DNA of 64,000 nucleotides from Salipiger abyssi. GTDB lineage: Bacteria > Pseudomonadota > Alphaproteobacteria > Rhodobacterales > Rhodobacteraceae. Numbering within the stretch: position 1 is the first letter of the stretch; the number at the start of each line of letters is the position of its first letter. Positions 1 through 64,000 of the stretch are shown one piece after another. The DNA is taken from contig NZ_JAEKIS010000003.1 of assembly GCF_017311415.1 (NCBI RefSeq), forward strand, positions 1 through 64,000, written 5' to 3'. A program made the position numbers and the translations under genes. Under the pieces are notes generated by a model that saw only the letters and a list, made by a program, of their open reading frames with translations, did no database searches and was not told the origin of the DNA.

Positions 1-242
1 ACAGCGCCGGCTGCGCCTCCTGCCGCGGTCCCATCATTGCCGATCCTCCCACCCAGTGAGGGAATTGAATCAGCCAGAGGCACCGCGATCAAGCACGAGT
101 TTTTCAACGGAATACGCCCAATCTGTTTGTGTCTGGTCGCATCTGCCCGGGAGGCGAATGCCGATGTAGGGCGACCTGCAGATAGGCGCTGCGCGCGGTG
201 CGATTGCGGACCGATGACCAAGGGTCCCAGGCCACGGGGGCG

Positions 243-803
243 TCATCGTACCCTCGGCTCAACATCGGCCCAATGCTTGTGAGCTGACATCTTGCGTGCT
301 CTGTGTACTGCCTCTTGCGCCGTGACGGGAAAGAAATCCCAAACGTCGACGCCGACATTTACGCTGTTCGAGCTTCCGGGCCAGCCATGGTGAACGTGGC
401 CGAACAGGTGCAGAGCTCCTTTGCGCGCATGGTGCCACGTCATCATGGGATAGTGGCAGAGCGTGATCGGCAAAGACGCAGCGGGATCTTCGACCTCGCA
501 CATCAAGTCGACGCTATCCCACGGCAGGCTCTGGGTTAGCGGCCCATCATGGTTGCCGACGACCAGGTGGCGGCGTGCACCGGGGAGCTGGCCGAAGATC
601 ATCGTAAGCCAATCTTCGTCCTTGGCCTTGGGGCCGAAGGCGAAGTCACCGATGATCCAAAGGTCATCATCGTGCCCGACCTTCTCCCACAGATTGGCGA
701 TCAGGACGGCATCCATGTGACCAGCGTGACGGAACGGTCGCCCGGAGAAGGGGATGATGTTCTCATGCCCGAGGTGAAGGTCGGCGGTGTACCAATGGGT
801 CAC
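243..803 (-). CDS. Metallophosphoesterase (calcineurin-like), element cargo
   Basis: A 186-residue phosphoesterase with the di-metal motifs of the calcineurin-like superfamily in order: a DLHLGH motif near residue 8, GDFAFG, GNHD, an HYPMMTWHH segment and GHVHHG. The start is a GTG whose bases overlap the TGA stop of the upstream membrane-protein gene, so the two are probably translationally coupled. The same frame stays open upstream of the GTG, but that stretch is antisense-like and unrelated to the family. It is last in a four-gene minus-strand operon led by a MobV relaxase. The substrate cannot be read from sequence; relatives are predicted small-molecule or nucleotide phosphoesterases. 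The fold is certain, the role in the element unknown. Confidence 0.85.
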   Translation of the reverse strand: MTHWYTADLHLGHENIIPFSGRPFRHAGHMDAVLIANLWEKVGHDDDLWIIGDFAFGPKAKDEDWLTMIFGQLPGARRHLVVGNHDGPLTQSLPWDSVDLMCEVEDPAASLPITLCHYPMMTWHHARKGALHLFGHVHHGWPGSSNSVNVGVDVWDFFPVTAQEAVHRARKMSAHKHWADVEPRVR

Positions 804-1381
804 TTTATCGCTTCCTCGATTGTCGCCTCGATCTGCGCGCGCAGGGTCGCGGTCCGCTCGTTGGCATAGGTCCGTGCCTTTTCGGGACCCCAGCAACCCA
901 CAGCAACGGCGATCAAGTAGCAAGAGGTACGGCCGATGTCTTCCCAGACGCTGTCTCGCACAGACGGCTCGCCTAACAAGATCATCGTGATGAACCAGGT
1001 CATGCAAGCCAGTGAAAAGCAGGTGAAGATGATCGTGAACACATGAGCTCCGTTCACCGGCAGAGTGCTGACGCTGGGTGAGAACCAAGTTTCGGTGGTC
1101 GAGAGATTGCGCATTGCAAGAACGCGGTCCGCTGCGCGATCGCCGATGATCACGATCTCATGCCCCGCCCTGCAGTGGTCGAGGGTTTCATCGCGGAAAG
1201 GCAGCTCGCGACCGCTGGCATCGGCGATCCATACTTCGGGTAGCGAGCTGATGGTGGAGTGAGAATGCCGCCCCGTGCTCCGGTGATGAGTGATGCGATC
1301 CGCGACCGAGATGACTCGCCCGCGAAAGCTGACCAGGGGGCGACCTTTGGCGGTCAAGGAGTGTTGCTTACTACCGGTCAT
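800..1381 (-). CDS. Membrane protein with N-terminal beta-type domain, mobile-element associated
   Basis: 193 residues of unknown function. The first ~100 residues alternate hydrophobic and polar positions and contain a histidine-rich stretch, which suggests a small beta-rich cytoplasmic domain. Two hydrophobic segments follow (about residues 113-136 and 150-165), and the C-terminus is a charged helix. The ATG overlaps the stop of the coiled-coil gene upstream by four bases (ATGA), and its own TGA overlaps the GTG of the phosphoesterase. It therefore sits inside the relaxase operon and is probably co-translated. No catalytic motif was seen. It could be a partner of the phosphoesterase or a mobilization accessory protein. 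Confidence 0.7.
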   Translation of the reverse strand: MTGSKQHSLTAKGRPLVSFRGRVISVADRITHHRSTGRHSHSTISSLPEVWIADASGRELPFRDETLDHCRAGHEIVIIGDRAADRVLAMRNLSTTETWFSPSVSTLPVNGAHVFTIIFTCFSLACMTWFITMILLGEPSVRDSVWEDIGRTSCYLIAVAVGCWGPEKARTYANERTATLRAQIEATIEEAIK

Positions 1382-1731
1382 GAAAGGCCACCTCGGGCAA
1401 TCAGCAGCACAGCTGCAAAACCCAGGAATGATAGTAACGTGGTGCTGATGAGGATCGCGACTCCCCAGACCCTCAAGGCGCGCACGCGTCTGTCGGCTTC
1501 TCGAAGCAGATCATGAATGTCATCCTGATGCTGGAGGAGCTCGTCATGAGCGCGCTCCACTGCTTCCAAGCGACCGAGAAGTGGCAGATTTTGCGTGTAA
1601 AGCTGGGCTCGCAAAGCTTCCGCGTGCCCATTCAGTTCATCCTTGATTGCGACTACGTCGACTGCGGACGACGCCTCCTTTGAACCGCCTCGGCGGCTTA
1701 TCTCATTGATCCTGGCTTCAAGTTCATTCAT
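1378..1731 (-). CDS. Small coiled-coil protein with C-terminal membrane anchor
   Basis: 117 residues. The N-terminal ~85 are strongly charged with heptad-like spacing of Leu/Ile/Val, as in a coiled coil. A single hydrophobic segment (about residues 90-113) ends four residues before the stop, so the protein looks tail-anchored with its coiled coil in the cytoplasm. It starts with ATG overlapping the relaxase stop by four bases. Position and size suit a mobilization accessory factor, but no known Mob accessory family was recognised; that role is inference from context. Confidence 0.7.
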   Translation of the reverse strand: MNELEARINEISRRGGSKEASSAVDVVAIKDELNGHAEALRAQLYTQNLPLLGRLEAVERAHDELLQHQDDIHDLLREADRRVRALRVWGVAILISTTLLSFLGFAAVLLIARGGLS

Positions 1732-3059
1732 GGCCGATAGCCTCTCGATTTGCGGCGATTTATCTCGTCTTCGCCGCTGCTAAGGGCGGCGCGGACAGCC
1801 TCGGCTTCTTGGGCACGCTCACGATTTGTCAGTCGGTTTGACAGCCGTTCCCAGACATTGGCGAAGGCGAGAGCCAACGGGGTGATCGCCTCACGGATGC
1901 CAAGCCGAGCTACGTCCTGTTCCAAGGCTGCATCGGTGATCTTTAGGCCCGATTTCTCGCGGTTGGGGCGCACCGAACCGTCAAGCACACCGGCGAGCAC
2001 GCGCATCGCAGTCCTGACGGTCGTTCGAGCGGCGCCGGTTGCCTGGCGGGTCGTCTCGGCCTGGAATTCCCTCCGCTCGCGGGTCAGGGCCTCCTTGTCC
2101 GCTTGCATGGCGGCCTCGGCCGTCTTCACTCGGGCGAGGCGGTGGTCGGCCTCGCGCTCCTTTTCAGCCGCTTGGGACAGTTGCGTTTCCGCTGCCCTCA
2201 GCTCCGACTCCACCTGGTCGACAAGGCCGACGAGGCGCGTTTCCATCTCGTCATGCGACCGGGCTTGGTCGGCTTCGGCGTCGATCAAACCGGCGATGCG
2301 GTCATCCAACTGTCTTTGAAGACGCGCGTTGCGCCGAGCCTCGGCCTTACGAGCTTGCCATTGCGCTCGGGAGAGGCGCTCGCGCGCCGGACCGATCCTG
2401 GTCAAACCGCAGGGTACACCGACTCTCTGGTGGTAATCGTCCTGAACCTCACGAGCTTTGGACCGGTAGGCAGCGTTGCCCTGCTTGACCGCTTCGCGGT
2501 CGCTATGACCGCCTTCCCGGGCAGCAGCTTCGGCCTTTGTCTTCGCCTGCCATGCCGGGTTCAGGTCTCTCGCAGAGCAGGCAGGATCGTGAAGGGGCAA
2601 GATGAAGGCGTGGACATGCGGATGCGCTTCGTCGGTGTGTTCGACAGCGCTGACCAATCGGTCGCCGTACATCGCGGACAGCCAGTCAATCGTACGCCTG
2701 ACCCAATCGTCGTAGCGTTCCTTCGCCTCGCTGTCTGAGGCAACCTGCTCGCACAATAGCGGATAGGATGCGACGCAGGTCAGCATCGTATGCCGGTCCT
2801 TTCGGACGGCCCTCTGCGCGGTCCGACCGTCCTTCAGGCGAACCTCGACGCCGCCCGAATTCAGCATTTCATCGTGCTGCTGCCGGACTGCCGCCGGTGC
2901 TACTCCGAAGATGATCCTTGGATCCTTCGGAGCTTGAACGTGAAGGGAAAACTCCGGTGCGCGCGCGGCTTCGGCCAGCACCTGTCCGACTGACTGGCCT
3001 GCCGGATTCGGCTTGCGGGCGAACGATTGGAACCGAACAAATTGAGGCCCGCTCATCAC
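1728..3059 (-). CDS. MobV/Pre-family relaxase
   Basis: 443 residues. Pre/MobV enzymes nick the oriT of small mobilizable plasmids and integrative elements and pilot the strand during conjugation. The signature histidine motif H-T-D-E-x-H-P-H-x-H is at residues 141-150, preceded by the usual long alpha/beta N-terminal region. The C-terminal half (about 255-340) is a charged coiled coil rich in Arg, Glu and Gln, as in other Mob proteins. The gene heads an operon with three overlapping genes. About 270 bases upstream of its start hold three perfect inverted repeats, the expected place for oriT. Family assignment is strong; activity is not shown. Confidence 0.88.
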   Translation of the reverse strand: MMSGPQFVRFQSFARKPNPAGQSVGQVLAEAARAPEFSLHVQAPKDPRIIFGVAPAAVRQQHDEMLNSGGVEVRLKDGRTAQRAVRKDRHTMLTCVASYPLLCEQVASDSEAKERYDDWVRRTIDWLSAMYGDRLVSAVEHTDEAHPHVHAFILPLHDPACSARDLNPAWQAKTKAEAAAREGGHSDREAVKQGNAAYRSKAREVQDDYHQRVGVPCGLTRIGPARERLSRAQWQARKAEARRNARLQRQLDDRIAGLIDAEADQARSHDEMETRLVGLVDQVESELRAAETQLSQAAEKEREADHRLARVKTAEAAMQADKEALTRERREFQAETTRQATGAARTTVRTAMRVLAGVLDGSVRPNREKSGLKITDAALEQDVARLGIREAITPLALAFANVWERLSNRLTNRERAQEAEAVRAALSSGEDEINRRKSRGYRP

Positions 3060-3100
3060 TGGCCCCTCGCGGTTGGGGAATGCAATATCGACCGACTACT

Positions 3101-3116
3101 ATGTTGCGAGCAACAT
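3101..3116. repeat. 16-bp palindrome upstream of the relaxase gene (candidate oriT part)
   Basis: Seven-base perfect inverted arms ATGTTGC/GCAACAT around GA, 42 bases upstream of the relaxase start. MobV oriT sites typically contain inverted repeats just upstream of mob. It could equally be an operator for relaxase autoregulation. Confidence 0.5.
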
Positions 3117-3163
3117 GTCGGCGAAGGCGCTGCGCCCCTCGACCCCGCGTGCGGCTTCGCCGC

Positions 3164-3200
3164 CGATCCGTTCCGGATCGCAGCCACTTTCAGTGGCTGC
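3164..3200. repeat. Two adjoining hairpins with identical TTC loops
   Basis: Hairpin one pairs CGATCCG with CGGATCG (3164-3180). Hairpin two pairs GCAGCCACT with AGTGGCTGC (3180-3200). They share base 3180, and both loops read TTC. They lie in the non-coding gap between the replication-type gene and the relaxase gene. They may be part of oriT or a terminator of the upstream gene; no T-run follows on the minus strand. Confidence 0.55.
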
Positions 3201-3327
3201 CAAACCCACCCTCCGCCAGCCGTCTGATGGGCGCTACGGGTGTGTTTGGCGAAGGGGCGACACGGCAGCGCTTGTGTCGTTTCGGCGCCGTTGGTTCGCT
3301 TCCGGGAGCGTTGGTCGCGTGTCCAGG

Positions 3328-4194
3328 TCATTTCAGAACCCCGGCAGCCCTGGCTTCGTCACGCGTGATCAGGCCCCGCTGCAAGGCGGCTGTGACCTGG
3401 CCGCTTGTCACGTGCCGGCACATCCCGTGGCGGGTCTTCACCCAGCCAGCGACCTGTCTCAGGATCTTCTCGGCACTCTCCGATGATGTGGCCTTCTGCT
3501 GCCGCAGCGCATCCACGTGCCGCCGCCATTTTCCGAGCCGCAGCCAGTTGTCGAGGAAGCACACCTTCGAGCGCGTGTAGCCATCGGATTCGGCGGCGTA
3601 CGCAGCGGCAGCGGCAGCCAGCTCTTCGAACGACGCGTCGCCTAGCGCCTCTGCGAGGTGGCGGCGACAGCCCGGGCGGTCCCGGCGACGGTCGGAGGGG
3701 TAAGCCGCCCAGATCTTCTCCAGATCCACCTCCTCCGCCTCGCGCGCCTCTGCGCGCGTAGGAGGTTTCATAGGATTGTTCCCAGGGTTGTTAGGGGGTC
3801 GTGGTGAACCCCGACGAGGGGTCACCGTGACCCCCCTTGGGGTATCATCGTGAACCGGGTTCACCGTGACCCCGGTCTCCTTGGGCCCCCTTGTGGGCAG
3901 CAGGGAGTCCAGTTCGGAAACCGCTTCGAGGACGAGGCGATAGACGACGGTATGGCCGTGATCGCAGGCCCGCCGTTCGCCGGTTTTGACCAGCAAGCCC
4001 TCGTCGAGGAAATCACGGATCGTCCGTTTGACGGTGGCGAGGCTCAGCTCCGTGTGCCGCGCGATTGTGTGTTTCGAACACCAGATCCCGGCCCCGTCGT
4101 CGCTCGCCTTGTTCGCGAGGTACATGGCGATCTGCTTGCGGGCGGCGCTGCCGAATCTGCGGCGGTCGCAGAGCGCTTCGACGTGATAGCTCAT
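3328..4194 (-). CDS. Helix-turn-helix replication-initiator-like protein
   Basis: 288 residues. The first ~95 form a winged-helix domain of the plasmid/phage replication type, with a recognisable helix-turn-helix around residues 38-70 (SKHTIARHTELSLATVKR). A low-complexity Pro/Arg/Thr linker (about 105-150) leads to a helical Ala-rich C-terminal domain. Such HTH proteins are commonly annotated as replication initiators or regulators in alphaproteobacterial plasmids. Its place 270 bases upstream of a MobV relaxase on the same strand supports an element-encoded replication or control role. No catalytic Rep motif was seen, so initiation is inference. Confidence 0.7.
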   Translation of the reverse strand: MSYHVEALCDRRRFGSAARKQIAMYLANKASDDGAGIWCSKHTIARHTELSLATVKRTIRDFLDEGLLVKTGERRACDHGHTVVYRLVLEAVSELDSLLPTRGPKETGVTVNPVHDDTPRGVTVTPRRGSPRPPNNPGNNPMKPPTRAEAREAEEVDLEKIWAAYPSDRRRDRPGCRRHLAEALGDASFEELAAAAAAYAAESDGYTRSKVCFLDNWLRLGKWRRHVDALRQQKATSSESAEKILRQVAGWVKTRHGMCRHVTSGQVTAALQRGLITRDEARAAGVLK

Positions 4195-4484
4195 CGCGCT
4201 GCCCTCTTCTCAGAGGCGCCACTGGGATGAAATCCATCCCGGGCAGTGGTCCTGTGGGCCCGAAAATCGGCAAGGCGCAGGGAGGTGTCGCAGCGCGTGC
4301 CAATAGGCGGGAAACCTGCCGTCAGACCTTGCCAAACGGCTTGATTTCCTGCCCCGGTCCGAAAGATCGCTGTGTCAGATTTGTGCCAATCCGGGGATGA
4401 TGTTCCCTCAACGTTCCGGAGTTTCCCGCAGCCAGCTTCAAGGCAAACCACTTTGGATCTTGCTTGTTTTAAAGGGCAGGCGTA
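4195..4484. other. Intergenic stretch between the element and serC; no gene seen
   Basis: About 290 bases upstream of the serC leader carry no credible coding frame, no tRNA and no terminal repeat that I could match within the window. The element's right boundary may lie here. Confidence 0.4.
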
Positions 4485-4519
4485 TGTCCGGCGGTGGGAC
4501 ACCCCTCCCCAACGAGGGG
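4485..4519 (+). promoter_or_regulatory. Structured serC leader, candidate serC RNA motif
   Basis: Two short hairpins lie back to back in the serC 5' leader: TGTCC/GGACA (4485-4501, loop GGCGGTG) and CCCCT/AGGGG (4502-4519, loop CCCCAACG). The second ends 25 bases before the serC ATG and just before the ribosome binding site (GGAAGG around 4529). A conserved structured RNA named the serC motif has been described in 5' leaders of alphaproteobacterial serC genes. Position and double-hairpin layout fit, but the match to its consensus was not computed. Confidence 0.5.
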
Positions 4520-4544
4520 CATCTATCTGGAAGGTTAGGCAGAT

Positions 4545-5699
4545 ATGACTACCAAGCACCCGGCTACGCGGCCGGAAAACCCGCGTTTTTCTTCTGGGCC
4601 CTGTGCCAAGATTCCCCATTTTTCCGTGGACATGCTCGCCGATGCGGCGCTCGGTCGGTCGCACCGCGCCAAGATCGGCAAGGAAAAGCTCGCCGCCGCC
4701 ATCGAGGGCACGCGCGAGATCCTGGGCATTCCCGCCGACTACAAGATCGGCATCGTTCCCGCCTCCGATACCGGCGCCGTCGAAATGGCGCTCTGGTCGC
4801 TGCTCGGCGCCCGCAAGGCCGAGATGCTGGCCTGGGAAAGCTTTGGCGCAGGCTGGGTGACCGATGTCGTCAAGCAGCTCAAGATCGACGCCGAGGTGAA
4901 GACCGCCGGGTATGGCGAGATCGTCGATTTCGCCACGGTCGATTTCAACAATGACGTCGTTTTCACCTGGAACGGCACCACCTCCGGCGTGCGCGTGCCC
5001 AATGGCGATGCGATCCCCGCCGACCGCGAGGGCCTGACGATCTGCGACGCGACCAGCGCTGCCTTTGCGCAGGATCTGCCCTGGGACAAGCTCGATGTAA
5101 CCACCTTCTCCTGGCAGAAGGTGATGGGCGGTGAAGCCGCCCACGGCATGCTGATCCTGAGCCCGCGCGCCGTCGAGCGTCTGGAAAGCTACACCCCCGC
5201 CTGGCCGCTGCCGAAGATCTTCCGCCTGACCAAGGGCGGCAAGCTGATCGACGGCGTGTTCAAGGGCGAGACGATCAACACGCCCTCCATGCTGGCGGTC
5301 GAGGATTACCTCGTGGCGCTGGACTGGGCGCGCAAGATCGGCGGCCTGCCCGCGCTGATGAAGCGCGCGGATACCAACGCCAAGGTGCTGTGGGATTTCT
5401 GCGACCGCAACGACTGGCTGGCCAACCTCGCGGTGGATCCGGCGACGCGTTCGAACACCTCCGTTTGCCTGAAGTTCACCGACGACCGGATCAAGGACGG
5501 CGCGGCCTTTGCCAAGGCAGTGGCCAAGAAGCTCGACGATTACAACGCCGCCTACGACATCGGCGCCTATCGCGATGCCCCGGCGGGCCTGCGCGTCTGG
5601 TGCGGTGCCACAATCGAGGCCGCGGATGTCGAGAAGCTGACGCTCTGGATCAGATGGGCCTTCGAGGAAGTGCTCGAAGAGCAGACCGCGACCGCGTGA
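4545..5699 (+). CDS. serC: Phosphoserine aminotransferase
   Basis: 384 residues, the usual length of the alphaproteobacterial SerC branch. It transfers the amino group from glutamate to 3-phosphohydroxypyruvate in serine synthesis and the equivalent step in pyridoxal phosphate synthesis. It is a fold-type I PLP enzyme; the Schiff-base lysine is K192 in [11 protein letters not shown]. The ATG follows a GGAAGG ribosome binding site and the structured leader described above. serA, the preceding step of the pathway, follows 140 bases downstream on the same strand, so the two probably form a serine biosynthesis unit. Confidence 0.96.
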
Positions 5700-5743
5700 T
5701 ACCTCCCGTCCCGGCCTCCGTGCCGGGATCTCTTGCCCGGACC

Positions 5744-5807
5744 GGTGGGTCGCAGACCCACCCTACCTCCGTTCCAAATGCTCCGTAGGGTGGGTTTTCA
5801 ACCCACC
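5744..5807. repeat. Nested GGTGGGT palindromic repeat between serC and serA
   Basis: Two small hairpins, GGTGGGTC/GACCCACC (5744-5762) and GGTGGGTT/AACCCACC (5789-5807), are linked by a longer pairing of ACCCACCCTAC (5756-5766) with GTAGGGTGGGT (5785-5795). Only one of the alternative folds can form at a time. A diverged copy of the GTAGGGYGGGT core lies at 11086-11109. It looks like a dispersed intergenic repeat; it could also modulate serC-serA readthrough. Confidence 0.6.
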
Positions 5808-5839
5808 GACGCTCCCCTTATATTCAAAGGACCAGACCC

Positions 5840-7435
5840 ATGGCTCCCAAAGTTCTCGTCTCCGACAAGCTCTCGGAAACCGCCGTCCAGATCTTCCGCG
5901 ATCGCGGCATTGACGTGGATTTCCTGCCCGATGTGGGCAAGGACAAGGAAAAGCTCGCCGAGATCATCGGCGAGTATGACGGCCTTGCCATCCGCTCGGC
6001 CACCAAGGTGACGCCGACCATCCTTGAGCACGCCACCAAGCTCAAGGTCGTGGGTCGCGCCGGCATCGGAACCGACAATGTCGACAAGGAAGCGGCCTCC
6101 AAGAAAGGCGTGATCGTCATGAACACGCCCTTCGGCAACATGATCACCACCGCCGAACATGCCATCGCGCTGATGTTCGCCGTGGCGCGCCAGATCCCCG
6201 CCGCCGATGCCTCGACCCAGGCCGGCAAGTGGGAGAAATCCAAGTTCATGGGCACCGAGCTGACCGCCAAGACCCTCGGCGTGATCGGTGCCGGCAATAT
6301 CGGCGGCATCGTCTGCGACCGCGCCCGTGGCCTGAAGATGAAGGTCGTGGCCTACGATCCCTTCCTGTCGGAAGAGAAGGCGCAGCAGATGCAGGTGGAA
6401 AAGGTCGAGCTCGACGAGCTGCTCAAGCGCGCCGATTTCATCACCCTGCATGTGCCGCTGACCGACGGCACCCGCAATATCCTCTCGGCGGAGAACCTCG
6501 CCAAGACCAAGAAGGGCGTGCGCATCATCAACTGTGCCCGCGGTGGCCTGGTCGACGAGGCGGCGCTGGCCGAGCTGATCAAGTCGGGCCATGTGGCCGG
6601 CGCGGCTTTTGACGTGTTCAAGGAGGAGCCCGCCACGGAGAACCCGCTCTTCGGCCTGCCCAACGTGGTCTGCACCCCGCATCTTGGTGCCTCGACCACC
6701 GAGGCGCAGGAGAACGTGGCGCTTCAGGTGGCCGAGCAGATGTCGGATTACCTGCTGACCGGCGCCGTGCAGAACGCGCTCAACATGCCCTCGGTGACCG
6801 CCGAGGAAGCCAAGGTCATGGGGCCGTGGATTAAGGTCGCCGGCCATCTCGGCGGTTTCATCGGCCAGATGACCGACGAGCCGATCAAGGCGATCAACAT
6901 CCTTTATGACGGCGAGGCCGCAACGATGAACCTGGAGGCGCTGAACTGCGCCACCATCGCCGGCATCATGAAGTCGATCTCGCCCGAGGTGAACATGGTC
7001 TCCGCCCCGGTGATCGCGAAGGAGCGCGGCATCCAGATCTCGACCACCCGTCAGGAACAGTCGGGCGTGTTCGAGGGCTATATCAAGGTGACCATGGTGA
7101 CCGCGAAGCGCGAGCGCTCGATTGCCGGCACGGTGTTCTCGGACGGCAAGCCGCGCTTCATCCAGATCAAGGGCATCAATATCGACGCCGAGGTGGGCGA
7201 GCACATGCTCTACACCACCAACGAGGACATGCCGGGGATCATCGGTACGCTGGGTACGATGCTGGGCGAGCACAAGGTGAACCTCGCAAACTTCACCCTT
7301 GGCCGGTCCAAGCAGGGTGGCCAGGCCATCGCCATCTCCTATCTCGACGAGGCGCTGGATCCGAGCGTCGTCGATGCGCTGAAGGCGACCGGTCTCTTCA
7401 AGCAGGTCAAGCCGCTGCAATTCGACGTGGCCTGA
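5840..7435 (+). CDS. serA: D-3-phosphoglycerate dehydrogenase
   Basis: 531 residues, the long SerA form. It oxidises 3-phosphoglycerate to 3-phosphohydroxypyruvate, committing carbon to serine. Visible features are the NAD-binding GAGNIG motif at 150-155, the catalytic arginine in NCARGGLVDE, the active-site histidine in CTPHLGAST, an intervening domain after ~320 and a C-terminal ACT domain (about 455-531) that usually binds serine. It lies downstream of serC and is closed by a strong terminator (7457-7486). Confidence 0.97.
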   Translation: MAPKVLVSDKLSETAVQIFRDRGIDVDFLPDVGKDKEKLAEIIGEYDGLAIRSATKVTPTILEHATKLKVVGRAGIGTDNVDKEAASKKGVIVMNTPFGNMITTAEHAIALMFAVARQIPAADASTQAGKWEKSKFMGTELTAKTLGVIGAGNIGGIVCDRARGLKMKVVAYDPFLSEEKAQQMQVEKVELDELLKRADFITLHVPLTDGTRNILSAENLAKTKKGVRIINCARGGLVDEAALAELIKSGHVAGAAFDVFKEEPATENPLFGLPNVVCTPHLGASTTEAQENVALQVAEQMSDYLLTGAVQNALNMPSVTAEEAKVMGPWIKVAGHLGGFIGQMTDEPIKAINILYDGEAATMNLEALNCATIAGIMKSISPEVNMVSAPVIAKERGIQISTTRQEQSGVFEGYIKVTMVTAKRERSIAGTVFSDGKPRFIQIKGINIDAEVGEHMLYTTNEDMPGIIGTLGTMLGEHKVNLANFTLGRSKQGGQAIAISYLDEALDPSVVDALKATGLFKQVKPLQFDVA

Positions 7436-7456
7436 GGCCGCACCGGTCGGACATGC

Positions 7457-7486
7457 AAAGGGGCGCCGGTTTCGGCGCCCCTTTTT
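7457..7486 (+). terminator. Rho-independent terminator after serA
   Basis: A perfect stem AAAGGGGCGCCG / CGGCGCCCCTTT with a GTTT loop, running into TTTTT. The A-tract on the other side lets it also serve the convergent hydrolase gene. Confidence 0.9.
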
Positions 7487-7502
7487 CGTGTCGTGGCTGG
7501 GG

Positions 7503-8846
7503 TCAGCGCGGCATGCGCCAGTAGATACCCCTCTGCCCGGCGATCTCCTCCAGCGTCGGCATGCGCAGCCGGGGCGGGCGCTGCCCGGTCAGGAACAGCG
7601 CGCCGAGATCGTCGAGCACGCCGCGATCCTGCGCATAGACATTGTGGTTGAGCGAAAACAGATCGGTGCCCACCGCGCTGACGTCGATGGAATCGACGCC
7701 CGGCACCACCATCGGCCCCTCCGGCCCCACATCGCCGAGCCTTATGTAATCGCCACGGATCTTCTGCGCCGCCAGCAGCGCACGGTCCGAGGCGCAGGCA
7801 TAGAGTGTGACGCCCCTGGCGGCGGCGGTGAAGTGGCTGTGGATATTGCCGAACTCGCCGGCATCCAGATCCGGCGCGGCGAGCACAAGCTGCTCGATGG
7901 CGCGGCCCCGCTGGCTGAGCTTCGTGCCTGCATGCGTGAGTAGCTGTGCCAGCGCGGCGTTGCCCATGGAATGCGCGACGAGGTGGACTTTTTCGACGCC
8001 GGGCACGTTGAAGACGATCTCCAGGAACTGGTCGATAAAGGTGACCGCGTTGTCGGCGCTGTCCATGTCAGTCACATAATCCAGCGTCTCGCCCACCGAA
8101 GGCCAGCTATAGGCAAAGGCCGGCCCGTCGAAGCCGAGATCATGGGCAAGCTGCGCGGCGCGGAACATCGCCTCGGCAAAGGTGGTGTTGAAACCGTGGA
8201 TGAAGACAAAGGCGGTATTGGCATAGGTCTCGGCGCTGTGAGCGGCCTCTGCGGCCATGCCGGTAAAGGCGGTCTCGCTCAGGATCTCGGTCTTGTGCAC
8301 GGTGAAGTGCTTGGCGGGATCCTCGGTCTGCTTCCACAGGGTGACCTTGAAGAGCGTGATCTCCTTGGGGCGTTCCACATTGCCCAGCCGGTGCGCCTCG
8401 CGCGGAATGGTGATGTCGGTATGGCCGAGCGTCAGCGCATTGGCGCGCCTGTGCCCAAAGACGGGGCCGGTCTCCTCCTGGGTCTCGACATTGCGGTCGG
8501 TGCCGAAGAACAGCCGCTGTACCCAGTAACGGTTGTCCACCGGAGCTGCCATTTCTGGCATCGGCGCCGGCATGGGAGGCGCGAATTCGGGCTCGGGCGC
8601 GGCGGTTTCCCGCTCCCAGCTGGGGGCGTCTTCGGGCGGCGTTTCCTCGCGTTCCCACTCTGGTTCGAAGGGGGGCGGGGCCATCTCCTCCGCGTCATCC
8701 CCTGTCTCGGACGGTTTCGGCGCCTGGGCCTCCGGGGGCTTGGGCGGCTTGTCGGTTTTCGGGCGGGGCGGCTTACGCCGGATCAGCGCCACGGCGACCA
8801 CCGCCGCCAGCAGCACGAGGATCAGAATGGAAATGCCATCGGTCAT
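7503..8846 (-). CDS. DUF900-type alpha/beta hydrolase, membrane anchored
   Basis: About 447 residues from the ATG at 8846; upstream in-frame codons lack the family's features. Residues ~5-22 form one hydrophobic helix, followed by a Pro/Glu-rich linker to ~110 and then a hydrolase domain with the oxyanion segment FIHGFNTTF and the nucleophile elbow AHSMGN. This is the DUF900 group of predicted esterases/lipases. The single N-terminal anchor suggests an inner-membrane protein; which side the domain faces is unclear. It converges on serA at a shared terminator. Substrate unknown. Confidence 0.85.
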   Translation of the reverse strand: MTDGISILILVLLAAVVAVALIRRKPPRPKTDKPPKPPEAQAPKPSETGDDAEEMAPPPFEPEWEREETPPEDAPSWERETAAPEPEFAPPMPAPMPEMAAPVDNRYWVQRLFFGTDRNVETQEETGPVFGHRRANALTLGHTDITIPREAHRLGNVERPKEITLFKVTLWKQTEDPAKHFTVHKTEILSETAFTGMAAEAAHSAETYANTAFVFIHGFNTTFAEAMFRAAQLAHDLGFDGPAFAYSWPSVGETLDYVTDMDSADNAVTFIDQFLEIVFNVPGVEKVHLVAHSMGNAALAQLLTHAGTKLSQRGRAIEQLVLAAPDLDAGEFGNIHSHFTAAARGVTLYACASDRALLAAQKIRGDYIRLGDVGPEGPMVVPGVDSIDVSAVGTDLFSLNHNVYAQDRGVLDDLGALFLTGQRPPRLRMPTLEEIAGQRGIYWRMPR

Positions 8847-8982
8847 GTCGGAAATCCTGTCGGGACAATATCGCGGCCACCGCAAAATCATGCGGCAGTC
8901 CGGCGCGAGCCTATCACGGATTTCTGCAACCTATAGGGGCTTTGCGGGGTCTTTCCCCTGAAATGGGATCCCCAGGAAATGA

Positions 8983-9013
8983 CAAACCCCCGAAAGGCGG
9001 CAGCCCCGGGGGT
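8983..9013 (-). terminator. Probable terminator of rpsU
   Basis: On the minus strand ACCCCCG pairs with CGGGGGT around a 14-base GC-rich loop, followed by TTTGTC. It sits 49 bases beyond the rpsU stop. The T-run is short. Confidence 0.5.
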
Positions 9014-9061
9014 CGTCTTCTGTGTCGGAAGGTCAGCTGCGTGACCTCAGGCGGCGAGATC

Positions 9062-9268
9062 TCAGAGGAGACCTTCGCGCTGGGCTTTCTTGCGTGCCAG
9101 CTTGCGGGCACGGCGGATCGCCTCGGCCTTTTCGCGTGCTTTTTTCTCGGACGGTTTCTCGAAATGCTGCCGAAGCTTCATTTCACGGAACACGCCTTCG
9201 CGCTGCAGCTTCTTCTTCAGGGCGCGGAGCGCCTGATCGACGTTGTTGTCGCGAACACTAACCTGCAT
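9062..9268 (-). CDS. rpsU: 30S ribosomal protein S21
   Basis: 68 residues, very basic, starting [20 protein letters not shown], a near-canonical bS21 N-terminus with a Lys/Arg-rich helical tail. It binds the 30S platform near the anti-Shine-Dalgarno sequence and helps mRNA selection. It is monocistronic here, divergent from COQ9. Confidence 0.97.
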
Positions 9269-9383
9269 GTGGTTTTCACCACCTTTCTAAGTTTGAGTTG
9301 CAAGGAATTGCAGGAAGCGCCCGTATAGCGCGCCTTGGCAGAATTGTCTAGACTCCTATGTATTGAGTCGAAGGAGAGGCCCC

Positions 9384-10070
9384 ATGACAGATGACATAGC
9401 TGGGCGCCTGCTGGATGCGGCGCTGAACCATGTCGCCTTCGATGGCTGGTCGGAAACGACCTTCCGCGCGGCGGTGACGGATGCGGAGATTGACCCGGTG
9501 GTAGCCCGGGGGCTCTATCCGCGGGGCGCGGTGGACATGGCGGTTGCGTTTCACAAGCGCGGCGACGACGCCATGATCACGCGGCTTCGGGAACTTGACG
9601 ATGACGGGCTCCGATATCGTGACAAGGTCACGCGCGCGGTGCGCACGCGGATCGAGGTGGTCAAGGACCGCGAGGCGGTTCGGCGCGGCACGACGCTCTT
9701 TGCGTTGCCGATCTATGCGCCCGACGGCGCCAAGCTGATCTGGTGCACGGCAGACCGGATCTGGGGCGCGCTCGGCGACACCGCCCGCGATTTCAACTGG
9801 TACACCAAGCGCGCGACGTTGAGCGGGGTCTATTCCTCGACGGTGCTCTATTGGCTGGGCGACGATTCGCCCGATCACCACGCGACCTGGGAGTTTCTCG
9901 ACCGCCGTATCGAGGATGTGATGCGAATCGAGCAGACAAAGGCCCGGATGCGCGACAACCGGCTGCTGAAACGGGTTTTCGCAGGCCCCGAACGGGTGCT
10001 AAGCAGCATCCGCGCGCCGCGATCGACGCGCGAGAACGATTTGCCGGGCGGCTGGACCGCCCCGAGATAA
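9384..10070 (+). CDS. COQ9-family protein (ubiquinone biosynthesis accessory)
   Basis: 228 residues from the ATG at 9384, chosen because AAGGAG sits seven bases upstream; a TTG seven codons earlier also opens the frame. The N-terminus resembles a TetR-like helical bundle and the C-terminal half carries the COQ9 segment WCTADRIWGALGDTARDFNWY. COQ9 proteins bind lipids and assist COQ7 hydroxylation in ubiquinone synthesis in mitochondria and Alphaproteobacteria. A quinone oxidoreductase follows 19 bases later, probably in the same operon. Confidence 0.9.
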   Translation: MTDDIAGRLLDAALNHVAFDGWSETTFRAAVTDAEIDPVVARGLYPRGAVDMAVAFHKRGDDAMITRLRELDDDGLRYRDKVTRAVRTRIEVVKDREAVRRGTTLFALPIYAPDGAKLIWCTADRIWGALGDTARDFNWYTKRATLSGVYSSTVLYWLGDDSPDHHATWEFLDRRIEDVMRIEQTKARMRDNRLLKRVFAGPERVLSSIRAPRSTRENDLPGGWTAPR

Positions 10071-10089
10071 GAGCATTTGGGAAAACTAC

Positions 10090-11073
10090 ATGACTGACAG
10101 CATGCGCGCCGTCGAGATTTCGGAACCCGGCGGCCCTGATGTGCTGCGCCTGACGGACCGGCCCGTGCCCGGCGCCGGGCATGGCGAGGTGGTGATCCGT
10201 GTCGCCTGGGCCGGGGTGAACCGGCCCGACGCGCTCCAGCGCGCGGGCAGCTATGCGCCGCCCAAGGGCGCCAGCGATCTGCCGGGGCTCGAAGCCTCGG
10301 GCGAGGTGGTGTCGGTGGGGCCGGGGGTGAGCTGGCCCGCCATTGGCGACAGCGTCTGCGCGCTGCTGCCGGGGGGCGGTTATGCGGACTACGTCGCGAC
10401 GCCTGCCGCCCATTGCCTGCCGGTGCCCGAAGGTATGGCGCTGCGCGAGGCGGCCTGCCTGCCCGAGACCTTCTTTACCGTCTGGTCCAACGTCTTCCAG
10501 CGCGGCGGCTTGCAGGCCGGCGAGCGCTTTCTGGTGCATGGCGGCTCCTCCGGCATCGGCACCACGGCGATCCAGCTCGCCTCGGCCTTCGGGGCGCGGG
10601 TCTTTGCCACTGCCGGCTCGGCGGAGAAATGCGCCGCCTGCACCGCGCTTGGCGCCGAGCGGGCGATCAACTACCGCGATGAGGATTTCGTCGATATCCT
10701 GCGCGGCGAGGGCGGGGCGAACCTGATCCTCGACATGGTGGGCGGCGATTACCTGCCGCGCAACGTCAAGGCGCTGGCGGATGAGGGGCGGCTGGTGCAG
10801 ATCGCCTTCCTTCAGGGGCCGAAGATCGAGCTGAACTTTGCCCATGTCATGATGCGGCGGCTGACGATCACCGGCTCGACACTGCGCCCGCAGAGCGATC
10901 TGGCCAAGGCGCGCATCGCGGCGGCGCTGCGCGAGGAGGTCTGGCCGCTGCTCGACGCGGGCAAGGTGGCGCCGGTGATGGATTCGGAGTTTGCGCTGGA
11001 GGATGCCGCGCAGGCACATGCGCGTATGGAAAGCTCCGCGCATGTGGGTAAGATCGTGTTGAAGGTCGCCTGA
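10090..11073 (+). CDS. NAD(P)H quinone oxidoreductase, PIG3-like MDR family
   Basis: 327 residues of the zinc-free medium-chain dehydrogenase/reductase superfamily. An N-terminal GroES-like domain (1-~120) precedes a Rossmann domain with the nucleotide-binding loop HGGSSGIGTTA near 150. The pattern LPGLEASGEVVSVG and the absence of the structural-zinc cysteine cluster fit the PIG3/QOR group. It likely reduces quinones or enones with NADPH. It is close to COQ9, but this does not prove a ubiquinone role. Confidence 0.88.
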   Translation: MTDSMRAVEISEPGGPDVLRLTDRPVPGAGHGEVVIRVAWAGVNRPDALQRAGSYAPPKGASDLPGLEASGEVVSVGPGVSWPAIGDSVCALLPGGGYADYVATPAAHCLPVPEGMALREAACLPETFFTVWSNVFQRGGLQAGERFLVHGGSSGIGTTAIQLASAFGARVFATAGSAEKCAACTALGAERAINYRDEDFVDILRGEGGANLILDMVGGDYLPRNVKALADEGRLVQIAFLQGPKIELNFAHVMMRRLTITGSTLRPQSDLAKARIAAALREEVWPLLDAGKVAPVMDSEFALEDAAQAHARMESSAHVGKIVLKVA

Positions 11074-11085
11074 GGCGGCAGGCGA

Positions 11086-11109
11086 AAGGGGGGGTGAAAC
11101 CCGCCCTAC
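11086..11109. repeat. Short diverged copy of the GTAGGGTGGGT intergenic repeat
   Basis: Read on the minus strand this reads GGCGTAGGGCGGGTTTCACC, close to the GTAGGGTGGGTTTTCAACCC unit between serC and serA. It lies at the convergent end of the oxidoreductase and DUF2189 genes. Confidence 0.4.
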
Positions 11110-11960
11110 GCCACGGCGCGGCGGTAGAAATGCCAGCTCGCATGGCCGAGCACCGGCAGCACCACGATGAAGCCCAAAAGCAGCGGGATCGCGGCGAGCA
11201 CCATCAGCACGGCGATCAGCGCGCCCCAGCTCAGCACCACGCGCGGGTTCTGCTTCAGCACGCGGATCGAGGTGGCCACCGCCACCGGCGCGCCGACCGG
11301 GCGGTCGAGCACCAGCGGGAAGGACACCACCGAAGTGGCCAGCGCCGCCAGTGCGAAGAGAAAGCCCACCGCGCAACCGATTACGATCAGCGCCCAGCCG
11401 CCCGGTGTGGAAGTGACCTGCGCCGCGAAGGCACTCAGGCTGTCGGGCGTGGCGGTGCCCATGGTGGCGCGATGGATCTCGGCGGCGGTAAGCATCCAGG
11501 CTGTGAAGAGCGCCGCGAGATAGATCCCCATCACGAGAACGGCACCGAAACCGGGCGCACGCAGCACGGCAAAGGCATGGCCCCAGCGGGGGTGTTCGCC
11601 CATCTCGCGCTGACGGCTCATCTCGTAGAGTCCCACCGCCGCGACCGGGCCGAGGATGGCAAAGCCCGAGATCAGCGGGAAGAGCAGCGGCAGCAGCTCC
11701 ATCCGGAAGCCGAGGGCGATCAGCAACAGGCCGACCACCGGGTAGACGAGGACGAGGAACATCACGTCGCTGCGACAGGCCTGGAAATCCTCCCATCCGG
11801 CGCGCAGCGATGCGCCGATATCCGACATCTGCATCTGCCGGACCTGCGGTTCGGCGGCGTCCTGGCTGCCCAGCTCGCGCGAGGCGGCGGCGAGGTGGCC
11901 GCCGGCGCCGCTCAGGCGCTGCGCAGTCCAGGATAGCGGGTTTCCGATCGTTTGGGCCAT
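11106..11960 (-). CDS. DUF2189-domain integral membrane protein
   Basis: 284 residues. After a ~50-residue soluble N-terminus there are six hydrophobic helices (about 65-110 twice, 135-160, 185-215, 240-270). The GWEDF segment followed by a membrane pair and the GHASWHFYRRAV ending match the DUF2189 family of inner-membrane proteins. Function is unknown in the family. It stands alone between two quinone oxidoreductase genes on the other strand. Confidence 0.85.
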   Translation of the reverse strand: MAQTIGNPLSWTAQRLSGAGGHLAAASRELGSQDAAEPQVRQMQMSDIGASLRAGWEDFQACRSDVMFLVLVYPVVGLLLIALGFRMELLPLLFPLISGFAILGPVAAVGLYEMSRQREMGEHPRWGHAFAVLRAPGFGAVLVMGIYLAALFTAWMLTAAEIHRATMGTATPDSLSAFAAQVTSTPGGWALIVIGCAVGFLFALAALATSVVSFPLVLDRPVGAPVAVATSIRVLKQNPRVVLSWGALIAVLMVLAAIPLLLGFIVVLPVLGHASWHFYRRAVA

Positions 11961-12163
11961 GGGTCTCCTCCCTCTGGCGTTGCGGGAGACGCCAGGCCGG
12001 CCCGGCCGGCACGCGGGCGGGCCGGACCGACCGGCGCCGCGTGCCGATCAGGGTAGCACGGATCGGGCGCTGCCGCGTTCACGAGGTCTTGTGCCCCCTT
12101 GTACCCCTGCGCAGGGCAGCGCAGGGTTCGCGGTAACAGATGCCTGAGACAGAGGAGAGGATC

Positions 12164-13150
12164 ATGGCCGGAACGGCGAGAACGGTGATCATTGAGGAAC
12201 ATGGCGGGCCGGAAAAGCTCAAGCTCGCAGATCTGCCGGTGGGCGAGCCGGGGCCGGGCGAGATCCGCATCCGCCACGCCGCCTGCGGGCTGAACTTCAT
12301 CGACTGCTACCAGCGCTCGGGGCTCTATCCGATGACGCTGCCGCATGCGCTGGGCATGGAGGGGGCGGGCATTGTCGAGGCGGTGGGCGAGGGGGTGAGC
12401 CATCTCGCTGCGGGCGACCGCGCCGCCTATGCTGCCATGCCGCCCGGTGCCTATACCGAGGCGCGGGTGATGCCGGCGGCGCAGGTCTGCAAGCTGCCCG
12501 ACGGGATCCCCTTCGAGGAGGGCGCGGCGATGATGCTGAAGGGCATGACCGTGCAGTATCTCTTTCACCGCACCACGCCCTTGAAAGCCGGGGATACGGT
12601 GCTGTTTCACGCCGCCGCCGGGGGCGTCGGGCTGATCGCCTGCCAATGGGCGAAATCCGAGGGCATCCGGCTGATCGGCACCGCTGGCTCGGACGAGAAA
12701 TGCGCGCTGGCGCTGGAGCACGGGGCGGATGCCTGTATCAACTATGCCACCGAGGACTGGGTGGCGCAGGTGCGCGACCTGACCGGCGGCAAGGGCGTGG
12801 ACGCGGTGATGGATTCGGTGGGCAAGGCGACCTTCGAGGGCTCGCTCGATTGTCTGAAGCCGCTGGGGATGATGATGTCCTTCGGCAATGCCTCGGGTGC
12901 GGTGGAGGCGTTCAATCTCGGTCTGCTGGCACAGAAGGGCTCGCTCAAGGTGACGCGGCCGACGCTCTTTACCCATATCGCCGATCACGACGCCTGCCAG
13001 GAGATGGCGGCGATGCTGTTTTCCAAGGTGCTGGCGGAGGAGGTGAAGATCCGCATCGACCAGCGTTTCCCGCTGGAGGACGTGGCGGAGGCGCATCGGG
13101 TGCTGGAGGCGCGGCGCACCACCGGCCAGACGATCCTGACGCTGAGCTGA
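12164..13150 (+). CDS. Quinone oxidoreductase, QorA type
   Basis: 328 residues from the ATG at 12164, preferred over an ATG eight codons earlier because AGAGGAGAGG lies just upstream. MDR superfamily: GroES-like domain, then a Rossmann fold with HAAAGGVGLIACQWAK and the CGLNFIDCYQRSGLYP segment typical of bacterial QOR. It reduces quinones one electron at a time with NADPH. It is the second MDR reductase within 2 kb, and their sequences differ enough that recent duplication is unlikely. Confidence 0.92.
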   Translation: MAGTARTVIIEEHGGPEKLKLADLPVGEPGPGEIRIRHAACGLNFIDCYQRSGLYPMTLPHALGMEGAGIVEAVGEGVSHLAAGDRAAYAAMPPGAYTEARVMPAAQVCKLPDGIPFEEGAAMMLKGMTVQYLFHRTTPLKAGDTVLFHAAAGGVGLIACQWAKSEGIRLIGTAGSDEKCALALEHGADACINYATEDWVAQVRDLTGGKGVDAVMDSVGKATFEGSLDCLKPLGMMMSFGNASGAVEAFNLGLLAQKGSLKVTRPTLFTHIADHDACQEMAAMLFSKVLAEEVKIRIDQRFPLEDVAEAHRVLEARRTTGQTILTLS

Positions 13151-13307
13151 GCGCGATGTGCGCCCGTGCCGGGCGCGCTTGTCTGAGCCCGGCGCCGCCT
13201 GTGGCGGCCCCGGGCGGAGTGGGGGCGCTGCCCCCTCGCGCGCCGGGGCGCGCTTTCCCCCGGGATATTTCAGGCCAATGGAAACGCCATGGTCTGGCCC
13301 GGCGGGA

Positions 13308-14270
13308 TCAGTCGCGCCAGGCGAAGAAGCCCGGGCCGGCTTGCGTCAGCAGATCGCGGGCGAGCTGGCGACCGAGATCGGCGCCGTCGGTCGCGGGGCC
13401 TGTGAGCTCGCCCGAATAGGCGGCGCTGCCGTCCGGTGAGAGGATCTCGCCGCGCAGCCGCAGGCTGGTGCCGTCGAGCTCGGCGAGCCCGGCGATCGGG
13501 GTTTCGCAGGAGCCGTCGAGCTCGGCCAGGAAGGCGCGTTCGGCGGCGAGGCGGGTGGCGGTCTCGCTGTCATGGATCCGGGCCAGCATGTCGCGGGCGC
13601 GGGGATCGTTTTCGCGGCGCTCGATGCCGATGGCGCCCTGCGCCACCGCCGGCAGCATCTCTTCGGGGGACATCGCCGTCATCGGCACCTCGCCTGACAT
13701 GCCCATGCGGTTCAGACCGGCCATGGCGAGGAAGGTGGCGGCGGCGGTGCCGTTTTCGAGCTTTTTCAGCCGGGTTTGCAGATTGCCGCGGAACTCGACC
13801 ACCGTGAGATCGGGGCGGCGGCTCAGCAGCTGGGCGCGGCGGCGCAGCGAGGAGGTGCCGACAACGGTGCCCGGGGGCAGTGCCGCAAGCCCGGCATGAC
13901 CGGGAGAGATGAAGGCGTCGCGCACATCCTCGCGCGGCAGGTAGCAGTCGAGCACCAGCCCGGCGGGCTGTTCGACCGGCATGTCCTTCATCGAATGTAC
14001 CGCGATGTCGATGCCGCCGGCCAGAAGCTGCTCTTCGATCTCCTTGGTGAAGAGCCCCTTGTTGCCGATCTCCTTCAGCGGCCGGTCGGCGGCGATCATG
14101 CTGCGGTCGTCGCCGGTGGTCCTGATCACCACGATCTCGAAGGCCTCCGCCGCCAGCCCGAAGGCGGCGGCGAGGCGGTCGCGGGTCTCATGGGCCTGGG
14201 CCAGCGCCAGCGGCGAACCGCGGGTGCCGATCTTCAGCGGCTGGGCGGGGGTGGGCAGGGTCATCGTCAT
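13308..14270 (-). CDS. hemC: Hydroxymethylbilane synthase (porphobilinogen deaminase)
   Basis: 320 residues from the ATG at 14270. It polymerises four porphobilinogen units into hydroxymethylbilane for heme, siroheme and bacteriochlorophyll. The dipyrromethane cofactor cysteine is C255 in [23 protein letters not shown] (13-25) and SLRRRAQL are the substrate-binding arginine regions. The frame stays open upstream, but that stretch overlaps hemE antisense and lacks homology. It is divergent from hemE with an 89-base shared promoter region, an arrangement common in Rhodobacterales. Confidence 0.96.
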
Positions 14271-14318
14271 GGGGCGAAGCTTTATGTCGCGGGAATGGCT
14301 GTGGCAATGGGGCGCGAA

Positions 14319-14347
14319 TTGACATATTGCCGCCTGCGACGCGATTG
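14319..14347 (+). promoter_or_regulatory. Possible hemE promoter
   Basis: A consensus -35 TTGACA (14319-14324) is followed after 17 bases by CGATTG, a poor -10. It lies 13 bases before the hemE start, so the transcript leader would be very short. Tentative. Confidence 0.3.
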
Positions 14348-14359
14348 GGAGGCTGCGAG

Positions 14360-15391
14360 ATGACCAAGACGATCCTGCGGGCGCTGGCCGGAGAAACCCT
14401 GCCCACGCCGCCGATCTGGATGATGCGGCAGGCCGGGCGCTATCTGCCGGAATACCGCGCCACACGGGCGCAGGCCGGCGATTTCCTGTCGCTGTGCTAC
14501 AATCCGGAACTGGCCGCCGAGGTGACGCTTCAGCCGATCCGGCGCTATGGGTTCGATGCGGCGATCCTCTTTGCCGATATCCTGCTGCTGCCGCAGGCGC
14601 TGGGCGCCGATCTGTGGTTCGTGACCGGCGAGGGGCCGCGGCTCTCGACCATCACCAGCGACGCGGAGTTCGACAGGCTCGGGCGCGGCGAGATGATCCA
14701 CGACACGCTGAACCCGATCTACGAGACGGTGCGGATCCTGAGCCGGGAGCTGCCGGAGGAGACCACGCTTATCGGTTTCGCCGGGGCGCCCTGGACGGTG
14801 GCCACCTATATGATCGCCGGGCGCGGCACCCCCGATCAGGGGCCGGCGCATGCGCTGAAGGCGGAGAGCCGGGCGCTCTTCGAGAAGATCATCGAGCGGC
14901 TGACAGAGTCGACGATCGACTATCTGTCTGCGCAGGTCGAGGCCGGGGCCGAGGTGGTGAAGCTCTTCGACAGCTGGGCGGGCTCGCTGGAAGGCGAGGA
15001 TTTTACCCGCTACGCGCTGGAGCCCGCGCGGATCATCACGCAGGAGCTGAAGGCGCGGCATCCCGGCCTGCCGGTCATCGTCTTTCCGCGTCAGGCGGGG
15101 CAGGGCTATGTCGGCTTCCATCAGGCCACCGGCGCCGATTGCGTAGCCGTGGATGACAGCGTGACGCCGGAATGGGCGGCGGAGCATGTGCAGGTGGATG
15201 GCTGCGTGCAGGGCAATCTCGCCTCCTCGCATATGGTGACCGGCGGGCAGGCGCTGGTCGACGAGACAAGGCGTGTGGTGAAGGCGTTCTCGAACGGGCC
15301 GCATATCTTCAATCTCGGCCACGGGATCACGCCGGATGCCGACCCCGAAAACGTGCAGCTGATGATCGACACGGTGCGCGCGGGCGCCTGA
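14360..15391 (+). CDS. hemE: Uroporphyrinogen decarboxylase
   Basis: 343 residues from the ATG at 14360 (GGGAGG upstream). It removes four carboxyl groups from uroporphyrinogen III to give coproporphyrinogen III. The signature [17 protein letters not shown] is near the N-terminus, and [14 protein letters not shown] matches the second family signature. Divergent from hemC, so two heme steps share one control region. Confidence 0.97.
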
Positions 15392-15537
15392 CGCCCCTGG
15401 GCGGTGCGCGGCGTCTGGGGCGGCTGGTGTGCCCGGGATCACGCAATGCTGAGCCCGGTCTGCCGCCGTTCGCACCGGAGTGGGTTGCGCCGTAGCGTGG
15501 CGCGCGGCATCTAGTCGGCACCAGAAAGGATGCGTCC

Positions 15538-16257
15538 ATGCCCCCCATCTTTGCCGTGGGCGATATTCACGGCCAGCTTTCGCAGCTTCAGCAGGCGCTC
15601 GATTATATCGTCGAGGATCCGGAGGCGGGCGCACCGGTGGTGTTTCTGGGCGATTTCGTGGATCGCGGCCCTGAAAGCAGCGCGGTGATCGAGACGCTGA
15701 TGCGGGGCCAGTCGCTCGGGTTGAGCTGGATCTGCCTCATGGGCAATCACGACCGGTTTTTCCTGCGCTATCTGGAGAACCCGTTCTATCAGGATCCGCA
15801 GACGCGCAATCCGCATTTCTATACCGACCCGCCCATCGGGGGCGACAAGACGCTGGCCTCCTACGGGGTCGATGCTGATCCGCGCCGCGATCCCAAGGAG
15901 ATCCATGCCGATGCCGTCGCCGCCGTGCCGCAGGCGCATCGCGACTGGCTGGCGGCGCTGCCCCGGGTCTACGAGACGGAGCAGCAGATCTTTGTGCATG
16001 CGGGGCTCCGCCCGGGGGTTCCGATTGCCGAGCAAAGCGAGGACGATCTGCTTTGGATCCGTCGCGCCTTTCTGAACGATACGCGCGACTATGGCAGGCT
16101 GGTGGTGCATGGGCACACTGCCATCGACGTGCCGCATCTCTATGCGAACCGGCTCAATATGGACGGCGGAGCGGGCTATGGAAACCCGCTCTACCCGGCG
16201 CTGCTATTGGGCGGCGAGGTTTTTCTGCTGGGATCCCATGGGCGCGTCCGGCTTTAG
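15538..16257 (+). CDS. Serine/threonine-phosphatase-like metallophosphoesterase
   Basis: 239 residues. Motifs of the PPP-type calcineurin family appear in order: GDIHGQ (8-13), GDFVDRGPES, MGNHD, HAGLRPG and VHGHT. This is the short bacterial diadenosine-tetraphosphatase/PrpA-like layout. It may act on phosphoproteins or dinucleoside polyphosphates; the sequence does not decide. Its last 54 bases overlap the 3' end of the convergent SulP gene. Confidence 0.9.
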   Translation: MPPIFAVGDIHGQLSQLQQALDYIVEDPEAGAPVVFLGDFVDRGPESSAVIETLMRGQSLGLSWICLMGNHDRFFLRYLENPFYQDPQTRNPHFYTDPPIGGDKTLASYGVDADPRRDPKEIHADAVAAVPQAHRDWLAALPRVYETEQQIFVHAGLRPGVPIAEQSEDDLLWIRRAFLNDTRDYGRLVVHGHTAIDVPHLYANRLNMDGGAGYGNPLYPALLLGGEVFLLGSHGRVRL

Positions 16258-17976
16258 CGCGCACCACGCGTCATATTGCGACAGAAAGACCTGGCCCGAG
16301 AGATCGTGCAGGAAATGCGAGCGTTTCAGGCGGTCCATCACCGGGCCCTTGATCTCTGTCAGGTGCATCCTGATGCCCTGTTCCGAGAGCCGGCGGTTGA
16401 GCTCTTCGAGCGTCTCCAGTGCGCTCATGTCGACCTCGTTCACGGCGGGGAACATCAGCACCACATGGTTGAGGTTCTCGCATTCCGCGACCCGTTCCAG
16501 CACGTAATCCTCCAGGAAGCGCGCGTTGACGAAATAGAGGCTCTCGTCCACCCGCAGGGTCAGCACGCCGGGCAGGGTCTCGACCGTGTGGCGTTTTACA
16601 TTGCGGAAGTGATGGGTGCCAGGCACCAGCCCGACCTCTGCCACATGCGGTTTCGAGGTCTTGTAGAGATGCAGGAAGATCGACAGCAGCACGCCTGCCG
16701 AAACGCCCATCTCGACGCCGACCAGCAGGGTCAGCACGATGGTGGCGGAGACGGCGGTGAAATCCACCTTGGAGTAGCGCCAGGTTTTTTTCAGGATCGA
16801 GAAATCCACAAGGCTCAGCACTGCCACGATGATCGTCGCGGCCAGCGTCGCCTTGGGCAGGAAATAGAGCAGCGGCGTCAGCACCAGCGTGGCGATGCCG
16901 ATGCCGACGGCGGTATAGGCGCCGGCCGCAGGCGTTTCGGCGCCGGCGTCGAAATTCACCACCGAGCGGGAAAAGCCCCCCGTCACCGGAAAACCGCCGG
17001 TGACCGCCGAGGCGATATTGGAGGTGCCGAGGCCGATCAGCTCCTGGTCGGGGTCGATGCGCTGGCGGCGCTTGGCGGCGAGGGTCTGCGCCACCGAGAC
17101 CGACTCGACGAAGCCGATGATCGAGATCAGCACGGCGGGCAGCAGCAGCGTCTGCCACATGCCCGGATCGAAGGAGGGGGCGGAGAGCGGCGGCAGCCCC
17201 ATGGGCACCTCGCCCACCAGCCGGACGCCCTTGTCGCCCAGGCCAAAGATCCACGCGACCAGCGTCGTCACGACGACGGCGGCGACCGGGCCGGCCTTGG
17301 CAAAGATATCGGCCATGCGTTTCGACAGGCCGGCCTTGATCAGCAGCGGCTTGAGCCCCTTGCGGACCCAGAACAGGAAGGCGGTGGCCGCCACGCCGAT
17401 GACCAGCGTGATGAGATTGGTCTCGCCCAGATGTTCGAAGATCGACCGGACCAGCTCGACCAGCGTGTGACCGCCCGCTTCGATGCCGAAAATATGCTTG
17501 AGCTGGGAGGCGGCGATCAGGATGCCCGAGGCGGTGATGAAGCCGGCGATGACCGGGTGGGAGAGGAAATTGGCCAGAAAACCCAGTTTCAGCACCCCGA
17601 GCAGCGTCAGGAACACGCCGGAGATGAAGGCCAGCGTGATCGCGGCCAGAGCGATCTCCGCCGGTGAGGTCAGCCCGAGCTGGCCGATGGCTGCCGCCGT
17701 CATCAGCGACACCACCGCCACCGGCCCGACCGCCAGCGCCCGCGAGGTGCCGAAGATCGCATAGGCCACCAGCGGCAGGATCGAGGCGTAAAGCCCCATC
17801 TCGGCGGGCAGGCCGGCGAGCAGGGCGTAGGCCAGAGATTGCGGGATCAGCATGATCGTCACGATCACCGCCGCCACGAGGTCCGAGGTCGCGGTGTCGC
17901 GGTTGTAGGTTTTGGCCCAGGTCAGGATCGGCAGGTAGCGTGTCAGCAGATCGCGGGAGGGGCGGGGCACATTCAT
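16204..17976 (-). CDS. SulP-family anion transporter with STAS domain
   Basis: 590 residues. An N-terminal membrane domain of 12-14 helices (about 20-430) begins with the SulP signature region SLAYALLAGLPAEMGLY. A C-terminal STAS domain (about 450-560) follows, with the DMSALETLEEL loop that carries a phosphorylatable serine in relatives. SulP proteins move sulfate, bicarbonate or other anions across the inner membrane. An ATTC-N8-GAAT palindrome 67 bases upstream suggests persulfide-responsive control and hence a sulfur oxyanion substrate. The gene lies beside a sulfide:quinone oxidoreductase. The stop-end overlaps the convergent phosphatase by 54 bases. Confidence 0.93.
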   Translation of the reverse strand: MNVPRPSRDLLTRYLPILTWAKTYNRDTATSDLVAAVIVTIMLIPQSLAYALLAGLPAEMGLYASILPLVAYAIFGTSRALAVGPVAVVSLMTAAAIGQLGLTSPAEIALAAITLAFISGVFLTLLGVLKLGFLANFLSHPVIAGFITASGILIAASQLKHIFGIEAGGHTLVELVRSIFEHLGETNLITLVIGVAATAFLFWVRKGLKPLLIKAGLSKRMADIFAKAGPVAAVVVTTLVAWIFGLGDKGVRLVGEVPMGLPPLSAPSFDPGMWQTLLLPAVLISIIGFVESVSVAQTLAAKRRQRIDPDQELIGLGTSNIASAVTGGFPVTGGFSRSVVNFDAGAETPAAGAYTAVGIGIATLVLTPLLYFLPKATLAATIIVAVLSLVDFSILKKTWRYSKVDFTAVSATIVLTLLVGVEMGVSAGVLLSIFLHLYKTSKPHVAEVGLVPGTHHFRNVKRHTVETLPGVLTLRVDESLYFVNARFLEDYVLERVAECENLNHVVLMFPAVNEVDMSALETLEELNRRLSEQGIRMHLTEIKGPVMDRLKRSHFLHDLSGQVFLSQYDAWCALKPDAPMGSQQKNLAAQ

Positions 17977-18037
17977 GAGGGCTGTCCTGCAATTCGGTCA
18001 GAGACGGGCAACGGGGGAGTCGCCCTTTGCGGCGTAG

Positions 18038-18064
18038 ATATATTCAAAACACAGAATTTTTGAA
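18038..18064 (-). promoter_or_regulatory. SqrR/BigR-type operator and promoter of the SulP gene
   Basis: ATTC-N8-GAAT occupies 18043-18058. Read on the minus strand, a -10 like TATATC (18038-18043) and a -35 like TTCAAA (18060-18065) flank it, so a bound repressor would block RNA polymerase. ATTC-N8-GAAT is the published operator of SqrR in Rhodobacter. The promoter elements are inferred by eye. Confidence 0.7.
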
Positions 18065-18191
18065 GGGGGGAATGTGCGATGCTCCAGAATGTCGCGGGAT
18101 TGAGGTGGAGGCCCCGGGTCGAGCCCGGGGCGGGGAGCTCTGAACAACCCACCCCGTACCTGTTCCGGGGCCTCGTGGCCGGGCAACCGCG

Positions 18192-19865
18192 TCAGCGCGC
18201 CGAGACCTTCTCCGGCTTGGCCATCCATTCCTTGCCGCGCAGCATCGCCTTCCAGTAGATCGGCGGCAGGATTTGCTCCTTCAGCAGCCAGGCGGCGCGG
18301 GTGGGCTTGGTGCCGTCGATGACCCATTTCGGGAAGCTGGGCAGCAGCGTGCCGCCATAGCCGAACTCCGCCAGCACGATCTTGCCGCGCTCCACCGTCA
18401 GCGGGCAGGAGCCATAGCCGTTATACATCGCGCGCGGGCTGGCGCCCTCGATATCGGCGGCGACGTTCTCGGCGACGATGGGCGCCTGCATCCGCGCGGC
18501 GGCGGCGGTCTTGGCGTTGGGCGCGTTCATCACGTCGCCGAGGCTCCAGATATTGTCATAGCTCTTGTGGCGCAGGGTGTTCTGGTCGACATCGACCCAG
18601 CCGGCGGCATCGGCGAGCGGCGAGACGCGGATGAAATCCGGCGCGGTCTGCGGCGGGCAGACATGCATCATGTCGAACTCCAGCTCGACCGTTTCCGGCT
18701 CTGTCTCGGGCTTGTTCACCGCGAAGGTGGCTTTCTTTGCCGGCCCGTCCACCGCGATGAGGTTGTGGAAGAAATTCAGCGTGGCGCCGTATTTCTTCAC
18801 GTATTGCTCCAGCGCCGGGACGTAATCCTTTACGCCGAAGAGCACGCCGCCCGCGTTCATGAACTGGATGTCGATATCGGGCAGCACGCCCTGGCGGAAC
18901 CAGTGATCGCCCGAGAGATACAAAGCTTTCTGCGGCGCGCCCGCGCATTTGATCGGCATCGGCGGCTGGGTGAAGAGCGCGCGCCCGGTCTTCAGCCCCT
19001 TCACCAGCTCCCAGGTATAAGGCGCGAGGTCATAGCGGTAATTCGAGGTCACGCCGTTCTTGCCCAGCGTCTCCACCAGCCCGTCGACCTTGCCCCAGTC
19101 GAGCTTCAGCCCCGGACAGACGATGAGACGGTCGTATTTCACCACCCGGCAGCCGTCGAGGATGACGGCGTTGTTGTTGGGCTCAAAGGCGGCGACCGCG
19201 GATTTGATCCAGTGCACGCCCTTGGGGATCAGGCTGCCCATGGTCTTGGCGGTGGTTTCCGGCTCGAAGATGCCGCCGCCCACCATGGTCCAGCCGGGCT
19301 GGTAGTAATGCACATCCGCCGGGTCGAGCAGCGCGATCTCCAGACTGGGCAGGCGCGCCTTGAGGCTGGCCGCAACGGCGATCCCCGCCGCGCCGCCGCC
19401 CACCACGACCACGTCAAAGCTGGCATCGCCGGTATCGGTGGGGGTCTTGCCGCCATTGACGATGCGGCGCACCACGCCGGCCATGTCGTAACCGGCATTC
19501 TTGGCGGCCATCAGGATTTCGGCGGTGGACATGGTTTTGGCCTGCGCCAGCGACCACAGCGTGGTCGAGCGCGTGCCGGTGCGGCAATAGGCAAAGACCG
19601 GGCCGGGCAGCTCGCGCAGGGCGCGACCGAAATCCTCGGCATCGCCATCCTGCACCTTGCCCGAGACCACTGGAAGATAGCGCGCCTCCAGCCCGTGTTG
19701 CCTGGCGGCGGCTTCGATCTCTTCAAAGCTCTGCTGGTCCGAGCCCTCGCCATCGGGCCGGTTGCAGATGATCGAGCGGTAGCCGGCAGCGGCAATCTCG
19801 GCCATGTCGTTTGTGGCGATCTGCGGTGAGACCGTGAGGTCGTCGTTGATTTTTCTGAATTCCAC
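18192..19865 (-). CDS. Phosphatase-like domain fused to sulfide:quinone oxidoreductase (type II)
   Basis: 557 residues in two domains. Residues 1-~140 are a protein-tyrosine-phosphatase-like/sulfurtransferase domain (the BLH type) with the loop CRTGTRS at 94-100. Residues ~148-557 are an FAD-dependent sulfide:quinone oxidoreductase: GGGAAG at 156-161, C307 in PIKCAGAPQK and C403 in MHVCPPQ. The last two match the redox disulfide pair of type II (SQOR-like) enzymes. It oxidises sulfide at the inner membrane, passing electrons to quinone; the fused domain may handle the persulfide product. Promoter with ATTC-N8-GAAT upstream. Confidence 0.92.
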   Translation of the reverse strand: MEFRKINDDLTVSPQIATNDMAEIAAAGYRSIICNRPDGEGSDQQSFEEIEAAARQHGLEARYLPVVSGKVQDGDAEDFGRALRELPGPVFAYCRTGTRSTTLWSLAQAKTMSTAEILMAAKNAGYDMAGVVRRIVNGGKTPTDTGDASFDVVVVGGGAAGIAVAASLKARLPSLEIALLDPADVHYYQPGWTMVGGGIFEPETTAKTMGSLIPKGVHWIKSAVAAFEPNNNAVILDGCRVVKYDRLIVCPGLKLDWGKVDGLVETLGKNGVTSNYRYDLAPYTWELVKGLKTGRALFTQPPMPIKCAGAPQKALYLSGDHWFRQGVLPDIDIQFMNAGGVLFGVKDYVPALEQYVKKYGATLNFFHNLIAVDGPAKKATFAVNKPETEPETVELEFDMMHVCPPQTAPDFIRVSPLADAAGWVDVDQNTLRHKSYDNIWSLGDVMNAPNAKTAAAARMQAPIVAENVAADIEGASPRAMYNGYGSCPLTVERGKIVLAEFGYGGTLLPSFPKWVIDGTKPTRAAWLLKEQILPPIYWKAMLRGKEWMAKPEKVSAR

Positions 19866-19902
19866 GGCGCGTCTCCTCCAGGGCGGGAATCGGGGTTGGG
19901 GC

Positions 19903-19932
19903 TTTATACATTCATGATGCAGAATTTGTCAC
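19903..19932 (-). promoter_or_regulatory. SqrR/BigR-type operator inside the SQR-fusion promoter
   Basis: On the minus strand GTGACA (19927-19932) and TATAAA (19903-19908) are separated by 18 bases and make a good sigma-70 promoter. The palindrome ATTC-N8-GAAT (19910-19925) fills the spacer. This is the classic repressor position and the sequence described for the persulfide sensor SqrR. It is 45 bases from the ATG. Confidence 0.78.
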
Positions 19933-20192
19933 GCGCCAGAGGGTCACAGCGGAATCGCTCGGAGCGGAGAGGATGGCCGAGGGTGCGGTCTGGACCCATC
20001 GTTCGACGCGGGCTTATCAACGTCCGACGGGAGCCCGTCCTTGCGAGGCTGCGCGAGCAACGAATGTCGGCTCCGGCGGTTGCAGCGTTTTTTCCCGTGT
20101 TGTCCTACGCCTGTGCGGAGGAGCCCCCTGAGAACCAACACGCACTCTTCGAAAACGCCGAACGATTTCACATGATCGTTCGCTGCGGGGCT
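19933..20192. other. Non-coding gap between the sulfide gene and the LysR gene
   Basis: No credible gene, tRNA or strong terminator was seen. Together with the SQR promoter it forms a 327-base gap that may hold the left boundary of the inserted LysR/DMT pair. Confidence 0.4.
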
Positions 20193-21056
20193 CTAAAGCG
20201 CGACCGCCCCGATCTTGTCCGCAACCGCCTGTGCCGCCCCTGTCGCCCCCACGGCGACGTCGAGCCAGAGGCTTCTTTGCAGTGGTGGGTCGAGCGGTCG
20301 AGAGACGAGGCCGTCCGCGCCGTCCAGAACGACTACGGAAGGCAGGATACTGATTCCGAGACTGGCGCGCACGGCTGCGAGCAAAGCGCGCGTGTCGCGG
20401 ATTCTCAGCACGACGTCCAATGCCGCGCCGGCCGCAGACATATGACACGAGATCGCATCTTCGCAGCCCGATGCCGACATCACGAACGAAAAGCGGGATA
20501 GATCAGAGGGCCCCAGCGCTCGGAGATGCGCGAGAGGATGATGTTCGGGCATCACGCCAACCAGTTCGACCTTCGTTAGAAGGCGCGCATTGGCGGACAG
20601 GTCTGCCATAGAGACGGCCACGTCGATGATTCCCTCGGAGAACCAGTTGGCGATCTCCGTATCGGTCCCTTCGATCACCTCCACCGTCACGGCCGGATGT
20701 TGACGGCGCAGGACTTCCAGGGCCCTCGGCACGACGGCGATCGCGGCGCTCGCGACCGAGCCCAAGCGAACATGCCCCGTCATTGCGAGATCGGGCCGCA
20801 TGTGTCCGATGGCATGGATATGCTCGAGAGCGCTTCGTGCCTCGCTCAGCACCGCCGCGCCGAGCGGCGTCATGACGACGCCACGTCCCCGGCGGATGGT
20901 GAGTGGACCGCCCATGAGGTCTTCCCAAGCCCGCATCGCATGGCTCACGCCCGACTGCGTCATCCCGAGCTTGTCTGCGGCGCGCGTGTGCCCCCCTTCA
21001 TCGGCAAGGGCGTCCAATACACGCAGCATCGTCAGATTGAGATGAAATCGGCTCAT
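20193..21056 (-). CDS. LysR-family transcriptional regulator
   Basis: 287 residues. An N-terminal winged helix-turn-helix (about 5-65, with HTRAADKLGMTQSGVSHAM) is followed by a periplasmic-binding-like effector domain. It is divergent from a DMT-family exporter 57 bases away, the usual layout in which the LysR protein controls the neighbour and itself. Base composition is less GC-skewed at third positions than the core genes around it, which suggests acquisition by transfer. Effector unknown. Confidence 0.92.
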   Translation of the reverse strand: MSRFHLNLTMLRVLDALADEGGHTRAADKLGMTQSGVSHAMRAWEDLMGGPLTIRRGRGVVMTPLGAAVLSEARSALEHIHAIGHMRPDLAMTGHVRLGSVASAAIAVVPRALEVLRRQHPAVTVEVIEGTDTEIANWFSEGIIDVAVSMADLSANARLLTKVELVGVMPEHHPLAHLRALGPSDLSRFSFVMSASGCEDAISCHMSAAGAALDVVLRIRDTRALLAAVRASLGISILPSVVVLDGADGLVSRPLDPPLQRSLWLDVAVGATGAAQAVADKIGAVAL

Positions 21057-21073
21057 GGAAAAAGATCATAACA

Positions 21074-21092
21074 ATCATTTCTCGCATGTGAT
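21074..21092. promoter_or_regulatory. Possible LysR operator in the divergent promoter
   Basis: An imperfect dyad ATCA-N11-TGAT lies midway between the divergent LysR and DMT genes, where a LysR-type site is expected. The arms are short, so this is tentative. Confidence 0.3.
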
Positions 21093-21113
21093 AGCGGTTG
21101 GTAGTATCGTGGT

Positions 21114-22070
21114 ATGACCACACCGCCCATCCGCCCCGCCCCCATCGCCTCCTCCCTGCCGGCCACAACGTCGCTCCGCTACCTACGGGGGGCCGCTTAC
21201 GGCGTCGCCGCCGTGTCGATCTGGGCAGGCTGGATGGCAATTACACGTATCGGTGTGACGACAACGCTCGATGCATGGGATATCGCGGCACTGCGCTTTG
21301 GGTTCGCGGGCCTCGTCCTGCTACCGGTCGTCTGGCACCGGGGCTGGGCGCTGGAACGTCTCGGCTGGCGGCGCCTCCTGCTATTGGTCGCGGGTGCGGG
21401 CGCGCCCTATGCGCTGATCGCTGCCCAGGGCCTACGCTTCGCACCCGCTGCGCATGCGGGTGCGCTGATTCCCGGTGTCATGCCGCTCTTCGTAGCTGCG
21501 CTCGCCGCAGTGTTCCTGGGCGAGCAGTTTACTGTAGCACGCAGGTTTGGGCTCACTTTCATCTTTGCGGGGCTCCTCACCATCGTAGGCGCGTCCCTCA
21601 TCGAAGGGCTGACGGCAGGCGGTCTCGCTCGTTCGGGCGGTCATGCGCTCTTCCTCGCTGCCGCATTTCTCTGGGCTTGTTTCACGGCAACAATGCGATG
21701 GGGCGGGATCGCGCCCCTCCACGCGACCGCCCTCGTTTCAGTTGGCTCGATGATCGGCTATGTACCATTCTATCTCTTGATCGCAGGCGATCGCCTCATC
21801 GAAGCGCCGCTCGCTGACATCGCCACGCAAGCGATTTACCAAGGCCTTCTCGCTACGGTGGTGTCCCTGACCCTATTCGGGCGCGCTGTCGCGATCTTGG
21901 GTGCGTCGAGCGGCGCGGCGTTTGGTGCGCTCGTGCCCGCAATGGCTGCGCTGCTGGCGATCCCCATGCTGGGCGAATTGCCGTCAGCATCCGACTGGGC
22001 GGGTATTGCGGCGATTACACTTGGCGTCTATCTCGCCAGCGGAGGACCGATACCCCGCCGGCAGCGATAG
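21114..22070 (+). CDS. DMT-family (EamA) transporter
   Basis: 318 residues with ten predicted membrane helices in two EamA repeats of about 140 residues. The first repeat contains AAVSIWAGWMAITR and ends with LSTLA-like packing; the second begins near residue 175. EamA proteins export amino acids, metabolites or drugs across the inner membrane. No clear ribosome binding site precedes the ATG. Paired with the divergent LysR regulator; composition suggests the pair was acquired together. Confidence 0.9.
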   Translation: MTTPPIRPAPIASSLPATTSLRYLRGAAYGVAAVSIWAGWMAITRIGVTTTLDAWDIAALRFGFAGLVLLPVVWHRGWALERLGWRRLLLLVAGAGAPYALIAAQGLRFAPAAHAGALIPGVMPLFVAALAAVFLGEQFTVARRFGLTFIFAGLLTIVGASLIEGLTAGGLARSGGHALFLAAAFLWACFTATMRWGGIAPLHATALVSVGSMIGYVPFYLLIAGDRLIEAPLADIATQAIYQGLLATVVSLTLFGRAVAILGASSGAAFGALVPAMAALLAIPMLGELPSASDWAGIAAITLGVYLASGGPIPRRQR

Positions 22071-22107
22071 GACGGGTGGGGTGAGCGGCAGCGGACGGAA
22101 CGGCTTT

Positions 22108-22140
22108 GCGAGCAGGCCCGACCAAATCGGGCCTGCTCGC
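22108..22140. repeat. 14-bp inverted repeat after the DMT gene
   Basis: A perfect stem GCGAGCAGGCCCGA / TCGGGCCTGCTCGC with a CCAAA loop, 38 bases beyond the DMT stop. No T-run follows, so it is a transcript-end hairpin or the edge of the inserted pair rather than a standard terminator. Confidence 0.6.
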
Positions 22141-22221
22141 CATCGCGGCGAAAACCTGCTGCGTCCCGATCTCCCCGCGCGCGCCTGACGACGCTCTTGT
22201 CGCGACCTCTGTCTTCAAAAC

Positions 22222-22250
22222 GAAAAACGCCGCCCCGAGGGGCGGCGCCG
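22222..22250 (-). terminator. Rho-independent terminator of the rplS-rpmE unit
   Basis: On the minus strand GCCGCCCC/GGGGCGGC with a two-base turn is followed by GTTTTTCG, 24 bases beyond the rpmE stop. Confidence 0.85.
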
Positions 22251-22273
22251 GTCTGCGAACGCAGGCGTCGGGA

Positions 22274-22495
22274 TCAGAAGCCCAGGCCTTCGTATTTCTT
22301 CTTGAACTTCGACACGCGGCCGCCGGTATCCATCAGGCGCGAGGAGCCGCCGGTCCAGGCCGGGTGCACCGAGGGGTCGATGTCGAGGGTCAGCGTGTCG
22401 CCCTCTTTGCCCCAGGTGGTGCGGGTCTGATACACGGTGCCGTCGGTCATCTTGACGTCGACGACGTGGTAATCGGGGTGGATGCCCTTTTTCAT
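22274..22495 (-). CDS. rpmE: 50S ribosomal protein L31
   Basis: 73 residues starting [19 protein letters not shown], the canonical bL31 opening. It lacks the four zinc cysteines, so it is the zinc-independent form usual in Alphaproteobacteria. It follows rplS by 11 bases and ends at a strong terminator. Confidence 0.97.
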
Positions 22496-22506
22496 GACGT
22501 CGCTCC

Positions 22507-22890
22507 TTATGCGTCGGCGCCGGCGAGCGGCTTGTAGTTGGTGTCCTCCGCGATCCGGGCCGATTTGCCGCGACGCGAGCGGAGATAGTAGAGCTTGGCG
22601 CGGCGGACGCGGCCGCGGCGCACGACGGTGATCGACTCGATATTGGTCGAGTAGAGCGGGAACACACGTTCCACGCCTTCACCGAAGGAAATCTTGCGGA
22701 CGGTGAACGAGCCGGCGATGCCCTTGCCGTTCTTGCGGCTGATGCAGACGCCTTCGTAGTTCTGCACACGCGAGCGCGTGCCTTCTGTCACCTTGTAGCC
22801 GACGCGAATGGTGTCGCCGGGCTTGAAATCGGGGATCTCTTTCCCCAGGGCGGCAATCTGTTCCGCCTCGAGCTGTGCGATCAGATCCAT
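22507..22890 (-). CDS. rplS: 50S ribosomal protein L19
   Basis: 127 residues from the ATG at 22890 ([17 protein letters not shown]), with GGAGAAGG upstream; the frame stays open further but that part is not conserved. bL19 lies at the 30S-50S interface. The core [16 protein letters not shown] and [12 protein letters not shown] segments are typical. In many bacteria rplS follows trmD directly; here a lipoprotein gene and a GNAT separate them. Confidence 0.97.
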
Positions 22891-23318
22891 CTGACCTTCT
22901 CCTTGGCTGCTCACGGTTGGACCCGTGAATATGTCTCGCGCCCCAGAGCTCCGCGTCTTCGGTCGGGTCCGCGCCGGCTGTTGCCGGGGCGCCCGCGGGA
23001 GGCTATCGACGTCTTTTCCGTATCTGTTATCCGGTCCGTCTGTGCCCCGTCGAAGATGCGGGGCAGACAATACCGGAAAGCCCGCTCGACTCAGGAGAGT
23101 CTGCGGACGGGCTGCGTATAGGCGCAGGTGGCCTGCCGATCAAGGAAAAAAGGGTGTGGAAGCGACGGGTGGCTGTGCTCGGCGGGACATTGCGGCTACT
23201 AGGTGTTCTGCTAGAATTCCGAGTTCGCCCTGCCATGTGGAGATCGGCGAAAGATCGGGTGAGTTTTTGCGGATGACGAACGCCGCCCCTCGGAAGGCAG
23301 CAAGAAGGAAACCATTTC
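22891..23318. other. Intergenic region with no recognised gene
   Basis: About 430 bases between divergent rplS and a lipoprotein gene. It presumably contains the rplS promoter and leader, but no confident promoter, tRNA or structured RNA was found by eye. Confidence 0.4.
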
Positions 23319-23903
23319 ATGACGTTCATGCGTGTCATCGTGACGATTGCTCTTGCCGTTCTGGCGGGTTGCGGCGTCAGTGGAGATTTTGAGACGGTAG
23401 GGCCCAAGGAGTTGCAGGCGGCCGTCGAAAGCGGGCGGATCAACCCCGCGACCCCGACACCGGGCAATCTGGCCCTTGCCGGTCATCGTATTGACCCGCA
23501 GGCACCGCGTCCGGGCTATACCGTCGCGACCGACAGCGTCGGCAATGGCATCCAGATCGAGTATTTTGCGCCCGATGGACGCAGCTATCTTTGGTACCCT
23601 GGGAATAGATCGGTCGTTCAGGCGCAGTACCGCTATGGTCTGGTTATTCCGCGTGATGGCAGCGCTGGCCGGATCGGGACGATTGAGTTCCTCTACCCCT
23701 CGAATTCCATCGACAGGACTGGCAGGAGAGGCGGCAAGTGGGAAGCGCGCGGGATTTCGGATTATCGCGTTTATGTCATGGCCTCGCGGAAAGGCGATAT
23801 TTTCAACCTCTCTTCGGGCGAGGTGCCTTATGTTCGGCGCGGCTGCGACCTGCCGAAGCCGATGATTGCTACCCCCCCAAACCGTGGTGTCTGTCGCCGC
23901 TGA
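23319..23903 (+). CDS. Hypothetical lipoprotein
   Basis: 194 residues. A short signal peptide ends in a lipobox LAGC with the cysteine at 18 and glycine-serine after it. The mature part is beta-rich with many Tyr, Gly and Arg residues and a motif GISDYRVYVMASRKGDIFNLSSGEVPY; no family was recognised. A ribosome binding site AAGGAAA precedes the ATG. Its codon use is less GC-biased than the ribosomal genes beside it. Probably anchored at the cell envelope. Confidence 0.75.
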   Translation: MTFMRVIVTIALAVLAGCGVSGDFETVGPKELQAAVESGRINPATPTPGNLALAGHRIDPQAPRPGYTVATDSVGNGIQIEYFAPDGRSYLWYPGNRSVVQAQYRYGLVIPRDGSAGRIGTIEFLYPSNSIDRTGRRGGKWEARGISDYRVYVMASRKGDIFNLSSGEVPYVRRGCDLPKPMIATPPNRGVCRR

Positions 23904-24043
23904 CCCCTGGATGCCCTTCATGGAATAGGATCCTCCAAAGTGGCGGACGGTATTCTAGACCGGCGGCGCAGCTTGCCGTTGACGAGCGCGGACGTCTCTC
24001 GCCGTGATCCCGAACACGTCCGATAGCGAACCGTGCCGTCAGC

Positions 24044-24502
24044 TCAGAGCGCCCGTTTGAACCCCACATGGCTCGCGGTAAAGCCGAGCCCCTCATAGAA
24101 CCGGTGCGCATCCTTGCGCGAGGCGTCCGAGGTGAGCTGGACCATGACGCAGCCGCGCCGGCGGCATTCCTCGACGGCCCAGCGGATCATCTGCCCGCCG
24201 AGCCCCAGCCCGCGTGCGGGGGCGGCGACGCGCACGGCTTCGATGGTGCCGCGCAGGGCGCCCTTGCGGGAGAGGCCGGGGGTGAAGGTCAATTGCAGCG
24301 TGCCGATCACCGCGCCGTCGCGTTCGGCCACCGCGAGGAGCTGGTTCGGGTCGGTGTCGATGGCGCGGAAGGCGGCGACATAGCTCTCGGCGAGCGGTTC
24401 GCTCAGGTCTTCGCGCGTGGCGCCGAGCGGATCGTCGGCCAGCATTGCCACGATGGCGGCCACATCGGCCTCGGTGGCGCGGCGCAGGACGATATCGCTC
24501 AT
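24044..24502 (-). CDS. GNAT-family N-acetyltransferase
   Basis: 152 residues. The acetyl-CoA binding motif A is visible as VRVAAPARGLGLGGQMIRWAVEE, then LTSDASRKDAHRFYEGLGF as motif B. Its ATG overlaps the stop of trmD by four bases (ATGA), so it is translated from the trmD message. Substrate unknown; single-domain GNATs like this acetylate amino acids, antibiotics or protein N-termini. Confidence 0.9.
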   Translation of the reverse strand: MSDIVLRRATEADVAAIVAMLADDPLGATREDLSEPLAESYVAAFRAIDTDPNQLLAVAERDGAVIGTLQLTFTPGLSRKGALRGTIEAVRVAAPARGLGLGGQMIRWAVEECRRRGCVMVQLTSDASRKDAHRFYEGLGFTASHVGFKRAL

Positions 24503-25302
24503 GTCTTGCCCCCCTTCGTCGCCTCATGCGCCGCCCATAGGTCCGGGCGGCGGGCGCGGGTGATCTCTTCAGCCTGGGCACGGCGCCATTTGGCGATCTC
24601 GCCATGGTGGCCCGACAGCAGCACCGGCGGGATCTCCAGCCCCTGCCACTCGGCGGGGCGAGTGTATTGCGGATGCTCCAGCAGCCCCTGGGAAAAGCTC
24701 TCCTCCTCGATGGACTCGGCATTGCCCAGCACGCCGGGCAGCAGCCGCACCGTGGCATCGAGCATCGCCTGCGCGGCGAGCTCGCCGCCGGTCAGCACGA
24801 AATCCCCGAGCGAGATCTCGGCGATTCCGTAGTGATCCAGCACCCGCTGGTCGAGCCCCTCGAAACGCCCGCAGATCAGCGTGACCCCGGGGGTGCGCGC
24901 AAGATCGCGCGCGACCGACTGGTCGAAGCGCCGCCCGCGCGGCGACAGGTAGAGAATTGGCGCGGCAGAAGAGATGCGGCGGCGGGCAAACTCCAGCGCG
25001 CGGCCCATCACGTCGGGGCGCAGCACCATGCCGGCGCCACCGCCGGCCGGCGTGTCGTCGACATTGCGGTGCTTGCCCTCGCCGAACTCGCGCAGCGGCA
25101 CCGTGTCGAGCTGCCAGAGCCCGTCCTGCAACGCCTTGCCGGTGAGCGACAAGCCCAGAACGCCGGGGAAGGCCTCGGGAAAGAGGGTGACGATCTGCGC
25201 GGTCCAGGCGCGCGCCAGCTCGGGCCGCTCGGTCATCAGCTCGCGCGGCTTCAGGCTGGGGCGGATGGCCTTGCGGCCATGGGATTTCGGTGCGTCGCTC
25301 AT
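24499..25302 (-). CDS. trmD: tRNA (guanine-N1)-methyltransferase
   Basis: 267 residues as drawn; an internal ATG at residue 23 (MTERPELARAW) could be the real start. It makes m1G37 in tRNAs, preventing +1 frameshifts. The SPOUT trefoil-knot regions LICGRFEGLDQRV and GDFVLTGGELAAQ are clear, and NVDDTPAGGGAGMVLRPDV is the substrate loop. It is followed with a four-base overlap by a GNAT gene and lies in the conserved rimM-trmD-rplS neighbourhood, here split by insertions. Confidence 0.96.
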   Translation of the reverse strand: MSDAPKSHGRKAIRPSLKPRELMTERPELARAWTAQIVTLFPEAFPGVLGLSLTGKALQDGLWQLDTVPLREFGEGKHRNVDDTPAGGGAGMVLRPDVMGRALEFARRRISSAAPILYLSPRGRRFDQSVARDLARTPGVTLICGRFEGLDQRVLDHYGIAEISLGDFVLTGGELAAQAMLDATVRLLPGVLGNAESIEEESFSQGLLEHPQYTRPAEWQGLEIPPVLLSGHHGEIAKWRRAQAEEITRARRPDLWAAHEATKGGKT

Positions 25303-25333
25303 GGCCTTCCTCTAGCCGCAAGGGCCGGGCGGC

Positions 25334-26515
25334 TCAAGCGGCGTAGAGATCGACGGGCTCGATGTAATCGGCGATTTGCGGCGGTGCGCTCAGCCCGCCA
25401 TCGGCCAGGCTCCAGTGGTCGCGGGGGCGCGGCGCGCGGCCATGGTACTCGGCAAAGACGCCGCGCGGTTCGGGCCAGCGCGGCGCGCCGGTGATCTCGG
25501 CGAGCCGGTCGAGCTGTGCGGCCAGTATCGGAGCCGCGGCGGCCACGGAGTCAGGAGGGGTCAGGCCCATATCGCGGGCGCCGTAGCGCTTGCCGTTCCA
25601 GTTCTCGATCACCTCGTGCATGCCGTCGAGCCAGCGCGTGTCGCCGTTCCTTGCAGCGGCCTCGAACTGCAGGTTGGCGGCGGCATTGGCCAGAAACAGC
25701 GCTACCGATGCGCGCTGGCAACCCGGCTGCCGGGCGCACCAGAGCGCGGCGGCGCGCTGGTCGGGATCGCCCGCGTCATGCGCGGCGATCACCTTGTGCC
25801 AAAGATCCGGGTCGGGACGGTCGAGCCGCTTCAGCGCCACAAGCAGCGACGAACGCGCCTTTGTCCTTTCCGCCTGTTCCCAGGCGCGGCAGGTGGCGCG
25901 AAACGCAGAAAGCTGCGCGTCGTAGTCTCTGCGGCGGCGGTCGATCTCGACGATCCGGTCGCGGATATCGAGCAGCACATCGGGATTGACGAAATGCTGC
26001 GCCAGTTCGCCGGCCCGATCAGGCGCAGCGCGGACAAGCTCCTGAAGCTGCCACACTTCGTGCAGCCGGTCGGTGTCCAGCTCTGCCACACCGCGCACGC
26101 CCCAGGAGGCGAAGATTCGCTCTATGATGCGGCGCAGAGCGTAGTCCGGGGTCTCGGGCTCGGCGCCGCCGTACTCCGTCGTGAGCGGAGGTGCACTGCG
26201 CAGAATCTGAAACAGGCGGGCGCGGATTTCCGGTGCGCCGGGCAGATCCTCCGGGGGGCTGCGGAGTGTCGGCAAATCGAGCAGGGGGGCCGGGCGTTCG
26301 CGACGATTGTCGATCGCCTGGCGGGCAAAATGCGCCGCACCGAATGCCACCATCCATGCAATGGCGAGAATGACCGAAGGCCCGACTTCCGCAATTGCGG
26401 CATTTACCACGCCTTGCGGCAGGGCCAGCAAAATCAGGGCCGGGCTCAGCGCAAACCCAGACCAGAGAACTCGTTGATAGGTGGTGAGCACGGATCGCCC
26501 CCTTTTCGACAACAT
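25334..26515 (-). CDS. Hypothetical membrane-anchored protein
   Basis: About 393 residues from the ATG at 26515; earlier in-frame codons are possible but have no ribosome binding site. Two hydrophobic segments lie near the N-terminus (about 15-60), followed by a long soluble, helical, Arg/Asp/Ala-rich domain with a Trp-rich centre (CRAWEQAERTKARSSLLVALKRL). No family was recognised. It lies between rimM and trmD, which are usually adjacent, so it is an insertion specific to this lineage. Confidence 0.65.
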   Translation of the reverse strand: MLSKRGRSVLTTYQRVLWSGFALSPALILLALPQGVVNAAIAEVGPSVILAIAWMVAFGAAHFARQAIDNRRERPAPLLDLPTLRSPPEDLPGAPEIRARLFQILRSAPPLTTEYGGAEPETPDYALRRIIERIFASWGVRGVAELDTDRLHEVWQLQELVRAAPDRAGELAQHFVNPDVLLDIRDRIVEIDRRRRDYDAQLSAFRATCRAWEQAERTKARSSLLVALKRLDRPDPDLWHKVIAAHDAGDPDQRAAALWCARQPGCQRASVALFLANAAANLQFEAAARNGDTRWLDGMHEVIENWNGKRYGARDMGLTPPDSVAAAAPILAAQLDRLAEITGAPRWPEPRGVFAEYHGRAPRPRDHWSLADGGLSAPPQIADYIEPVDLYAA

Positions 26516-26789
26516 GGGGGCGAAAATTCTGTCCAATTGTGGCAATTTCTGGGAAGCCAGTTGGCCTTTTAACGAATGGTTTCCCTGGCGGAAACAGTGC
26601 GCCCGGCTCCGGGGAGCTGTCTGCAATCGGGGTGGTAATGTCTTGAGAGTTCGGGCGAAAATCCGCCATTTTGTGGCCGGTTTTCGAGGCGGTCGGTGCT
26701 CGCGCTCCCGCCCCTATGCGCCCCCGGACGCGTGACCTGCAAGTGAGTCGTTCCCCAGGTTCGCGGACGACATGCGTTTCTCGCCTTTG

Positions 26790-27320
26790 TCAGTCGAAAA
26801 GCCCTTCGGGCGGGTCGGCCACGATGCGCCCGGAGGCGAGATCGACCGTGGGCACCGCCGCATGTGTGAACGGCAGCAGCACGGTCTTGGAACTTCCGGG
26901 CAGGAGCAGCTCCAGCAGATCCGCGGCACCGTGATTGAGCACCGCCTTGACCCGGCCCAGCTCGGCGCCGCCGGTGTCGTATACCGCAAGCCCGATCAGA
27001 TCCGCGTGGTAGAACTCGTCATCGGGCAGGGTGGGCAGCCGGTCGCGCGGGGCAAAGAGCCGGGTGCCGCGCAGCGCGTCGGCATCTTCCTTGCTTCGCA
27101 CGCCGGAAAGCCGCGCCGCAAAGCCGCCCTTGATCGCGCTTGTGATCTGCACATCGAAGCTGCGGCTGCCATCCTCGGTGGTCAGCGGGGCATAATCGGC
27201 CAGTGCCTCGGGATCGGCGGTGAAGCTCTTCAGCCGCACCTCGCCATGCACCCCGAAGGCGCCTGAAATCGCTCCGACGCAGATCTTATCGCTCACTCCG
27301 GCCTCGCTTTCGCCTCGCAT
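26790..27320 (-). CDS. rimM: 16S rRNA processing protein RimM
   Basis: 176 residues. The N-terminal RimM beta-barrel starts at [19 protein letters not shown], and the C-terminal PRC-barrel domain includes [21 protein letters not shown]. It binds S19 and matures the 30S head. A GTG at codon 9 is an alternative start. Usually it sits between rpsP and trmD; here mipA-like and membrane-protein genes intervene. Confidence 0.95.
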
Positions 27321-27371
27321 ACCGGAGATCTGGATAGACCAGTCCGCCGGGCATTGGCAATCGCGACGGGA

Positions 27372-28163
27372 TCAGAAGCGCAGGCGGAACACCCGGGTGA
27401 CGCCGAAACGGATCGTCCATTGATCGTCGCTGCCGTTCTCGACAATCGGGCTGTCTGCGGCATCGTTGCGGTATTGCTCCCAGGTGAGCGCGCCTTCGAG
27501 GCCCCAGTCGTCGTTGAGCTGATAGCGCGCACCCATCTCGACCCCGGCGGAGAGCAGTCCGCCATCGGCGTCATAGGCGGGGCGCGAGGCGGTGGCCTCG
27601 TTGCCGTCGACGCCGAAATAGGTGTCGGCGTAATCGTTGCTGCCCCAGAAAAGCCGCGGGCCCACAGTCAGCTTCCAGCGGTCGCCGGGCCGCGCGATCA
27701 CGTCCATACCGGCCTCGCCGACCCAGGATTCATGCCCGCCGAAGCCACGGCGGAAATCGGTGAAGGCAGAGAAGTTCTCGGCGGTGTAGCCAAAGCCAAA
27801 GCCAAGTTCGACCGCCGCGTCGATATCGTCCATGCCGCGCAGGTCGTCGTAATCAGAGGCGTCGCGCTCGCCGATATATCGGAAAGAGCCGTGGATGTCC
27901 CAGCCCAGCGGATCGGTCCAGGGATCGCCGTCGCCGAACTGCCGCCCGTTGCGCAGGGTCAGCCCGTGGAACTTGAAGCCGAGATCCGGACCGGTCGCGT
28001 AATCGTCGCTGCCGAAATATTCCGGCGCCACCGCAGCGCCGCCGCGCAGGGAGAACACGAATTCGGGCTGCGCCGAGCCGTAGCCAGTTCCGGCGCTTTG
28101 TGCGAGCGCGGCACCGGGGAGGGCGGCAAGGGCGAGAAACAGAACAGGACGGAGCGGGGACAT
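27372..28163 (-). CDS. MipA/OmpV-family outer-membrane protein
   Basis: 263 residues from the ATG at 28163, chosen for the GGAG seven bases upstream. A signal peptide (MSPLRPVLFLALAALPGAALA) precedes a beta-barrel of alternating strands ending in the aromatic/basic terminus RVFRLRF. The profile SLRGGAAVAPEYFGSDDY and YRNDAADSPIVENGSDDQ match MipA/OmpV barrels, which scaffold murein enzymes or act as antigens/porins in other species. Between rpsP and rimM, probably its own unit after the rpsP terminator. Confidence 0.88.
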   Translation of the reverse strand: MSPLRPVLFLALAALPGAALAQSAGTGYGSAQPEFVFSLRGGAAVAPEYFGSDDYATGPDLGFKFHGLTLRNGRQFGDGDPWTDPLGWDIHGSFRYIGERDASDYDDLRGMDDIDAAVELGFGFGYTAENFSAFTDFRRGFGGHESWVGEAGMDVIARPGDRWKLTVGPRLFWGSNDYADTYFGVDGNEATASRPAYDADGGLLSAGVEMGARYQLNDDWGLEGALTWEQYRNDAADSPIVENGSDDQWTIRFGVTRVFRLRF

Positions 28164-28232
28164 GCGGGTCTCCAGAAACAACGGTTGATTCTCATACTAG
28201 CGATTTTGCGACGGTTTCCCAGTCACATGCAT

Positions 28233-28263
28233 GAGAAAGGCGCGCGGGTGTCACCCGCGCGCC
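28233..28263 (-). terminator. Terminator of rpsP
   Basis: On the minus strand GGCGCGCGGGT pairs with ACCCGCGCGCC around GAC and is followed by TTTCTC, 25 bases after the rpsP stop. Confidence 0.7.
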
Positions 28264-28288
28264 CTTCCGCCAGCCGAATGGCCGGAAC

Positions 28289-28678
28289 TTATTCCGCGGC
28301 AGCCTCTTCCTCGGCCGGAGCGGCGGCGGCTTCTGCCGCAGCAGCGGCCTTGGCGGCCTTGGCTTCGGCGCGCTCGGCGGCGGCTTTGCCCGGAACGGCT
28401 TTCTTGGGGTTGCTGCGCTCTTTCTTCTCGATCACGCCGGCGGCTTCGAGGAAGCGTGACACGCGGTCGGTGGTCTGTGCGCCCTGGCCAACCCAGTACT
28501 GGATGCGCTCGACATCCATGTTCACGCGGCGCTCGTCATCCTTGGCTAGCAGCGGGTTGTAGGTGCCGACCTTCTCGATGAAGCGGCCGTCGCGCGGCAT
28601 GCGCGAGTCGGCGACGACGATGGCGTAGTGGGGGCGCTTCTTGGAACCGCCGCGGGCGAGACGAATCTTGAGGGCCAT
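28289..28678 (-). CDS. rpsP: 30S ribosomal protein S16
   Basis: 129 residues. The first ~85 are canonical bS16 ([21 protein letters not shown] ... [17 protein letters not shown]). The remainder is an Ala/Glu/Lys-rich low-complexity tail common in Rhodobacteraceae S16. Transcribed downstream of ffh, five GNAT genes and chorismate mutase, and followed by a terminator. Confidence 0.97.
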
Positions 28679-28729
28679 TTCAGTTTCTCCTTTAGCAAAT
28701 GGCGTTGGTTTCGGTTGGCTGCGCCAACC

Positions 28730-29059
28730 TCACGATTGGTGTCGTTCGTGGTGCTTGATGACTTCCTGAATGACGAAATTCAGGAACTTCTTGGCGAATT
28801 CCGGATCGAGATCCGCTTTCTCCGCCAGATCCTGGAGCCGCGCGATCTGTTTCTCTTCGCGCGCGGGGTCGGAGGGGGGCAGGTCGTGGTCCGCCTTGAG
28901 CAGTCCCACGGCCTGGGTATGCTTGAACCGTTCGGCCAGCGTGAAGACGAGGATCGCGTCGAGCCGGTCGATGCTCTCGCGGTGTTCCTTGAGCAGCGCG
29001 GCGGCACGCGCGACAGGGTCTTGCGCCTCTGGCGCAACGGGATCGTGCGTCTCAGTCAA
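28730..29059 (-). CDS. Chorismate mutase (AroQ type)
   Basis: 109 residues, all-helical. RESIDRLDAILVFTLAERFKHTQAVGLLK is the conserved first helix with the Arg and Asp/Lys residues that hold chorismate. It rearranges chorismate to prephenate for Phe/Tyr. The only start that preserves the N-terminus is a TTG overlapping the preceding GNAT stop by eight bases, so translation is likely coupled and weak; GTGs at codons 8 and 16 are alternatives. rpsP follows after 51 bases. Confidence 0.88.
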   Translation of the reverse strand: MTETHDPVAPEAQDPVARAAALLKEHRESIDRLDAILVFTLAERFKHTQAVGLLKADHDLPPSDPAREEKQIARLQDLAEKADLDPEFAKKFLNFVIQEVIKHHERHQS

Positions 29060-29651
29060 TGGCCCAGCCTTTCGGTTTGAACAGGGGGTTCTGGAAATTT
29101 GCGATTTCCATGTCGATGCCGTGCGCCAGCTGCGTGCCGCGCAACGCCTGCGGTTCGGGGTGGCGATAGACCGCGTCGGAGCCGTCGATGGAGGCCGCCT
29201 GCGGGTCTTTCGTCGCGCCCAGCCGCTCGGCCAGCCGGATGGAATCGAGGTTCTTGGGGTCGATATACGACACCGCCCCGTCCCAGCCCTGGCTGTCGTA
29301 GAAATGCGCCCGCACCCGGTGCGTCGCCTCCAGCGCAAAGCCCATGCCGGCCTTGTCGGGCCAGATGATCCAGGCGATCTCGCGCTCGGGCCATTTCGCC
29401 GGGAACCAGCCGCCCGCCATGCCGACGGTTTCGTCGGTGTCGCGCAGATGCACCATCCACATGCCGAAGCCGCGAATCTCCCAATGGCCGATCTCGGCGG
29501 CGTAGAGCATCCAGGTCTCATAGGGGTTCAGCGGACCGCCCATGAAGCGCGAGCGGTAGGAGGCGAAGGTGGCCTTGAAATCCGGGTAATCCTGCGGCTC
29601 GGGGCCGCGCAGCACCAGGCGTTTCGTTTCCAGAACGGGGATCTCTGTCAT
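29052..29651 (-). CDS. GNAT acetyltransferase, RimJ/RimL type (fifth of a tandem array)
   Basis: 199 residues. It opens with VLETKRLVLRGPEPQDY, the RimJ/RimL-like start, and has the acetyl-CoA region WIIWPDKAGMGFALEATHRVR and VSYIDPKNLDSIRLAERLGA. It starts at an ATG overlapping the previous GNAT stop by four bases and overlaps the chorismate mutase start by eight. Relatives acetylate protein N-termini or small molecules; which is not visible. Confidence 0.9.
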   Translation of the reverse strand: MTEIPVLETKRLVLRGPEPQDYPDFKATFASYRSRFMGGPLNPYETWMLYAAEIGHWEIRGFGMWMVHLRDTDETVGMAGGWFPAKWPEREIAWIIWPDKAGMGFALEATHRVRAHFYDSQGWDGAVSYIDPKNLDSIRLAERLGATKDPQAASIDGSDAVYRHPEPQALRGTQLAHGIDMEIANFQNPLFKPKGWAID

Positions 29652-30169
29652 GCCACGCCTCCGGTGATTTCCGGGTGGCGGTAGACATGGGCAAGATGGC
29701 CCATGATCTCTTCTTCGCGTTCGAAATGCGCACCGAGCCGCAGCGCCAGCGCCTTGGAGCGGTCGTTGGCCGGGTCGATCAGGCTGACAAGCCGCGTGAG
29801 GCCGAAATATTGCGCCGCGGCGGCGCGGGCGGCCTCGGCGGCCTCATGGGCGAGGCCCTTGCCCTCAAAACCCGCAAAAATGCCATAGCCCAGCTCGGGT
29901 TCGGGCCATTCGATATGGTTGAGGATGCCGGCATGGCCGATCATTTCGCCGGTCTCGCGCAGGGTGATGTGCCAGATGCCGTAGCCGCGGATCTGCCAGT
30001 GCCCCGCCGTGCGCAGCAGCAGGCGCCATACGTCGCCGCGCGCCAGCGGGCCGCCGTTGAAATGCGACCGCTGCTCGGCATAGAAACCGCAGAGCGGATC
30101 GAGATCCTCCAGGCGCGGGGCGCGCAGGATCAGGCGATCGGTTTCGATGACGGGGATCGCGACGCTCAT
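29648..30169 (-). CDS. GNAT acetyltransferase, RimJ/RimL type (fourth of the array)
   Basis: 173 residues with VIETDRLILRAPRLEDLDPL at the start, the CoA-binding stretch YGIFAGFEGKGLAHEAAEAARAAA and LVSLIDPANDRSKALALRLGA. Overlaps its neighbours on both sides by four bases, so it is translated in series with them. Clearly paralogous to the other four genes but diverged. Confidence 0.9.
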   Translation of the reverse strand: MSVAIPVIETDRLILRAPRLEDLDPLCGFYAEQRSHFNGGPLARGDVWRLLLRTAGHWQIRGYGIWHITLRETGEMIGHAGILNHIEWPEPELGYGIFAGFEGKGLAHEAAEAARAAAAQYFGLTRLVSLIDPANDRSKALALRLGAHFEREEEIMGHLAHVYRHPEITGGVA

Positions 30170-30696
30170 CCCAGCACCTCGTCGGGGCCGGGGTGACGAT
30201 AGAGCAGGTCCTCGCCCATATTGTAGTTCTGATAGGTCCGCTCATAGCTGGCGCCCAGCCGTTCGGCCAGCGCGATGGAGCGGGTGTTGCCCGGCACGAT
30301 ATTCGAGGTCAGCGTCTTCAGGCCGAGATCCTCATAGGCGTAGCGGCGCACCCGCCGGGCGGCCTCGCTGGCAATACCCTTGCCTTCGAATTCCGCGAAG
30401 ACCACCCAGCCGAGCTCCGGCTCGGGCCAGCCCTCGGGGTTCCAGATGCCGGAGATCCCGGCGGGGGTGCCAGCCTCTTTCAGCTCGATGGTGAAATAGC
30501 CGTAGCCGCGCAGGTGCCAGTGGCCCACGTTCAGCGCGAACCAGCGCCAGGCGTCGCCGCGATGGTCGTAGCCGCCGAACCCGTCCGAGCGTGCGCGGTC
30601 GAGCAGGAATTCCGTCAGCGGCTCGGCATCCTCGGGCTCGGGGCCGCGCAGGATCAACCGCTCGGTTTCCAGATAGGGGGCCTGAGTCAGGCTCAT
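30166..30696 (-). CDS. GNAT acetyltransferase, RimJ/RimL type (third of the array)
   Basis: 176 residues from the ATG at 30696 (GGGAGG upstream). Starts YLETERLILRGPEPEDAEPL; the CoA-binding stretch is WVVFAEFEGKGIASEAARRVR. The 64-base gap before it is the only break in the GNAT array and carries its own ribosome binding site, so this gene can be translated independently. Confidence 0.9.
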   Translation of the reverse strand: MSLTQAPYLETERLILRGPEPEDAEPLTEFLLDRARSDGFGGYDHRGDAWRWFALNVGHWHLRGYGYFTIELKEAGTPAGISGIWNPEGWPEPELGWVVFAEFEGKGIASEAARRVRRYAYEDLGLKTLTSNIVPGNTRSIALAERLGASYERTYQNYNMGEDLLYRHPGPDEVLG

Positions 30697-30760
30697 GCCC
30701 GGCCTCCCGCCCGGCGACACCGGAGCTGTGAGTATTTGGAGAAAGATGAGAGGCGGGGGC

Positions 30761-31294
30761 TCATGCGCGCGCCTCCGGGCTTCTGCCGGGGGCGAAATGG
30801 CGGAAGCTCTCGCACCCGGGCAGCGGGCAGGGGGCGCCGGTTTCGTCGAGACGGGCGCCGAGGCGCAGGGCCAACGCGCGCGATGCGGCGTTGGCGGTGT
30901 CGATATAGCTGACGACGCTGTCCCAGCCGCGGGTCTCGAAAAGATCGCGCAGCACCGCTTCGCAGGCTTCGCGGGCATAGCCCTTGCCCTCATAGGCTGC
31001 GTCGGTCAGCAGCCAGGACATTTCCGGTTCGGCAAAGCCTTCGGGATGATGCGGGCCCGCCATGCCGATGGTTTCGCCGCTGTCCTTCAGGCGGATCGCG
31101 TAGAAGCCGTAGCCGCGCAGCACCCACTGACCGACATAGGCGGAGAACTTGTGCCAGGCGGCGACAGGCTCCATCGGCCCGCCATAGAACTCGGCCCGGT
31201 CCGAGCCCAGGAACGACAGCATCGCAGGCTGGTCGGCGGCGCCGGGCGCACTCAGGATCAGGCGGTCTGTTTCCAGATGGGGGAGCTGGCTCAT
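30761..31294 (-). CDS. GNAT acetyltransferase, RimJ/RimL type (second of the array)
   Basis: 177 residues: HLETDRLILSAPGAADQPAM at the start, then WLLTDAAYEGKGYAREACEAVL as the CoA-binding motif and VVSYIDTANAASRALALRLGA. Overlaps the upstream GNAT by four bases. Confidence 0.9.
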   Translation of the reverse strand: MSQLPHLETDRLILSAPGAADQPAMLSFLGSDRAEFYGGPMEPVAAWHKFSAYVGQWVLRGYGFYAIRLKDSGETIGMAGPHHPEGFAEPEMSWLLTDAAYEGKGYAREACEAVLRDLFETRGWDSVVSYIDTANAASRALALRLGARLDETGAPCPLPGCESFRHFAPGRSPEARA

Positions 31295-31824
31295 GTATAA
31301 GCCTCCGGGCTGCCGTCGCTGTCCGGGCGGTGGCGGTAGACGAGGGTTTCTTCCGGGGCCTCATCCGGGGGGAGGGCGGCGTCGGGATCGAGGACCGCGC
31401 CCAGACGTTCGGCCAGCGCGATGGAGCGGCTGTTTTCGCGGTCGATATAGGAGACCAGCGTCTCGATCCCCTGGCCCCAGGCCCAGAGCAGCACAGCGGC
31501 GGCGGCCTCGGCGGCATAGCCCTTGCCCTCGGCCTGCTCCAGCAGCGTCCAGCCAATCTCGGTTTCCGGGTAGTGCGGCGGGTGCAGCAGGCCGATCTGG
31601 CCGAGGAAGCTGCCGTCTTTGTCTTCGATGCCCCAGGAGCCGAGCCCGATGAGATCCCACATGCCGACCTCGGAGGCGAGCCAGCGCCAGGCCTCCTTGC
31701 GCGGCAGCTTGCCGCCCATGTAGCGCGCGCGATCCGTTTCGAACAGGTCGCAGAGCTGTTCGAAATCGGCCATCACATGGCCGCGAAGCGTGAGGCGCGG
31801 GGTATGGAGCAGGGGAGCGGGCAA
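31291..31824 (-). CDS. GNAT acetyltransferase, RimJ/RimL type (first of the array)
   Basis: 177 residues: LLHTPRLTLRGHVMADFEQL, CoA-binding WTLLEQAEGKGYAAEAAAAVL and LVSYIDRENSRSIALAERLGA. It starts five bases after the ffh stop, so the whole array is read from the ffh promoter unless internal promoters exist. Confidence 0.9.
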   Translation of the reverse strand: MPAPLLHTPRLTLRGHVMADFEQLCDLFETDRARYMGGKLPRKEAWRWLASEVGMWDLIGLGSWGIEDKDGSFLGQIGLLHPPHYPETEIGWTLLEQAEGKGYAAEAAAAVLLWAWGQGIETLVSYIDRENSRSIALAERLGAVLDPDAALPPDEAPEETLVYRHRPDSDGSPEAYT

Positions 31825-31829
31825 GGGGC

Positions 31830-33344
31830 TTACTTCTTCTTGCCGAGCCCGCTGAGACCCGGCGGCAGACCGCCGCCGCCCATGCCGGGAAGGCCGCCCA
31901 TGCCACCGGGCATCTTGCCGCCCATCGCCTTGGCCGCCGCCTCGATGGCCTTGGGGTCCATCTGCGAGGGATCCATGCCCTCGGGCATGCCGCCCTTGCC
32001 GAACATGCCCTTCATGGCCTGTTTCAGCATGCCGCCTTTGCCCATCTTGCCCATCTTCTTCATCATGTCGGACATCTGCCGCTGCATCTTGAGCAGCTTG
32101 TTGAGATCCGACACCTCCATGCCGGCGCCCGCCGCGATGCGTTTCTTGCGGCTGGCCTGAAGGATCTGCGGGTTGGCGCGTTCCTTCTTGGTCATGGAGT
32201 TGATGAGGGCGATCTGCTGGCGCAGGATCTTGTCGTCGATACCGGCGCCGTCCATCTGCTTGGCCATTTTGGCGGCGCCGGGCAGCATCGACATCATGCC
32301 TTCCATGCCGCCCATCTTGATCATCTGTTCGAGCTGCATCTTGAGGTCATTCATATTGAACTGACCTTTGGAGAAGCGCTTCATCATGCGCTCGGCCTGC
32401 TCGGCCTCGAGAGTCTGCTGCGCCTTCTCCACCAGCGCGACGATGTCGCCCATGCCGAGGATGCGGCCGGCGACGCGGTCGGGCTCGAAGGTTTCGAGCG
32501 CCTCCATCTTTTCGCCGAGGCCGACGAACTTGATCGGCTTGCCGGTGACCGCGCGCATCGACAGCGCCGCGCCGCCACGACCGTCGCCGTCCATCCGGGT
32601 CAGCACCACGCCGGTGATGCCGATGCGGGTGTCGAAATTCTCGGCAGTGTGCACCGCGTCCTGACCGGTGAGACCGTCGACCACCAGCAGCGTCTCGCGC
32701 GGGTTGGCGACGTCGCGCACCGCCTCGACCTGCGCCATCAGCTCTTCGTCGATGGAGAGGCGACCGGCGGTGTCGAGCATGTAGACATCGTAGCCGCCGA
32801 GGCTGGCCTGGGTCTTGGCGCGTTTGGCGATGGCCACCGGATCCTCGCCCTTGACGATGGGCAGGGTGTCGACGCCGATCTGCTTGCCGAGAATCTCCAG
32901 CTGTTCCATGGCCGCCGGACGGTTTACGTCGAGCGAGGCCATGAGCACCTTCTTGTGGTCGCGCTCTTTCAGCCGTTTGGCGAGCTTGGCGGTGGTGGTG
33001 GTCTTGCCGCCGCCCTGAAGGCCGACCATCAGGATCGGCGCCGGCGGACTGTCGATGCGCAGGGCGCCGGGCTCGCCTTCGCCGGCCAGCACCGCGATCA
33101 GCTCGTCATGGACGATCTTGACCACCTGCTGGCCCGGCGTCACCGATTTGGTGACCGCCGCGCCGGTGGCCTTTTTCTCCACGGCCTTGATGAATTGCCG
33201 CGCCACGGGCAGCGACACGTCGGCCTCGAGCAGCGCCACGCGCACTTCGCGCAGGGCGGTGCGCACGTCATCCTCGGAGAGCGCGCCCTGTTTCGTCAGC
33301 CGGTCGAAGACGCCGCCTAGGCGCTCGGAAAGATTCTCGAACAT
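31830..33344 (-). CDS. ffh: Signal recognition particle protein Ffh
   Basis: 504 residues. N domain (1-~90), G domain with GLQGGGKTTTTAK at 108-120, DTAGR and TRMDGDGRGGAAL, then a Met-rich M domain (~300-440) that binds signal sequences and 4.5S RNA. A Gly/Met/Pro-rich tail (GGMGGLPGMGGGGLPPG) is unusually long. It targets inner-membrane proteins to SecYEG through FtsY. It heads the run of GNAT, chorismate mutase and rpsP genes. Confidence 0.97.
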   Translation of the reverse strand: MFENLSERLGGVFDRLTKQGALSEDDVRTALREVRVALLEADVSLPVARQFIKAVEKKATGAAVTKSVTPGQQVVKIVHDELIAVLAGEGEPGALRIDSPPAPILMVGLQGGGKTTTTAKLAKRLKERDHKKVLMASLDVNRPAAMEQLEILGKQIGVDTLPIVKGEDPVAIAKRAKTQASLGGYDVYMLDTAGRLSIDEELMAQVEAVRDVANPRETLLVVDGLTGQDAVHTAENFDTRIGITGVVLTRMDGDGRGGAALSMRAVTGKPIKFVGLGEKMEALETFEPDRVAGRILGMGDIVALVEKAQQTLEAEQAERMMKRFSKGQFNMNDLKMQLEQMIKMGGMEGMMSMLPGAAKMAKQMDGAGIDDKILRQQIALINSMTKKERANPQILQASRKKRIAAGAGMEVSDLNKLLKMQRQMSDMMKKMGKMGKGGMLKQAMKGMFGKGGMPEGMDPSQMDPKAIEAAAKAMGGKMPGGMGGLPGMGGGGLPPGLSGLGKKK

Positions 33345-33799
33345 GGGGCCTCGGGCCTCCCGTCATTGCTCCTGATGCCACCCGAGATAAGGGCGGCGGC
33401 GTTGCGACACCATGGGGCAATGCGAAACGGCCCCCGTGGGCGCAACGCGCTGACGGAGGGCGATCCCGGGCATACCCCAAGGGACCGGAGGCACGATGAT
33501 GCTTCCGGAGTTGCGCAGGATTTACGGTTCGCGCGCATATGAGTCAAGACAATATGGGGCTGCGTCCCTGCGAGGCATTGTTCGGGACCGGTAAACGGGG
33601 TATTGGTGGGGACGACGGGTTCAAGGCCGTCTTCGGGCGAGTGCTCAATCACTGGGCATGTGACCGGCGCGAAACTGAGCATAAAAGGCACAGTTAGCCG
33701 GGATCTCCGCGAAAAAGCGCTGGTGCCGAGATTCGGACTGGCAGATTCGGCGTACTGCCGTTAAGACAAAATCTGACACGCTCATTTTAAAGGTGACGC
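33345..33799. other. Long intergenic region between ffh and a small membrane protein
   Basis: 455 bases between divergent genes, presumably with the ffh promoter and that of the small protein. I looked for tRNA cloverleaves and a 4.5S-like hairpin and saw none. A 47-codon frame from 33555 lacks a ribosome binding site. Confidence 0.4.
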
Positions 33800-34039
33800 A
33801 TGAAACTGAAATCGCTTATGACCTCGGCCGCCATCGTCAGCATGCTGGCCACCTCCGCAGCTTACGCTTCCGACCCGAGCGGTGCCGTCGAAGACGACGA
33901 CCCCTATGCTCTGGCCGCAGCGACCTCTTCGGTCGACGAGGGCCTGCTGGCCGCGGGCGGCGCCGTGCTGCTGCTGGCCATCCTGGCATCGGGCGACTCG
34001 TCCAGCTCTTCCTCGAGCTCGTCGTCGGGTTCCAACTGA
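33800..34039 (+). CDS. Small exported or membrane protein with a poly-serine tail
   Basis: 79 residues. A signal peptide (MKLKSLMTSAAIVSMLATSAAYA) precedes an acidic patch (about 30-37, VEDDDPY), a second hydrophobic helix (~48-64, GLLAAGGAVLLLAILA) and a run of ten serines ending GSN. The serines use several codons (TCC, AGC, TCT, TCG), so the run is kept at protein level rather than by slippage. The ATG follows AAAGGTG. It is monocistronic and ends at a strong terminator. No family recognised. Confidence 0.75.
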   Translation: MKLKSLMTSAAIVSMLATSAAYASDPSGAVEDDDPYALAAATSSVDEGLLAAGGAVLLLAILASGDSSSSSSSSSSGSN

Positions 34040-34093
34040 TCGCTTTAATGGCGCATTCGATGTTTTGAGGCTGCGCCAAGCGTCGAAATTTCT

Positions 34094-34127
34094 GAAAGCA
34101 CCCGGTTTGCCGGGTGCTTTCTTTTTT
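34094..34127 (+). terminator. Strong rho-independent terminator
   Basis: GAAAGCACCCGG / CCGGGTGCTTTC around TTTG, followed by TTTTTT, 55 bases after the small Ser-tailed gene. Confidence 0.92.
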
Positions 34128-34251
34128 GGCCGTTCCCATGCCGCGCAGGCAGCAGCGGAATAAGTTGCGACATGGCCAAGGCGCTTATTGCATTTCCAAA
34201 CCAAAATCCGCCATATCGAGGTGCGATGTGATTTCTCGCACAGGGGGCCCT

Positions 34252-35133
34252 ATGACCAATTGGGATGAGATCCGGACCGCCTATCAGGTGGCGCGGCTTG
34301 GTACGGTTAGCGGTGCGGCGGAGGTGCTGGGTGTGCACCATGCCACGGTGATCCGGCATATCGATGCGCTCGAGGCGCGGATGGGTGTGAAGCTGTTCCA
34401 GCGGCACGCGCGCGGCTACACCCCGACTGAGGCCGGGCAGGATCTGGCACGGGTGGCGCAGACCACGGACGATCAATTTCAGCAGCTGGCCGGCCGGATC
34501 AAGGGGCAGGGCGAAGGTGTGTCGGGCGAGCTTCTGGTGACGTCGCTGATCAACTTCTCGCCGCTGATGGTGGGGGCGCTTGCGACGTTCCGCATGGCTT
34601 ATCCGGATGTGATCGTGCGCTTTCTGACGGGGGCGCGGCTGTTCCGGCTGGAATATGGCGAGGCGCATGTGGCGCTGCGGGCGGGCTCTGTCCCGCAGGA
34701 GCCGGACAATGTGGTGCAGCCGTTTTCGCGGCAGGCGGTGGCGCTCTACGGCGCCAAATCCTACGTCGCGGCGCGCGGCGCACCGAAATCGGAAGAGGAT
34801 CTGGCGTCTTTCGAGTTCGTTGGCTACGACGATCCGGAGTCGCGGGCACCCTTCAATCTCTGGATGAAGCCGCGCGTGCCCTTCGACCGCGTCGTCTTCC
34901 GCACCGAGGACAACCGTGTGCAGCAGGAGGCGGTGCGCGCTGGCGTCGGGCTGGGCTTCCTGTCGGTACATGAGGCGCAGGGCGATCCCGACCTGGTGCA
35001 GATTCTGCCGCCACGCGAGGAGTGGTCCTCGCCGCTCTGGCTGGTCACCCATGTGGATCTGCACCGCACGCCAAAGGTACAGGCTTTCCTGCGGCATCTG
35101 AAGGAATACGCAACCGACAAGAGTGCGCAGTGA
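34252..35133 (+). CDS. LysR-family transcriptional regulator (operonic)
   Basis: 293 residues from the ATG at 34252; the frame is open further upstream but that part is not LysR-like. HTH at about 15-50 (GTVSGAAEVLGVHHATVIRHI), effector domain after ~90. Its TGA overlaps the GTG of the DMT transporter that follows, so regulator and exporter are co-translated, unlike the divergent LysR/DMT pair at 20-22 kb. Confidence 0.92.
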   Translation: MTNWDEIRTAYQVARLGTVSGAAEVLGVHHATVIRHIDALEARMGVKLFQRHARGYTPTEAGQDLARVAQTTDDQFQQLAGRIKGQGEGVSGELLVTSLINFSPLMVGALATFRMAYPDVIVRFLTGARLFRLEYGEAHVALRAGSVPQEPDNVVQPFSRQAVALYGAKSYVAARGAPKSEEDLASFEFVGYDDPESRAPFNLWMKPRVPFDRVVFRTEDNRVQQEAVRAGVGLGFLSVHEAQGDPDLVQILPPREEWSSPLWLVTHVDLHRTPKVQAFLRHLKEYATDKSAQ

Positions 35134-36008
35134 CCCCCTCGGCACTGGGTCACCTGGCGATGCTGAGCTTTTCCGCGCTGGTCGCGGGGTCCTTCGCGCT
35201 GGGCAGTATGGCCGCGCCGCATATCGCGCCGACGGCGCTGAATGCGGTGCGGTTCCTGCTGGCGGCGGCGCTGCTTTCGGCCGTGGCGGCGGCGAGCGGC
35301 AAGGTCACGCGGGCCTCGATGGCGGCGCCCTGGCGCTACGGCGTGCTGGGCGGGCTGTTGGTCGGGTATTTCGTGCTGATGTTCGAAGGGCTCAAGACCG
35401 CGGCGCCGGTGAGCCTGTCGACGGTCTTTACCCTGACGCCGCTGATGGCGGCGGGGTTCGGCTGGTTCCTGGTGCGCCAGCGCATGACCCGCCGGATGGC
35501 GCTGGCTCTGGCGATCGGCGCCTCGGGCGCGCTCTGGGTGATCTTTCGCGCCGATCTCGGCGCGCTTATGCGGCTGGAGATCGGGCGCGGCGAGATGGTC
35601 TATTTCTGGGGCTGCGTGGCCCATGCGCTTTACGCGCCGATGGTGCGCAAGCTGAACAGGGGCGAGCCGGCGCTGGTCTTCACGCTCTGGACCAATCTCG
35701 CGGGCACCGTGCTGCTGCTGATCTGGGGCGGGCGCGACCTGCTGGCCACCGACTGGCTGGCGCTGCCGGCTATCGTCTGGATCACCATTGTCTACACGGC
35801 CGTGGCGGCGACGGCGGCGACCTTTGTGCTGTTGCAGTTCGCGGCGCTGCGTCTGCCCTCGGCCAAGGTCATGGCCTATACCTATCTCACACCCTCCTGG
35901 GTGATCCTGTGGCAGATCGTGCTCGGGCAGGGTGTGCCGCCTGCGTTGATCCTGGGCGGGGTGGCGCTGACGGTGCTGGCGCTGGTGCTGCTTCTCAAGG
36001 AGGAGTGA
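35130..36008 (+). CDS. DMT-family (EamA) transporter
   Basis: 292 residues from a GTG overlapping the LysR stop by four bases. Ten hydrophobic helices in two EamA repeats; the second begins around residue 150 (EMVYFWGCVAHALYAPMV). Probably exports a small metabolite under control of the LysR gene before it. Ends at two abutting 24-bp palindromes. Substrate unknown. Confidence 0.9.
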   Translation: MTPSALGHLAMLSFSALVAGSFALGSMAAPHIAPTALNAVRFLLAAALLSAVAAASGKVTRASMAAPWRYGVLGGLLVGYFVLMFEGLKTAAPVSLSTVFTLTPLMAAGFGWFLVRQRMTRRMALALAIGASGALWVIFRADLGALMRLEIGRGEMVYFWGCVAHALYAPMVRKLNRGEPALVFTLWTNLAGTVLLLIWGGRDLLATDWLALPAIVWITIVYTAVAATAATFVLLQFAALRLPSAKVMAYTYLTPSWVILWQIVLGQGVPPALILGGVALTVLALVLLLKEE

Positions 36009-36010
36009 GG

Positions 36011-36056
36011 GCAAATTCCTTCGAAGGAATTTGCAAAAGTCTTCGAAGACTTTTGC
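36011..36056. repeat. Two abutting 24-bp perfect palindromes
   Basis: The first palindrome (36011-36034) and the second (36033-36056) share two bases, and both are centred on TTCGAA with GCAAA outer ends. They lie between the convergent DMT and ArsR genes and can fold as two hairpins in either transcript, so they may act as a bidirectional terminator. The matched design suggests a mobile repeat unit. Confidence 0.75.
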
Positions 36057-36059
36057 GGC

Positions 36060-36395
36060 TCAGCCCTCGGAGGGCAGGTTCAGCTCCTGGGTCAGGAAAC
36101 GCTCGAACGCGTCGAGATTGACCGGTTCGACCAGCCCGAAGCTCACCATCCAGACCGAAGCCTCGCGCAGCGCGTCCGGCTCCAGCTTGCACCATTTCAC
36201 CCGCCCGCGCTTTTCCTGGCTGATGAGCCCGGCGGCGGCGAGGATCGCGAGGTGCTTCGAGATCGCCGCGAGCGAGGTTTCGAAGGGCTCGGCCACATCG
36301 GTCACCGCCATGTCGTCCTCGAGCAGCATCGCGAGGATGCGGCGGCGCGTCGGGTCGGCCAGCGCGGCGAAGACGGAGGAAAGCGTGTCGGTCAT
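36060..36395 (-). CDS. ArsR-family transcriptional regulator
   Basis: 111 residues from the ATG at 36395; an earlier in-frame ATG is possible. Winged helix: FAALADPTRRRILAML at the N-terminus and the recognition helix in ETSLAAISKHLAIL. Only one cysteine (C69 in KWCKLEPD), so it has neither the metal cluster of ArsR proper nor the two-Cys persulfide pair of SqrR/BigR. It resembles the SRPBCC-linked ArsR group; no such partner lies in the window. Confidence 0.88.
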   Translation of the reverse strand: MTDTLSSVFAALADPTRRRILAMLLEDDMAVTDVAEPFETSLAAISKHLAILAAAGLISQEKRGRVKWCKLEPDALREASVWMVSFGLVEPVNLDAFERFLTQELNLPSEG

Positions 36396-36586
36396 TCGGC
36401 CATAAGCCGTGCCGTGCCGCCGTCCGTCAAGCGCCATCGGGCAAACTCAACCGCGGGGTTGAATATGGAAATGCGGCATCGTTGGCGCTAACCGGTCCGG
36501 GCAGACCATGCCGCGTCGCGCCGCCTTCCCTGAAAGTCATTTTTTATCAGCATGTTGGGTTGGGCTAACATAGCGTTCACCGCTTC

Positions 36587-36615
36587 TTGACTCAGGCGCC
36601 CCCGCCGCATAGCAA
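36587..36615 (+). promoter_or_regulatory. Possible promoter of the atpI operon
   Basis: TTGACT (36587-36592), 17-base spacer, TAGCAA (36610-36615), 27 bases before the atpI ATG. The -35 is good, the -10 weak. Confidence 0.4.
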
Positions 36616-36642
36616 CATCGCGGAACTCCTCTTGGGGGCAGA

Positions 36643-36993
36643 ATGGTGGGCGATCCCGATCCAAAGCGGCAACTCGACGCGCTGGAGGCCAAGATCGCGG
36701 CGGTGAAAGCCGCCCGGGACAGCGACCGGACGCATCAGGAGGAGCATTATTCCCAGGCGCAGCTCGCCTGGCGGATGGTGACGGAAATGGTGGCCGGTCT
36801 CGGGATCGGCTTCGGCATCGGATACGGGCTCGATATGGTCTTTGGCACCACCCCGTTCCTCATGGTGCTGTTCACAGTGCTGGGTCTGGTCGCGGGCGTG
36901 CGGGTGATGCTGCGCAGCGCCGCCGAGATCCAGAAGGCGCAAACGGCCGAGGCGGCCGGAGAAGACGAGAAGAGGGATCGCGATGGCGACTGA
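36643..36993 (+). CDS. atpI: ATP synthase protein I
   Basis: 116 residues. A charged N-terminal helix (about 5-35) precedes two membrane helices (~45-65 and ~72-92, [17 protein letters not shown] then [17 protein letters not shown]). AtpI helps assemble the c-ring. It overlaps atpB by 11 bases and leads the Fo operon. Confidence 0.92.
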
Positions 36994-37765
36994 AGCGACG
37001 CACGGTGCAGAGATGGCGGAACACGGCGCTGACGCGGGCGGCCTTGTCTTCCACCCGATGGATCAGTTCATCGTTAAGCCGCTCTTTGGCGACGGCGCGG
37101 TTGGCATGTTCACCATCACCAACGTGACGCTGTGGATGGCGATCGCCATTCTGGTCATCACCGGGCTGATGGTGCTGGGCACCTCGCGCCGCGCGGTCAT
37201 TCCCTCGCGCAGCCAGTCGGTCGCCGAGATGGCCTATGGCTTCATCTACAAGATGGTCGAGGACGTCGCCGGCAAGGACGGCCTGACCTACTTCCCCTAT
37301 ATCATGACGCTGTTCATGTTCATCGTGGTCTCGAACTTCCTCGGGCTGATCCCGATGAGCTTCACCACCACCTCGCATTTCGCGGTCACCGTGGTGCTGG
37401 CGCTCTGCGTGTTCCTCACCGTGACGATCATCGGCTTCGTCAAGAACGGCGCGTCCTTCCTGAGCCTCTTCTGGGTGTCGAGCGCGCCGCTGGCGCTGCG
37501 CCCGGTCCTGGCGATCATCGAGATCATCTCGTATTTCGTCCGCCCGGTCAGCCACTCCATCCGTCTTGCCGGCAACGTCATGGCAGGTCACGCGGTGATC
37601 AAGGTCTTCGCCGGCTTTGCTGGCCTCGCGCTGATCTCGCCGCTCTCGGTGGTCGCGATCACCGCGATCTACGGGCTCGAGGTGATGGTGGCCTTCGTTC
37701 AGGCCTATGTCTTCACGATCCTCACCTGCGTCTATCTGAAAGACGCGCTGCATCCGCATCACTGA
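36983..37765 (+). CDS. atpB: ATP synthase Fo subunit a
   Basis: 260 residues, five to six membrane helices. The essential arginine of the proton path is in [13 protein letters not shown], and the C-terminal helix contains [17 protein letters not shown]. Overlaps atpI by 11 bases. The F1 genes are not in the window; separate Fo and F1 operons are usual in Rhodobacteraceae. Confidence 0.97.
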
Positions 37766-37842
37766 ATGAACGGCGGGCGCTCTGCCCGCCGGACAACCGC
37801 ACACCCCTATCGACCAACTTCCACACGTAAGGAGATTTCACC

Positions 37843-38067
37843 ATGGAAGGTCAACTCGCACATATCGGCGCAGGTCTCGCAGGTCTCGGCACGGGTCTCG
37901 CCGCTCTCGGTGTGGGCAACGTCGCCGCCAACTTCCTGTCGGGCGCTCTGCGCAACCCGTCGGCTGCCGCGTCGCAAACCGCGACCCTCTTCATCGGCAT
38001 CGCATTTGCCGAAGCTCTGGGCATCTTCTCCTTCCTCGTTGCTCTGCTGCTGATGTTCGCCGTCTGA
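37843..38067 (+). CDS. atpE: ATP synthase Fo subunit c
   Basis: 74 residues, two helices. The proton-carrying Glu57 is in [10 protein letters not shown] and the RNPS loop joins the helices. A GGAG ribosome binding site and a 77-base leader separate it from atpB. A hairpin follows in the gap before the b' gene. Confidence 0.97.
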
Positions 38068-38092
38068 TCGACGGAACGACTATCCTTACGCG

Positions 38093-38122
38093 CGGGCGGC
38101 GCCGTTACTGACGGGCCGCCCG
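38093..38122 (+). promoter_or_regulatory. Hairpin between atpE and the b' gene
   Basis: CGGGCGGC pairs with GCCGCCCG around a 14-base loop, 26 bases after the atpE stop and with no T-run. Intergenic hairpins here can protect the c-subunit message, needed in excess. The role is inferred. Confidence 0.45.
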
Positions 38123-38153
38123 ATGTAGAGACAACGTTCCGACGGAGGACGAC

Positions 38154-38705
38154 ATGGCGACAGAACCTATCGCCGAAGAACTGGCCGGCACCTGCGTCGA
38201 CTCCCATGGTTCCGCCATCGGGATGCCGCAGCTCTGCGCCGACTGGATCCCGAACCAGGTCTTTTGGCTGGTCATCGCGCTGGTGGTGGTCTTCCTCGTG
38301 CTGTCGCGCATCGCTCTGCCGCGGATCGCATCGGTCCTGGCCGAGCGCCGGGGCACCATCACGAACGACATCGCCGCCGCCGAAGAGCTGAAACGCCAGG
38401 CGGCCGAGGCGGAAAAAGCCTATGACAAGGCGCTGGCCGATGCCCGTGCCGAGGCACAGGCCATCAGTCAGAAAACCCGCGACGAGATCAAGGCGCAGCT
38501 CGACGAAGCGACCGCCGCAGCCGACGCGCAGATCGCCGCCAAGACGGCGGAATCCGAAAAGGCGATTGCCGAGATCCGGGCTTCGGCCATGGAGAATGTC
38601 GAGCTCGTCGCCAAGGACACCGCCGGGGCCATCGTGGCCGCGCTGGGTGGGTCCGCCGATGCGGCGACCGTCTCGGCAGCCGTCGGCAACCGGATGAAAG
38701 GGTGA
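38154..38705 (+). CDS. ATP synthase Fo subunit b'
   Basis: 183 residues with one N-terminal helix (~36-58, [18 protein letters not shown]) and a long charged coiled coil (70-170). Alphaproteobacterial and photosynthetic ATP synthases have two unlike b-type stalk subunits; this is the first (b', often atpF2 or atpG). It follows atpE and precedes atpF by four bases. Confidence 0.93.
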
Positions 38706-38709
38706 GCCC

Positions 38710-39273
38710 ATGCGCAAGCTGATCGTCACCAGCGCCCTGAGCGCCAGCCTCGCCAGCCCCGCGCTGGCGGCAACGGGCCCGTTCTTCTCGTTGCGCAACA
38801 CCGATTTCGTGGTGCTGCTCGGCTTCCTGCTCTTCGTTGCGGTGCTCGTCTACTTCAAGGTGCCCGGGCTGCTGGGCAAGCAGCTCGACAAGCGCGCCGA
38901 GGGCATCCGCGACGAGCTCGACGAGGCCCGCGCGCTGCGCGAAGAGGCCCAGACGCTGCTCGCCTCCTACGAGCGCAAGCAGCAGGAGGTCTCCGAGCAG
39001 GCGGCGCAGATCGTTGCGAACGCCAAGCAGGAGGCGGAGAACGCCGCCGCGCAGGCGCATGAGGAGCTCAAGGTCTCCATCGCCCGCCGGCTCGCCACCG
39101 CCGAGGACCAGATCGCCGCGGCGCAGGCCTCTGCCGTGAAAGAGGTGCGCGACCGTGCCGCCGCCGTGGCCGTGGCCGCCGCGCGCGACGTGATTGCGCA
39201 GCAGACCAGCGCCTCCGACAAGGATCGCCTGATCGACGAGTCTATCGCGGAAGTGGGCGCCAAGCTGCACTGA
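38710..39273 (+). CDS. atpF: ATP synthase Fo subunit b
   Basis: 187 residues. A membrane helix (~35-58, FVVLLGFLLFVAVLVYFKVP) follows a short hydrophobic N-terminus, then a coiled coil rich in Ala, Glu and Gln. Forms the peripheral stalk with b'. Last of the operon, followed by a strong terminator. Confidence 0.95.
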   Translation: MRKLIVTSALSASLASPALAATGPFFSLRNTDFVVLLGFLLFVAVLVYFKVPGLLGKQLDKRAEGIRDELDEARALREEAQTLLASYERKQQEVSEQAAQIVANAKQEAENAAAQAHEELKVSIARRLATAEDQIAAAQASAVKEVRDRAAAVAVAAARDVIAQQTSASDKDRLIDESIAEVGAKLH

Positions 39274-39294
39274 TCCCGGCACAAAGCGATTGCG

Positions 39295-39324
39295 AAAAGC
39301 CCGGCCCCTGCGGCCGGGCTTTTT
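39295..39324 (+). terminator. Terminator of the Fo operon
   Basis: AAAAGCCCGGCC / GGCCGGGCTTTT around a five-base loop, running into T's, 22 bases beyond atpF. Confidence 0.92.
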
Positions 39325-39461
39325 GGTTGCCGGGGGAACACGATTTGCCTGCGCATTGGCCGAACTTGGGGGCGTAAGCCTTTTCTTGCCGACGGCCCCC
39401 AGATACGGTAGCGGCAACGATACCACAGCGGAACATGTGGGTTTCAATTCAAGAGGACAGC

Positions 39462-40271
39462 GTGGCACATATCATCGTCGTCGGGAACGAGAAGGGCGGG
39501 GCGGGCAAATCCACCGTCTCGATGCATGTGGCAACCGCTCTGGCGCGCATGGGCCACCGGGTCGGTGCGCTGGATCTTGACCTGCGGCAGCGCACCATGG
39601 GGCGCTACTGCGACAATCGCCGCCGCTTTCTGGACGCCGAGGGCCTGTCGCTTCCCAGCCCGGTCTATATGGATCTGCCCGAGATCCAGCAGGACGCACT
39701 GGCGCCGGGCGAGAACGCCTATGATCACCGGCTGAGCAAGGCGGTCTCGGCGCTGGAGGCGAACTCGGATTTCATCCTGATCGACTGCCCGGGCTCTCAT
39801 ACCCGGTTGAGCCAAGTGGCGCATTCGCTCGCCGATACGCTGATCACGCCGCTGAACGACAGTTTCATCGATTTCGACCTGCTGGCGCGCATCGACAACG
39901 ATGGCGAAAAGATCCTCGGACCCTCGGTCTATTCCGAAATGGTCTGGAGCGCGCGGCAGCTCCGTGCGCAGGCGGGGCTGAAACCCATCGACTGGATCGT
40001 GCTGCGCAACCGCCTCGGCGCGCAGCAGATGATCAACAAGATGAAGATGGAAAAGGCGCTGGAGCGGCTCTCCAAGCGCATCGGCTTCCGCATCGCGCCG
40101 GGCTTTTCCGAGCGGGTGATCTTCCGGGAGCTGTTCCCGCGTGGGCTGACCCTGCTCGATCTCAAGGATATCGGGGTCAAGCAGCTCAATATCTCCAACG
40201 TCGCCGCGCGGCAGGAGCTGCGCGATCTCATGGTTGCGCTGGATCTGCCCGGGGTGACCGTTCGCTTCTGA
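39462..40271 (+). CDS. mipZ: MipZ-like division-site ATPase (ParA family)
   Basis: 269 residues from a GTG at 39462 with AGAGGAC eight bases upstream; an ATG nine codons earlier is a weaker choice. Deviant Walker A GNEKGGAGKS (8-17), DLDLRQRTMGRYCDNR and IDCPGSHTRLS place it in the MipZ/ParA group. In Alphaproteobacteria MipZ forms a bipolar gradient that positions FtsZ at midcell. Convergent with smc. Confidence 0.92.
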   Translation: MAHIIVVGNEKGGAGKSTVSMHVATALARMGHRVGALDLDLRQRTMGRYCDNRRRFLDAEGLSLPSPVYMDLPEIQQDALAPGENAYDHRLSKAVSALEANSDFILIDCPGSHTRLSQVAHSLADTLITPLNDSFIDFDLLARIDNDGEKILGPSVYSEMVWSARQLRAQAGLKPIDWIVLRNRLGAQQMINKMKMEKALERLSKRIGFRIAPGFSERVIFRELFPRGLTLLDLKDIGVKQLNISNVAARQELRDLMVALDLPGVTVRF

Positions 40272-40281
40272 ATATGACAAA

Positions 40282-40301
40282 GGCGGGCCCCGGGGCCCGC
40301 C
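40282..40301. terminator. 20-bp palindrome between mipZ and smc
   Basis: GGCGGGCCCC/GGGGCCCGCC, a perfect palindrome between convergent genes. No T-run on either side, so it may stabilise or weakly terminate both messages. Confidence 0.5.
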
Positions 40302-40325
40302 GCTACGCCGCGCCTGTCAGGGCGC

Positions 40326-43300
40326 TCAGGCGACCATCTTCTCCGCTTTCTTGAGATCGACCGAAACCAGCTGGGACACGCCCTGTTCCTGCATGGTCAC
40401 GCCGAACAGGCGGTCCATCCGCGCCATGGTCACCGCGTGGTGGGTGATGATCAGGAAGCGCGTCTCGGTGCGGCGGCACATCTCGTCGAGCAGATCGCAG
40501 AACCGCGTCACGTTGGCGTCGTCGAGCGGCGCGTCCACCTCGTCCAGCACACAGATCGGCGCCGGGTTCGCCAGGAACACCGCAAAGATCAGCGCCAGCG
40601 CGGTCAGCGTCTGTTCGCCGCCGGAGAGCAGCGACAGGGTCGAGAGCTTCTTGCCCGGCGGCTGGCACATGATCTCCAGCCCGGCCTCCAGCGGGTCGTC
40701 GCTTTCGACCATCACCAGATTGGCCTCGCCGCCATTGAAGAGATGGGTGAAGAGCATCGAGAAATTGCTGTTCACCTGCTCGAACGCGGTCAGCAGCCGC
40801 TCGCGCCCCTCGCGGTTGAGCGAGGCGATGCCGGAGCGCAGCGTCTTGATCGCCTCCTCCAGATCCTGCTTTTCCGAGATCAGCGTATCGTGCTCTTCCT
40901 GCACCTCGCGGGCGTCCTCCTCGGCGCGCAGGTTCACCGCGCCCAGCGAATCGCGCTGGCGTTTCAGCCGGTTGACCTCTGCCTCGATCTGCTCGGCGCC
41001 CTGCATCTCCTGAGCATTGGCGCCCAGCCGGTCGAGCAGCTTGGCCGGGGTGGTCTCCTGCTCTTCGAGAATGCGCTCGGCGGCGTAATCCACCGTCTCG
41101 CGCGCCGCCTCGACCCGGGCCTCGGCACGGGCACGCGCCTCGCGCGCCTCCGAGGCCGCGCGTTCCGCGTCACGCTCGGCGCCGATGGCCTCGCGCAGCG
41201 CACTCTCGGCCGTGGACAGCGCATCGGTGGCGCTGGCCTTGCGCGCCTCGGCCTGCGCGATGGCCTGGCTCAGCTCGTCGCGCTTCGCCGCCAGTTCGGC
41301 GGGGGCGGAAGACGCCTCCTTCAGCTCGGCCTCGGCGGCGCCCTTGCGCTCGGCCAGCTCGGCGCTGCGTTTCTCGGCGGTCTCCAGCCGGTGGCGCCAG
41401 CCCGACAGCTCCTTGGTGACCTGCTGCGCGCGCGACTTGCGGGCATCGCCCTCGCGGCGCAGCTCGTCATGGGCGGAGCGCTTGGCAATCATCGTCATCC
41501 GCGCCGCCTCGACGGTCAGCTTGATGTCCTCGACCTCGGCGCGGGCGCTTTCCAGATCGCCGAGCTCCGCCACCGCGCGCTCGGCCTCTGTGAGCTGCTT
41601 GCGCGCGCCGGTGGCCTCGTCCTCGTGGCGTTTCACCGCCATGGCGAGGCTCTCCAGCTTGCCCTCGGCCATGTTGCGGTCGGCCTCGGCGCGGTTCATT
41701 GCGCGGGTCGCCTCGTTCAGCCGCTGATCGGCCTCGCGCCGGGCCTCGCGCGCGGATTTGTCGGCCTGGGTCAGCTCCGCCAGCCGCGTCACAAGCGCCT
41801 CATGCGCGGCGCGCATGCCATCGACCTTGGCGGTGGCGGCGGCCATTTCCTGTTTCAGCGTTTCCAGCTTGTTGAGCTGTTCCAGACGCAGCGCGGCGGC
41901 GGAGGGCGCATCTTCGGCCCAGGCGCGATAGCCGTCCCAGCGCCAGAGATCGCCCTCGACACTCACCAGCCGCTGGCCCGGTTTCAGCTGCGGCTGGAGC
42001 CGCGGACCCTCATCCGCCTCCACCAGCCCGATCTGACCCATGCGCCGGACCAGAACGTCCGGCACCGAGACGTGATGGGTGAGCGCGGTGACGCCGGCGG
42101 GCAGCGGCTGATCGCTGGGGTAGGGGGGCAGCACCGCCCAGCCGGTGGGGCCGTCGGCCTCCACCTCGGGCGCGCGCAGGTCGTCGGCGAGCGCCGCGCC
42201 GAGCGCCTTTTCAAAGCCCTGCTCGACCTGAAGCCGGTCGAGGATCTGGCCGCCCTCCGCCGTGTCGCGGTCGAGCAGCCGGGCGAGTGCGGTGACCTCG
42301 GCGCGCAGCGCGTTGAACTCGCCTTCGGCCTCCGAGCGCTCCGCCCGCGCCTCGGCCTCGCGCGACTGCGCATCGGCGCGCGCGGCATCGGCATCGGTCA
42401 GCAGCTTGTCGGCACGCTCGGCCATCGCCTGCGCCTGATCGGTGCGGGTGCGTGCGGTCTCCATCGCCTCGGCGGCGCCGGAAAGGGTCTGCTTGGCCGC
42501 CGAGACGGCCTCGCGCGCCCGCGCTGCCTCGCCCTCGTGGCGGTCGAGCGTCTTGCGCGCATCGGCGAGGAAGCGGTGGGCCGACTGGTGGCGGGCGGCG
42601 AGCCGCGCCACATCCTCGGTGCGCTGCGACAGATCCGCCTCGCGCGCCTGAAGCATCGCCGCCGCCTCGCGTGCGGACTCGGAGGCCTCGGTCAGCCGGT
42701 CGTCATGGCCCTCGCCGGCCTTTGCCAGCTCGCGCGCTTCCCAGTCGAGCCGCTCGATGGTCTCGCCCGCGTCGCGGTTGAGCCCGGCCTCGCGCTCCAT
42801 GTCCTTGGACATCTGCTCGATGCGGCGGGTCAGGGCGGCGATGGTCTCCGCCGCGCGCGTTTCTTGATCGGTGAGCGTGTCGCGCTGCACCGAGAGCCGT
42901 TGCAGGATCGCCGTGGCGATGCTCTCCTCCTCGCGCAGCGGCGGCAGCGCCTCTTCTCTCTGCGCACGTAGGGTCGCGGCGGCGCGCGCCGCACCCTCGG
43001 CCTGGGCGGCGGCGGTGACCTTTTCGCGGTGCCCGGCCTCGGCCTGCACGCGCGCCTCGTCTGCCTCCTTCCAGCGGCGGAACAGCAGCAGCCCCTCGGC
43101 GCGGCGCAGATCCTCGCCGATCGCCTTGTAGCGCGCCGCCTGCTTCGCCTGCCGTTCGAGCTGCGCGAGCTGGGCCGCGAGCTGCTCGATCACGTCGTCG
43201 ACGCGCAGCAGGTTGGCGTCGGTCGCGTTCAGCTTCAGCTCGGCCTCGTGGCGGCGCTGGTAGAGCCCCGAGATGCCGGCGGCCTCTTCGAGAATGCGGC

Positions 43301-43814
43301 GGCGGTTCTTGGGCTTGGCGTTGATCAGCTCCGAGATCTGCCCCTGCCGCACCAGTGCCGGCGAATGCGCCCCGGTCGAGGCGTCGGCAAAGAGCATCTG
43401 AATGTCGCGCGCGCGCACATCCTTACTGTTGGCCTTGTAGGCCGAGCCCACGTCGCGGGTGATGCGCCGCACGATGTCGAGCTGGTCGCTGTCGTTGAAC
43501 CCGGCGGGGGCCAGCCGGTCGGAATTGTCGATGCTGAGGCTGACCTCGGCGAAATTCCGGGCCGGACGCGAGGCAGCGCCGGCGAAGATCACGTCTTCCA
43601 TGCCCGAGCCGCGCATCGCCTTGGCGCGGTTCTCGCCCATCACCCAGCGCAGCGCTTCCAGCAGGTTGGACTTGCCGCAGCCATTCGGCCCCACGACACC
43701 GGTCAGACCCTCGGCGATGACGAGGTCCGTCGGGTCGACGAAGCTCTTGAAGCCCGTCAGTCTGAGACGTGAAAAACGCAAATCTGCCTGCCCTGATTCC
43801 GGTTTGCCCACCAC
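40326..43814 (-). CDS. smc: Chromosome segregation protein SMC
   Basis: 1162 residues. Walker A GPNGCGKSN at 42-50 in the N-terminal head, two long coiled coils separated by a hinge (about 500-660, with VLPPYPSDQPLPAG), and the C-terminal head with signature LSGGEQTLTALAL and Walker B ICVLDEVDAPLDDAN. It organises and segregates the chromosome with ScpAB. Its stop-end faces mipZ, so two chromosome/division genes are convergent. Confidence 0.97.
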   Translation of the reverse strand: MVGKPESGQADLRFSRLRLTGFKSFVDPTDLVIAEGLTGVVGPNGCGKSNLLEALRWVMGENRAKAMRGSGMEDVIFAGAASRPARNFAEVSLSIDNSDRLAPAGFNDSDQLDIVRRITRDVGSAYKANSKDVRARDIQMLFADASTGAHSPALVRQGQISELINAKPKNRRRILEEAAGISGLYQRRHEAELKLNATDANLLRVDDVIEQLAAQLAQLERQAKQAARYKAIGEDLRRAEGLLLFRRWKEADEARVQAEAGHREKVTAAAQAEGAARAAATLRAQREEALPPLREEESIATAILQRLSVQRDTLTDQETRAAETIAALTRRIEQMSKDMEREAGLNRDAGETIERLDWEARELAKAGEGHDDRLTEASESAREAAAMLQAREADLSQRTEDVARLAARHQSAHRFLADARKTLDRHEGEAARAREAVSAAKQTLSGAAEAMETARTRTDQAQAMAERADKLLTDADAARADAQSREAEARAERSEAEGEFNALRAEVTALARLLDRDTAEGGQILDRLQVEQGFEKALGAALADDLRAPEVEADGPTGWAVLPPYPSDQPLPAGVTALTHHVSVPDVLVRRMGQIGLVEADEGPRLQPQLKPGQRLVSVEGDLWRWDGYRAWAEDAPSAAALRLEQLNKLETLKQEMAAATAKVDGMRAAHEALVTRLAELTQADKSAREARREADQRLNEATRAMNRAEADRNMAEGKLESLAMAVKRHEDEATGARKQLTEAERAVAELGDLESARAEVEDIKLTVEAARMTMIAKRSAHDELRREGDARKSRAQQVTKELSGWRHRLETAEKRSAELAERKGAAEAELKEASSAPAELAAKRDELSQAIAQAEARKASATDALSTAESALREAIGAERDAERAASEAREARARAEARVEAARETVDYAAERILEEQETTPAKLLDRLGANAQEMQGAEQIEAEVNRLKRQRDSLGAVNLRAEEDAREVQEEHDTLISEKQDLEEAIKTLRSGIASLNREGRERLLTAFEQVNSNFSMLFTHLFNGGEANLVMVESDDPLEAGLEIMCQPPGKKLSTLSLLSGGEQTLTALALIFAVFLANPAPICVLDEVDAPLDDANVTRFCDLLDEMCRRTETRFLIITHHAVTMARMDRLFGVTMQEQGVSQLVSVDLKKAEKMVA

Positions 43815-43970
43815 TGTGCCGGTCGGCGCCCGGGTGAGTCAAACGCTTTGCTCTGGATATCGCGGTGAAGCGGCTATTATCCACAAGATATTGCGGAATT
43901 TCGCGCAACGTGCTGACTTGACGGAACGTCTGTTAGCGCGTTTCATCTCAAGGCTAGCCAGGAGCTGCCC

Positions 43971-44429
43971 ATGCCGCTTGCCATTCACCCCGTCTCGCCC
44001 CGCGATCCGCGCGCCGTGGCGCTTTTGTCCGAAAGCCATGCGCTGATGAACGCGCTCTTTCCGGCGGAGGAGAACCATTATCTCGATGTCGATGAGCTTT
44101 GCGCCGAGGGCATCACCTTCTTCGGGGCCGAGGAGGGGGGCGAGCTTTTGGGGTGTGCGGCGCTGGCGCGGCGCGAGGGCTATGGCGAGGTGAAATCCAT
44201 GTTCGTGGCGCCCGAGGCGCGGGGCATCGGCGTGGCGCGCCGGCTGCTGGCGCATCTGGAGCGCACCGCTCAGGAAGAGGCGCTGCCGCTGCTGCGGCTG
44301 GAGACCGGCGACAGGCTCGCCGCCGCAGTGTCGCTCTACGAAGGGCAGGGCTATCGCCGTTGCGGGCCGTTCGGCGGCTATGTCGCCAACGGGTCGAGCG
44401 TGTTCTACGAAAAGCCGGTTCAGGCATAG
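43971..44429 (+). CDS. GNAT-family N-acetyltransferase
   Basis: 152 residues. CoA-binding motif SMFVAPEARGIGVARRLLAHLER and ETGDRLAAAVSLYEGQGYRR are clear. Divergent from smc; unlike the ffh array it is a stand-alone PhnO/RimI-like single domain. Substrate unknown. Confidence 0.9.
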   Translation: MPLAIHPVSPRDPRAVALLSESHALMNALFPAEENHYLDVDELCAEGITFFGAEEGGELLGCAALARREGYGEVKSMFVAPEARGIGVARRLLAHLERTAQEEALPLLRLETGDRLAAAVSLYEGQGYRRCGPFGGYVANGSSVFYEKPVQA

Positions 44430-44439
44430 CCGCCCCCGC

Positions 44440-44838
44440 TCAGTATTCCGTACATTCCATCGAGGCGCTGCCGCCCAGTCGGTCGGTATAATAGGCGTCG
44501 AAGATCTCGCAGGAGATCGTGCGGCGGCGCGGCTGTCTCGGTGCCGGCGCCCCGTCGCAGGACAGCCCCATCACCATCATCGCCGGATCGCCGGTGACCC
44601 AGGCCGGCACGCAGCCGGTTTCCTGTGCGACGGCCAGTTGCGCGCGTTCGGATATCGGGCCGAAGCGGGCGGGGAATTCCGGGCTGGTGCGGATCACCTC
44701 GGCCACGCGGTCCTTTACCCGGATGGTGAAGCGCGAGCCCTCGACCTCGCGCGTCACGGCTGGCACGCCGCGAAAGCCCGGGCCTGCCATGTCGCAGCCC
44801 ACCAGAAGAAGAACACCCAAGATCGCCCCGCGTCGCAT
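44440..44838 (-). CDS. Hypothetical lipoprotein
   Basis: 132 residues. Signal peptide with lipobox LVGC (Cys15). The mature part has three more cysteines (ETGCVPAW, LSCDGA, ISCEIF, and one near the end), suggesting disulfides in the periplasm. No family recognised. Convergent with the GNAT gene. Confidence 0.7.
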   Translation of the reverse strand: MRRGAILGVLLLVGCDMAGPGFRGVPAVTREVEGSRFTIRVKDRVAEVIRTSPEFPARFGPISERAQLAVAQETGCVPAWVTGDPAMMVMGLSCDGAPAPRQPRRRTISCEIFDAYYTDRLGGSASMECTEY

Positions 44839-44906
44839 CGCCTCAGAAAGCCCGATGAGGGTTAAGACGCAGTTAACCGCGACGCGGGACAGGCTGTCGC
44901 AGGGAA

Positions 44907-44934
44907 TTTACATTCTGATTTTAGAATGTAATTT
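44907..44934 (+). promoter_or_regulatory. SqrR/BigR-type operator and promoter of the ten-helix gene
   Basis: The palindrome TTACATTC-N8-GAATGTAA (44908-44931) contains ATTC-N8-GAAT at 44912-44927. A -35 like TTTACA (44907-44912) and a -10 like TAATTT (44929-44934) lie 16 bases apart around it, the same layout as at the SQR fusion gene. It is 37 bases before the ATG. Confidence 0.75.
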
Positions 44935-44967
44935 GGTCTCTGAAATCAGACTGTCACGGAGGCTGTC

Positions 44968-46179
44968 ATGACCCAGACGCACGCCCGTCCCGCGGATACC
45001 TACACGCCGACCTATTTCCTCGCCTCGCTGGGCGCGGGCGGCACGGCGGTATCCTTCTTCATGTATCTCTTCTTCTGGGTGCCGCATCCCGGCCAGCCCG
45101 TCCCGGTCTTCGAGGATATCGCGGCGGCCTGGGCAAACGGCGTGTTGCCGCAGCAGATCGCCATCGTGGTGGCGATGCTGGGGATCGCGGGGTTCGCCTT
45201 TCTCAACATCAAGTCGCTGATCTGGAACCTCCGGGCCTTCGCCGCCTTCCGCAAGACCGGAGCCTGGGAGGAGATGCGCCAGTCCAACAACGAAAGCTCG
45301 GTCCTCGCCATGCCGCTGGCGCTCGCGATGAGCGTGAATGTCGCCTTCGTGCTGGGCATGGTCTTTGTGCCCGGGCTCTGGCGCGTGGTGGAGTATCTCT
45401 TTCCCATGGCGATGGTCGCCTTCGCGCTGATCGGCGTTCTGGCCTTTCGCCAGCTCGGCGGTTTTCTGGGCCGGGTGCTGTCGAAGGGCGGCATCTTCGA
45501 CGTGACCGCGCACAACTCCTTTGCGCAGCTTCTGCCGGCCTTTGCCATCTCTATGGTTGCCGTGGGCTTTGCCGCCCCCGCCGCGATGAGCACCAACCCG
45601 GTGACCGTCGGCACGGCGCTGGTGCTGTCGACCTTCCTCGGGGTGACCGCGATCCTCTACACGGTGCTGGCCGCCGCGACAGCGCTGAATTCCATGCTGC
45701 ATTACGGCACCGCGCGCGAGGCCGGGCCGACGCTGCTGATCATCGTGCCGATCGTGACGGTGCTGGGCATCATGTTCATGCGTCAGGATCACGGGCTGCA
45801 CGCCACCTTCGGCGTGCACAGCGACCCGGCGGAGATGATGATCTTCCTCGCAAGGCTGCTCTCGGTGCAGGTGGTGTTCCTGTTGCTCGGGCTAACGGTG
45901 CTGCGCGCGCAGGGGTATTTCCGCGATTTTGTGCTGGGGCCGAAGACCTCGGCGGGCTCTTATGCGCTGGTCTGCCCGGCGGTGGCACTGTCGGTGATGC
46001 TGCAATTCTTTCTCAACAAGGGTCTGGTGGCCGCCGGCCTGGTGGACAAGTTCGGCCTCTCCTACTGGCTGCTGACCGGCGTGGCGCTGGCGGCGCAGGC
46101 GGTGGCGATCTGGCTGGTGCTGCGGCTCAACAGGCAGCATTTCGCGCGTGTTCCGGCGCTCACGGTCCCCGCTGAATAA
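44968..46179 (+). CDS. Ten-helix transporter-like protein, probable sulfur-stress gene
   Basis: 403 residues with about ten hydrophobic helices and short loops, the size and helix count of the SLAC1/TehA (TDT) channel fold, which includes sulfite exporters. I recall homologs being labelled TsoY family, but cannot confirm this here. One conserved-looking Cys is in YALVCPAVAL near helix 9. Its promoter holds the best of the three ATTC-N8-GAAT operators, so it is probably made in response to sulfide or persulfide; export of a sulfur oxyanion is inference. Confidence 0.75.
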   Translation: MTQTHARPADTYTPTYFLASLGAGGTAVSFFMYLFFWVPHPGQPVPVFEDIAAAWANGVLPQQIAIVVAMLGIAGFAFLNIKSLIWNLRAFAAFRKTGAWEEMRQSNNESSVLAMPLALAMSVNVAFVLGMVFVPGLWRVVEYLFPMAMVAFALIGVLAFRQLGGFLGRVLSKGGIFDVTAHNSFAQLLPAFAISMVAVGFAAPAAMSTNPVTVGTALVLSTFLGVTAILYTVLAAATALNSMLHYGTAREAGPTLLIIVPIVTVLGIMFMRQDHGLHATFGVHSDPAEMMIFLARLLSVQVVFLLLGLTVLRAQGYFRDFVLGPKTSAGSYALVCPAVALSVMLQFFLNKGLVAAGLVDKFGLSYWLLTGVALAAQAVAIWLVLRLNRQHFARVPALTVPAE

Positions 46180-46203
46180 CTCCTCCAGCCCGTTCGATGA
46201 CAG

Positions 46204-46243
46204 GCGACAGGATGCCGGATTTTCGGATCCGGCATCCTGTCGC
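46204..46243. repeat. 17-bp inverted repeat after the ten-helix gene
   Basis: GCGACAGGATGCCGGAT / ATCCGGCATCCTGTCGC around TTTCGG, 24 bases after the stop, without a T-run. A very stable transcript-end hairpin or a repeat insertion. Confidence 0.7.
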
Positions 46244-46335
46244 TGAATGGGCCGCTTGCGTCAGCGCGTCGCAGCGATGTGATGGAACCGTCGCCTCGGA
46301 CTGCGGTTAAATTCGGCAGGAGAAAGGAGACCATC

Positions 46336-46899
46336 ATGACCCGGCATGTTTCAAACCCCGATCCGTCGACGACGTCTCGCCACTTTACCGGCCCGGACTG
46401 GCGATGGCTGCTGGTGCTGGGGGCGGTTCTCATCGTCGGTGCGGTTCTGGCTTTCCTCAATCCCTTTGCGGCGTCGCTGACGGCCGTGGCGATCGCTGGC
46501 AGCATTTTTGTGCTGGGCGGTGTGCTTCAGCTCTGGATCGCGTTCCAATATCAGGGTCCGAGCGCGGCGCGTCTCGTTGCCGGGCTGCTGGGTCTGCTTG
46601 TCCTTGTCTTCGGCGTTGCGCTCGTCGCCAATCCGCTTGCCGGGATCGTCTCGCTGACCCTGCTGATCGCGGGCTTTTTCCTCGCCATGGGGGTGCTGCG
46701 CATCTGGCTGGGCTTTCACCTGCGCGACCGCACCGGCTGGGGCTGGCTGGTTGCCGCCGGTGCGGTGTCCGTGCTGCTGGGTCTGCTGATCGTGCTGGCC
46801 ATGCCCGAAGCTGCCGCCGGGCTCCTGGGGCTGTTCCTCGGGGTGGATCTGCTGAGCTCGGGTGTCGGGATGACGGTGCTGGCGCTGCGGATGCGGTGA
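46336..46899 (+). CDS. HdeD-family (DUF308) membrane protein
   Basis: 187 residues from the ATG at 46336 (AAAGGAGA upstream). Six hydrophobic helices in three pairs of the DUF308 type, e.g. LVLGAVLIVGAVLAFLNPFA and LGLLVLVFGVALVANPL. HdeD in E. coli is an acid-resistance membrane protein; here the role is unknown. Stand-alone gene. Confidence 0.88.
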   Translation: MTRHVSNPDPSTTSRHFTGPDWRWLLVLGAVLIVGAVLAFLNPFAASLTAVAIAGSIFVLGGVLQLWIAFQYQGPSAARLVAGLLGLLVLVFGVALVANPLAGIVSLTLLIAGFFLAMGVLRIWLGFHLRDRTGWGWLVAAGAVSVLLGLLIVLAMPEAAAGLLGLFLGVDLLSSGVGMTVLALRMR

Positions 46900-46949
46900 G
46901 AGTGGCGGTGGGCAGATTGTCCGCCCTGCCCCGGTCGCGGATCTCGGTC

Positions 46950-46989
46950 GCCGCGCCATCGTCGGCCCGTGGGTTGGCGATGGCGCGGC
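46950..46989. repeat. GCCGCGCCATCG dispersed palindromic repeat, copy 1
   Basis: Arms GCCGCGCCATCG / CGATGGCGCGGC enclose GGCCCGTGGGTTGG. The same sequence recurs inverted at 56660-56801. A short GGGCA/TGCCC hairpin follows at 47034-47046, and a similar one follows the second locus. Confidence 0.65.
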
Positions 46990-47056
46990 GGCTTCGCCTT
47001 GTTCCGCGCCCGGGAACCGCTCAAGCGTAGAGTGGGCAATCTGCCCTTCGTAAAGC

Positions 47057-48346
47057 CTACCCGTCCGCGATTTTGTGACGCCGCCGCACGCTTTCCGGCC
47101 GCCCCGGCAGCGAAAGCCGCGCGTCGTTCCGCGCCTGTCGTGACACAACCTGTCCCTTGGAGATCACGCAAAGCCTATCGGGCCGCAGTCGCAGCGCCTC
47201 GATGGCCGAGCCCGCATCCAGCACCACCAGCGAGGCCAGCTTGCCCGGGGCCAGCCCGTACTCGTCCAGATGCAGGATCTTCGCATTCTCCTCGGTCACC
47301 ATGGTGAAACAGCGCTGCATCTCGTCGGGCGCGGTCATCTGCGCCACATGCAGCCCCATGAAGGCCACGTCCAGCATGTCCGCCGTGCCGAGCGAATACC
47401 ACGGATCGCGCACGCAATCCTGCCCCCAGCCGACCGGGATGCCGTAGCTCTGCATCTCCTTCACCCGCGTCAGACCGCGCCGCTTGGGGTAGGTGTCGTG
47501 ACGGCCCTGAAGGGTGATGTTGATCAGCGGATTGGGGATCGCCGCCACCTGCGCCTCGGCCATCAGCGGCAGCAGCTTGGAGACATAGTAATTGTCCATC
47601 GAATGCATCGAGGTCAGATGCGAGCCCGCCACCCGGCCCTGAAGGCCCAGCCGCTGCGTCTCGTAGGCCAGCGTCTCGATATGGCGCGACAGCGGGTCGT
47701 CGGTCTCGTCGCAATGCAGATCGACCAGCAACCCCCGCTCGGCGGCGATCTCGCAAAGCTCGCGGACCGAGGCGGCGCCATCGCTCATGGTGCGCTCGAA
47801 ATGCGGGATGCCGCCCACCACATCGACGCCCATATCCAGCGCCCGCAGCGTGTTCGCCTTGGCCGTCGGGTCGCGGTAGAAGCCGTCCTGCGGGAAGGCC
47901 ACCAGTTGCAGGTCGAGATACGGCTTCACGGCCTCCTTCACATGCAGCAGTGCCTCGACGCCTTTCAGCGCATCATCGCAGGTGTCGACATGGCTGCGCA
48001 CCGCCAAGAGCCCCATGCTCACCGCCCAGTCGCAATAGGCGAGCGCGCGCTCCACCATTTCCTCGACCGTGGCGATCTGCTTCAGCTCGCCCCAGAGCGC
48101 GATGCCTTCCAGCAGCGTGCCGGAGGCGTTGATGCGCGGTGTGCCGTAGCTCAGCGTCGCGTCCATGTGGAAATGCGGATCGACGAAGGGCGGCGAGACC
48201 AGATCGCCAGTGGCGTCGATCACCGTGCCCGCTTCGGCGCCGGTCAGGTCGCCCATGGCGGCGATCCGGTCGCCGGTGATGCCGATATCCTTGACGGTGC
48301 CGTCGGGCAGGGTGCCGCCTGTCACGAGGATGTCGAAGCTGGCCAT
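47057..48346 (-). CDS. codA: Cytosine deaminase-type amidohydrolase
   Basis: 429 residues. Metal ligands HFHMD (H58, H60), then the His in LHCDETDD and a late Asp in GQDCVRDPWYSLG, as in bacterial cytosine deaminase. It hydrolyses cytosine (or a related pyrimidine/creatinine-like ring) to uracil. Starts at an ATG sharing one base with the stop of the ABC permease (TGATG), so nucleoside/base uptake and deamination are co-translated. Confidence 0.9.
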   Translation of the reverse strand: MASFDILVTGGTLPDGTVKDIGITGDRIAAMGDLTGAEAGTVIDATGDLVSPPFVDPHFHMDATLSYGTPRINASGTLLEGIALWGELKQIATVEEMVERALAYCDWAVSMGLLAVRSHVDTCDDALKGVEALLHVKEAVKPYLDLQLVAFPQDGFYRDPTAKANTLRALDMGVDVVGGIPHFERTMSDGAASVRELCEIAAERGLLVDLHCDETDDPLSRHIETLAYETQRLGLQGRVAGSHLTSMHSMDNYYVSKLLPLMAEAQVAAIPNPLINITLQGRHDTYPKRRGLTRVKEMQSYGIPVGWGQDCVRDPWYSLGTADMLDVAFMGLHVAQMTAPDEMQRCFTMVTEENAKILHLDEYGLAPGKLASLVVLDAGSAIEALRLRPDRLCVISKGQVVSRQARNDARLSLPGRPESVRRRHKIADG

Positions 48347-49293
48347 CAGCGGTCTCCGCGGTTGAAGGGGGTCATGAGCGCTGCGGGCACCTCGGCCCGG
48401 CGCGACATCAGGATAAGCGTCAGGACGGAGAGAAGATAGGGGATCATCAGGAATACCTGATAGGGCACGATCTGCCCCAGCCCGGTCTGTTGCAGCCGCA
48501 CCTGAAGCGCATCGAACCCGGCGAAAAGCAGCACGCCCAGCAGCGCCTTGCCCGGCTTCCAGGCGCCGAAGACCACCAGCGCAATGCAGATCCAGCCGCG
48601 CCCGTTCACCATCTCGAAGAAGAAGCTCGAAAAGGCCGACATGGTGAGGAATGCCCCGCCCACCGCCATCAGCCCCGAGCCCACGATCACCGCCCCCATG
48701 CGCAGCGCCGCGACCGAGAGCCCCTGCGCCTCGACCGCCTGCGGGTTCTCTCCGGCGGCGCGCAGGGCAAGGCCCAGCGGCGTGCGGTAGAGCACCAGCG
48801 CGGTGAGCGCGACGCAGGCAAAGCCCGCCCAACTGAGCGCGGTCTGGGAAAACAGCGCCTCGCCCAGCCAGGGCAGATCGCTGAGGCCGGGGATGTGCAG
48901 CGGCTGAAAGGGCTCGATGCGCGGCGGGTTGGTGACCTCGGGCAGCGCCAGGCGATAGGCGTAATAGGCCGAGGCGGTGGCCAGCATGGTGATCCCCAGC
49001 CCCACCACATGCTGCGAGAGCCCGAAGGGCACCGTCAGCAGCGCGTGCACCGCGCCGAACCCCATCCCCGCCAGCATCGCCACCGCGACGCCTGCCCAGA
49101 GCCCGCCACCCGCATAGACCGTGACCCAGCCGGCGAAGGCGCCAAAGACCATGATGCCCTCGATCCCGAGGTTCAGCACGCCCGCACGCTCGCAGATCAG
49201 CTCTCCCATGGTGGCGAAGATCAGCGGCGCGGCGATGCGCAGCACGGCAGCCCAGAAACTGGCCGAGATCAGAATATCGGCAAGCTCGCTCAT
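48346..49293 (-). CDS. Nucleoside-type ABC transporter permease (second permease)
   Basis: 315 residues with eight to nine helices. GVLNLGIEGIMVFGAF and the GENPQAVEAQGLSVAALRMG coupling loop are typical of the YufQ/NupQ-like permeases of BMP-dependent nucleoside importers. Intact on its own, but its partner permease upstream is truncated and the ATPase and binding-protein genes are missing, so the importer is probably dead unless complemented elsewhere. Confidence 0.9.
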   Translation of the reverse strand: MSELADILISASFWAAVLRIAAPLIFATMGELICERAGVLNLGIEGIMVFGAFAGWVTVYAGGGLWAGVAVAMLAGMGFGAVHALLTVPFGLSQHVVGLGITMLATASAYYAYRLALPEVTNPPRIEPFQPLHIPGLSDLPWLGEALFSQTALSWAGFACVALTALVLYRTPLGLALRAAGENPQAVEAQGLSVAALRMGAVIVGSGLMAVGGAFLTMSAFSSFFFEMVNGRGWICIALVVFGAWKPGKALLGVLLFAGFDALQVRLQQTGLGQIVPYQVFLMIPYLLSVLTLILMSRRAEVPAALMTPFNRGDR

Positions 49294-49577
49294 CCCCGCA
49301 CCACCCGGAACCGCGTGAGCAGGATCGCCAGCACCATGAAGAGCAGGGCTGCGGCGAGCAGGATATCGGCGATATAGGTCGGCACCTCGGCGGCGCGCGA
49401 CATGCTGTCGGCGCCGACAAAGATCCCAGCCACGAAGAGTGCCGAGACCACCACGCCCAGCGGGTGCAGCAGCGCCAGCATGGCGACGATGATGCCGGTA
49501 TAGCCGAAACCGGGCGAGAGATCGGAGGTCAGGTTGCCCTTGAGCCCCGCGACTTCCGAGCATCCCGCCAGCCCGCA
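49290..49577 (-). pseudogene. 3' remnant of the first nucleoside ABC permease
   Basis: An open frame of about 95 codons matches only the end of a BMP-type permease (GLAG, then LSPGFGYTGIIVAMLALLHPLG), and its stop overlaps the second permease ATG. Upstream, in-frame TGA and TAA stops appear near 49597 and homology stops around 49577. The family is normally about 350 residues, so some 250 N-terminal residues are lost. Confidence 0.8.
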
Positions 49578-49671
49578 CGAGCGGAAGCCCTTTTATCAAC
49601 ACGACTTAGTATTCTCTCAGAACACCTTAGCTGGAATAGACCCTTCTCCAACTACTCGAAAAATCCCGGCC
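49578..49671. other. AT-rich scar between the truncated permease and deoC
   Basis: About 94 bases visibly richer in A and T than anything around, with no gene. The likely junction of the deletion that removed the rest of the ABC operon. Confidence 0.5.
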
Positions 49672-50667
49672 TCAGCCAAGCGCGTGCCGCCAGGAGGCGG
49701 AATAGGCGCCGGTCACATGATGTTCGAGCTGCCGCTCGATATCGCCGAGCAGGCTGGAGGCGCCGAAGCGGAAGAGATCGGGCCGCAGCCAGCGATCCCC
49801 CAGCTCTTCCTTGATCAGCGCCAGATAATTCAGCGAATCCTTGGCCTTGGAGATTCCGCCGGCCGGCTTGTAGCCGACGCGATAGCCCGTCGCCTCGTAA
49901 TAGTCGCGGATCGCCCGGATCATCACCAGGCTCACCGGCAGCGTGGCGTTGACGCTTTCCTTGCCGGTCGAGGTCTTGATGAAATCGGCGCCCGCCATCA
50001 TGCAGACCAGCGAGGCGCGGGCGACATTCTGAAGCGTGCCCAGCTCGCCGGTGGCAAGGATCGCCTTCACATGCGCCTCGCCGCAGGCGGCGCGGAACTG
50101 CCGCATCTCGTCGTAGAGCCCCTGCCAGTCGCCGGTCAGCACCAGTCGCCGGGAAATCACGATGTCGATCTCGCGCGCGCCGGCCTTCACGCTCTCGCCG
50201 ATCTCGGCGAGCCGCAGCGGGAAGGGCGACAGCCCCGCCGGAAAGCCGGTGGAGACGGCGGCCACCGGGATGCCGGAGCCGTCCAGCGCGGTGACGGCGG
50301 GGGCGATCATGTCGTGATAGACGCAGACCGCGCCCACGGTCAGATCAGGCAGCCCCAGCGCGTCGAGCAGATCGGCACGCACCGGCTGTTTCGCCTTGGC
50401 GCAGAGCCGCGCGACCCGGCCCGGCGTGTCGTCGCCCGAGAGCGTCGTCAGGTCGATGCAGGAGACCGCGCGCGCCAGCCAGGCGGCCTGGAACTCCTTC
50501 TTGACGCTGCGCCGTCCGGGCAGGGTCGCGGCGCGGCGCTCGATGGCCGAGCGGTTGGCGCGGGCGCGCAGCACCCAGTCCATGTCGAGCGCCATGCCGG
50601 GATTGCGCGGCTCCATGGCCTGCGGCAGATGGGTGACGCTGCGGGGCGCTTCGGTGGTCTCGGCCAT
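49672..50667 (-). CDS. deoC: Deoxyribose-phosphate aldolase
   Basis: 331 residues from the ATG at 50667 (CGGAGGATACG upstream), the long DeoC form. It splits 2-deoxyribose-5-phosphate into glyceraldehyde-3-phosphate and acetaldehyde in nucleoside catabolism. The Schiff-base lysine is K231 in ADFIKTSTGK; a second lysine is in GYKPAGGI. Same strand as the permease remnant and codA, consistent with one former nucleoside-use locus. Confidence 0.95.
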   Translation of the reverse strand: MAETTEAPRSVTHLPQAMEPRNPGMALDMDWVLRARANRSAIERRAATLPGRRSVKKEFQAAWLARAVSCIDLTTLSGDDTPGRVARLCAKAKQPVRADLLDALGLPDLTVGAVCVYHDMIAPAVTALDGSGIPVAAVSTGFPAGLSPFPLRLAEIGESVKAGAREIDIVISRRLVLTGDWQGLYDEMRQFRAACGEAHVKAILATGELGTLQNVARASLVCMMAGADFIKTSTGKESVNATLPVSLVMIRAIRDYYEATGYRVGYKPAGGISKAKDSLNYLALIKEELGDRWLRPDLFRFGASSLLGDIERQLEHHVTGAYSASWRHALG

Positions 50668-50732
50668 ATCGTATCCTCCGGAAAAGACGGTGGCACTTCC
50701 CTCGCCCGCAGGCAAGAGAGGCCGTCGCGGCA

Positions 50733-51410
50733 TCAGCGGATGCGGTTGGAGATCCAGCGCAGCAGCGGGTTCTTCTGCGGGCGCAGAAGCTCCAGATGCA
50801 GAATGCGCGGGCGCGGCGCGTCCGACCAGATCAGTTCGGAGGCCTCGAAGACGCGCTTGTTGAACTGCGGCGGGAAAACGTAGAAATCCACATCCGAGCG
50901 CCACAGCACCTCGCGGAAAGACGGCTGGTCGATACCCATGCCGCTCGCCGCGAATGTTTCGGCCCAGTCGCGGAAAAACGCCTTCACGCGCTCGGTCTTG
51001 CGATAGAGCAGCACGCCGGTGTTGATCTCGGGAAAGGTCTCGGGCAGGTCGAGCGCGATCTTTTTCAGATGCCGGGGCCGGTGCCAGAGGATCACCTGCG
51101 CGCCGCACATCTCGTATTTGCGCAGCAGATCGAAGAGCGAGGCCAGATCCGCCCGCACGACGGTGTCGTTGTCGAGAAACAGCGTCTCGTCATAGGGGCT
51201 GTCGCCCAGCACGTTCACCTTGGGCCGTTTCAGCCCCTCGGGGATGTAGAACGCCTGATCGAAGCCGCTGGTATCGTCGCCCTCTTTGCACCAGATCGCG
51301 GTGCCGAGCGCCGGGTTCGATCGTTTGACGCTGGCCGCCGAGCGCCGTGCCACATCCACATGGTCGCGGCCCCAGGCCACATAGACCACCCCGCGCGATG
51401 TCTGCGCCAT
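50733..51410 (-). CDS. Glycosyltransferase-like (nucleotide-sugar fold) protein
   Basis: 225 residues from the ATG at 51410 (GGAGGG upstream). It starts VVYVAWGRDHVDVARRSAASVKR and has a DND motif in TLFLDNDTVVRAD, as in GT-A type sugar transferases, with EINTGVLLYRK as a second conserved region. Acceptor and donor unknown. Downstream of the aminotransferase on the same strand, 250 bases away. Confidence 0.75.
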   Translation of the reverse strand: MAQTSRGVVYVAWGRDHVDVARRSAASVKRSNPALGTAIWCKEGDDTSGFDQAFYIPEGLKRPKVNVLGDSPYDETLFLDNDTVVRADLASLFDLLRKYEMCGAQVILWHRPRHLKKIALDLPETFPEINTGVLLYRKTERVKAFFRDWAETFAASGMGIDQPSFREVLWRSDVDFYVFPPQFNKRVFEASELIWSDAPRPRILHLELLRPQKNPLLRWISNRIR

Positions 51411-51624
51411 CTCGTCACCCTCCATTGCGGTGTTCGGCATACGCGCGCCGTCTCCGCCTGTAAATCGCGGCGGGGCATCTTCTCTTTCCAAATACGCATG
51501 CTGCGGCATCGGCCGCAGGCCAGGATTGTCCTAGGGACGCTCTTGCAGAGCACCGCCCGGGGCCGTGCCGGCGCTGCGCGCCGGAAAGAGCGTATTTTCA
51601 AAGAGAAGAAGGCAGGGGCGTGGC

Positions 51625-51654
51625 GCCGGTATCCAGCCATCGGGATACCGGCGA
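51625..51654. terminator. Hairpin after the aminotransferase gene
   Basis: CGCCGGTATCC / GGATACCGGCG around an eight-base loop, seven bases beyond the aminotransferase stop. No T-run. Confidence 0.5.
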
Positions 51655-51660
51655 GGGGGA

Positions 51661-52845
51661 TCAGATCCCCGATTTCACGATCGCCTCGGCGAGGATCGGC
51701 ACGGAGCTCTTGTTCAGCCCGGCGATGTTCAGCCGCGAGTCGCCGACCATGTAGATGCCGTGATCGCGGCGCAGCGTCTCGACCTGCTCGGGCGAGGCGC
51801 CGAGCCGCGAGAACATGCCGCGATGCTGGGCGATGAAGCCGAAGCGGTCCGAGCCCGACAGCCGTTGCAGCTCGGTGGCGAGCTGCTCGCGCAGGCCCAG
51901 CATCGAGTTACGCACCTCTTCCAGCTCTGCCGCCCAGTCGGCGCGCAGCGCCGGGTCGGTCAGCACCATGGTCACCAGCCGCGCGCCGTGATCGGGCGGG
52001 AAGGAATAGTTCTGCCGGTTGAGATAGTTCAGCGTGCCCTGGTTGAGCTTCTGCGCCCCGGCATCGTTGCTGACCGCCATCAAGAGGCCGGTGCGTTCGC
52101 GGTAGATGCCGAAATTCTTCGAGCAGCTCGCCGCGATCAGGCATTCCGGCACCGAAGAGGCCACGAGGCGGACGCCGGCGGCATCCTCTTCCAGCCCGTC
52201 GCCAAAGCCCTGATAGGCGATGTCGATCATCGGGGTGGCGCCGGTCTTGAGCAGCAGATCGACCACCGCCTGCCATTGCGACAGGTTGAGGTTGGCGCCG
52301 GTGGGGTTGTGGCAGCAGCCATGCAGCAGCACCACGTCGCCTTTGCCCGCCTGCGCGAGATCGGCCATCATGCCGTCGAAATCCACCGCCCGCGTCTCGT
52401 TGTCGAAATAGCGGTAGGGGGTGAAGGGGATGCCCATATGCTTGAGGATCGACAGGTGGTTGGGCCAGGTCGGATCCGAGACATAGACCTTGCCCGAGGG
52501 GCTGGCCATGCGGACCAGATCGAAGGCCTGACGCACCGCGCCCGTGCCGCCCGGGGTCGCGGCGGCGGCCACGTTGCCGCGCGGCACCGCATCGCCCAGC
52601 ACCAGCGCGATCATCGCGTCGGAAAAGCCCGGATCGCCGGCGAGGCCGGTATAGGCTTTCGTGGTCTCGGCTTCCCAGAGCTGCTTTTCCGCCGTCTTGA
52701 CGGCGCGCATGATCGGGGTGTTGCCGCTGGCATCCTTGTAGACGCCGACGCCAAGGTCGATCTTCTGCTCGCGCGGATCCTCGCGGTAGAGCTGCATCAG
52801 GGCCAGAATTTTGTCGGCAGGTTGCTCTTTGAGGTTCTCGAACAT
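51661..52845 (-). CDS. Aromatic/aspartate aminotransferase
   Basis: 394 residues, fold-type I PLP enzyme of the AspC/TyrB group. PLP lysine K243 in ASCSKNFGIYRERTG, HNPTGANL and the C-terminal arginine region SRLNIAGLN. Transfers amino groups between Asp, Tyr, Phe and 2-oxoglutarate. Starts at an ATG sharing one base with the sulfurtransferase stop (TGATG), so the two are co-translated. That pairing suits cysteine breakdown: transamination of cysteine gives 3-mercaptopyruvate, the partner's substrate. Confidence 0.93.
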   Translation of the reverse strand: MFENLKEQPADKILALMQLYREDPREQKIDLGVGVYKDASGNTPIMRAVKTAEKQLWEAETTKAYTGLAGDPGFSDAMIALVLGDAVPRGNVAAAATPGGTGAVRQAFDLVRMASPSGKVYVSDPTWPNHLSILKHMGIPFTPYRYFDNETRAVDFDGMMADLAQAGKGDVVLLHGCCHNPTGANLNLSQWQAVVDLLLKTGATPMIDIAYQGFGDGLEEDAAGVRLVASSVPECLIAASCSKNFGIYRERTGLLMAVSNDAGAQKLNQGTLNYLNRQNYSFPPDHGARLVTMVLTDPALRADWAAELEEVRNSMLGLREQLATELQRLSGSDRFGFIAQHRGMFSRLGASPEQVETLRRDHGIYMVGDSRLNIAGLNKSSVPILAEAIVKSGI

Positions 52846-53702
52846 CAGTCCTCTCCGGTGGCGACGGGCAGGGTGGGGAACTGCCCCCACTCGCTCCACG
52901 ACCCGTCATACAGGGAATGGTCGGTCTTGCCCATGCGGGTCAGGGCAAGGTTGAGCACGGCGGCGGTCACGCCCGACCCGCAGGAGGTGATCGCCGGTTT
53001 CGACAGATCGACCCCCGCCGCCTCGAAGACCGCGCGCAGCCCCTCGGGGTCTTTCAGCGTGCCGTCGGCATTCATCAGCGTCTGGAAGGGCACGTTTTTG
53101 GCGCCGGGAATATGGCCCGAGCGCAGACCCGGGCGCGGCTCTGCCACTTCGCCGCGAAAGCGCTCGGCGGCGCGGGCGTCGATGATCTCGGTATCGCGCA
53201 GCTTGGCGGCGGAGGAGACCTGCGTCACGTCCTTCACCATCTGGTTCTGGCGGCGCACGGTCATGTGGCGGTCGCGGATCACCGGCGGCAGATCCTCGGT
53301 CTCGCGGCCCTCGGCCTGCCATTTCGGCAGCCCGCCGTCGAGCACGGCGATATCGTTCTGCCCCATCAGCCGGAACAGCCACCAGACCCGCGCGGCGGAA
53401 TAGATGCCCTGGCTGTCATAGACCACGATCTGATGGCCGTCGCCGACGCCGAGCGCCCGCATGCGCGACATGAACTTCTCGACCGGCGGCACCATATGCG
53501 GCAGCTCGGAACGGTGGTCGCTGACATCGTCGATGTCGAAGAACCGCGCGCCGGGAATATGCGCCGCGTCGTATTCCGCCCTGGCGTCGCGGTCGGAGCC
53601 CGGCAGGAACATGCTCGCATCGAGAACGCGCAGGTCGGGGTCCTTGAGATGCCTGGCGAGCCAGTCGGTCGACACCAGAAGCTTGGGATCGTCGTGGGAC
53701 AT
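52845..53702 (-). CDS. sseA: 3-mercaptopyruvate sulfurtransferase
   Basis: 285 residues, two rhodanese domains (1-~150, 165-285). The active cysteine is C241 in the CGSGVTA loop of the second domain, the loop type of mercaptopyruvate rather than thiosulfate sulfurtransferases. It makes protein persulfide and hydrogen sulfide from mercaptopyruvate. Directly upstream of and overlapping the aminotransferase, so the pair could turn cysteine into persulfide sulfur. Confidence 0.93.
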   Translation of the reverse strand: MSHDDPKLLVSTDWLARHLKDPDLRVLDASMFLPGSDRDARAEYDAAHIPGARFFDIDDVSDHRSELPHMVPPVEKFMSRMRALGVGDGHQIVVYDSQGIYSAARVWWLFRLMGQNDIAVLDGGLPKWQAEGRETEDLPPVIRDRHMTVRRQNQMVKDVTQVSSAAKLRDTEIIDARAAERFRGEVAEPRPGLRSGHIPGAKNVPFQTLMNADGTLKDPEGLRAVFEAAGVDLSKPAITSCGSGVTAAVLNLALTRMGKTDHSLYDGSWSEWGQFPTLPVATGED

Positions 53703-53788
53703 GAGGTCTTCCCCGGGCAGTCACTATCCGCCCGTCTCTAGTCCGCATGGGGCCGCAAGACAAGGGCGCGTGGGGGAAGGCGCGGGAC

Positions 53789-54262
53789 TCAGCCGCGTTC
53801 CTTGAGCAGGCGCTGCTTCTGGCGGTTCCAGTCGCGTTTCGCCTCGGTCTCGCGCTTGTCGACGGTCTTCTTGCCCTTGGCGATGCCGACCTTCAGCTTG
53901 GCGATGCCCTTGTGGTTGAAATAGAGCACCAGCGGCACGACGGTCATGCCCTTGCGCTGGGTCTCGTTCCACAGCCGCGCCAGCTCCTTTCTGGACACCA
54001 GCAGCTTGCGGCGGCGGCGCTCCTCATGGCCGAACATGGCGCGCTCGTAGGGGGCGATATAGCTGTTGACCAGCCACAGCTCGCCATTCTCTACCGCCGC
54101 ATAGCTTTCGGCGATATTGGCGGTGTTCTCGCGCAGCGATTTCACCTCGGACCCGCTGAGCACGATGCCGCATTCGAGATCGTCCTCGATTGCGTAATCG
54201 AAACGCGCGCGCCGGTTCTCGGCGATCACCTTGTAATTCGGGTCTGTCTTCGGTTTGGCCAT
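53789..54262 (-). CDS. smpB: SsrA-binding protein SmpB
   Basis: 157 residues from the ATG at 54262. [30 protein letters not shown] and the C-terminal [24 protein letters not shown] are diagnostic. It brings tmRNA to stalled ribosomes. The ssrA gene itself was not seen in the window. Confidence 0.97.
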
Positions 54263-54481
54263 TGCGTGCATGTAATCGCTGACAGGCCGCCTGTCCATAA
54301 CGGGCGGGTCGCGTCCGGGCGTGATATTTGTGCCCGGCGGGCCGGGAAACCCGGTGGCTCAGACCAATTCGGCCATATACAGCGGCCGCCGTTCGCGTTA
54401 GGAGAGCGCTTTCTCACCTGTCCCGAGTCAGCAAAGCGGTGCGACGCGCCGCGGACAGGCCCCACGCAGATCGGTTTCCAG

Positions 54482-56605
54482 ATGATCCAGACCCTCTCCG
54501 ATGCGCTCGCCGAGCGCGGTTACGACACGTTGACGCCCGTACAGGAGGCGGTGACCAGGCCCGAGCTGCAAGAGGCCGATCTGCTGGTCTCGGCGCAGAC
54601 CGGCTCCGGCAAGACGGTGGGTTTCGGCCTTGCCATCGCCGCCACGCTGCTGGGCGATGCCGAGACGCTCGGACCGGCGGCGGCGCCGCTGGCGCTGATC
54701 GTGGCGCCGACCCGCGAGCTGGCTTTTCAGGTGAGCCGCGAGCTGGGCTGGCTCTACGCCAAGACCGGCGCGCGCGTGGTCTCCTGCGTCGGCGGCATGG
54801 ACATGCGCGACGAGCGCCGGGCGCTGGAGCGCGGCGCGCATATCGTCGTCGGCACGCCGGGGCGGCTCAGCGATCACATCCGGCGCGGCTCGCTCGACAT
54901 GACCGGGCTGCGCGCGGTGGTGCTGGACGAGGCGGACGAGATGCTCGATCTCGGCTTCCGCGAGGATCTGGAATTCATGCTGGGCGAGGCGCCGGTAGAG
55001 CGCCGCACGCTGCTGTTCTCGGCCACCGTGCCGCCGATGATCGCCACCCTTGCGCAGCAATATCAGCGCGACGCGGTGCGCGTGACGACGCTGACTGACA
55101 AGGGCCAGCACGCGGATATCGCCTATCAGGCGCTGCGCGTGGCGCAGCAGGACGTGGAAAACGCCATCATGAACGTGCTGCGCTTTCACGAGGCGCAGAA
55201 TGCCATCGTCTTCGCCAATACCCGTGCGACGGTGAACCGGCTGACCGCGCGTTTCGCCAATCGCGGCTTTGCGGTGGTCTGCCTCTCGGGCGAGTTGAGC
55301 CAGACCGAGCGCAGCCACGCGCTTCAGGCGATGCGCGACGGGCGGGCGCGGGTCTGCGTCGCCACCGATGTTGCCGCGCGCGGCATCGACCTGCCGAATC
55401 TGGAGCTGGTGATCCATGCCGAGCTGCCGAGCAATGCCGAGACGCTGCTGCACCGCTCGGGCCGGACGGGCCGCGCCGGGCGCAAGGGGATCTCGGCGCT
55501 GGTGGTGCCGCCGAAATCGGTGAAAAAGGCCGAGCGGCTGCTGAAATTCGCCAAGCTTCAGGCCGAGTGGACGACCGCTCCCGGCGCAGACGAGATCCTG
55601 CGCCGCGACGAGGAGCGGCTGCTCGCCGATCCTGCCTGGAGCGAGGCGCCGAGCGAGACCGAGGCCGCCTTTGCGGAGCGTCTGCTCGCGGAGCAGTCGC
55701 CCGAGGCGGTCGCGGCCGCCTATCTGCGGCTTTTCCGGTCGCGGCATTCGGCGCCCGAGGATCTGTCTTCGCCCGATGCCCGTCCGGAGCGCAAGGAGCG
55801 CGCGCCCTTCGGGCCGAGTACCTGGTTCTCGCTTTCGGTGGGTCGCAATGACCGCGCCGAGGCGCGCTGGCTGCTGCCGCTGCTGCTGCGCGCCGGGCAG
55901 ATCGACAAGGCTGCCATCGGCGCGATCCGCGTACAGGATCGCGAGACCTTCGTGGAGATCGCCGAGGCCAGCGCCGGGCGGTTTGCCGACGCGCTGGGCG
56001 AGGGCGGCACGCTGGAGGATGGTGTGACCGCGCAGCGGCTGGAGGGCGTGCCGTCGTTCGGGCGCCCCGCGGCGCCGAGTGCCGGACCCCGCCGCCCCGC
56101 CGGGCCGCGGCCGAAGCGCGACAGGGACGAGGCTGCGTCTGCCGCCGAGCGTCCGAAACCGCCGCGCAAGCCTGATGCAGCGCCCGCGCCGCAGCCCGCG
56201 GAGACCCGCGCCGAGCCGAAACCGCCGCGCGCGGCGCCGGCAGACCGGTCCGGGAAGGGGCCGGCCAGGGAATACGCTCCGAGGGACAAGGCCGCTCCGT
56301 CGCGGGACAAGGCGCGGTCGCAGACCCCGAGGGACAAAGACCGCAAGCCTCATGGCGGAGACCGCAAACCCTATGCGGGGAAACCGTCGGGGAAGAGCGG
56401 CGGCAAACCGTTCGGTGGCGGCAAGCCCAAAGCCGGTGGCGGCGCGCCTTCCGGGGGCGGCAAGGGCGGCGGAAAGCCCGCGAGCCGGGCGAAGGCCTCG
56501 AACCCGTCGGAACGCTTTACACCTCCGGGCAAGGCCGCAAAGCCGCGCACTGGCGGCAAGCGTGGTGCCGGTGGGATGCAGCCGCCGAAGCGCCGGAAGC
56601 CCTAA
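54482..56605 (+). CDS. DEAD-box RNA helicase with long basic tail
   Basis: 707 residues from the ATG at 54482. Motif I AQTGSGKT (38-45), PTRELA, DEAD (148-151), SAT (179-181), ARGIDLP and HRSGRTGRAGR are intact. A middle domain (~380-520) resembles the DbpA/CsdA RNA-binding region, then ~180 residues of Pro/Arg/Lys/Gly-rich disordered tail. Likely remodels rRNA or mRNA, perhaps in the cold. The frame is open far upstream, but that stretch is antisense to smpB. Confidence 0.93.
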   Translation: MIQTLSDALAERGYDTLTPVQEAVTRPELQEADLLVSAQTGSGKTVGFGLAIAATLLGDAETLGPAAAPLALIVAPTRELAFQVSRELGWLYAKTGARVVSCVGGMDMRDERRALERGAHIVVGTPGRLSDHIRRGSLDMTGLRAVVLDEADEMLDLGFREDLEFMLGEAPVERRTLLFSATVPPMIATLAQQYQRDAVRVTTLTDKGQHADIAYQALRVAQQDVENAIMNVLRFHEAQNAIVFANTRATVNRLTARFANRGFAVVCLSGELSQTERSHALQAMRDGRARVCVATDVAARGIDLPNLELVIHAELPSNAETLLHRSGRTGRAGRKGISALVVPPKSVKKAERLLKFAKLQAEWTTAPGADEILRRDEERLLADPAWSEAPSETEAAFAERLLAEQSPEAVAAAYLRLFRSRHSAPEDLSSPDARPERKERAPFGPSTWFSLSVGRNDRAEARWLLPLLLRAGQIDKAAIGAIRVQDRETFVEIAEASAGRFADALGEGGTLEDGVTAQRLEGVPSFGRPAAPSAGPRRPAGPRPKRDRDEAASAAERPKPPRKPDAAPAPQPAETRAEPKPPRAAPADRSGKGPAREYAPRDKAAPSRDKARSQTPRDKDRKPHGGDRKPYAGKPSGKSGGKPFGGGKPKAGGGAPSGGGKGGGKPASRAKASNPSERFTPPGKAAKPRTGGKRGAGGMQPPKRRKP

Positions 56606-56659
56606 TCTACTTACGAACAGGTCCGAGCGCGGCAGCGGCGCGGGACAAGGCCGAAGGCC

Positions 56660-56801
56660 GCCGCGCCATCGCCGGCCCGTTCGGGCGGGCTGGCGATTTG
56701 GTGACATCAGCGCAGTGTGTCGAGGTCTTTCGGACGTGGCCGGGATAAATCGCGAGGTTCTCCGGTCTGATCGCCAACCCACGGGCCGGCGATGGCGCGG
56801 C
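56660..56801. repeat. GCCGCGCCATCG dispersed repeat, inverted pair (copies 2 and 3)
   Basis: A direct copy (56660-56680) and an inverted copy (56772-56801) of the unit at 46950 face each other about 90 bases apart. A 9-bp hairpin GGTGGGCAA/TTGCCCACC follows at 56822-56840. They lie between convergent genes. The composite is REP/BIME-like. Confidence 0.65.
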
Positions 56802-56851
56802 TACCCGACCGTGGCGCGTAAGGTGGGCAATTTGCCCACCCTTCCGGCACC

Positions 56852-57211
56852 TTAACTCCCCCGATAGGTCGAATACCCATAGGCCGAGAGCAGCAGCGGC
56901 ACATGGTAATGCGCCTCCGGATCCGAGATGCCGAAGCGCAGCGGGATCTGATCGAGAAACAGCGGCTCCACCCCTGCCTGGGCACTGGCGCGCAGATAGT
57001 CGCCGGCAAAGAACACCAGCTCATAGGTGCCGGGCGCGAATTTCTCCTTCGGCAGGATCGGCGTGTCGGTGCGCCCGTCCTCGTTGGTCTCGGTCTCGGC
57101 GATCTTGCGATGAGAATTGCCCGAGAGCCGGTAAAGCGCGATCTTCACGCCCTTGGCGGGCACCCCGCGTGCGGTGTCGAGCACATGGGTCGTCAGGTAG
57201 CCCTCGGCCAT
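56852..57211 (-). CDS. uraH: 5-hydroxyisourate hydrolase (transthyretin-like)
   Basis: 119 residues from the ATG at 57211. The C-terminal YRGS tetrapeptide and the [16 protein letters not shown] start are diagnostic. It opens hydroxyisourate to OHCU in urate breakdown. Divergent from the puuE-uraD fusion that performs the next steps. Confidence 0.96.
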
Positions 57212-57344
57212 TTCTCTTGCTCCTTTTTTCGGCGACGCTAATAAAAGCGGCAATTCTGCGCGCGGGCTGCGGCCCTTTGCGGTTCCGTCCCGACTAGAGC
57301 GCGATTATCCGAAGATGACAACGACCCAAGGCAGGAGCGGCCCC

Positions 57345-58769
57345 ATGCAGCGTTATCCCCGCAACATGATCGGATACGGGGCGGACCGCCCGGATGCGCA
57401 ATGGCCCGGCGGCGCCAGGATCGCGGTGCAGTTCGTGCTGAATTACGAAGAGGGCGGCGAGAACAACATCCTGCACGGCGATGCCGCCTCCGAGGCGTTC
57501 CTGTCGGATATTCCCGGCGCCGCGCAATGGCCCGGCCAGCGGCACTGGAACATGGAATCGATCTATGAATACGGCGCCCGCGCCGGGTTCTGGCGGCTGC
57601 ACCGGCTGTTCACCGGGCGCGATGTGCCGCTGACGATCTACGGCGTCGCCACCGCGCTCGCGCGCAATCCCGAGCAGGTCGAGGCGATGCAGGAGGCGGG
57701 ATGGGAGATCGCCAGCCACGGGCTGAAATGGGTCGAGCACAAGGACATGCCCGAGGACGAGGAGCGCGCCGCCATCGCCGAGGCGATCCGCCTGCACACC
57801 GAGGTGGTGGGCGAGGCGCCGCGCGGCTGGTATACCGGGCGCTGCTCGGACAACACCGTGCGGCTGGCCGCCGAGACCGGGCAATTCGCCTATGTCTCCG
57901 ACACCTATGACGACGATCTGCCCTATTGGCTGGAGCTGGACGGGCGCCAGCAGCTCATCATTCCCTATACGCTGGAGGCCAACGACATGCGCTTCTCGGT
58001 CAGCCCCGGCTGGATCGAGGGCGAGCAGTTCTTTACCTATCTGAAGGACAGCTTCGATACGCTCTATGCCGAAGGGGCAGAGGGCAAGGCGGCGATGATG
58101 TCCGTGGGGCTGCATAACCGGCTGATCGGGCGGCCCGGCAAGATCGCCGGGCTGACGCGCTTTCTCGACTATATCGCCAGGTTCGAGGGGGTGTGGACGC
58201 CGCGCCGCATCGAGATCGCGGACCACTGGGCCCGCGTGCATCCCGCCCCGGCCGCCGTGCCGGGGCCTCGCCCCTCGCAGATGGACCGGGAAAGCTTCGT
58301 GCAGGCCTTCGGCGAGATCGTCGAGCATTCCCCATGGGTCGCCGACCGGGCCTGGGGGCTGGAACTCGGCCCCGCGCATGATCGCCCGGCGGGGCTTGCC
58401 AATGCGCTGGCGCGGGTGCTGCGCAGCGCCTCGCCTGACGAACGCATGGGTGTGCTCAAGGCCCATCCCGACATCGCGGGCAAGCTTGCGGCGGCAAAGC
58501 AGCTCACCGAGGACAGCACCGCCGAGCAGGCCAGCGCCGGGCTCGACGCGCTGACCGATGCCGAACGCGCCCGCTTTACCGAACTCAACACCGCGTATAT
58601 GGAGAAGCACGGATTCCCCTTCATCATTGCCGTGCGCGATCACGACAAGGCCAGCATCCTGAGCGCGTTCGAGCGCCGCATCGCCAATGATACCGACACG
58701 GAATTCGCCGAGGCCTGCCGCCAGGTGGAACGCATTGCGCGCCTGCGGCTGGACCAGATCCTGACATAA
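57345..58769 (+). CDS. Bifunctional allantoinase (PuuE)/OHCU decarboxylase (UraD) fusion
   Basis: 474 residues from the ATG at 57345 (AGGAG six bases upstream; an ATG ten codons earlier is less likely). Residues 1-~300 are a polysaccharide-deacetylase-like allantoinase of the PuuE type (YPRNMIGYGADRP, ASHGLKW); ~313-474 are the helical OHCU decarboxylase with EIVEHSPWVADRAW. It converts OHCU to allantoin and allantoin to allantoate in one polypeptide. First of four collinear ureide genes. Confidence 0.93.
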   Translation: MQRYPRNMIGYGADRPDAQWPGGARIAVQFVLNYEEGGENNILHGDAASEAFLSDIPGAAQWPGQRHWNMESIYEYGARAGFWRLHRLFTGRDVPLTIYGVATALARNPEQVEAMQEAGWEIASHGLKWVEHKDMPEDEERAAIAEAIRLHTEVVGEAPRGWYTGRCSDNTVRLAAETGQFAYVSDTYDDDLPYWLELDGRQQLIIPYTLEANDMRFSVSPGWIEGEQFFTYLKDSFDTLYAEGAEGKAAMMSVGLHNRLIGRPGKIAGLTRFLDYIARFEGVWTPRRIEIADHWARVHPAPAAVPGPRPSQMDRESFVQAFGEIVEHSPWVADRAWGLELGPAHDRPAGLANALARVLRSASPDERMGVLKAHPDIAGKLAAAKQLTEDSTAEQASAGLDALTDAERARFTELNTAYMEKHGFPFIIAVRDHDKASILSAFERRIANDTDTEFAEACRQVERIARLRLDQILT

Positions 58770-58808
58770 CCTGGCGTGGACCGGTCGCGCTGCAAAAAGA
58801 GGCCAAGA

Positions 58809-59828
58809 ATGCCGTCCATCGAATCCCTGAACCCCGATCTGCCGCTCTTTGCCCGCGCAGGCATCAACCTCGCCTCCGAGGGGCTGGGCGCGCAGGCGCT
58901 TTATGCCACCAACGATTTCTTTGCCCCGGTCGCGCGGATGCTCTCGGACAAGGATCCCGTCTTCATCGACGGCAAGTTCGACGATCACGGCAAGTGGATG
59001 GATGGCTGGGAAAGCCAGCGGCGGCGCGACGGCGGCCACGATTACGCGGTGATCAAGCTGGCCGCGGCGGGACGCATCTTGGGCTTTGACGTGGACACCG
59101 CGCATTTCACCGGCAATTACGCCCCCGCCTGTCAGGTCGAAGCGGCGGTGCTGGCGCCGGGCGAGATGCCCGACGACAAGACCCGCTGGGTGAATATCCT
59201 GCCCTACAAGCCGCTGGGCCCCTCGGCGCATCACTGGTTCCGCTGCGAAAGCTATGAGCGCTGGACCCATCTGCGGCTGCATATCTATCCCGATGGCGGC
59301 GTGGCGCGGCTGCGGGTCTATGGCGTGCCCGAGCTCGACGAGGTCAATGCCAGCGGAAATATCGACCTCGCCTCGGCGCTGAATGGCGGTCGGGTGCTGG
59401 CGCTGTCGGATGCGCATTACGGCGATTATCGCCGCATTCTGGCGCCGGGCCGGGGCCTCGACATGGGCGACGGCTGGGAGACGCGGCGGCGCCGCGAACC
59501 GGGCTATGACTGGATGATCATCGCACTTGGCGCGCGCGGCCGGATCGAGCGGTCGGTGATCGACACTGCCCATTTCAAGGGCAATTATCCCGACAGCGTC
59601 TCGATGCGCGCCGCAGATATGCAGAATTTCGGCGACGGGCTGACCGACGCGCTTATAACGGACTCCATGTTCTGGAAAGAGCTTATGCCGCGCCAGAAAG
59701 TCGGCCCCGATGCCGAGCACGAGTTCAAGGACGAAATTTGCGACATTGGCCCGGTCACCCATGTGCGTCTGAACATCCACCCCGATGGCGGGGTGAGCCG
59801 GTTACGGCTGTTCGGCAAGGCGGAATGA
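58809..59828 (+). CDS. alc: Allantoicase
   Basis: 339 residues from the ATG at 58809. Two tandem repeats of about 160 residues, each a jelly-roll with DGWESQRRR / DGWETRRRR, DTAHFTGNY / DTAHFKGNY and RLHIYPDGGVARLR / RLNIHPDGGVSRLR. It splits allantoate to ureidoglycolate and urea. Its stop overlaps the ureidoglycolate lyase ATG by four bases. Confidence 0.95.
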   Translation: MPSIESLNPDLPLFARAGINLASEGLGAQALYATNDFFAPVARMLSDKDPVFIDGKFDDHGKWMDGWESQRRRDGGHDYAVIKLAAAGRILGFDVDTAHFTGNYAPACQVEAAVLAPGEMPDDKTRWVNILPYKPLGPSAHHWFRCESYERWTHLRLHIYPDGGVARLRVYGVPELDEVNASGNIDLASALNGGRVLALSDAHYGDYRRILAPGRGLDMGDGWETRRRREPGYDWMIIALGARGRIERSVIDTAHFKGNYPDSVSMRAADMQNFGDGLTDALITDSMFWKELMPRQKVGPDAEHEFKDEICDIGPVTHVRLNIHPDGGVSRLRLFGKAE

Positions 59829-60316
59829 TGCGGCAGATCGCGGCGGAGCCCCTGACCGCAGAGGGTTTCGCGCCCTTCGGCGATGTGCTGGAGGTCGCGG
59901 GCGTTCCGGACAAGATCATCAATCAAGGGCTCTGCGGGCGGCATCACGACCGCGCGGCGCTCGATTTCGGGCCCGGCGGGCGCGCCGGTATCAGCCTTTT
60001 CGATGCCGAGCCGCGCAGCCTGCCCTACACGCTCGAGATGGTCGAGCGGCACCCCGACGGCAGCCAGGCGTTTCTGCCGATGCACGAGCATCCCTGGCTG
60101 GTGATCGTGGCGGAACCCGGCCCTGTGCCGGGCGCGATCCGCGCCTTTCTCGCGGCGCCCGGGCAGGGCATCAACTTTCATCGCGGCACATGGCACGGGG
60201 TGCTGACCCCGCTGCATGCGCCGGGGCGTTTCGCGGTGGTCGACCGGATCGGCGACAGCGCGAATCTCGAAGAGCACTGGTTGGAGGAGCCGGTACTCGT
60301 CACCGGCCCGAGCTAG
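59825..60316 (+). CDS. allA: Ureidoglycolate lyase
   Basis: 163 residues, cupin fold. EAxFxPFGDVLE-like opening (GFAPFGDVLEV), HEHPWLVIVA and the metal/ligand region INFHRGTWHGVLTPL are clear. It releases glyoxylate and urea from ureidoglycolate. Overlaps allantoicase by four bases, so the two last steps are co-translated. Confidence 0.95.
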   Translation: MMRQIAAEPLTAEGFAPFGDVLEVAGVPDKIINQGLCGRHHDRAALDFGPGGRAGISLFDAEPRSLPYTLEMVERHPDGSQAFLPMHEHPWLVIVAEPGPVPGAIRAFLAAPGQGINFHRGTWHGVLTPLHAPGRFAVVDRIGDSANLEEHWLEEPVLVTGPS

Positions 60317-60382
60317 GGCCACCTCCTACCGCGCAAGCCCGCAAAGAGGCCGCGGAGACTCCATGGACAGGGAGACAAGACC

Positions 60383-61834
60383 ATGACCGACAAAGCCGCG
60401 CTGGGCACGCCCGCGCAACTGGCCGACCCCAACTATACCCCGCCCATTGCCAAGGCGATCCCGCTGGGCATCCAGCACGTTCTGGCGATGTTCGTCTCGA
60501 ACGTGACGCCCGCCATCATCGTCGCCGGTGCCGCGGGGTTCGGCTTCGGCTCGAACAGCCCCGACTTTCCCGAGCTGCTCTATCTCATCCAGATGTCGAT
60601 GCTGTTTGCCGGCATCGCGACGCTGATCCAGACCATCGGCTTCGGCCCCGTGGGCGCGCGGCTGCCCATCGTTCAGGGCACCTCCTTTGCCTTCATCCCG
60701 ATCATGATCCCGCTGGTGGCGGGGCAGGGCGTGGAGGCGCTGGCGGCGCTCTTTGGCGGCATCGTCATCGGCGGTATCTTCCACGCCTCGCTGGGCACCA
60801 TCATCGGAAAGATCCGCTTTGCCCTGCCGCCGCTGGTGACCGGGCTCGTGGTCACGATGATCGGTCTGGCGCTGGTCAAGGTCGGCATCGAATACGCCGC
60901 CGGCGGCGTGCCCGCCAAGGCGAGCGGCAGCCCGAGCTATGGCGGGCTTGCGAGCTGGTCGACCGCGCTGGTCGTGGTCTTTGTCACGCTGGGGATCAAG
61001 TTCTTCACCCGTGGCCTGCTGTCGATCTCGGCGGTGCTGATCGGCATTCTCGTGGGCTATGTCTATTCGCTAATGATCGGGCTGCTGACCGTCGACGCCA
61101 TCGTCGGAAGCTGGCAGCGCTCGGCGGCCTTCGCCCTGCCGGTGCCGTTCAAATACGGTTTCGACATCTCGGTCGCGGCCATCGTCGGGTTCTGCCTCAT
61201 GGCCTTTGTCTCGGCGGTGGAGACCGTGGGCGACGTCTCGGGCATCACCAAGGGCGGCGCGGGGCGCGAGGCCACCGACAAGGAAATCTCCGGCGCCACC
61301 TATGCGGACGGGATCGGTTCCGCAGTGGCGGGGCTCTTCGGCGGCTTTCCCAACACCTCGTTCAGCCAGAACGTGGGCCTCATCGCCATGACCGGTGTCA
61401 TGAGCCGCCATGTGGTGACCATCGGCGCGATCTTCCTGATCATCTGCGGGCTGGTGCCCAAGGTCGGCGGCGTGATCCGCACCGTGCCCATCGAGGTGCT
61501 GGGCGGCGGCGTCATCGTGATGTTCGGCATGGTCGTGGCCTCGGGCATGTCGATGCTGTCGGATGTGAAATGGGACAAGCGCAACATGGTGATCTTTGCC
61601 GTGGCGCTGTCGGTAGGGCTGGGGCTCCAGCTCGAAGTGCTGAACGTGGCGCCGGGCGCGCCCAACGCGCTTCAGCACCTGCCCGATACACTGCGTATCC
61701 TCGGCGCTTCGGGCATCCTGCCCGCCGCGTTGATCGCCATCGTGCTCAACCTGGTGTTGCCGGTGCCGCTCTCGGACGACTCGACCGAGGAAATCACCGG
61801 CGGGCTGTCCGGTCAGGGCACGCCGGGCGAGTAA
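60383..61834 (+). CDS. NCS2-family purine/uracil permease
   Basis: 483 residues, 14 helices in the 7+7 inverted-repeat fold. The QNVG signature is in FPNTSFSQNVGLIAMTG and the second substrate motif is FVSAVETVGDVSGITKGG. By position at the end of the ureide cluster it probably imports urate, xanthine or hypoxanthine with protons. 67 bases after allA and followed by a strong terminator. Confidence 0.93.
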   Translation: MTDKAALGTPAQLADPNYTPPIAKAIPLGIQHVLAMFVSNVTPAIIVAGAAGFGFGSNSPDFPELLYLIQMSMLFAGIATLIQTIGFGPVGARLPIVQGTSFAFIPIMIPLVAGQGVEALAALFGGIVIGGIFHASLGTIIGKIRFALPPLVTGLVVTMIGLALVKVGIEYAAGGVPAKASGSPSYGGLASWSTALVVVFVTLGIKFFTRGLLSISAVLIGILVGYVYSLMIGLLTVDAIVGSWQRSAAFALPVPFKYGFDISVAAIVGFCLMAFVSAVETVGDVSGITKGGAGREATDKEISGATYADGIGSAVAGLFGGFPNTSFSQNVGLIAMTGVMSRHVVTIGAIFLIICGLVPKVGGVIRTVPIEVLGGGVIVMFGMVVASGMSMLSDVKWDKRNMVIFAVALSVGLGLQLEVLNVAPGAPNALQHLPDTLRILGASGILPAALIAIVLNLVLPVPLSDDSTEEITGGLSGQGTPGE

Positions 61835-61856
61835 GCGCCAGCCGATACGACGCGAC

Positions 61857-61888
61857 AAAGAGCGGCCCCTCGTGGGCCGCTCTTTTTT
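61857..61888 (+). terminator. Terminator of the ureide operon
   Basis: AAAGAGCGGCCC / GGGCCGCTCTTT around CTCGT, running into TTTT, 22 bases beyond the permease stop. Confidence 0.93.
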
Positions 61889-61973
61889 ATCTGGCGCGCG
61901 CGGACTGCCTCATGCTCCGCGCGCGCCCTGCCGGGCGGTGGGCGGGACATCCCGCCGCCCTGTCCGAAGCGGG

Positions 61974-62519
61974 TCAGTTGCGCGGGCGGTGGCTCGGTCC
62001 GTGCCATCCGCGCCCAAAGGCGCCCTGCCGGTTGTGGCGATTTTCGATCTGGTAGCCCGAGCGCTGAAGGCACTCTGCGGAAAACGCTTTGTGAATGCCG
62101 TTGCGGGTGCGGATGTTCATTTCGCAGCGGTTCGGAAAGCGCTCGGTATTCAACCCGTTCCGCTTCAGGCAGCGATTGTCTATGACATAGCGCGAGCGAC
62201 CGCCCGAGACCTCAAGCGCGCAGCTGCGCGGCAGCGCGCGGCGCTGATCGCGGTCCTTCCCTCTGCCGAAGGCCGGGCCGATGACGCGTGGCGGCTTGCT
62301 GTTGCTCTTGTTGCTGCCGTAGCGCCAGGTCTCATGAACCCGGATCGGCGAGGACTCCTGGGACTGGGCGCGGGAAATCGCTGTGCCGATCACGGCGAGG
62401 GTTGCGGCGGTGCCGATCAGGCGCGCGAGGTCTCTCTCATCTGCGCGCGCCGGTGCGGCGGCGAAGGCCGTCACGGCGAGTGAGACCGACAGAACGGCGG
62501 CGATGAATCTGCGGGACAT
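61974..62519 (-). CDS. Hypothetical secreted basic protein
   Basis: 181 residues. Signal peptide MSRRFIAAVLSVSLAVTAFA with cleavage near AAAPARA. The mature part is Arg/Asn/Gly-rich and very basic, with four cysteines in its second half (SCALEV, NRCLKR, NRCEMN, AECLQR), likely two disulfides. No family recognised. Convergent with the ureide operon and divergent from the next secreted protein. Confidence 0.7.
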   Translation of the reverse strand: MSRRFIAAVLSVSLAVTAFAAAPARADERDLARLIGTAATLAVIGTAISRAQSQESSPIRVHETWRYGSNKSNSKPPRVIGPAFGRGKDRDQRRALPRSCALEVSGGRSRYVIDNRCLKRNGLNTERFPNRCEMNIRTRNGIHKAFSAECLQRSGYQIENRHNRQGAFGRGWHGPSHRPRN

Positions 62520-62701
62520 GGGGCATCTCCTCTCTGGGGACGTTGTTTTTGACCGGCGCCGCCCGTTCGGCAGGCGCCCTGTCCCGACCCTCGCCCGGGG
62601 TGCCGAAATCGGGCAATAACGCCCCGCTGTTATCCGATATCAGGCGGTCCCGGCACGCTATGCTATTGAATTGCAGCCCGGCTGCGCGCAGGTTTGCCGC
62701 C

Positions 62702-62989
62702 ATGAAACGCATCCTCGCCCCCCTCCTTCTCGCGCTCGCCCTGCCCGTTACGGCACAGGCCGAGTGCTATGTGGAATACAAGGCCAAGCAGGACAGCCCG
62801 CTGCGCCTGCATTACGGCATCGCCCGGCTGTCGGGCGGCGACTGTCCGCCGAAAGGCGCCGCCGCAGAGGCGCTTCGCGGCCGCTTGGCGCAAGGGGGCT
62901 GGACCTTGCTCAACGTGGTTGGCATGTCCGGGTCCGAACCCGGAGACAAGAAAAAGGCCAATGCCGGTGAGTTTTACCTCCGCTACTGA
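62702..62989 (+). CDS. Small secreted protein upstream of a membrane regulator-like gene
   Basis: 95 residues from the ATG at 62702. Signal peptide MKRILAPLLLALALPVTAQA. The mature ~75 residues are compact with two cysteines (ECYVEY, GDCPPKG) and a WTLLNVVGMSGSEPGD segment. No family recognised. Its 3' end overlaps the following gene by 29 bases in another frame, so the two are translationally linked. Possible periplasmic partner. Confidence 0.72.
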   Translation: MKRILAPLLLALALPVTAQAECYVEYKAKQDSPLRLHYGIARLSGGDCPPKGAAAEALRGRLAQGGWTLLNVVGMSGSEPGDKKKANAGEFYLRY

Positions 62990-63665
62990 CGCCCGCCGGG
63001 TGGGCACGCGGCTTGTGACCGCCGGAATCGCCGCTATCGTGGCGTTGCTGGCGGGTGCCGGCGCCCTGCTGATGCTGACCCTGCCCGATGCCAATGCCTT
63101 CAACGCGCGGGTCGAGCGGCTGTTCATCGAAAACGACGATCTGACCGGGCAGGCCGAGGTGAAGCTGCTGGAGATCCTGGCCCAGTCGGGCACCGCCTTT
63201 TCCGACACGCTGGCCAGCTACCGCATGGTGATCTTTGTGCTGCTGGTCTTTGCCACCGCGCTGCTGGTGGCGGCGCTGGTGTTTCTGGTGATGCTGGGCG
63301 TGTTCAACCGCCGCATGGCGCAGATCGAGCGTTCGGGCATCCAGGTGAGCTCGCTGATCATCTCGCGCGAGGAAAATACCGTCTATCTCAACACTATGGG
63401 CTTCAAGCTGACCGAGGCGATGATCGAGACGCTGGCAGTGCTGGCCGAGGCGCGGATGGATGACGACATGCTCTCGGGCGCGCAGATCGAGGCGATGATC
63501 TCGGGCCGCGACGCGTCGGATTGCGAGGAGGCGGCGGGCGCCACGCGGATCAAGCGGCTGCGCGACGGGCTGGGCAATCAGATGGTCAGCGAGCTTCTGG
63601 TCAAGAATATAGCCCGGCGCGGCTATATGCTGGCCATCGACAAGGAGGTGATCGAGGTTCTCTGA
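62961..63665 (+). CDS. Two-helix membrane protein with a winged-helix-like C-terminus
   Basis: 234 residues from the ATG at 62961. Helix one (~19-42), an extracytoplasmic loop (~45-88), helix two (~89-115), then a ~118-residue cytoplasmic part. Residues ~148-226 follow the OmpR/PhoB DNA-binding pattern: FKLTEAMIETLAVLAEA, DMLSGAQIEAMI, TRIKRLRDGLG and LLVKNIARRGYML, where the last two match the recognition helix and wing (IKRLR ... GYxL). If so, it is a membrane-tethered transcription factor. Similarity judged by eye. Confidence 0.65.
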   Translation: MPVSFTSATDARRVGTRLVTAGIAAIVALLAGAGALLMLTLPDANAFNARVERLFIENDDLTGQAEVKLLEILAQSGTAFSDTLASYRMVIFVLLVFATALLVAALVFLVMLGVFNRRMAQIERSGIQVSSLIISREENTVYLNTMGFKLTEAMIETLAVLAEARMDDDMLSGAQIEAMISGRDASDCEEAAGATRIKRLRDGLGNQMVSELLVKNIARRGYMLAIDKEVIEVL

Positions 63666-63778
63666 GCCCGGTATATCGGCGATGTGCCGCGTGCCGGCCC
63701 ATGCCCAGTTGAAACCTGGGCCGATTGGATGCAAAGAGGCTCTCGGATTTCCCTCACTTTCCGGATAGCATCACGCCC

Positions 63779-64000
63779 ATGGCCAAGCTTTACCACGTGC
63801 CGCTCTCTCCCTTTTGCCGCAAGGTGCGGCTCAGCCTCGCCGAGAAGAAGATCGAGTGCGAGCTGGCGGAGGAGCGGTATTGGGAGAAGGATGCCGATTT
63901 CCTGCGCCGCAACCCGGCGGCCAAGGTGCCGGTGCTGAAGATGGACGGAAAGACCATGGCCGAGAGCAGCGCCATCTGCGAATGGCTCGAGGAGAAGTAT
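63779..64000 (+). CDS. Glutathione S-transferase, N-terminal part (runs off the window)
   Basis: 74 codons of a GST thioredoxin-fold domain: KLYHVPLSPFCRKVRLSLAEKK with the PFC active-site region, KVPVLKMDG and ESSAICEWLEE. Conjugates glutathione or reduces disulfides. The rest lies past the window edge. Confidence 0.9.
   Translation, partial: MAKLYHVPLSPFCRKVRLSLAEKKIECELAEERYWEKDADFLRRNPAAKVPVLKMDGKTMAESSAICEWLEEKY

Follow-up and report, generated by a model that had tools for sequence, protein, structure and literature searches.

A predicted SqrR-type persulfide regulon linking a SulP transporter, a sulfide:quinone oxidoreductase fusion and a TsoY-family membrane protein

Judging from its sequence, the window (the whole stretch of 64,000 nucleotides of Salipiger abyssi DNA that was analysed) encodes a SulP transporter, a sulfide:quinone oxidoreductase (SQR) fusion and a TsoY-family membrane protein that are very likely under shared control, as members of one persulfide-responsive regulon (probability about 0.9). 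Our confidence in the full explanation, a single SqrR-type persulfide regulon including the mechanism proposed below, is only slightly lower. The original prediction of such a regulon is supported by the position and conservation of the operators, by their matrix ranks and by the presence of two two-cysteine ArsR regulators. It had also given ATTC-N8-GAAT as the SqrR operator, which an excerpt of PMC9774250 confirms in print.

Predicted operators and promoters in the window

The features discussed are as follows.

16204-17976, minus strand: SulP-family anion transporter with STAS domain, 590 aa (TIGR00815, 454.8 bits, cut-off 380.45; PF00916, PF01740)
18037-18064, minus strand: putative SulP promoter, by eye; -35-like TTCAAA (18064-18059), 16-nt spacer, -10-like TATATC (18042-18037)
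18042-18057, no strand: predicted SqrR-type SulP operator, ATTCAAAACACAGAAT; exact match, 65 nt 5' of SulP
18192-19865, minus strand: sulfur transferase/SQR fusion (TIGR01244 + SQR), 557 aa (TIGR01244, 135.4 bits, above cut-off; PF04273)
19905-19932, minus strand: putative SQR promoter, by eye; -35-like GTGACA (19932-19927), 16-nt spacer, -10-like TGTATA (19910-19905)
19910-19925, no strand: predicted SqrR-type SQR-fusion operator, ATTCATGATGCAGAAT; exact match, 44 nt 5' of the SQR fusion
44907-44934, plus strand: putative TsoY promoter, by eye; -35-like TTTACA (44907-44912), 16-nt spacer, -10-like TAATTT (44929-44934)
44912-44927, no strand: predicted SqrR-type TsoY operator, ATTCTGATTTTAGAAT; exact match, 40 nt 5' of the TsoY gene
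44968-46179, plus strand: TsoY-family ten-helix membrane protein, 403 aa (NF047644, 513.4 bits, cut-off 150; CPxV motif)

SulP family membership follows from a TIGR00815 score above the cut-off together with the STAS domain, while the SQR fusion scored 197.6 bits against the type III SQR model NF049943, under its cut-off of 525.

The window contains four exact matches to ATTC-N8-GAAT, at 18042-18057, 19910-19925, 36015-36030 and 44912-44927, against a mean of 0.69 after shuffling; since 1 of 100 dinucleotide shuffles also reached four, the excess in the window alone is modest. The three sites originally proposed are all real, those at 19910-19925 and 44912-44927 exactly as placed, and the SulP site lies at 18042-18057 rather than 18043-18058. 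The TsoY operator is nested in a 24-bp palindrome (44908-44931) with perfect arms TTACATTC/GAATGTAA. The fourth match had not appeared in the original prediction; we rejected it as an operator because it belongs to a longer, terminator-like palindrome, GGCAAATTCCTTCGAAGGAATTTGC, that lies between convergent genes, 6 nt past a stop codon.

At SulP, SQR and TsoY alike, the 16-nt spacer between the -35-like and -10-like boxes, as assigned by eye, is approximately filled by the operator. The proposal that each site sits between plausible promoter boxes stands for the boxes placed by eye and for SulP, where 14 sites, the window's own included, have the common frame CTTnACAaATTC-N8-GAATATATa, which supports the overlap of operator and promoter; it fails in a strict sigma-70 consensus scan, which found no promoter at any of the three operators. 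In relatives, distal tandem sites at TsoY read cTTTACATTC..GAATGTAtata.

Conservation of the operator

An exact site was present within 150 nt upstream of TsoY in 74 of 80 loci from relatives (the best 80 of 375 relatives found, skewed to close ones) and missing from the other 6. At these loci the arms occurred at no spacing of 3-6 or 9-13, once at spacing 7 and eight times at spacing 14. The site was also found at 12 of the 1137 other gene starts of the same loci, in every case at a divergent gene that uses TsoY's promoter region.

In best-30 samples, exact sites lay within 250 nt upstream of TsoY in 25/30 loci, SulP in 14/30 and the SQR fusion in 9/30, and within 200 nt upstream of a rhodanese gene in 23/30 and of YeeE in 13/22, so that the upstream distance differs between these counts and that of the 80 TsoY loci. 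As a negative control, the regulator's own gene had an exact site within 200 nt upstream in 0/30 loci and a single-mismatch site in one, and autoregulation was rejected on this basis. The 30-locus samples are best hits rather than random draws, include the S. abyssi genome and have genomes in common with the 80 TsoY loci; because the loci are kin and the samples overlap, the site counts are not independent.

Conservation is also incomplete. The SQR-SulP pair is kept without an exact site in many relatives, and TsoY lacks one in 5 of the first 30 loci (a one-mismatch site in G064 and G047, no site in G108, G132 and G101), in 4 of 9 further genomes of the family (G030, G127, G016 and G175) and in three genomes of other families. 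In the examined stretches of two other-family genomes, G383 and G208, no operator was found even with one mismatch allowed; in G352, also from another family, 18 kb contain a single exact site, some 5 kb away from TsoY, where the gene caller gave no genes.

Across the S. abyssi genome, ATTC-N8-GAAT has 49 exact matches, 19 of them terminator-like palindromes. The two controls for this count disagree, since scaling up the window shuffles predicts about 56 matches, leaving no clear excess, and the pattern read backwards yields 1. We therefore rejected raw motif counting as evidence. As to whether the motif is commoner upstream of genes, the raw count gives no clear excess, and position and conservation are decisive. 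When the 49 sites were scored with a matrix built from relatives only (81 sites in total, no gene family contributing more than 25, with the eight core bases excluded from the score), the TsoY site scored highest, and the TsoY, rhodanese, SulP, SQR and two YeeE sites took ranks 1 to 6; the matrix is AT-rich and therefore favours AT-rich sites by itself.

The predicted targets include sulfide-oxidation genes, with exact sites at the SQR fusion and rhodanese and a one-mismatch site at the persulfide dioxygenase gene (C3:80595). Weaker sites, at a metallo-hydrolase/kynureninase pair (1.4) and a second metallo-hydrolase-like gene (4.6), are not claimed given their low matrix scores, nor are those near hemA, an AhpD-like gene, rpoD and others, which scored low or negative. 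Genes were called with a home-made codon score rather than a standard caller, and cydA, cydB, a small exported protein (C10), half YeeE proteins (C26) and some hemA-like neighbours were named by eye.

Candidate regulators

The two-cysteine ArsR sensor that the prediction calls for is encoded twice, by C3:160469 and C16:78675. Both proteins carry both sensing cysteines, aligned to 6o8k/6o8l, and their closest solved structures are ArsR chains 6o8k-6o8o (database label "ArsR family"), which we take to be SqrR. Both cysteines are present in 30/30 best relatives of the C3:160469 regulator, itself counted. Neither protein reached the 155-bit cut-off of the BigR equivalog NF040642 (C3 regulator, 106-107 bits; C16 regulator, 92.7). 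An SqrR-type regulator occurs in 56/56 genomes with TsoY compared to 113/143 others (p 1.9e-5), as counted by hand from listings that give a regulator match for 169 genomes, all 56 TsoY genomes included, and do not name ten matchless genomes.

With two such regulators in one genome, the shared operator could instead be that of the second, a SoxR-like protein beside sox genes, and the regulon one of thiosulfate or sulfane sulfur (Sox) rather than sulfide. The two are about equally close to SqrR (121 bits to the best solved chain for the sox-side regulator, 115 for the other), TsoY operators persist where the best regulator match is of a less similar type, and, according to an excerpt of PMC12423496, the two paralogues of Hyphomicrobium bind the same probes. 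In contrast, a C3-type regulator was found in 16/18 genomes with an exact SQR or SulP site but in 13/31 without one (p 0.0012; types scored by hand at about 130 bits or more, a threshold set after viewing the list, with one-mismatch sites in 5 of the 31), and the sox-cluster site scores only 4.6 with the matrix, compared to 13.6-23.2 for SQR, SulP, rhodanese and TsoY. On balance, we consider control by the sox-side regulator unlikely.

Gene company, transport and known systems

The gene company of TsoY and SulP provides support for the shared regulon that is independent of the motif. Of the 30 best SQR-fusion genomes, 27 have SulP immediately after the SQR fusion, as read by hand (exceptions G125, G039 and G188), and a second SQR adjoins or is near TsoY in several genomes. 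In G383, from another family of the same phylum, genes for SLAC1, TsoY, an octaheme cytochrome, cytochrome b, a dioxygenase, the SQR fusion, SulP, a rhodanese, a 71-aa protein and cydA lie in this order on one strand, no gap between them exceeding 203 bp. A true SLAC1 gene, which adjoins TsoY in G383, lies two genes away from an SQR in S. abyssi.

The TsoY (seleno)protein family of NCBIfam is uncharacterised. The S. abyssi protein scored 55.9 bits against the selenoprotein TsoY model NF047643, under its cut-off of 250, and has Cys rather than Sec in a CPAV motif. This single invariant Cys336 (CPxV) is kept in 30/30, 46/46 and 6/6 cases and probably matches the selenocysteine of selenoprotein relatives; no selenoprotein TsoY above cut-off was found in 398 genomes of the phylum, so the equivalence rests on the UxxV motif tabulated in PMC13188914. 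Among the matches listed in a literature search, that selenoprotein table was the only item on TsoY, and no paper in the literature searched mentions both SqrR and SulP.

The structure model of TsoY has ten long helices, and its 21 best Foldseek hits were all SLAC1, SLAH or TehA (probability 1.00, yet E 0.0055-0.12, none at or below 0.001; TM 0.41-0.56 by query). The description "SLAC1/TehA-like" probably applies to the fold, but not to the sequence: there was no Pfam PF03595 hit, no PDB sequence hit and an hhalign probability of 1.4% against SLAC1, so that no homology was found at the sequence level.

SqrR is known to respond to persulfide by forming a sulfur bridge between two cysteines, upon which it releases DNA. 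By analogy, we propose that a reduced SqrR-type repressor would bind ATTC-N8-GAAT between the -35 and -10 boxes of the SQR fusion, SulP and TsoY, as well as at the rhodanese and a YeeE/YedE-like gene, and possibly at the one-mismatch site of the dioxygenase and the weaker site of the sox cluster. Sulfide would give rise to persulfide, the repressor's cysteines would become sulfur-bridged, and its departure from DNA would allow all targets to be made together. The SQR fusion would then oxidise H2S and hand on sulfane sulfur, the dioxygenase would make sulfite, and SulP and TsoY would transport the anions so formed through the membrane, with export as the most likely direction.

That both transporters export sulfur oxyanions is a tentative proposal, with odds a little short of even. 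The reverse, in which SulP imports sulfate or a charge-balancing anion and TsoY imports sulfur compounds, as YeeE does thiosulfate, appears less probable. The same operator stands at a YeeE/YedE-like gene, and YeeE-family importers are among the published targets of such ArsR proteins (excerpt of PMC12423496), but the genes that accompany SulP and TsoY are oxidative (SQR, dioxygenase, octaheme cytochrome, bd oxidase) and the bigR operon, as described in an excerpt of PMC5823870, combines a dioxygenase with a sulfite exporter. More speculative still is the idea of TsoY as a channel for sulfane sulfur or sulfur oxyanions, with a SLAC1-like fold, in which Cys336, in the ninth helix, reacts with transported or gating persulfide, making it both persulfide-induced and persulfide-gated. 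Finally, that the three palindromes are chance matches in AT-rich promoters is scarcely credible: the genome count is close to the scaled shuffle expectation, but the dependence on spacing is strict, the site is conserved over 80 loci, and 1125 of the 1137 other gene starts are site-free, the remaining 12 using TsoY's promoter region.

In roseobacters, a shared SqrR-type regulon would give both a SulP transporter and TsoY, an orphan (seleno)protein family, a place in sulfide detoxification; conservation of the operator and the gene company are separate lines of evidence for it. TsoY, a family of no known job, would thereby gain a testable role in toxic-sulfur handling, and with candidate regulators and one key cysteine named, the disposal of sulfide-oxidation products by these marine bacteria becomes directly testable.

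Several known systems resemble this arrangement in part. TsoY, as modelled, probably resembles SLAC1/TehA anion channels (PF03595) in its ten-helix fold, but differs in having no detectable sequence match to them and in its invariant CPxV cysteine. Hyphomicrobium denitrificans likewise has two paralogous sulfane-sulfur repressors, SoxR and sHdrR, with sulfur transporters among their targets, but the excerpts of PMC12423496 and PMC10451225 that describe it centre on thiosulfate oxidation (sox and shdr genes). The bigR operon of Xylella and Agrobacterium, as excerpted from PMC5823870, similarly combines a sulfide-sensing ArsR, a DUF442-type sulfur transferase, an ETHE1-type dioxygenase and a transporter; there the transporter is TauE-related and serves sulfite, whereas here SulP and TsoY take the transporter's place, SQR rather than a dioxygenase is the fusion partner of the transferase, the genes are scattered and the regulator gene is site-free (0/30). 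The SqrR regulon of Rhodobacter capsulatus shares the two-cysteine ArsR, the ATTC-N8-GAAT operator and SQR and a rhodanese as targets (excerpt of PMC9995734), and the present regulon differs from it in that a TIGR01244-SQR fusion, SulP and TsoY bear the site.

Operator matches in the window and the whole genome

PMC9774250 gives ATTC-N8-GAAT as the deduced SqrR site. The original prediction had assigned the SulP, SQR fusion and TsoY genes to a single persulfide regulon from three such palindromes, all of which are real, the SulP site lying one base to the left of the position first reported.

Exact ATTC-N8-GAAT matches in the window
18042-18057, SulP
19910-19925, SQR fusion
36015-36030, terminator-like, between convergent genes, inside GGCAAATTCCTTCGAAGGAATTTGC
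44912-44927, TsoY

These four matches compare with a shuffle mean of 0.69, and at least four were obtained in 1 of 100 shuffles, so that the excess within the window is modest. Our scan of the organism's own genome (5.2 Mb, 75 contigs, with gene calls from a home-made codon-score caller) recovered 49 palindromic places, compared to 1 for a control with the pattern reversed. The expectation from window shuffles scaled to the whole genome is approximately 56, and there is thus no clear genome-wide excess in the raw count, although the reversed-pattern control points the other way.

At 19 of the 49 places, the palindrome carries the flanks CAAATTC..GAATTTG and lies 6-41 nt past a stop codon. These palindromes are terminator-like; they comprise window 36015-36030 and 18 others (L001, L005-L007, L009, L010, L021, L023, L024, L027, L029, L031, L034, L037-L039, L042 and L045). 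The repeated palindrome is mostly GCAAATTCCTTNNAAGGAATTTGC, with copies nearly identical across the genome. The remaining 30 places are intergenic (20), within called genes (9) or without any called gene (1). Promoter sites precede, among others, SulP, the SQR fusion, TsoY, a rhodanese (C2:219544) and the sox cluster (C16:76816), and the gene of a YeeE/YedE-like Sulf_transp protein has a pair of them separated by 25 bp (C6:87539 and 87564). For persulfide dioxygenase, the best gene (C3:80595) carries a one-mismatch site, ACATTCGTATTTTCGAACATT, 52 nt upstream.

When a matrix trained on relatives alone was applied to the 49 own-genome sites, the highest scores were those of TsoY (23.2), rhodanese (14.8), SulP (14.0), SQR (13.6) and YeeE (8.9 and 7.5). 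Below these, the sox and L003 sites scored 4.6 each and one further site 1.4. All remaining sites scored negative, including every terminator-like one.

Operator conservation and gene company in relatives

An exact site is found no more than 150 nt upstream of TsoY in 74 of 80 relatives (L155-L234), and 36 of the 80 loci carry two exact sites 23-25 bp apart. In these tandem pairs the distal copy occupies a promoter-like frame and the proximal copy lies downstream of it; the single exact site of the window TsoY is at the distal position. The SulP loci share the frame CTTnACAaATTC-N8-GAATATATa, which places the operator in a 16-nt spacer, and the frame of the distal TsoY site is similar. Varying the spacing at TsoY loci gave no exact matches at 3-6 and 9-13, 1 at 7 and 8 at 14, the last eight being put down to the tandem sites. 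Only 12 of 1137 other gene starts in these loci have a site, all 12 belonging to a divergent neighbour with which TsoY shares its promoter region.

Among the best family loci for each gene, own genome included, exact sites were present for TsoY (25/30), rhodanese (23/30), SulP (14/30), YeeE (13/22) and the SQR fusion (9/30), and in 0/30 for the regulator's own gene. Nine further family genomes with TsoY had the operator in 5 and lacked it in 4.

Gene order provides evidence independent of the motif. Of the 30 best SQR-fusion genomes, 27 have SulP immediately after the fusion, as read by hand, and in several genomes that lack the fusion SulP comes after a lone TIGR01244-like match. A type III-like SQR directly adjoins TsoY in G132 and G016, and is near it in G030, G036, G101, G127 and the Loktanella locus L194. 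An exact TsoY operator is present in G036 and L194 and absent from the other five, so that among these seven loci (L194, L235-L240) TsoY often lacks the operator, as if its position had taken over the task of linking it to sulfide oxidation.

In G383, a genome from another family of the phylum, one strand carries in order SLAC1, TsoY, an octaheme tetrathionate-reductase-family cytochrome, cytochrome b561, a dioxygenase (403 bits to the Blh model, over its dioxygenase portion), the SQR fusion, SulP, rhodanese, a 71-aa protein and cytochrome bd subunit I. The successive gaps of 92, 51, 1, 203, 10, -4, -17, 161 and -4 bp indicate one or more operons. The octaheme cytochrome following TsoY lies at 7093-9873 of L241, the G383 locus.

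Own-genome contig C10 harbors a second sulfide unit (L352, C10:55000-68000, at 4461-10773) of cydA-like, cydB-like, SQR, a 117-aa protein, SLAC1 (PF03595) and a small exported protein, the cyd genes and exported protein being named by eye; it contains no exact operator. In another stretch (L354, C26:8000-18000, at 3813-6056), a persulfide dioxygenase gene is followed by those for two YeeE-like proteins of half size, identified by eye, and for a lone TIGR01244-type protein; no operator turned up there even when one mismatch was allowed.

Candidate regulators

A search for a two-Cys ArsR sensor gene in the own genome found two.

ArsR candidates
C3:160469, 96 aa
C16:78675, 115 aa, adjoining sox genes and a YeeE-family protein

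Their best matches, at 1.4e-32 and 2.1e-34, are chains 13ct/6o8l and 6o8k, and each protein aligns to them at both cysteines. We take these entries to be R. capsulatus SqrR, the database output giving the ArsR family only. An SqrR-type regulator (E up to 1e-15) was detected in 169 of the 199 genomes of the family: in 56/56 with TsoY compared to 113/143 without it (p 1.9e-5). In a post hoc comparison scored by hand, the C3-type regulator was present in 16/18 genomes with an exact SQR or SulP site compared to 13/31 without one.

Evidence beyond the reach of the original prediction supports one regulon for SulP, the SQR fusion and TsoY, presumably under an SqrR-type ArsR protein and with a predicted response to sulfide. 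According to PMC9995734, sqr and a rhodanese gene are under SqrR control, and SqrR loses DNA binding upon persulfidation. The bigR operon includes a TauE-related sulfite transporter (PMC5823870), and SoxR and sHdrR are treated in PMC12423496 and PMC10451225. We found no open-access paper naming both SqrR and SulP, and the tables of the primary SqrR paper could include SulP or TsoY; other statements of absence from print concern open-access literature, among the matches listed or from loose term sets.

The TsoY protein

TsoY matches NCBIfam TsoY_fam with 513 bits and the selenoprotein model with 55.9 bits. Cys336, which lies in CPAV and is the protein's sole cysteine, is conserved without exception in 30/30, 46/46 and 6/6 relatives, the last set including proteins of 36-40% identity. 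UxxV is the motif given for selenoprotein TsoY in a table of PMC13188914, and we infer that its U is the counterpart of Cys336.

A structure model built from 46 sequences (pLDDT 85.5, pTM 0.86) has ten long helices, with Cys336 in the ninth (329-354). The earlier description of TsoY as SLAC1/TehA-like may hold for the fold: sequence methods detected no relation to SLAC1/TehA, but the 21 best Foldseek matches of the model in the PDB were all SLAC1, SLAH or TehA (probability 1.00, with E between 0.0055 and 0.12 and thus never as low as 0.001). In SLAC1 and TehA, the pore is presumably lined by the odd-numbered helices.
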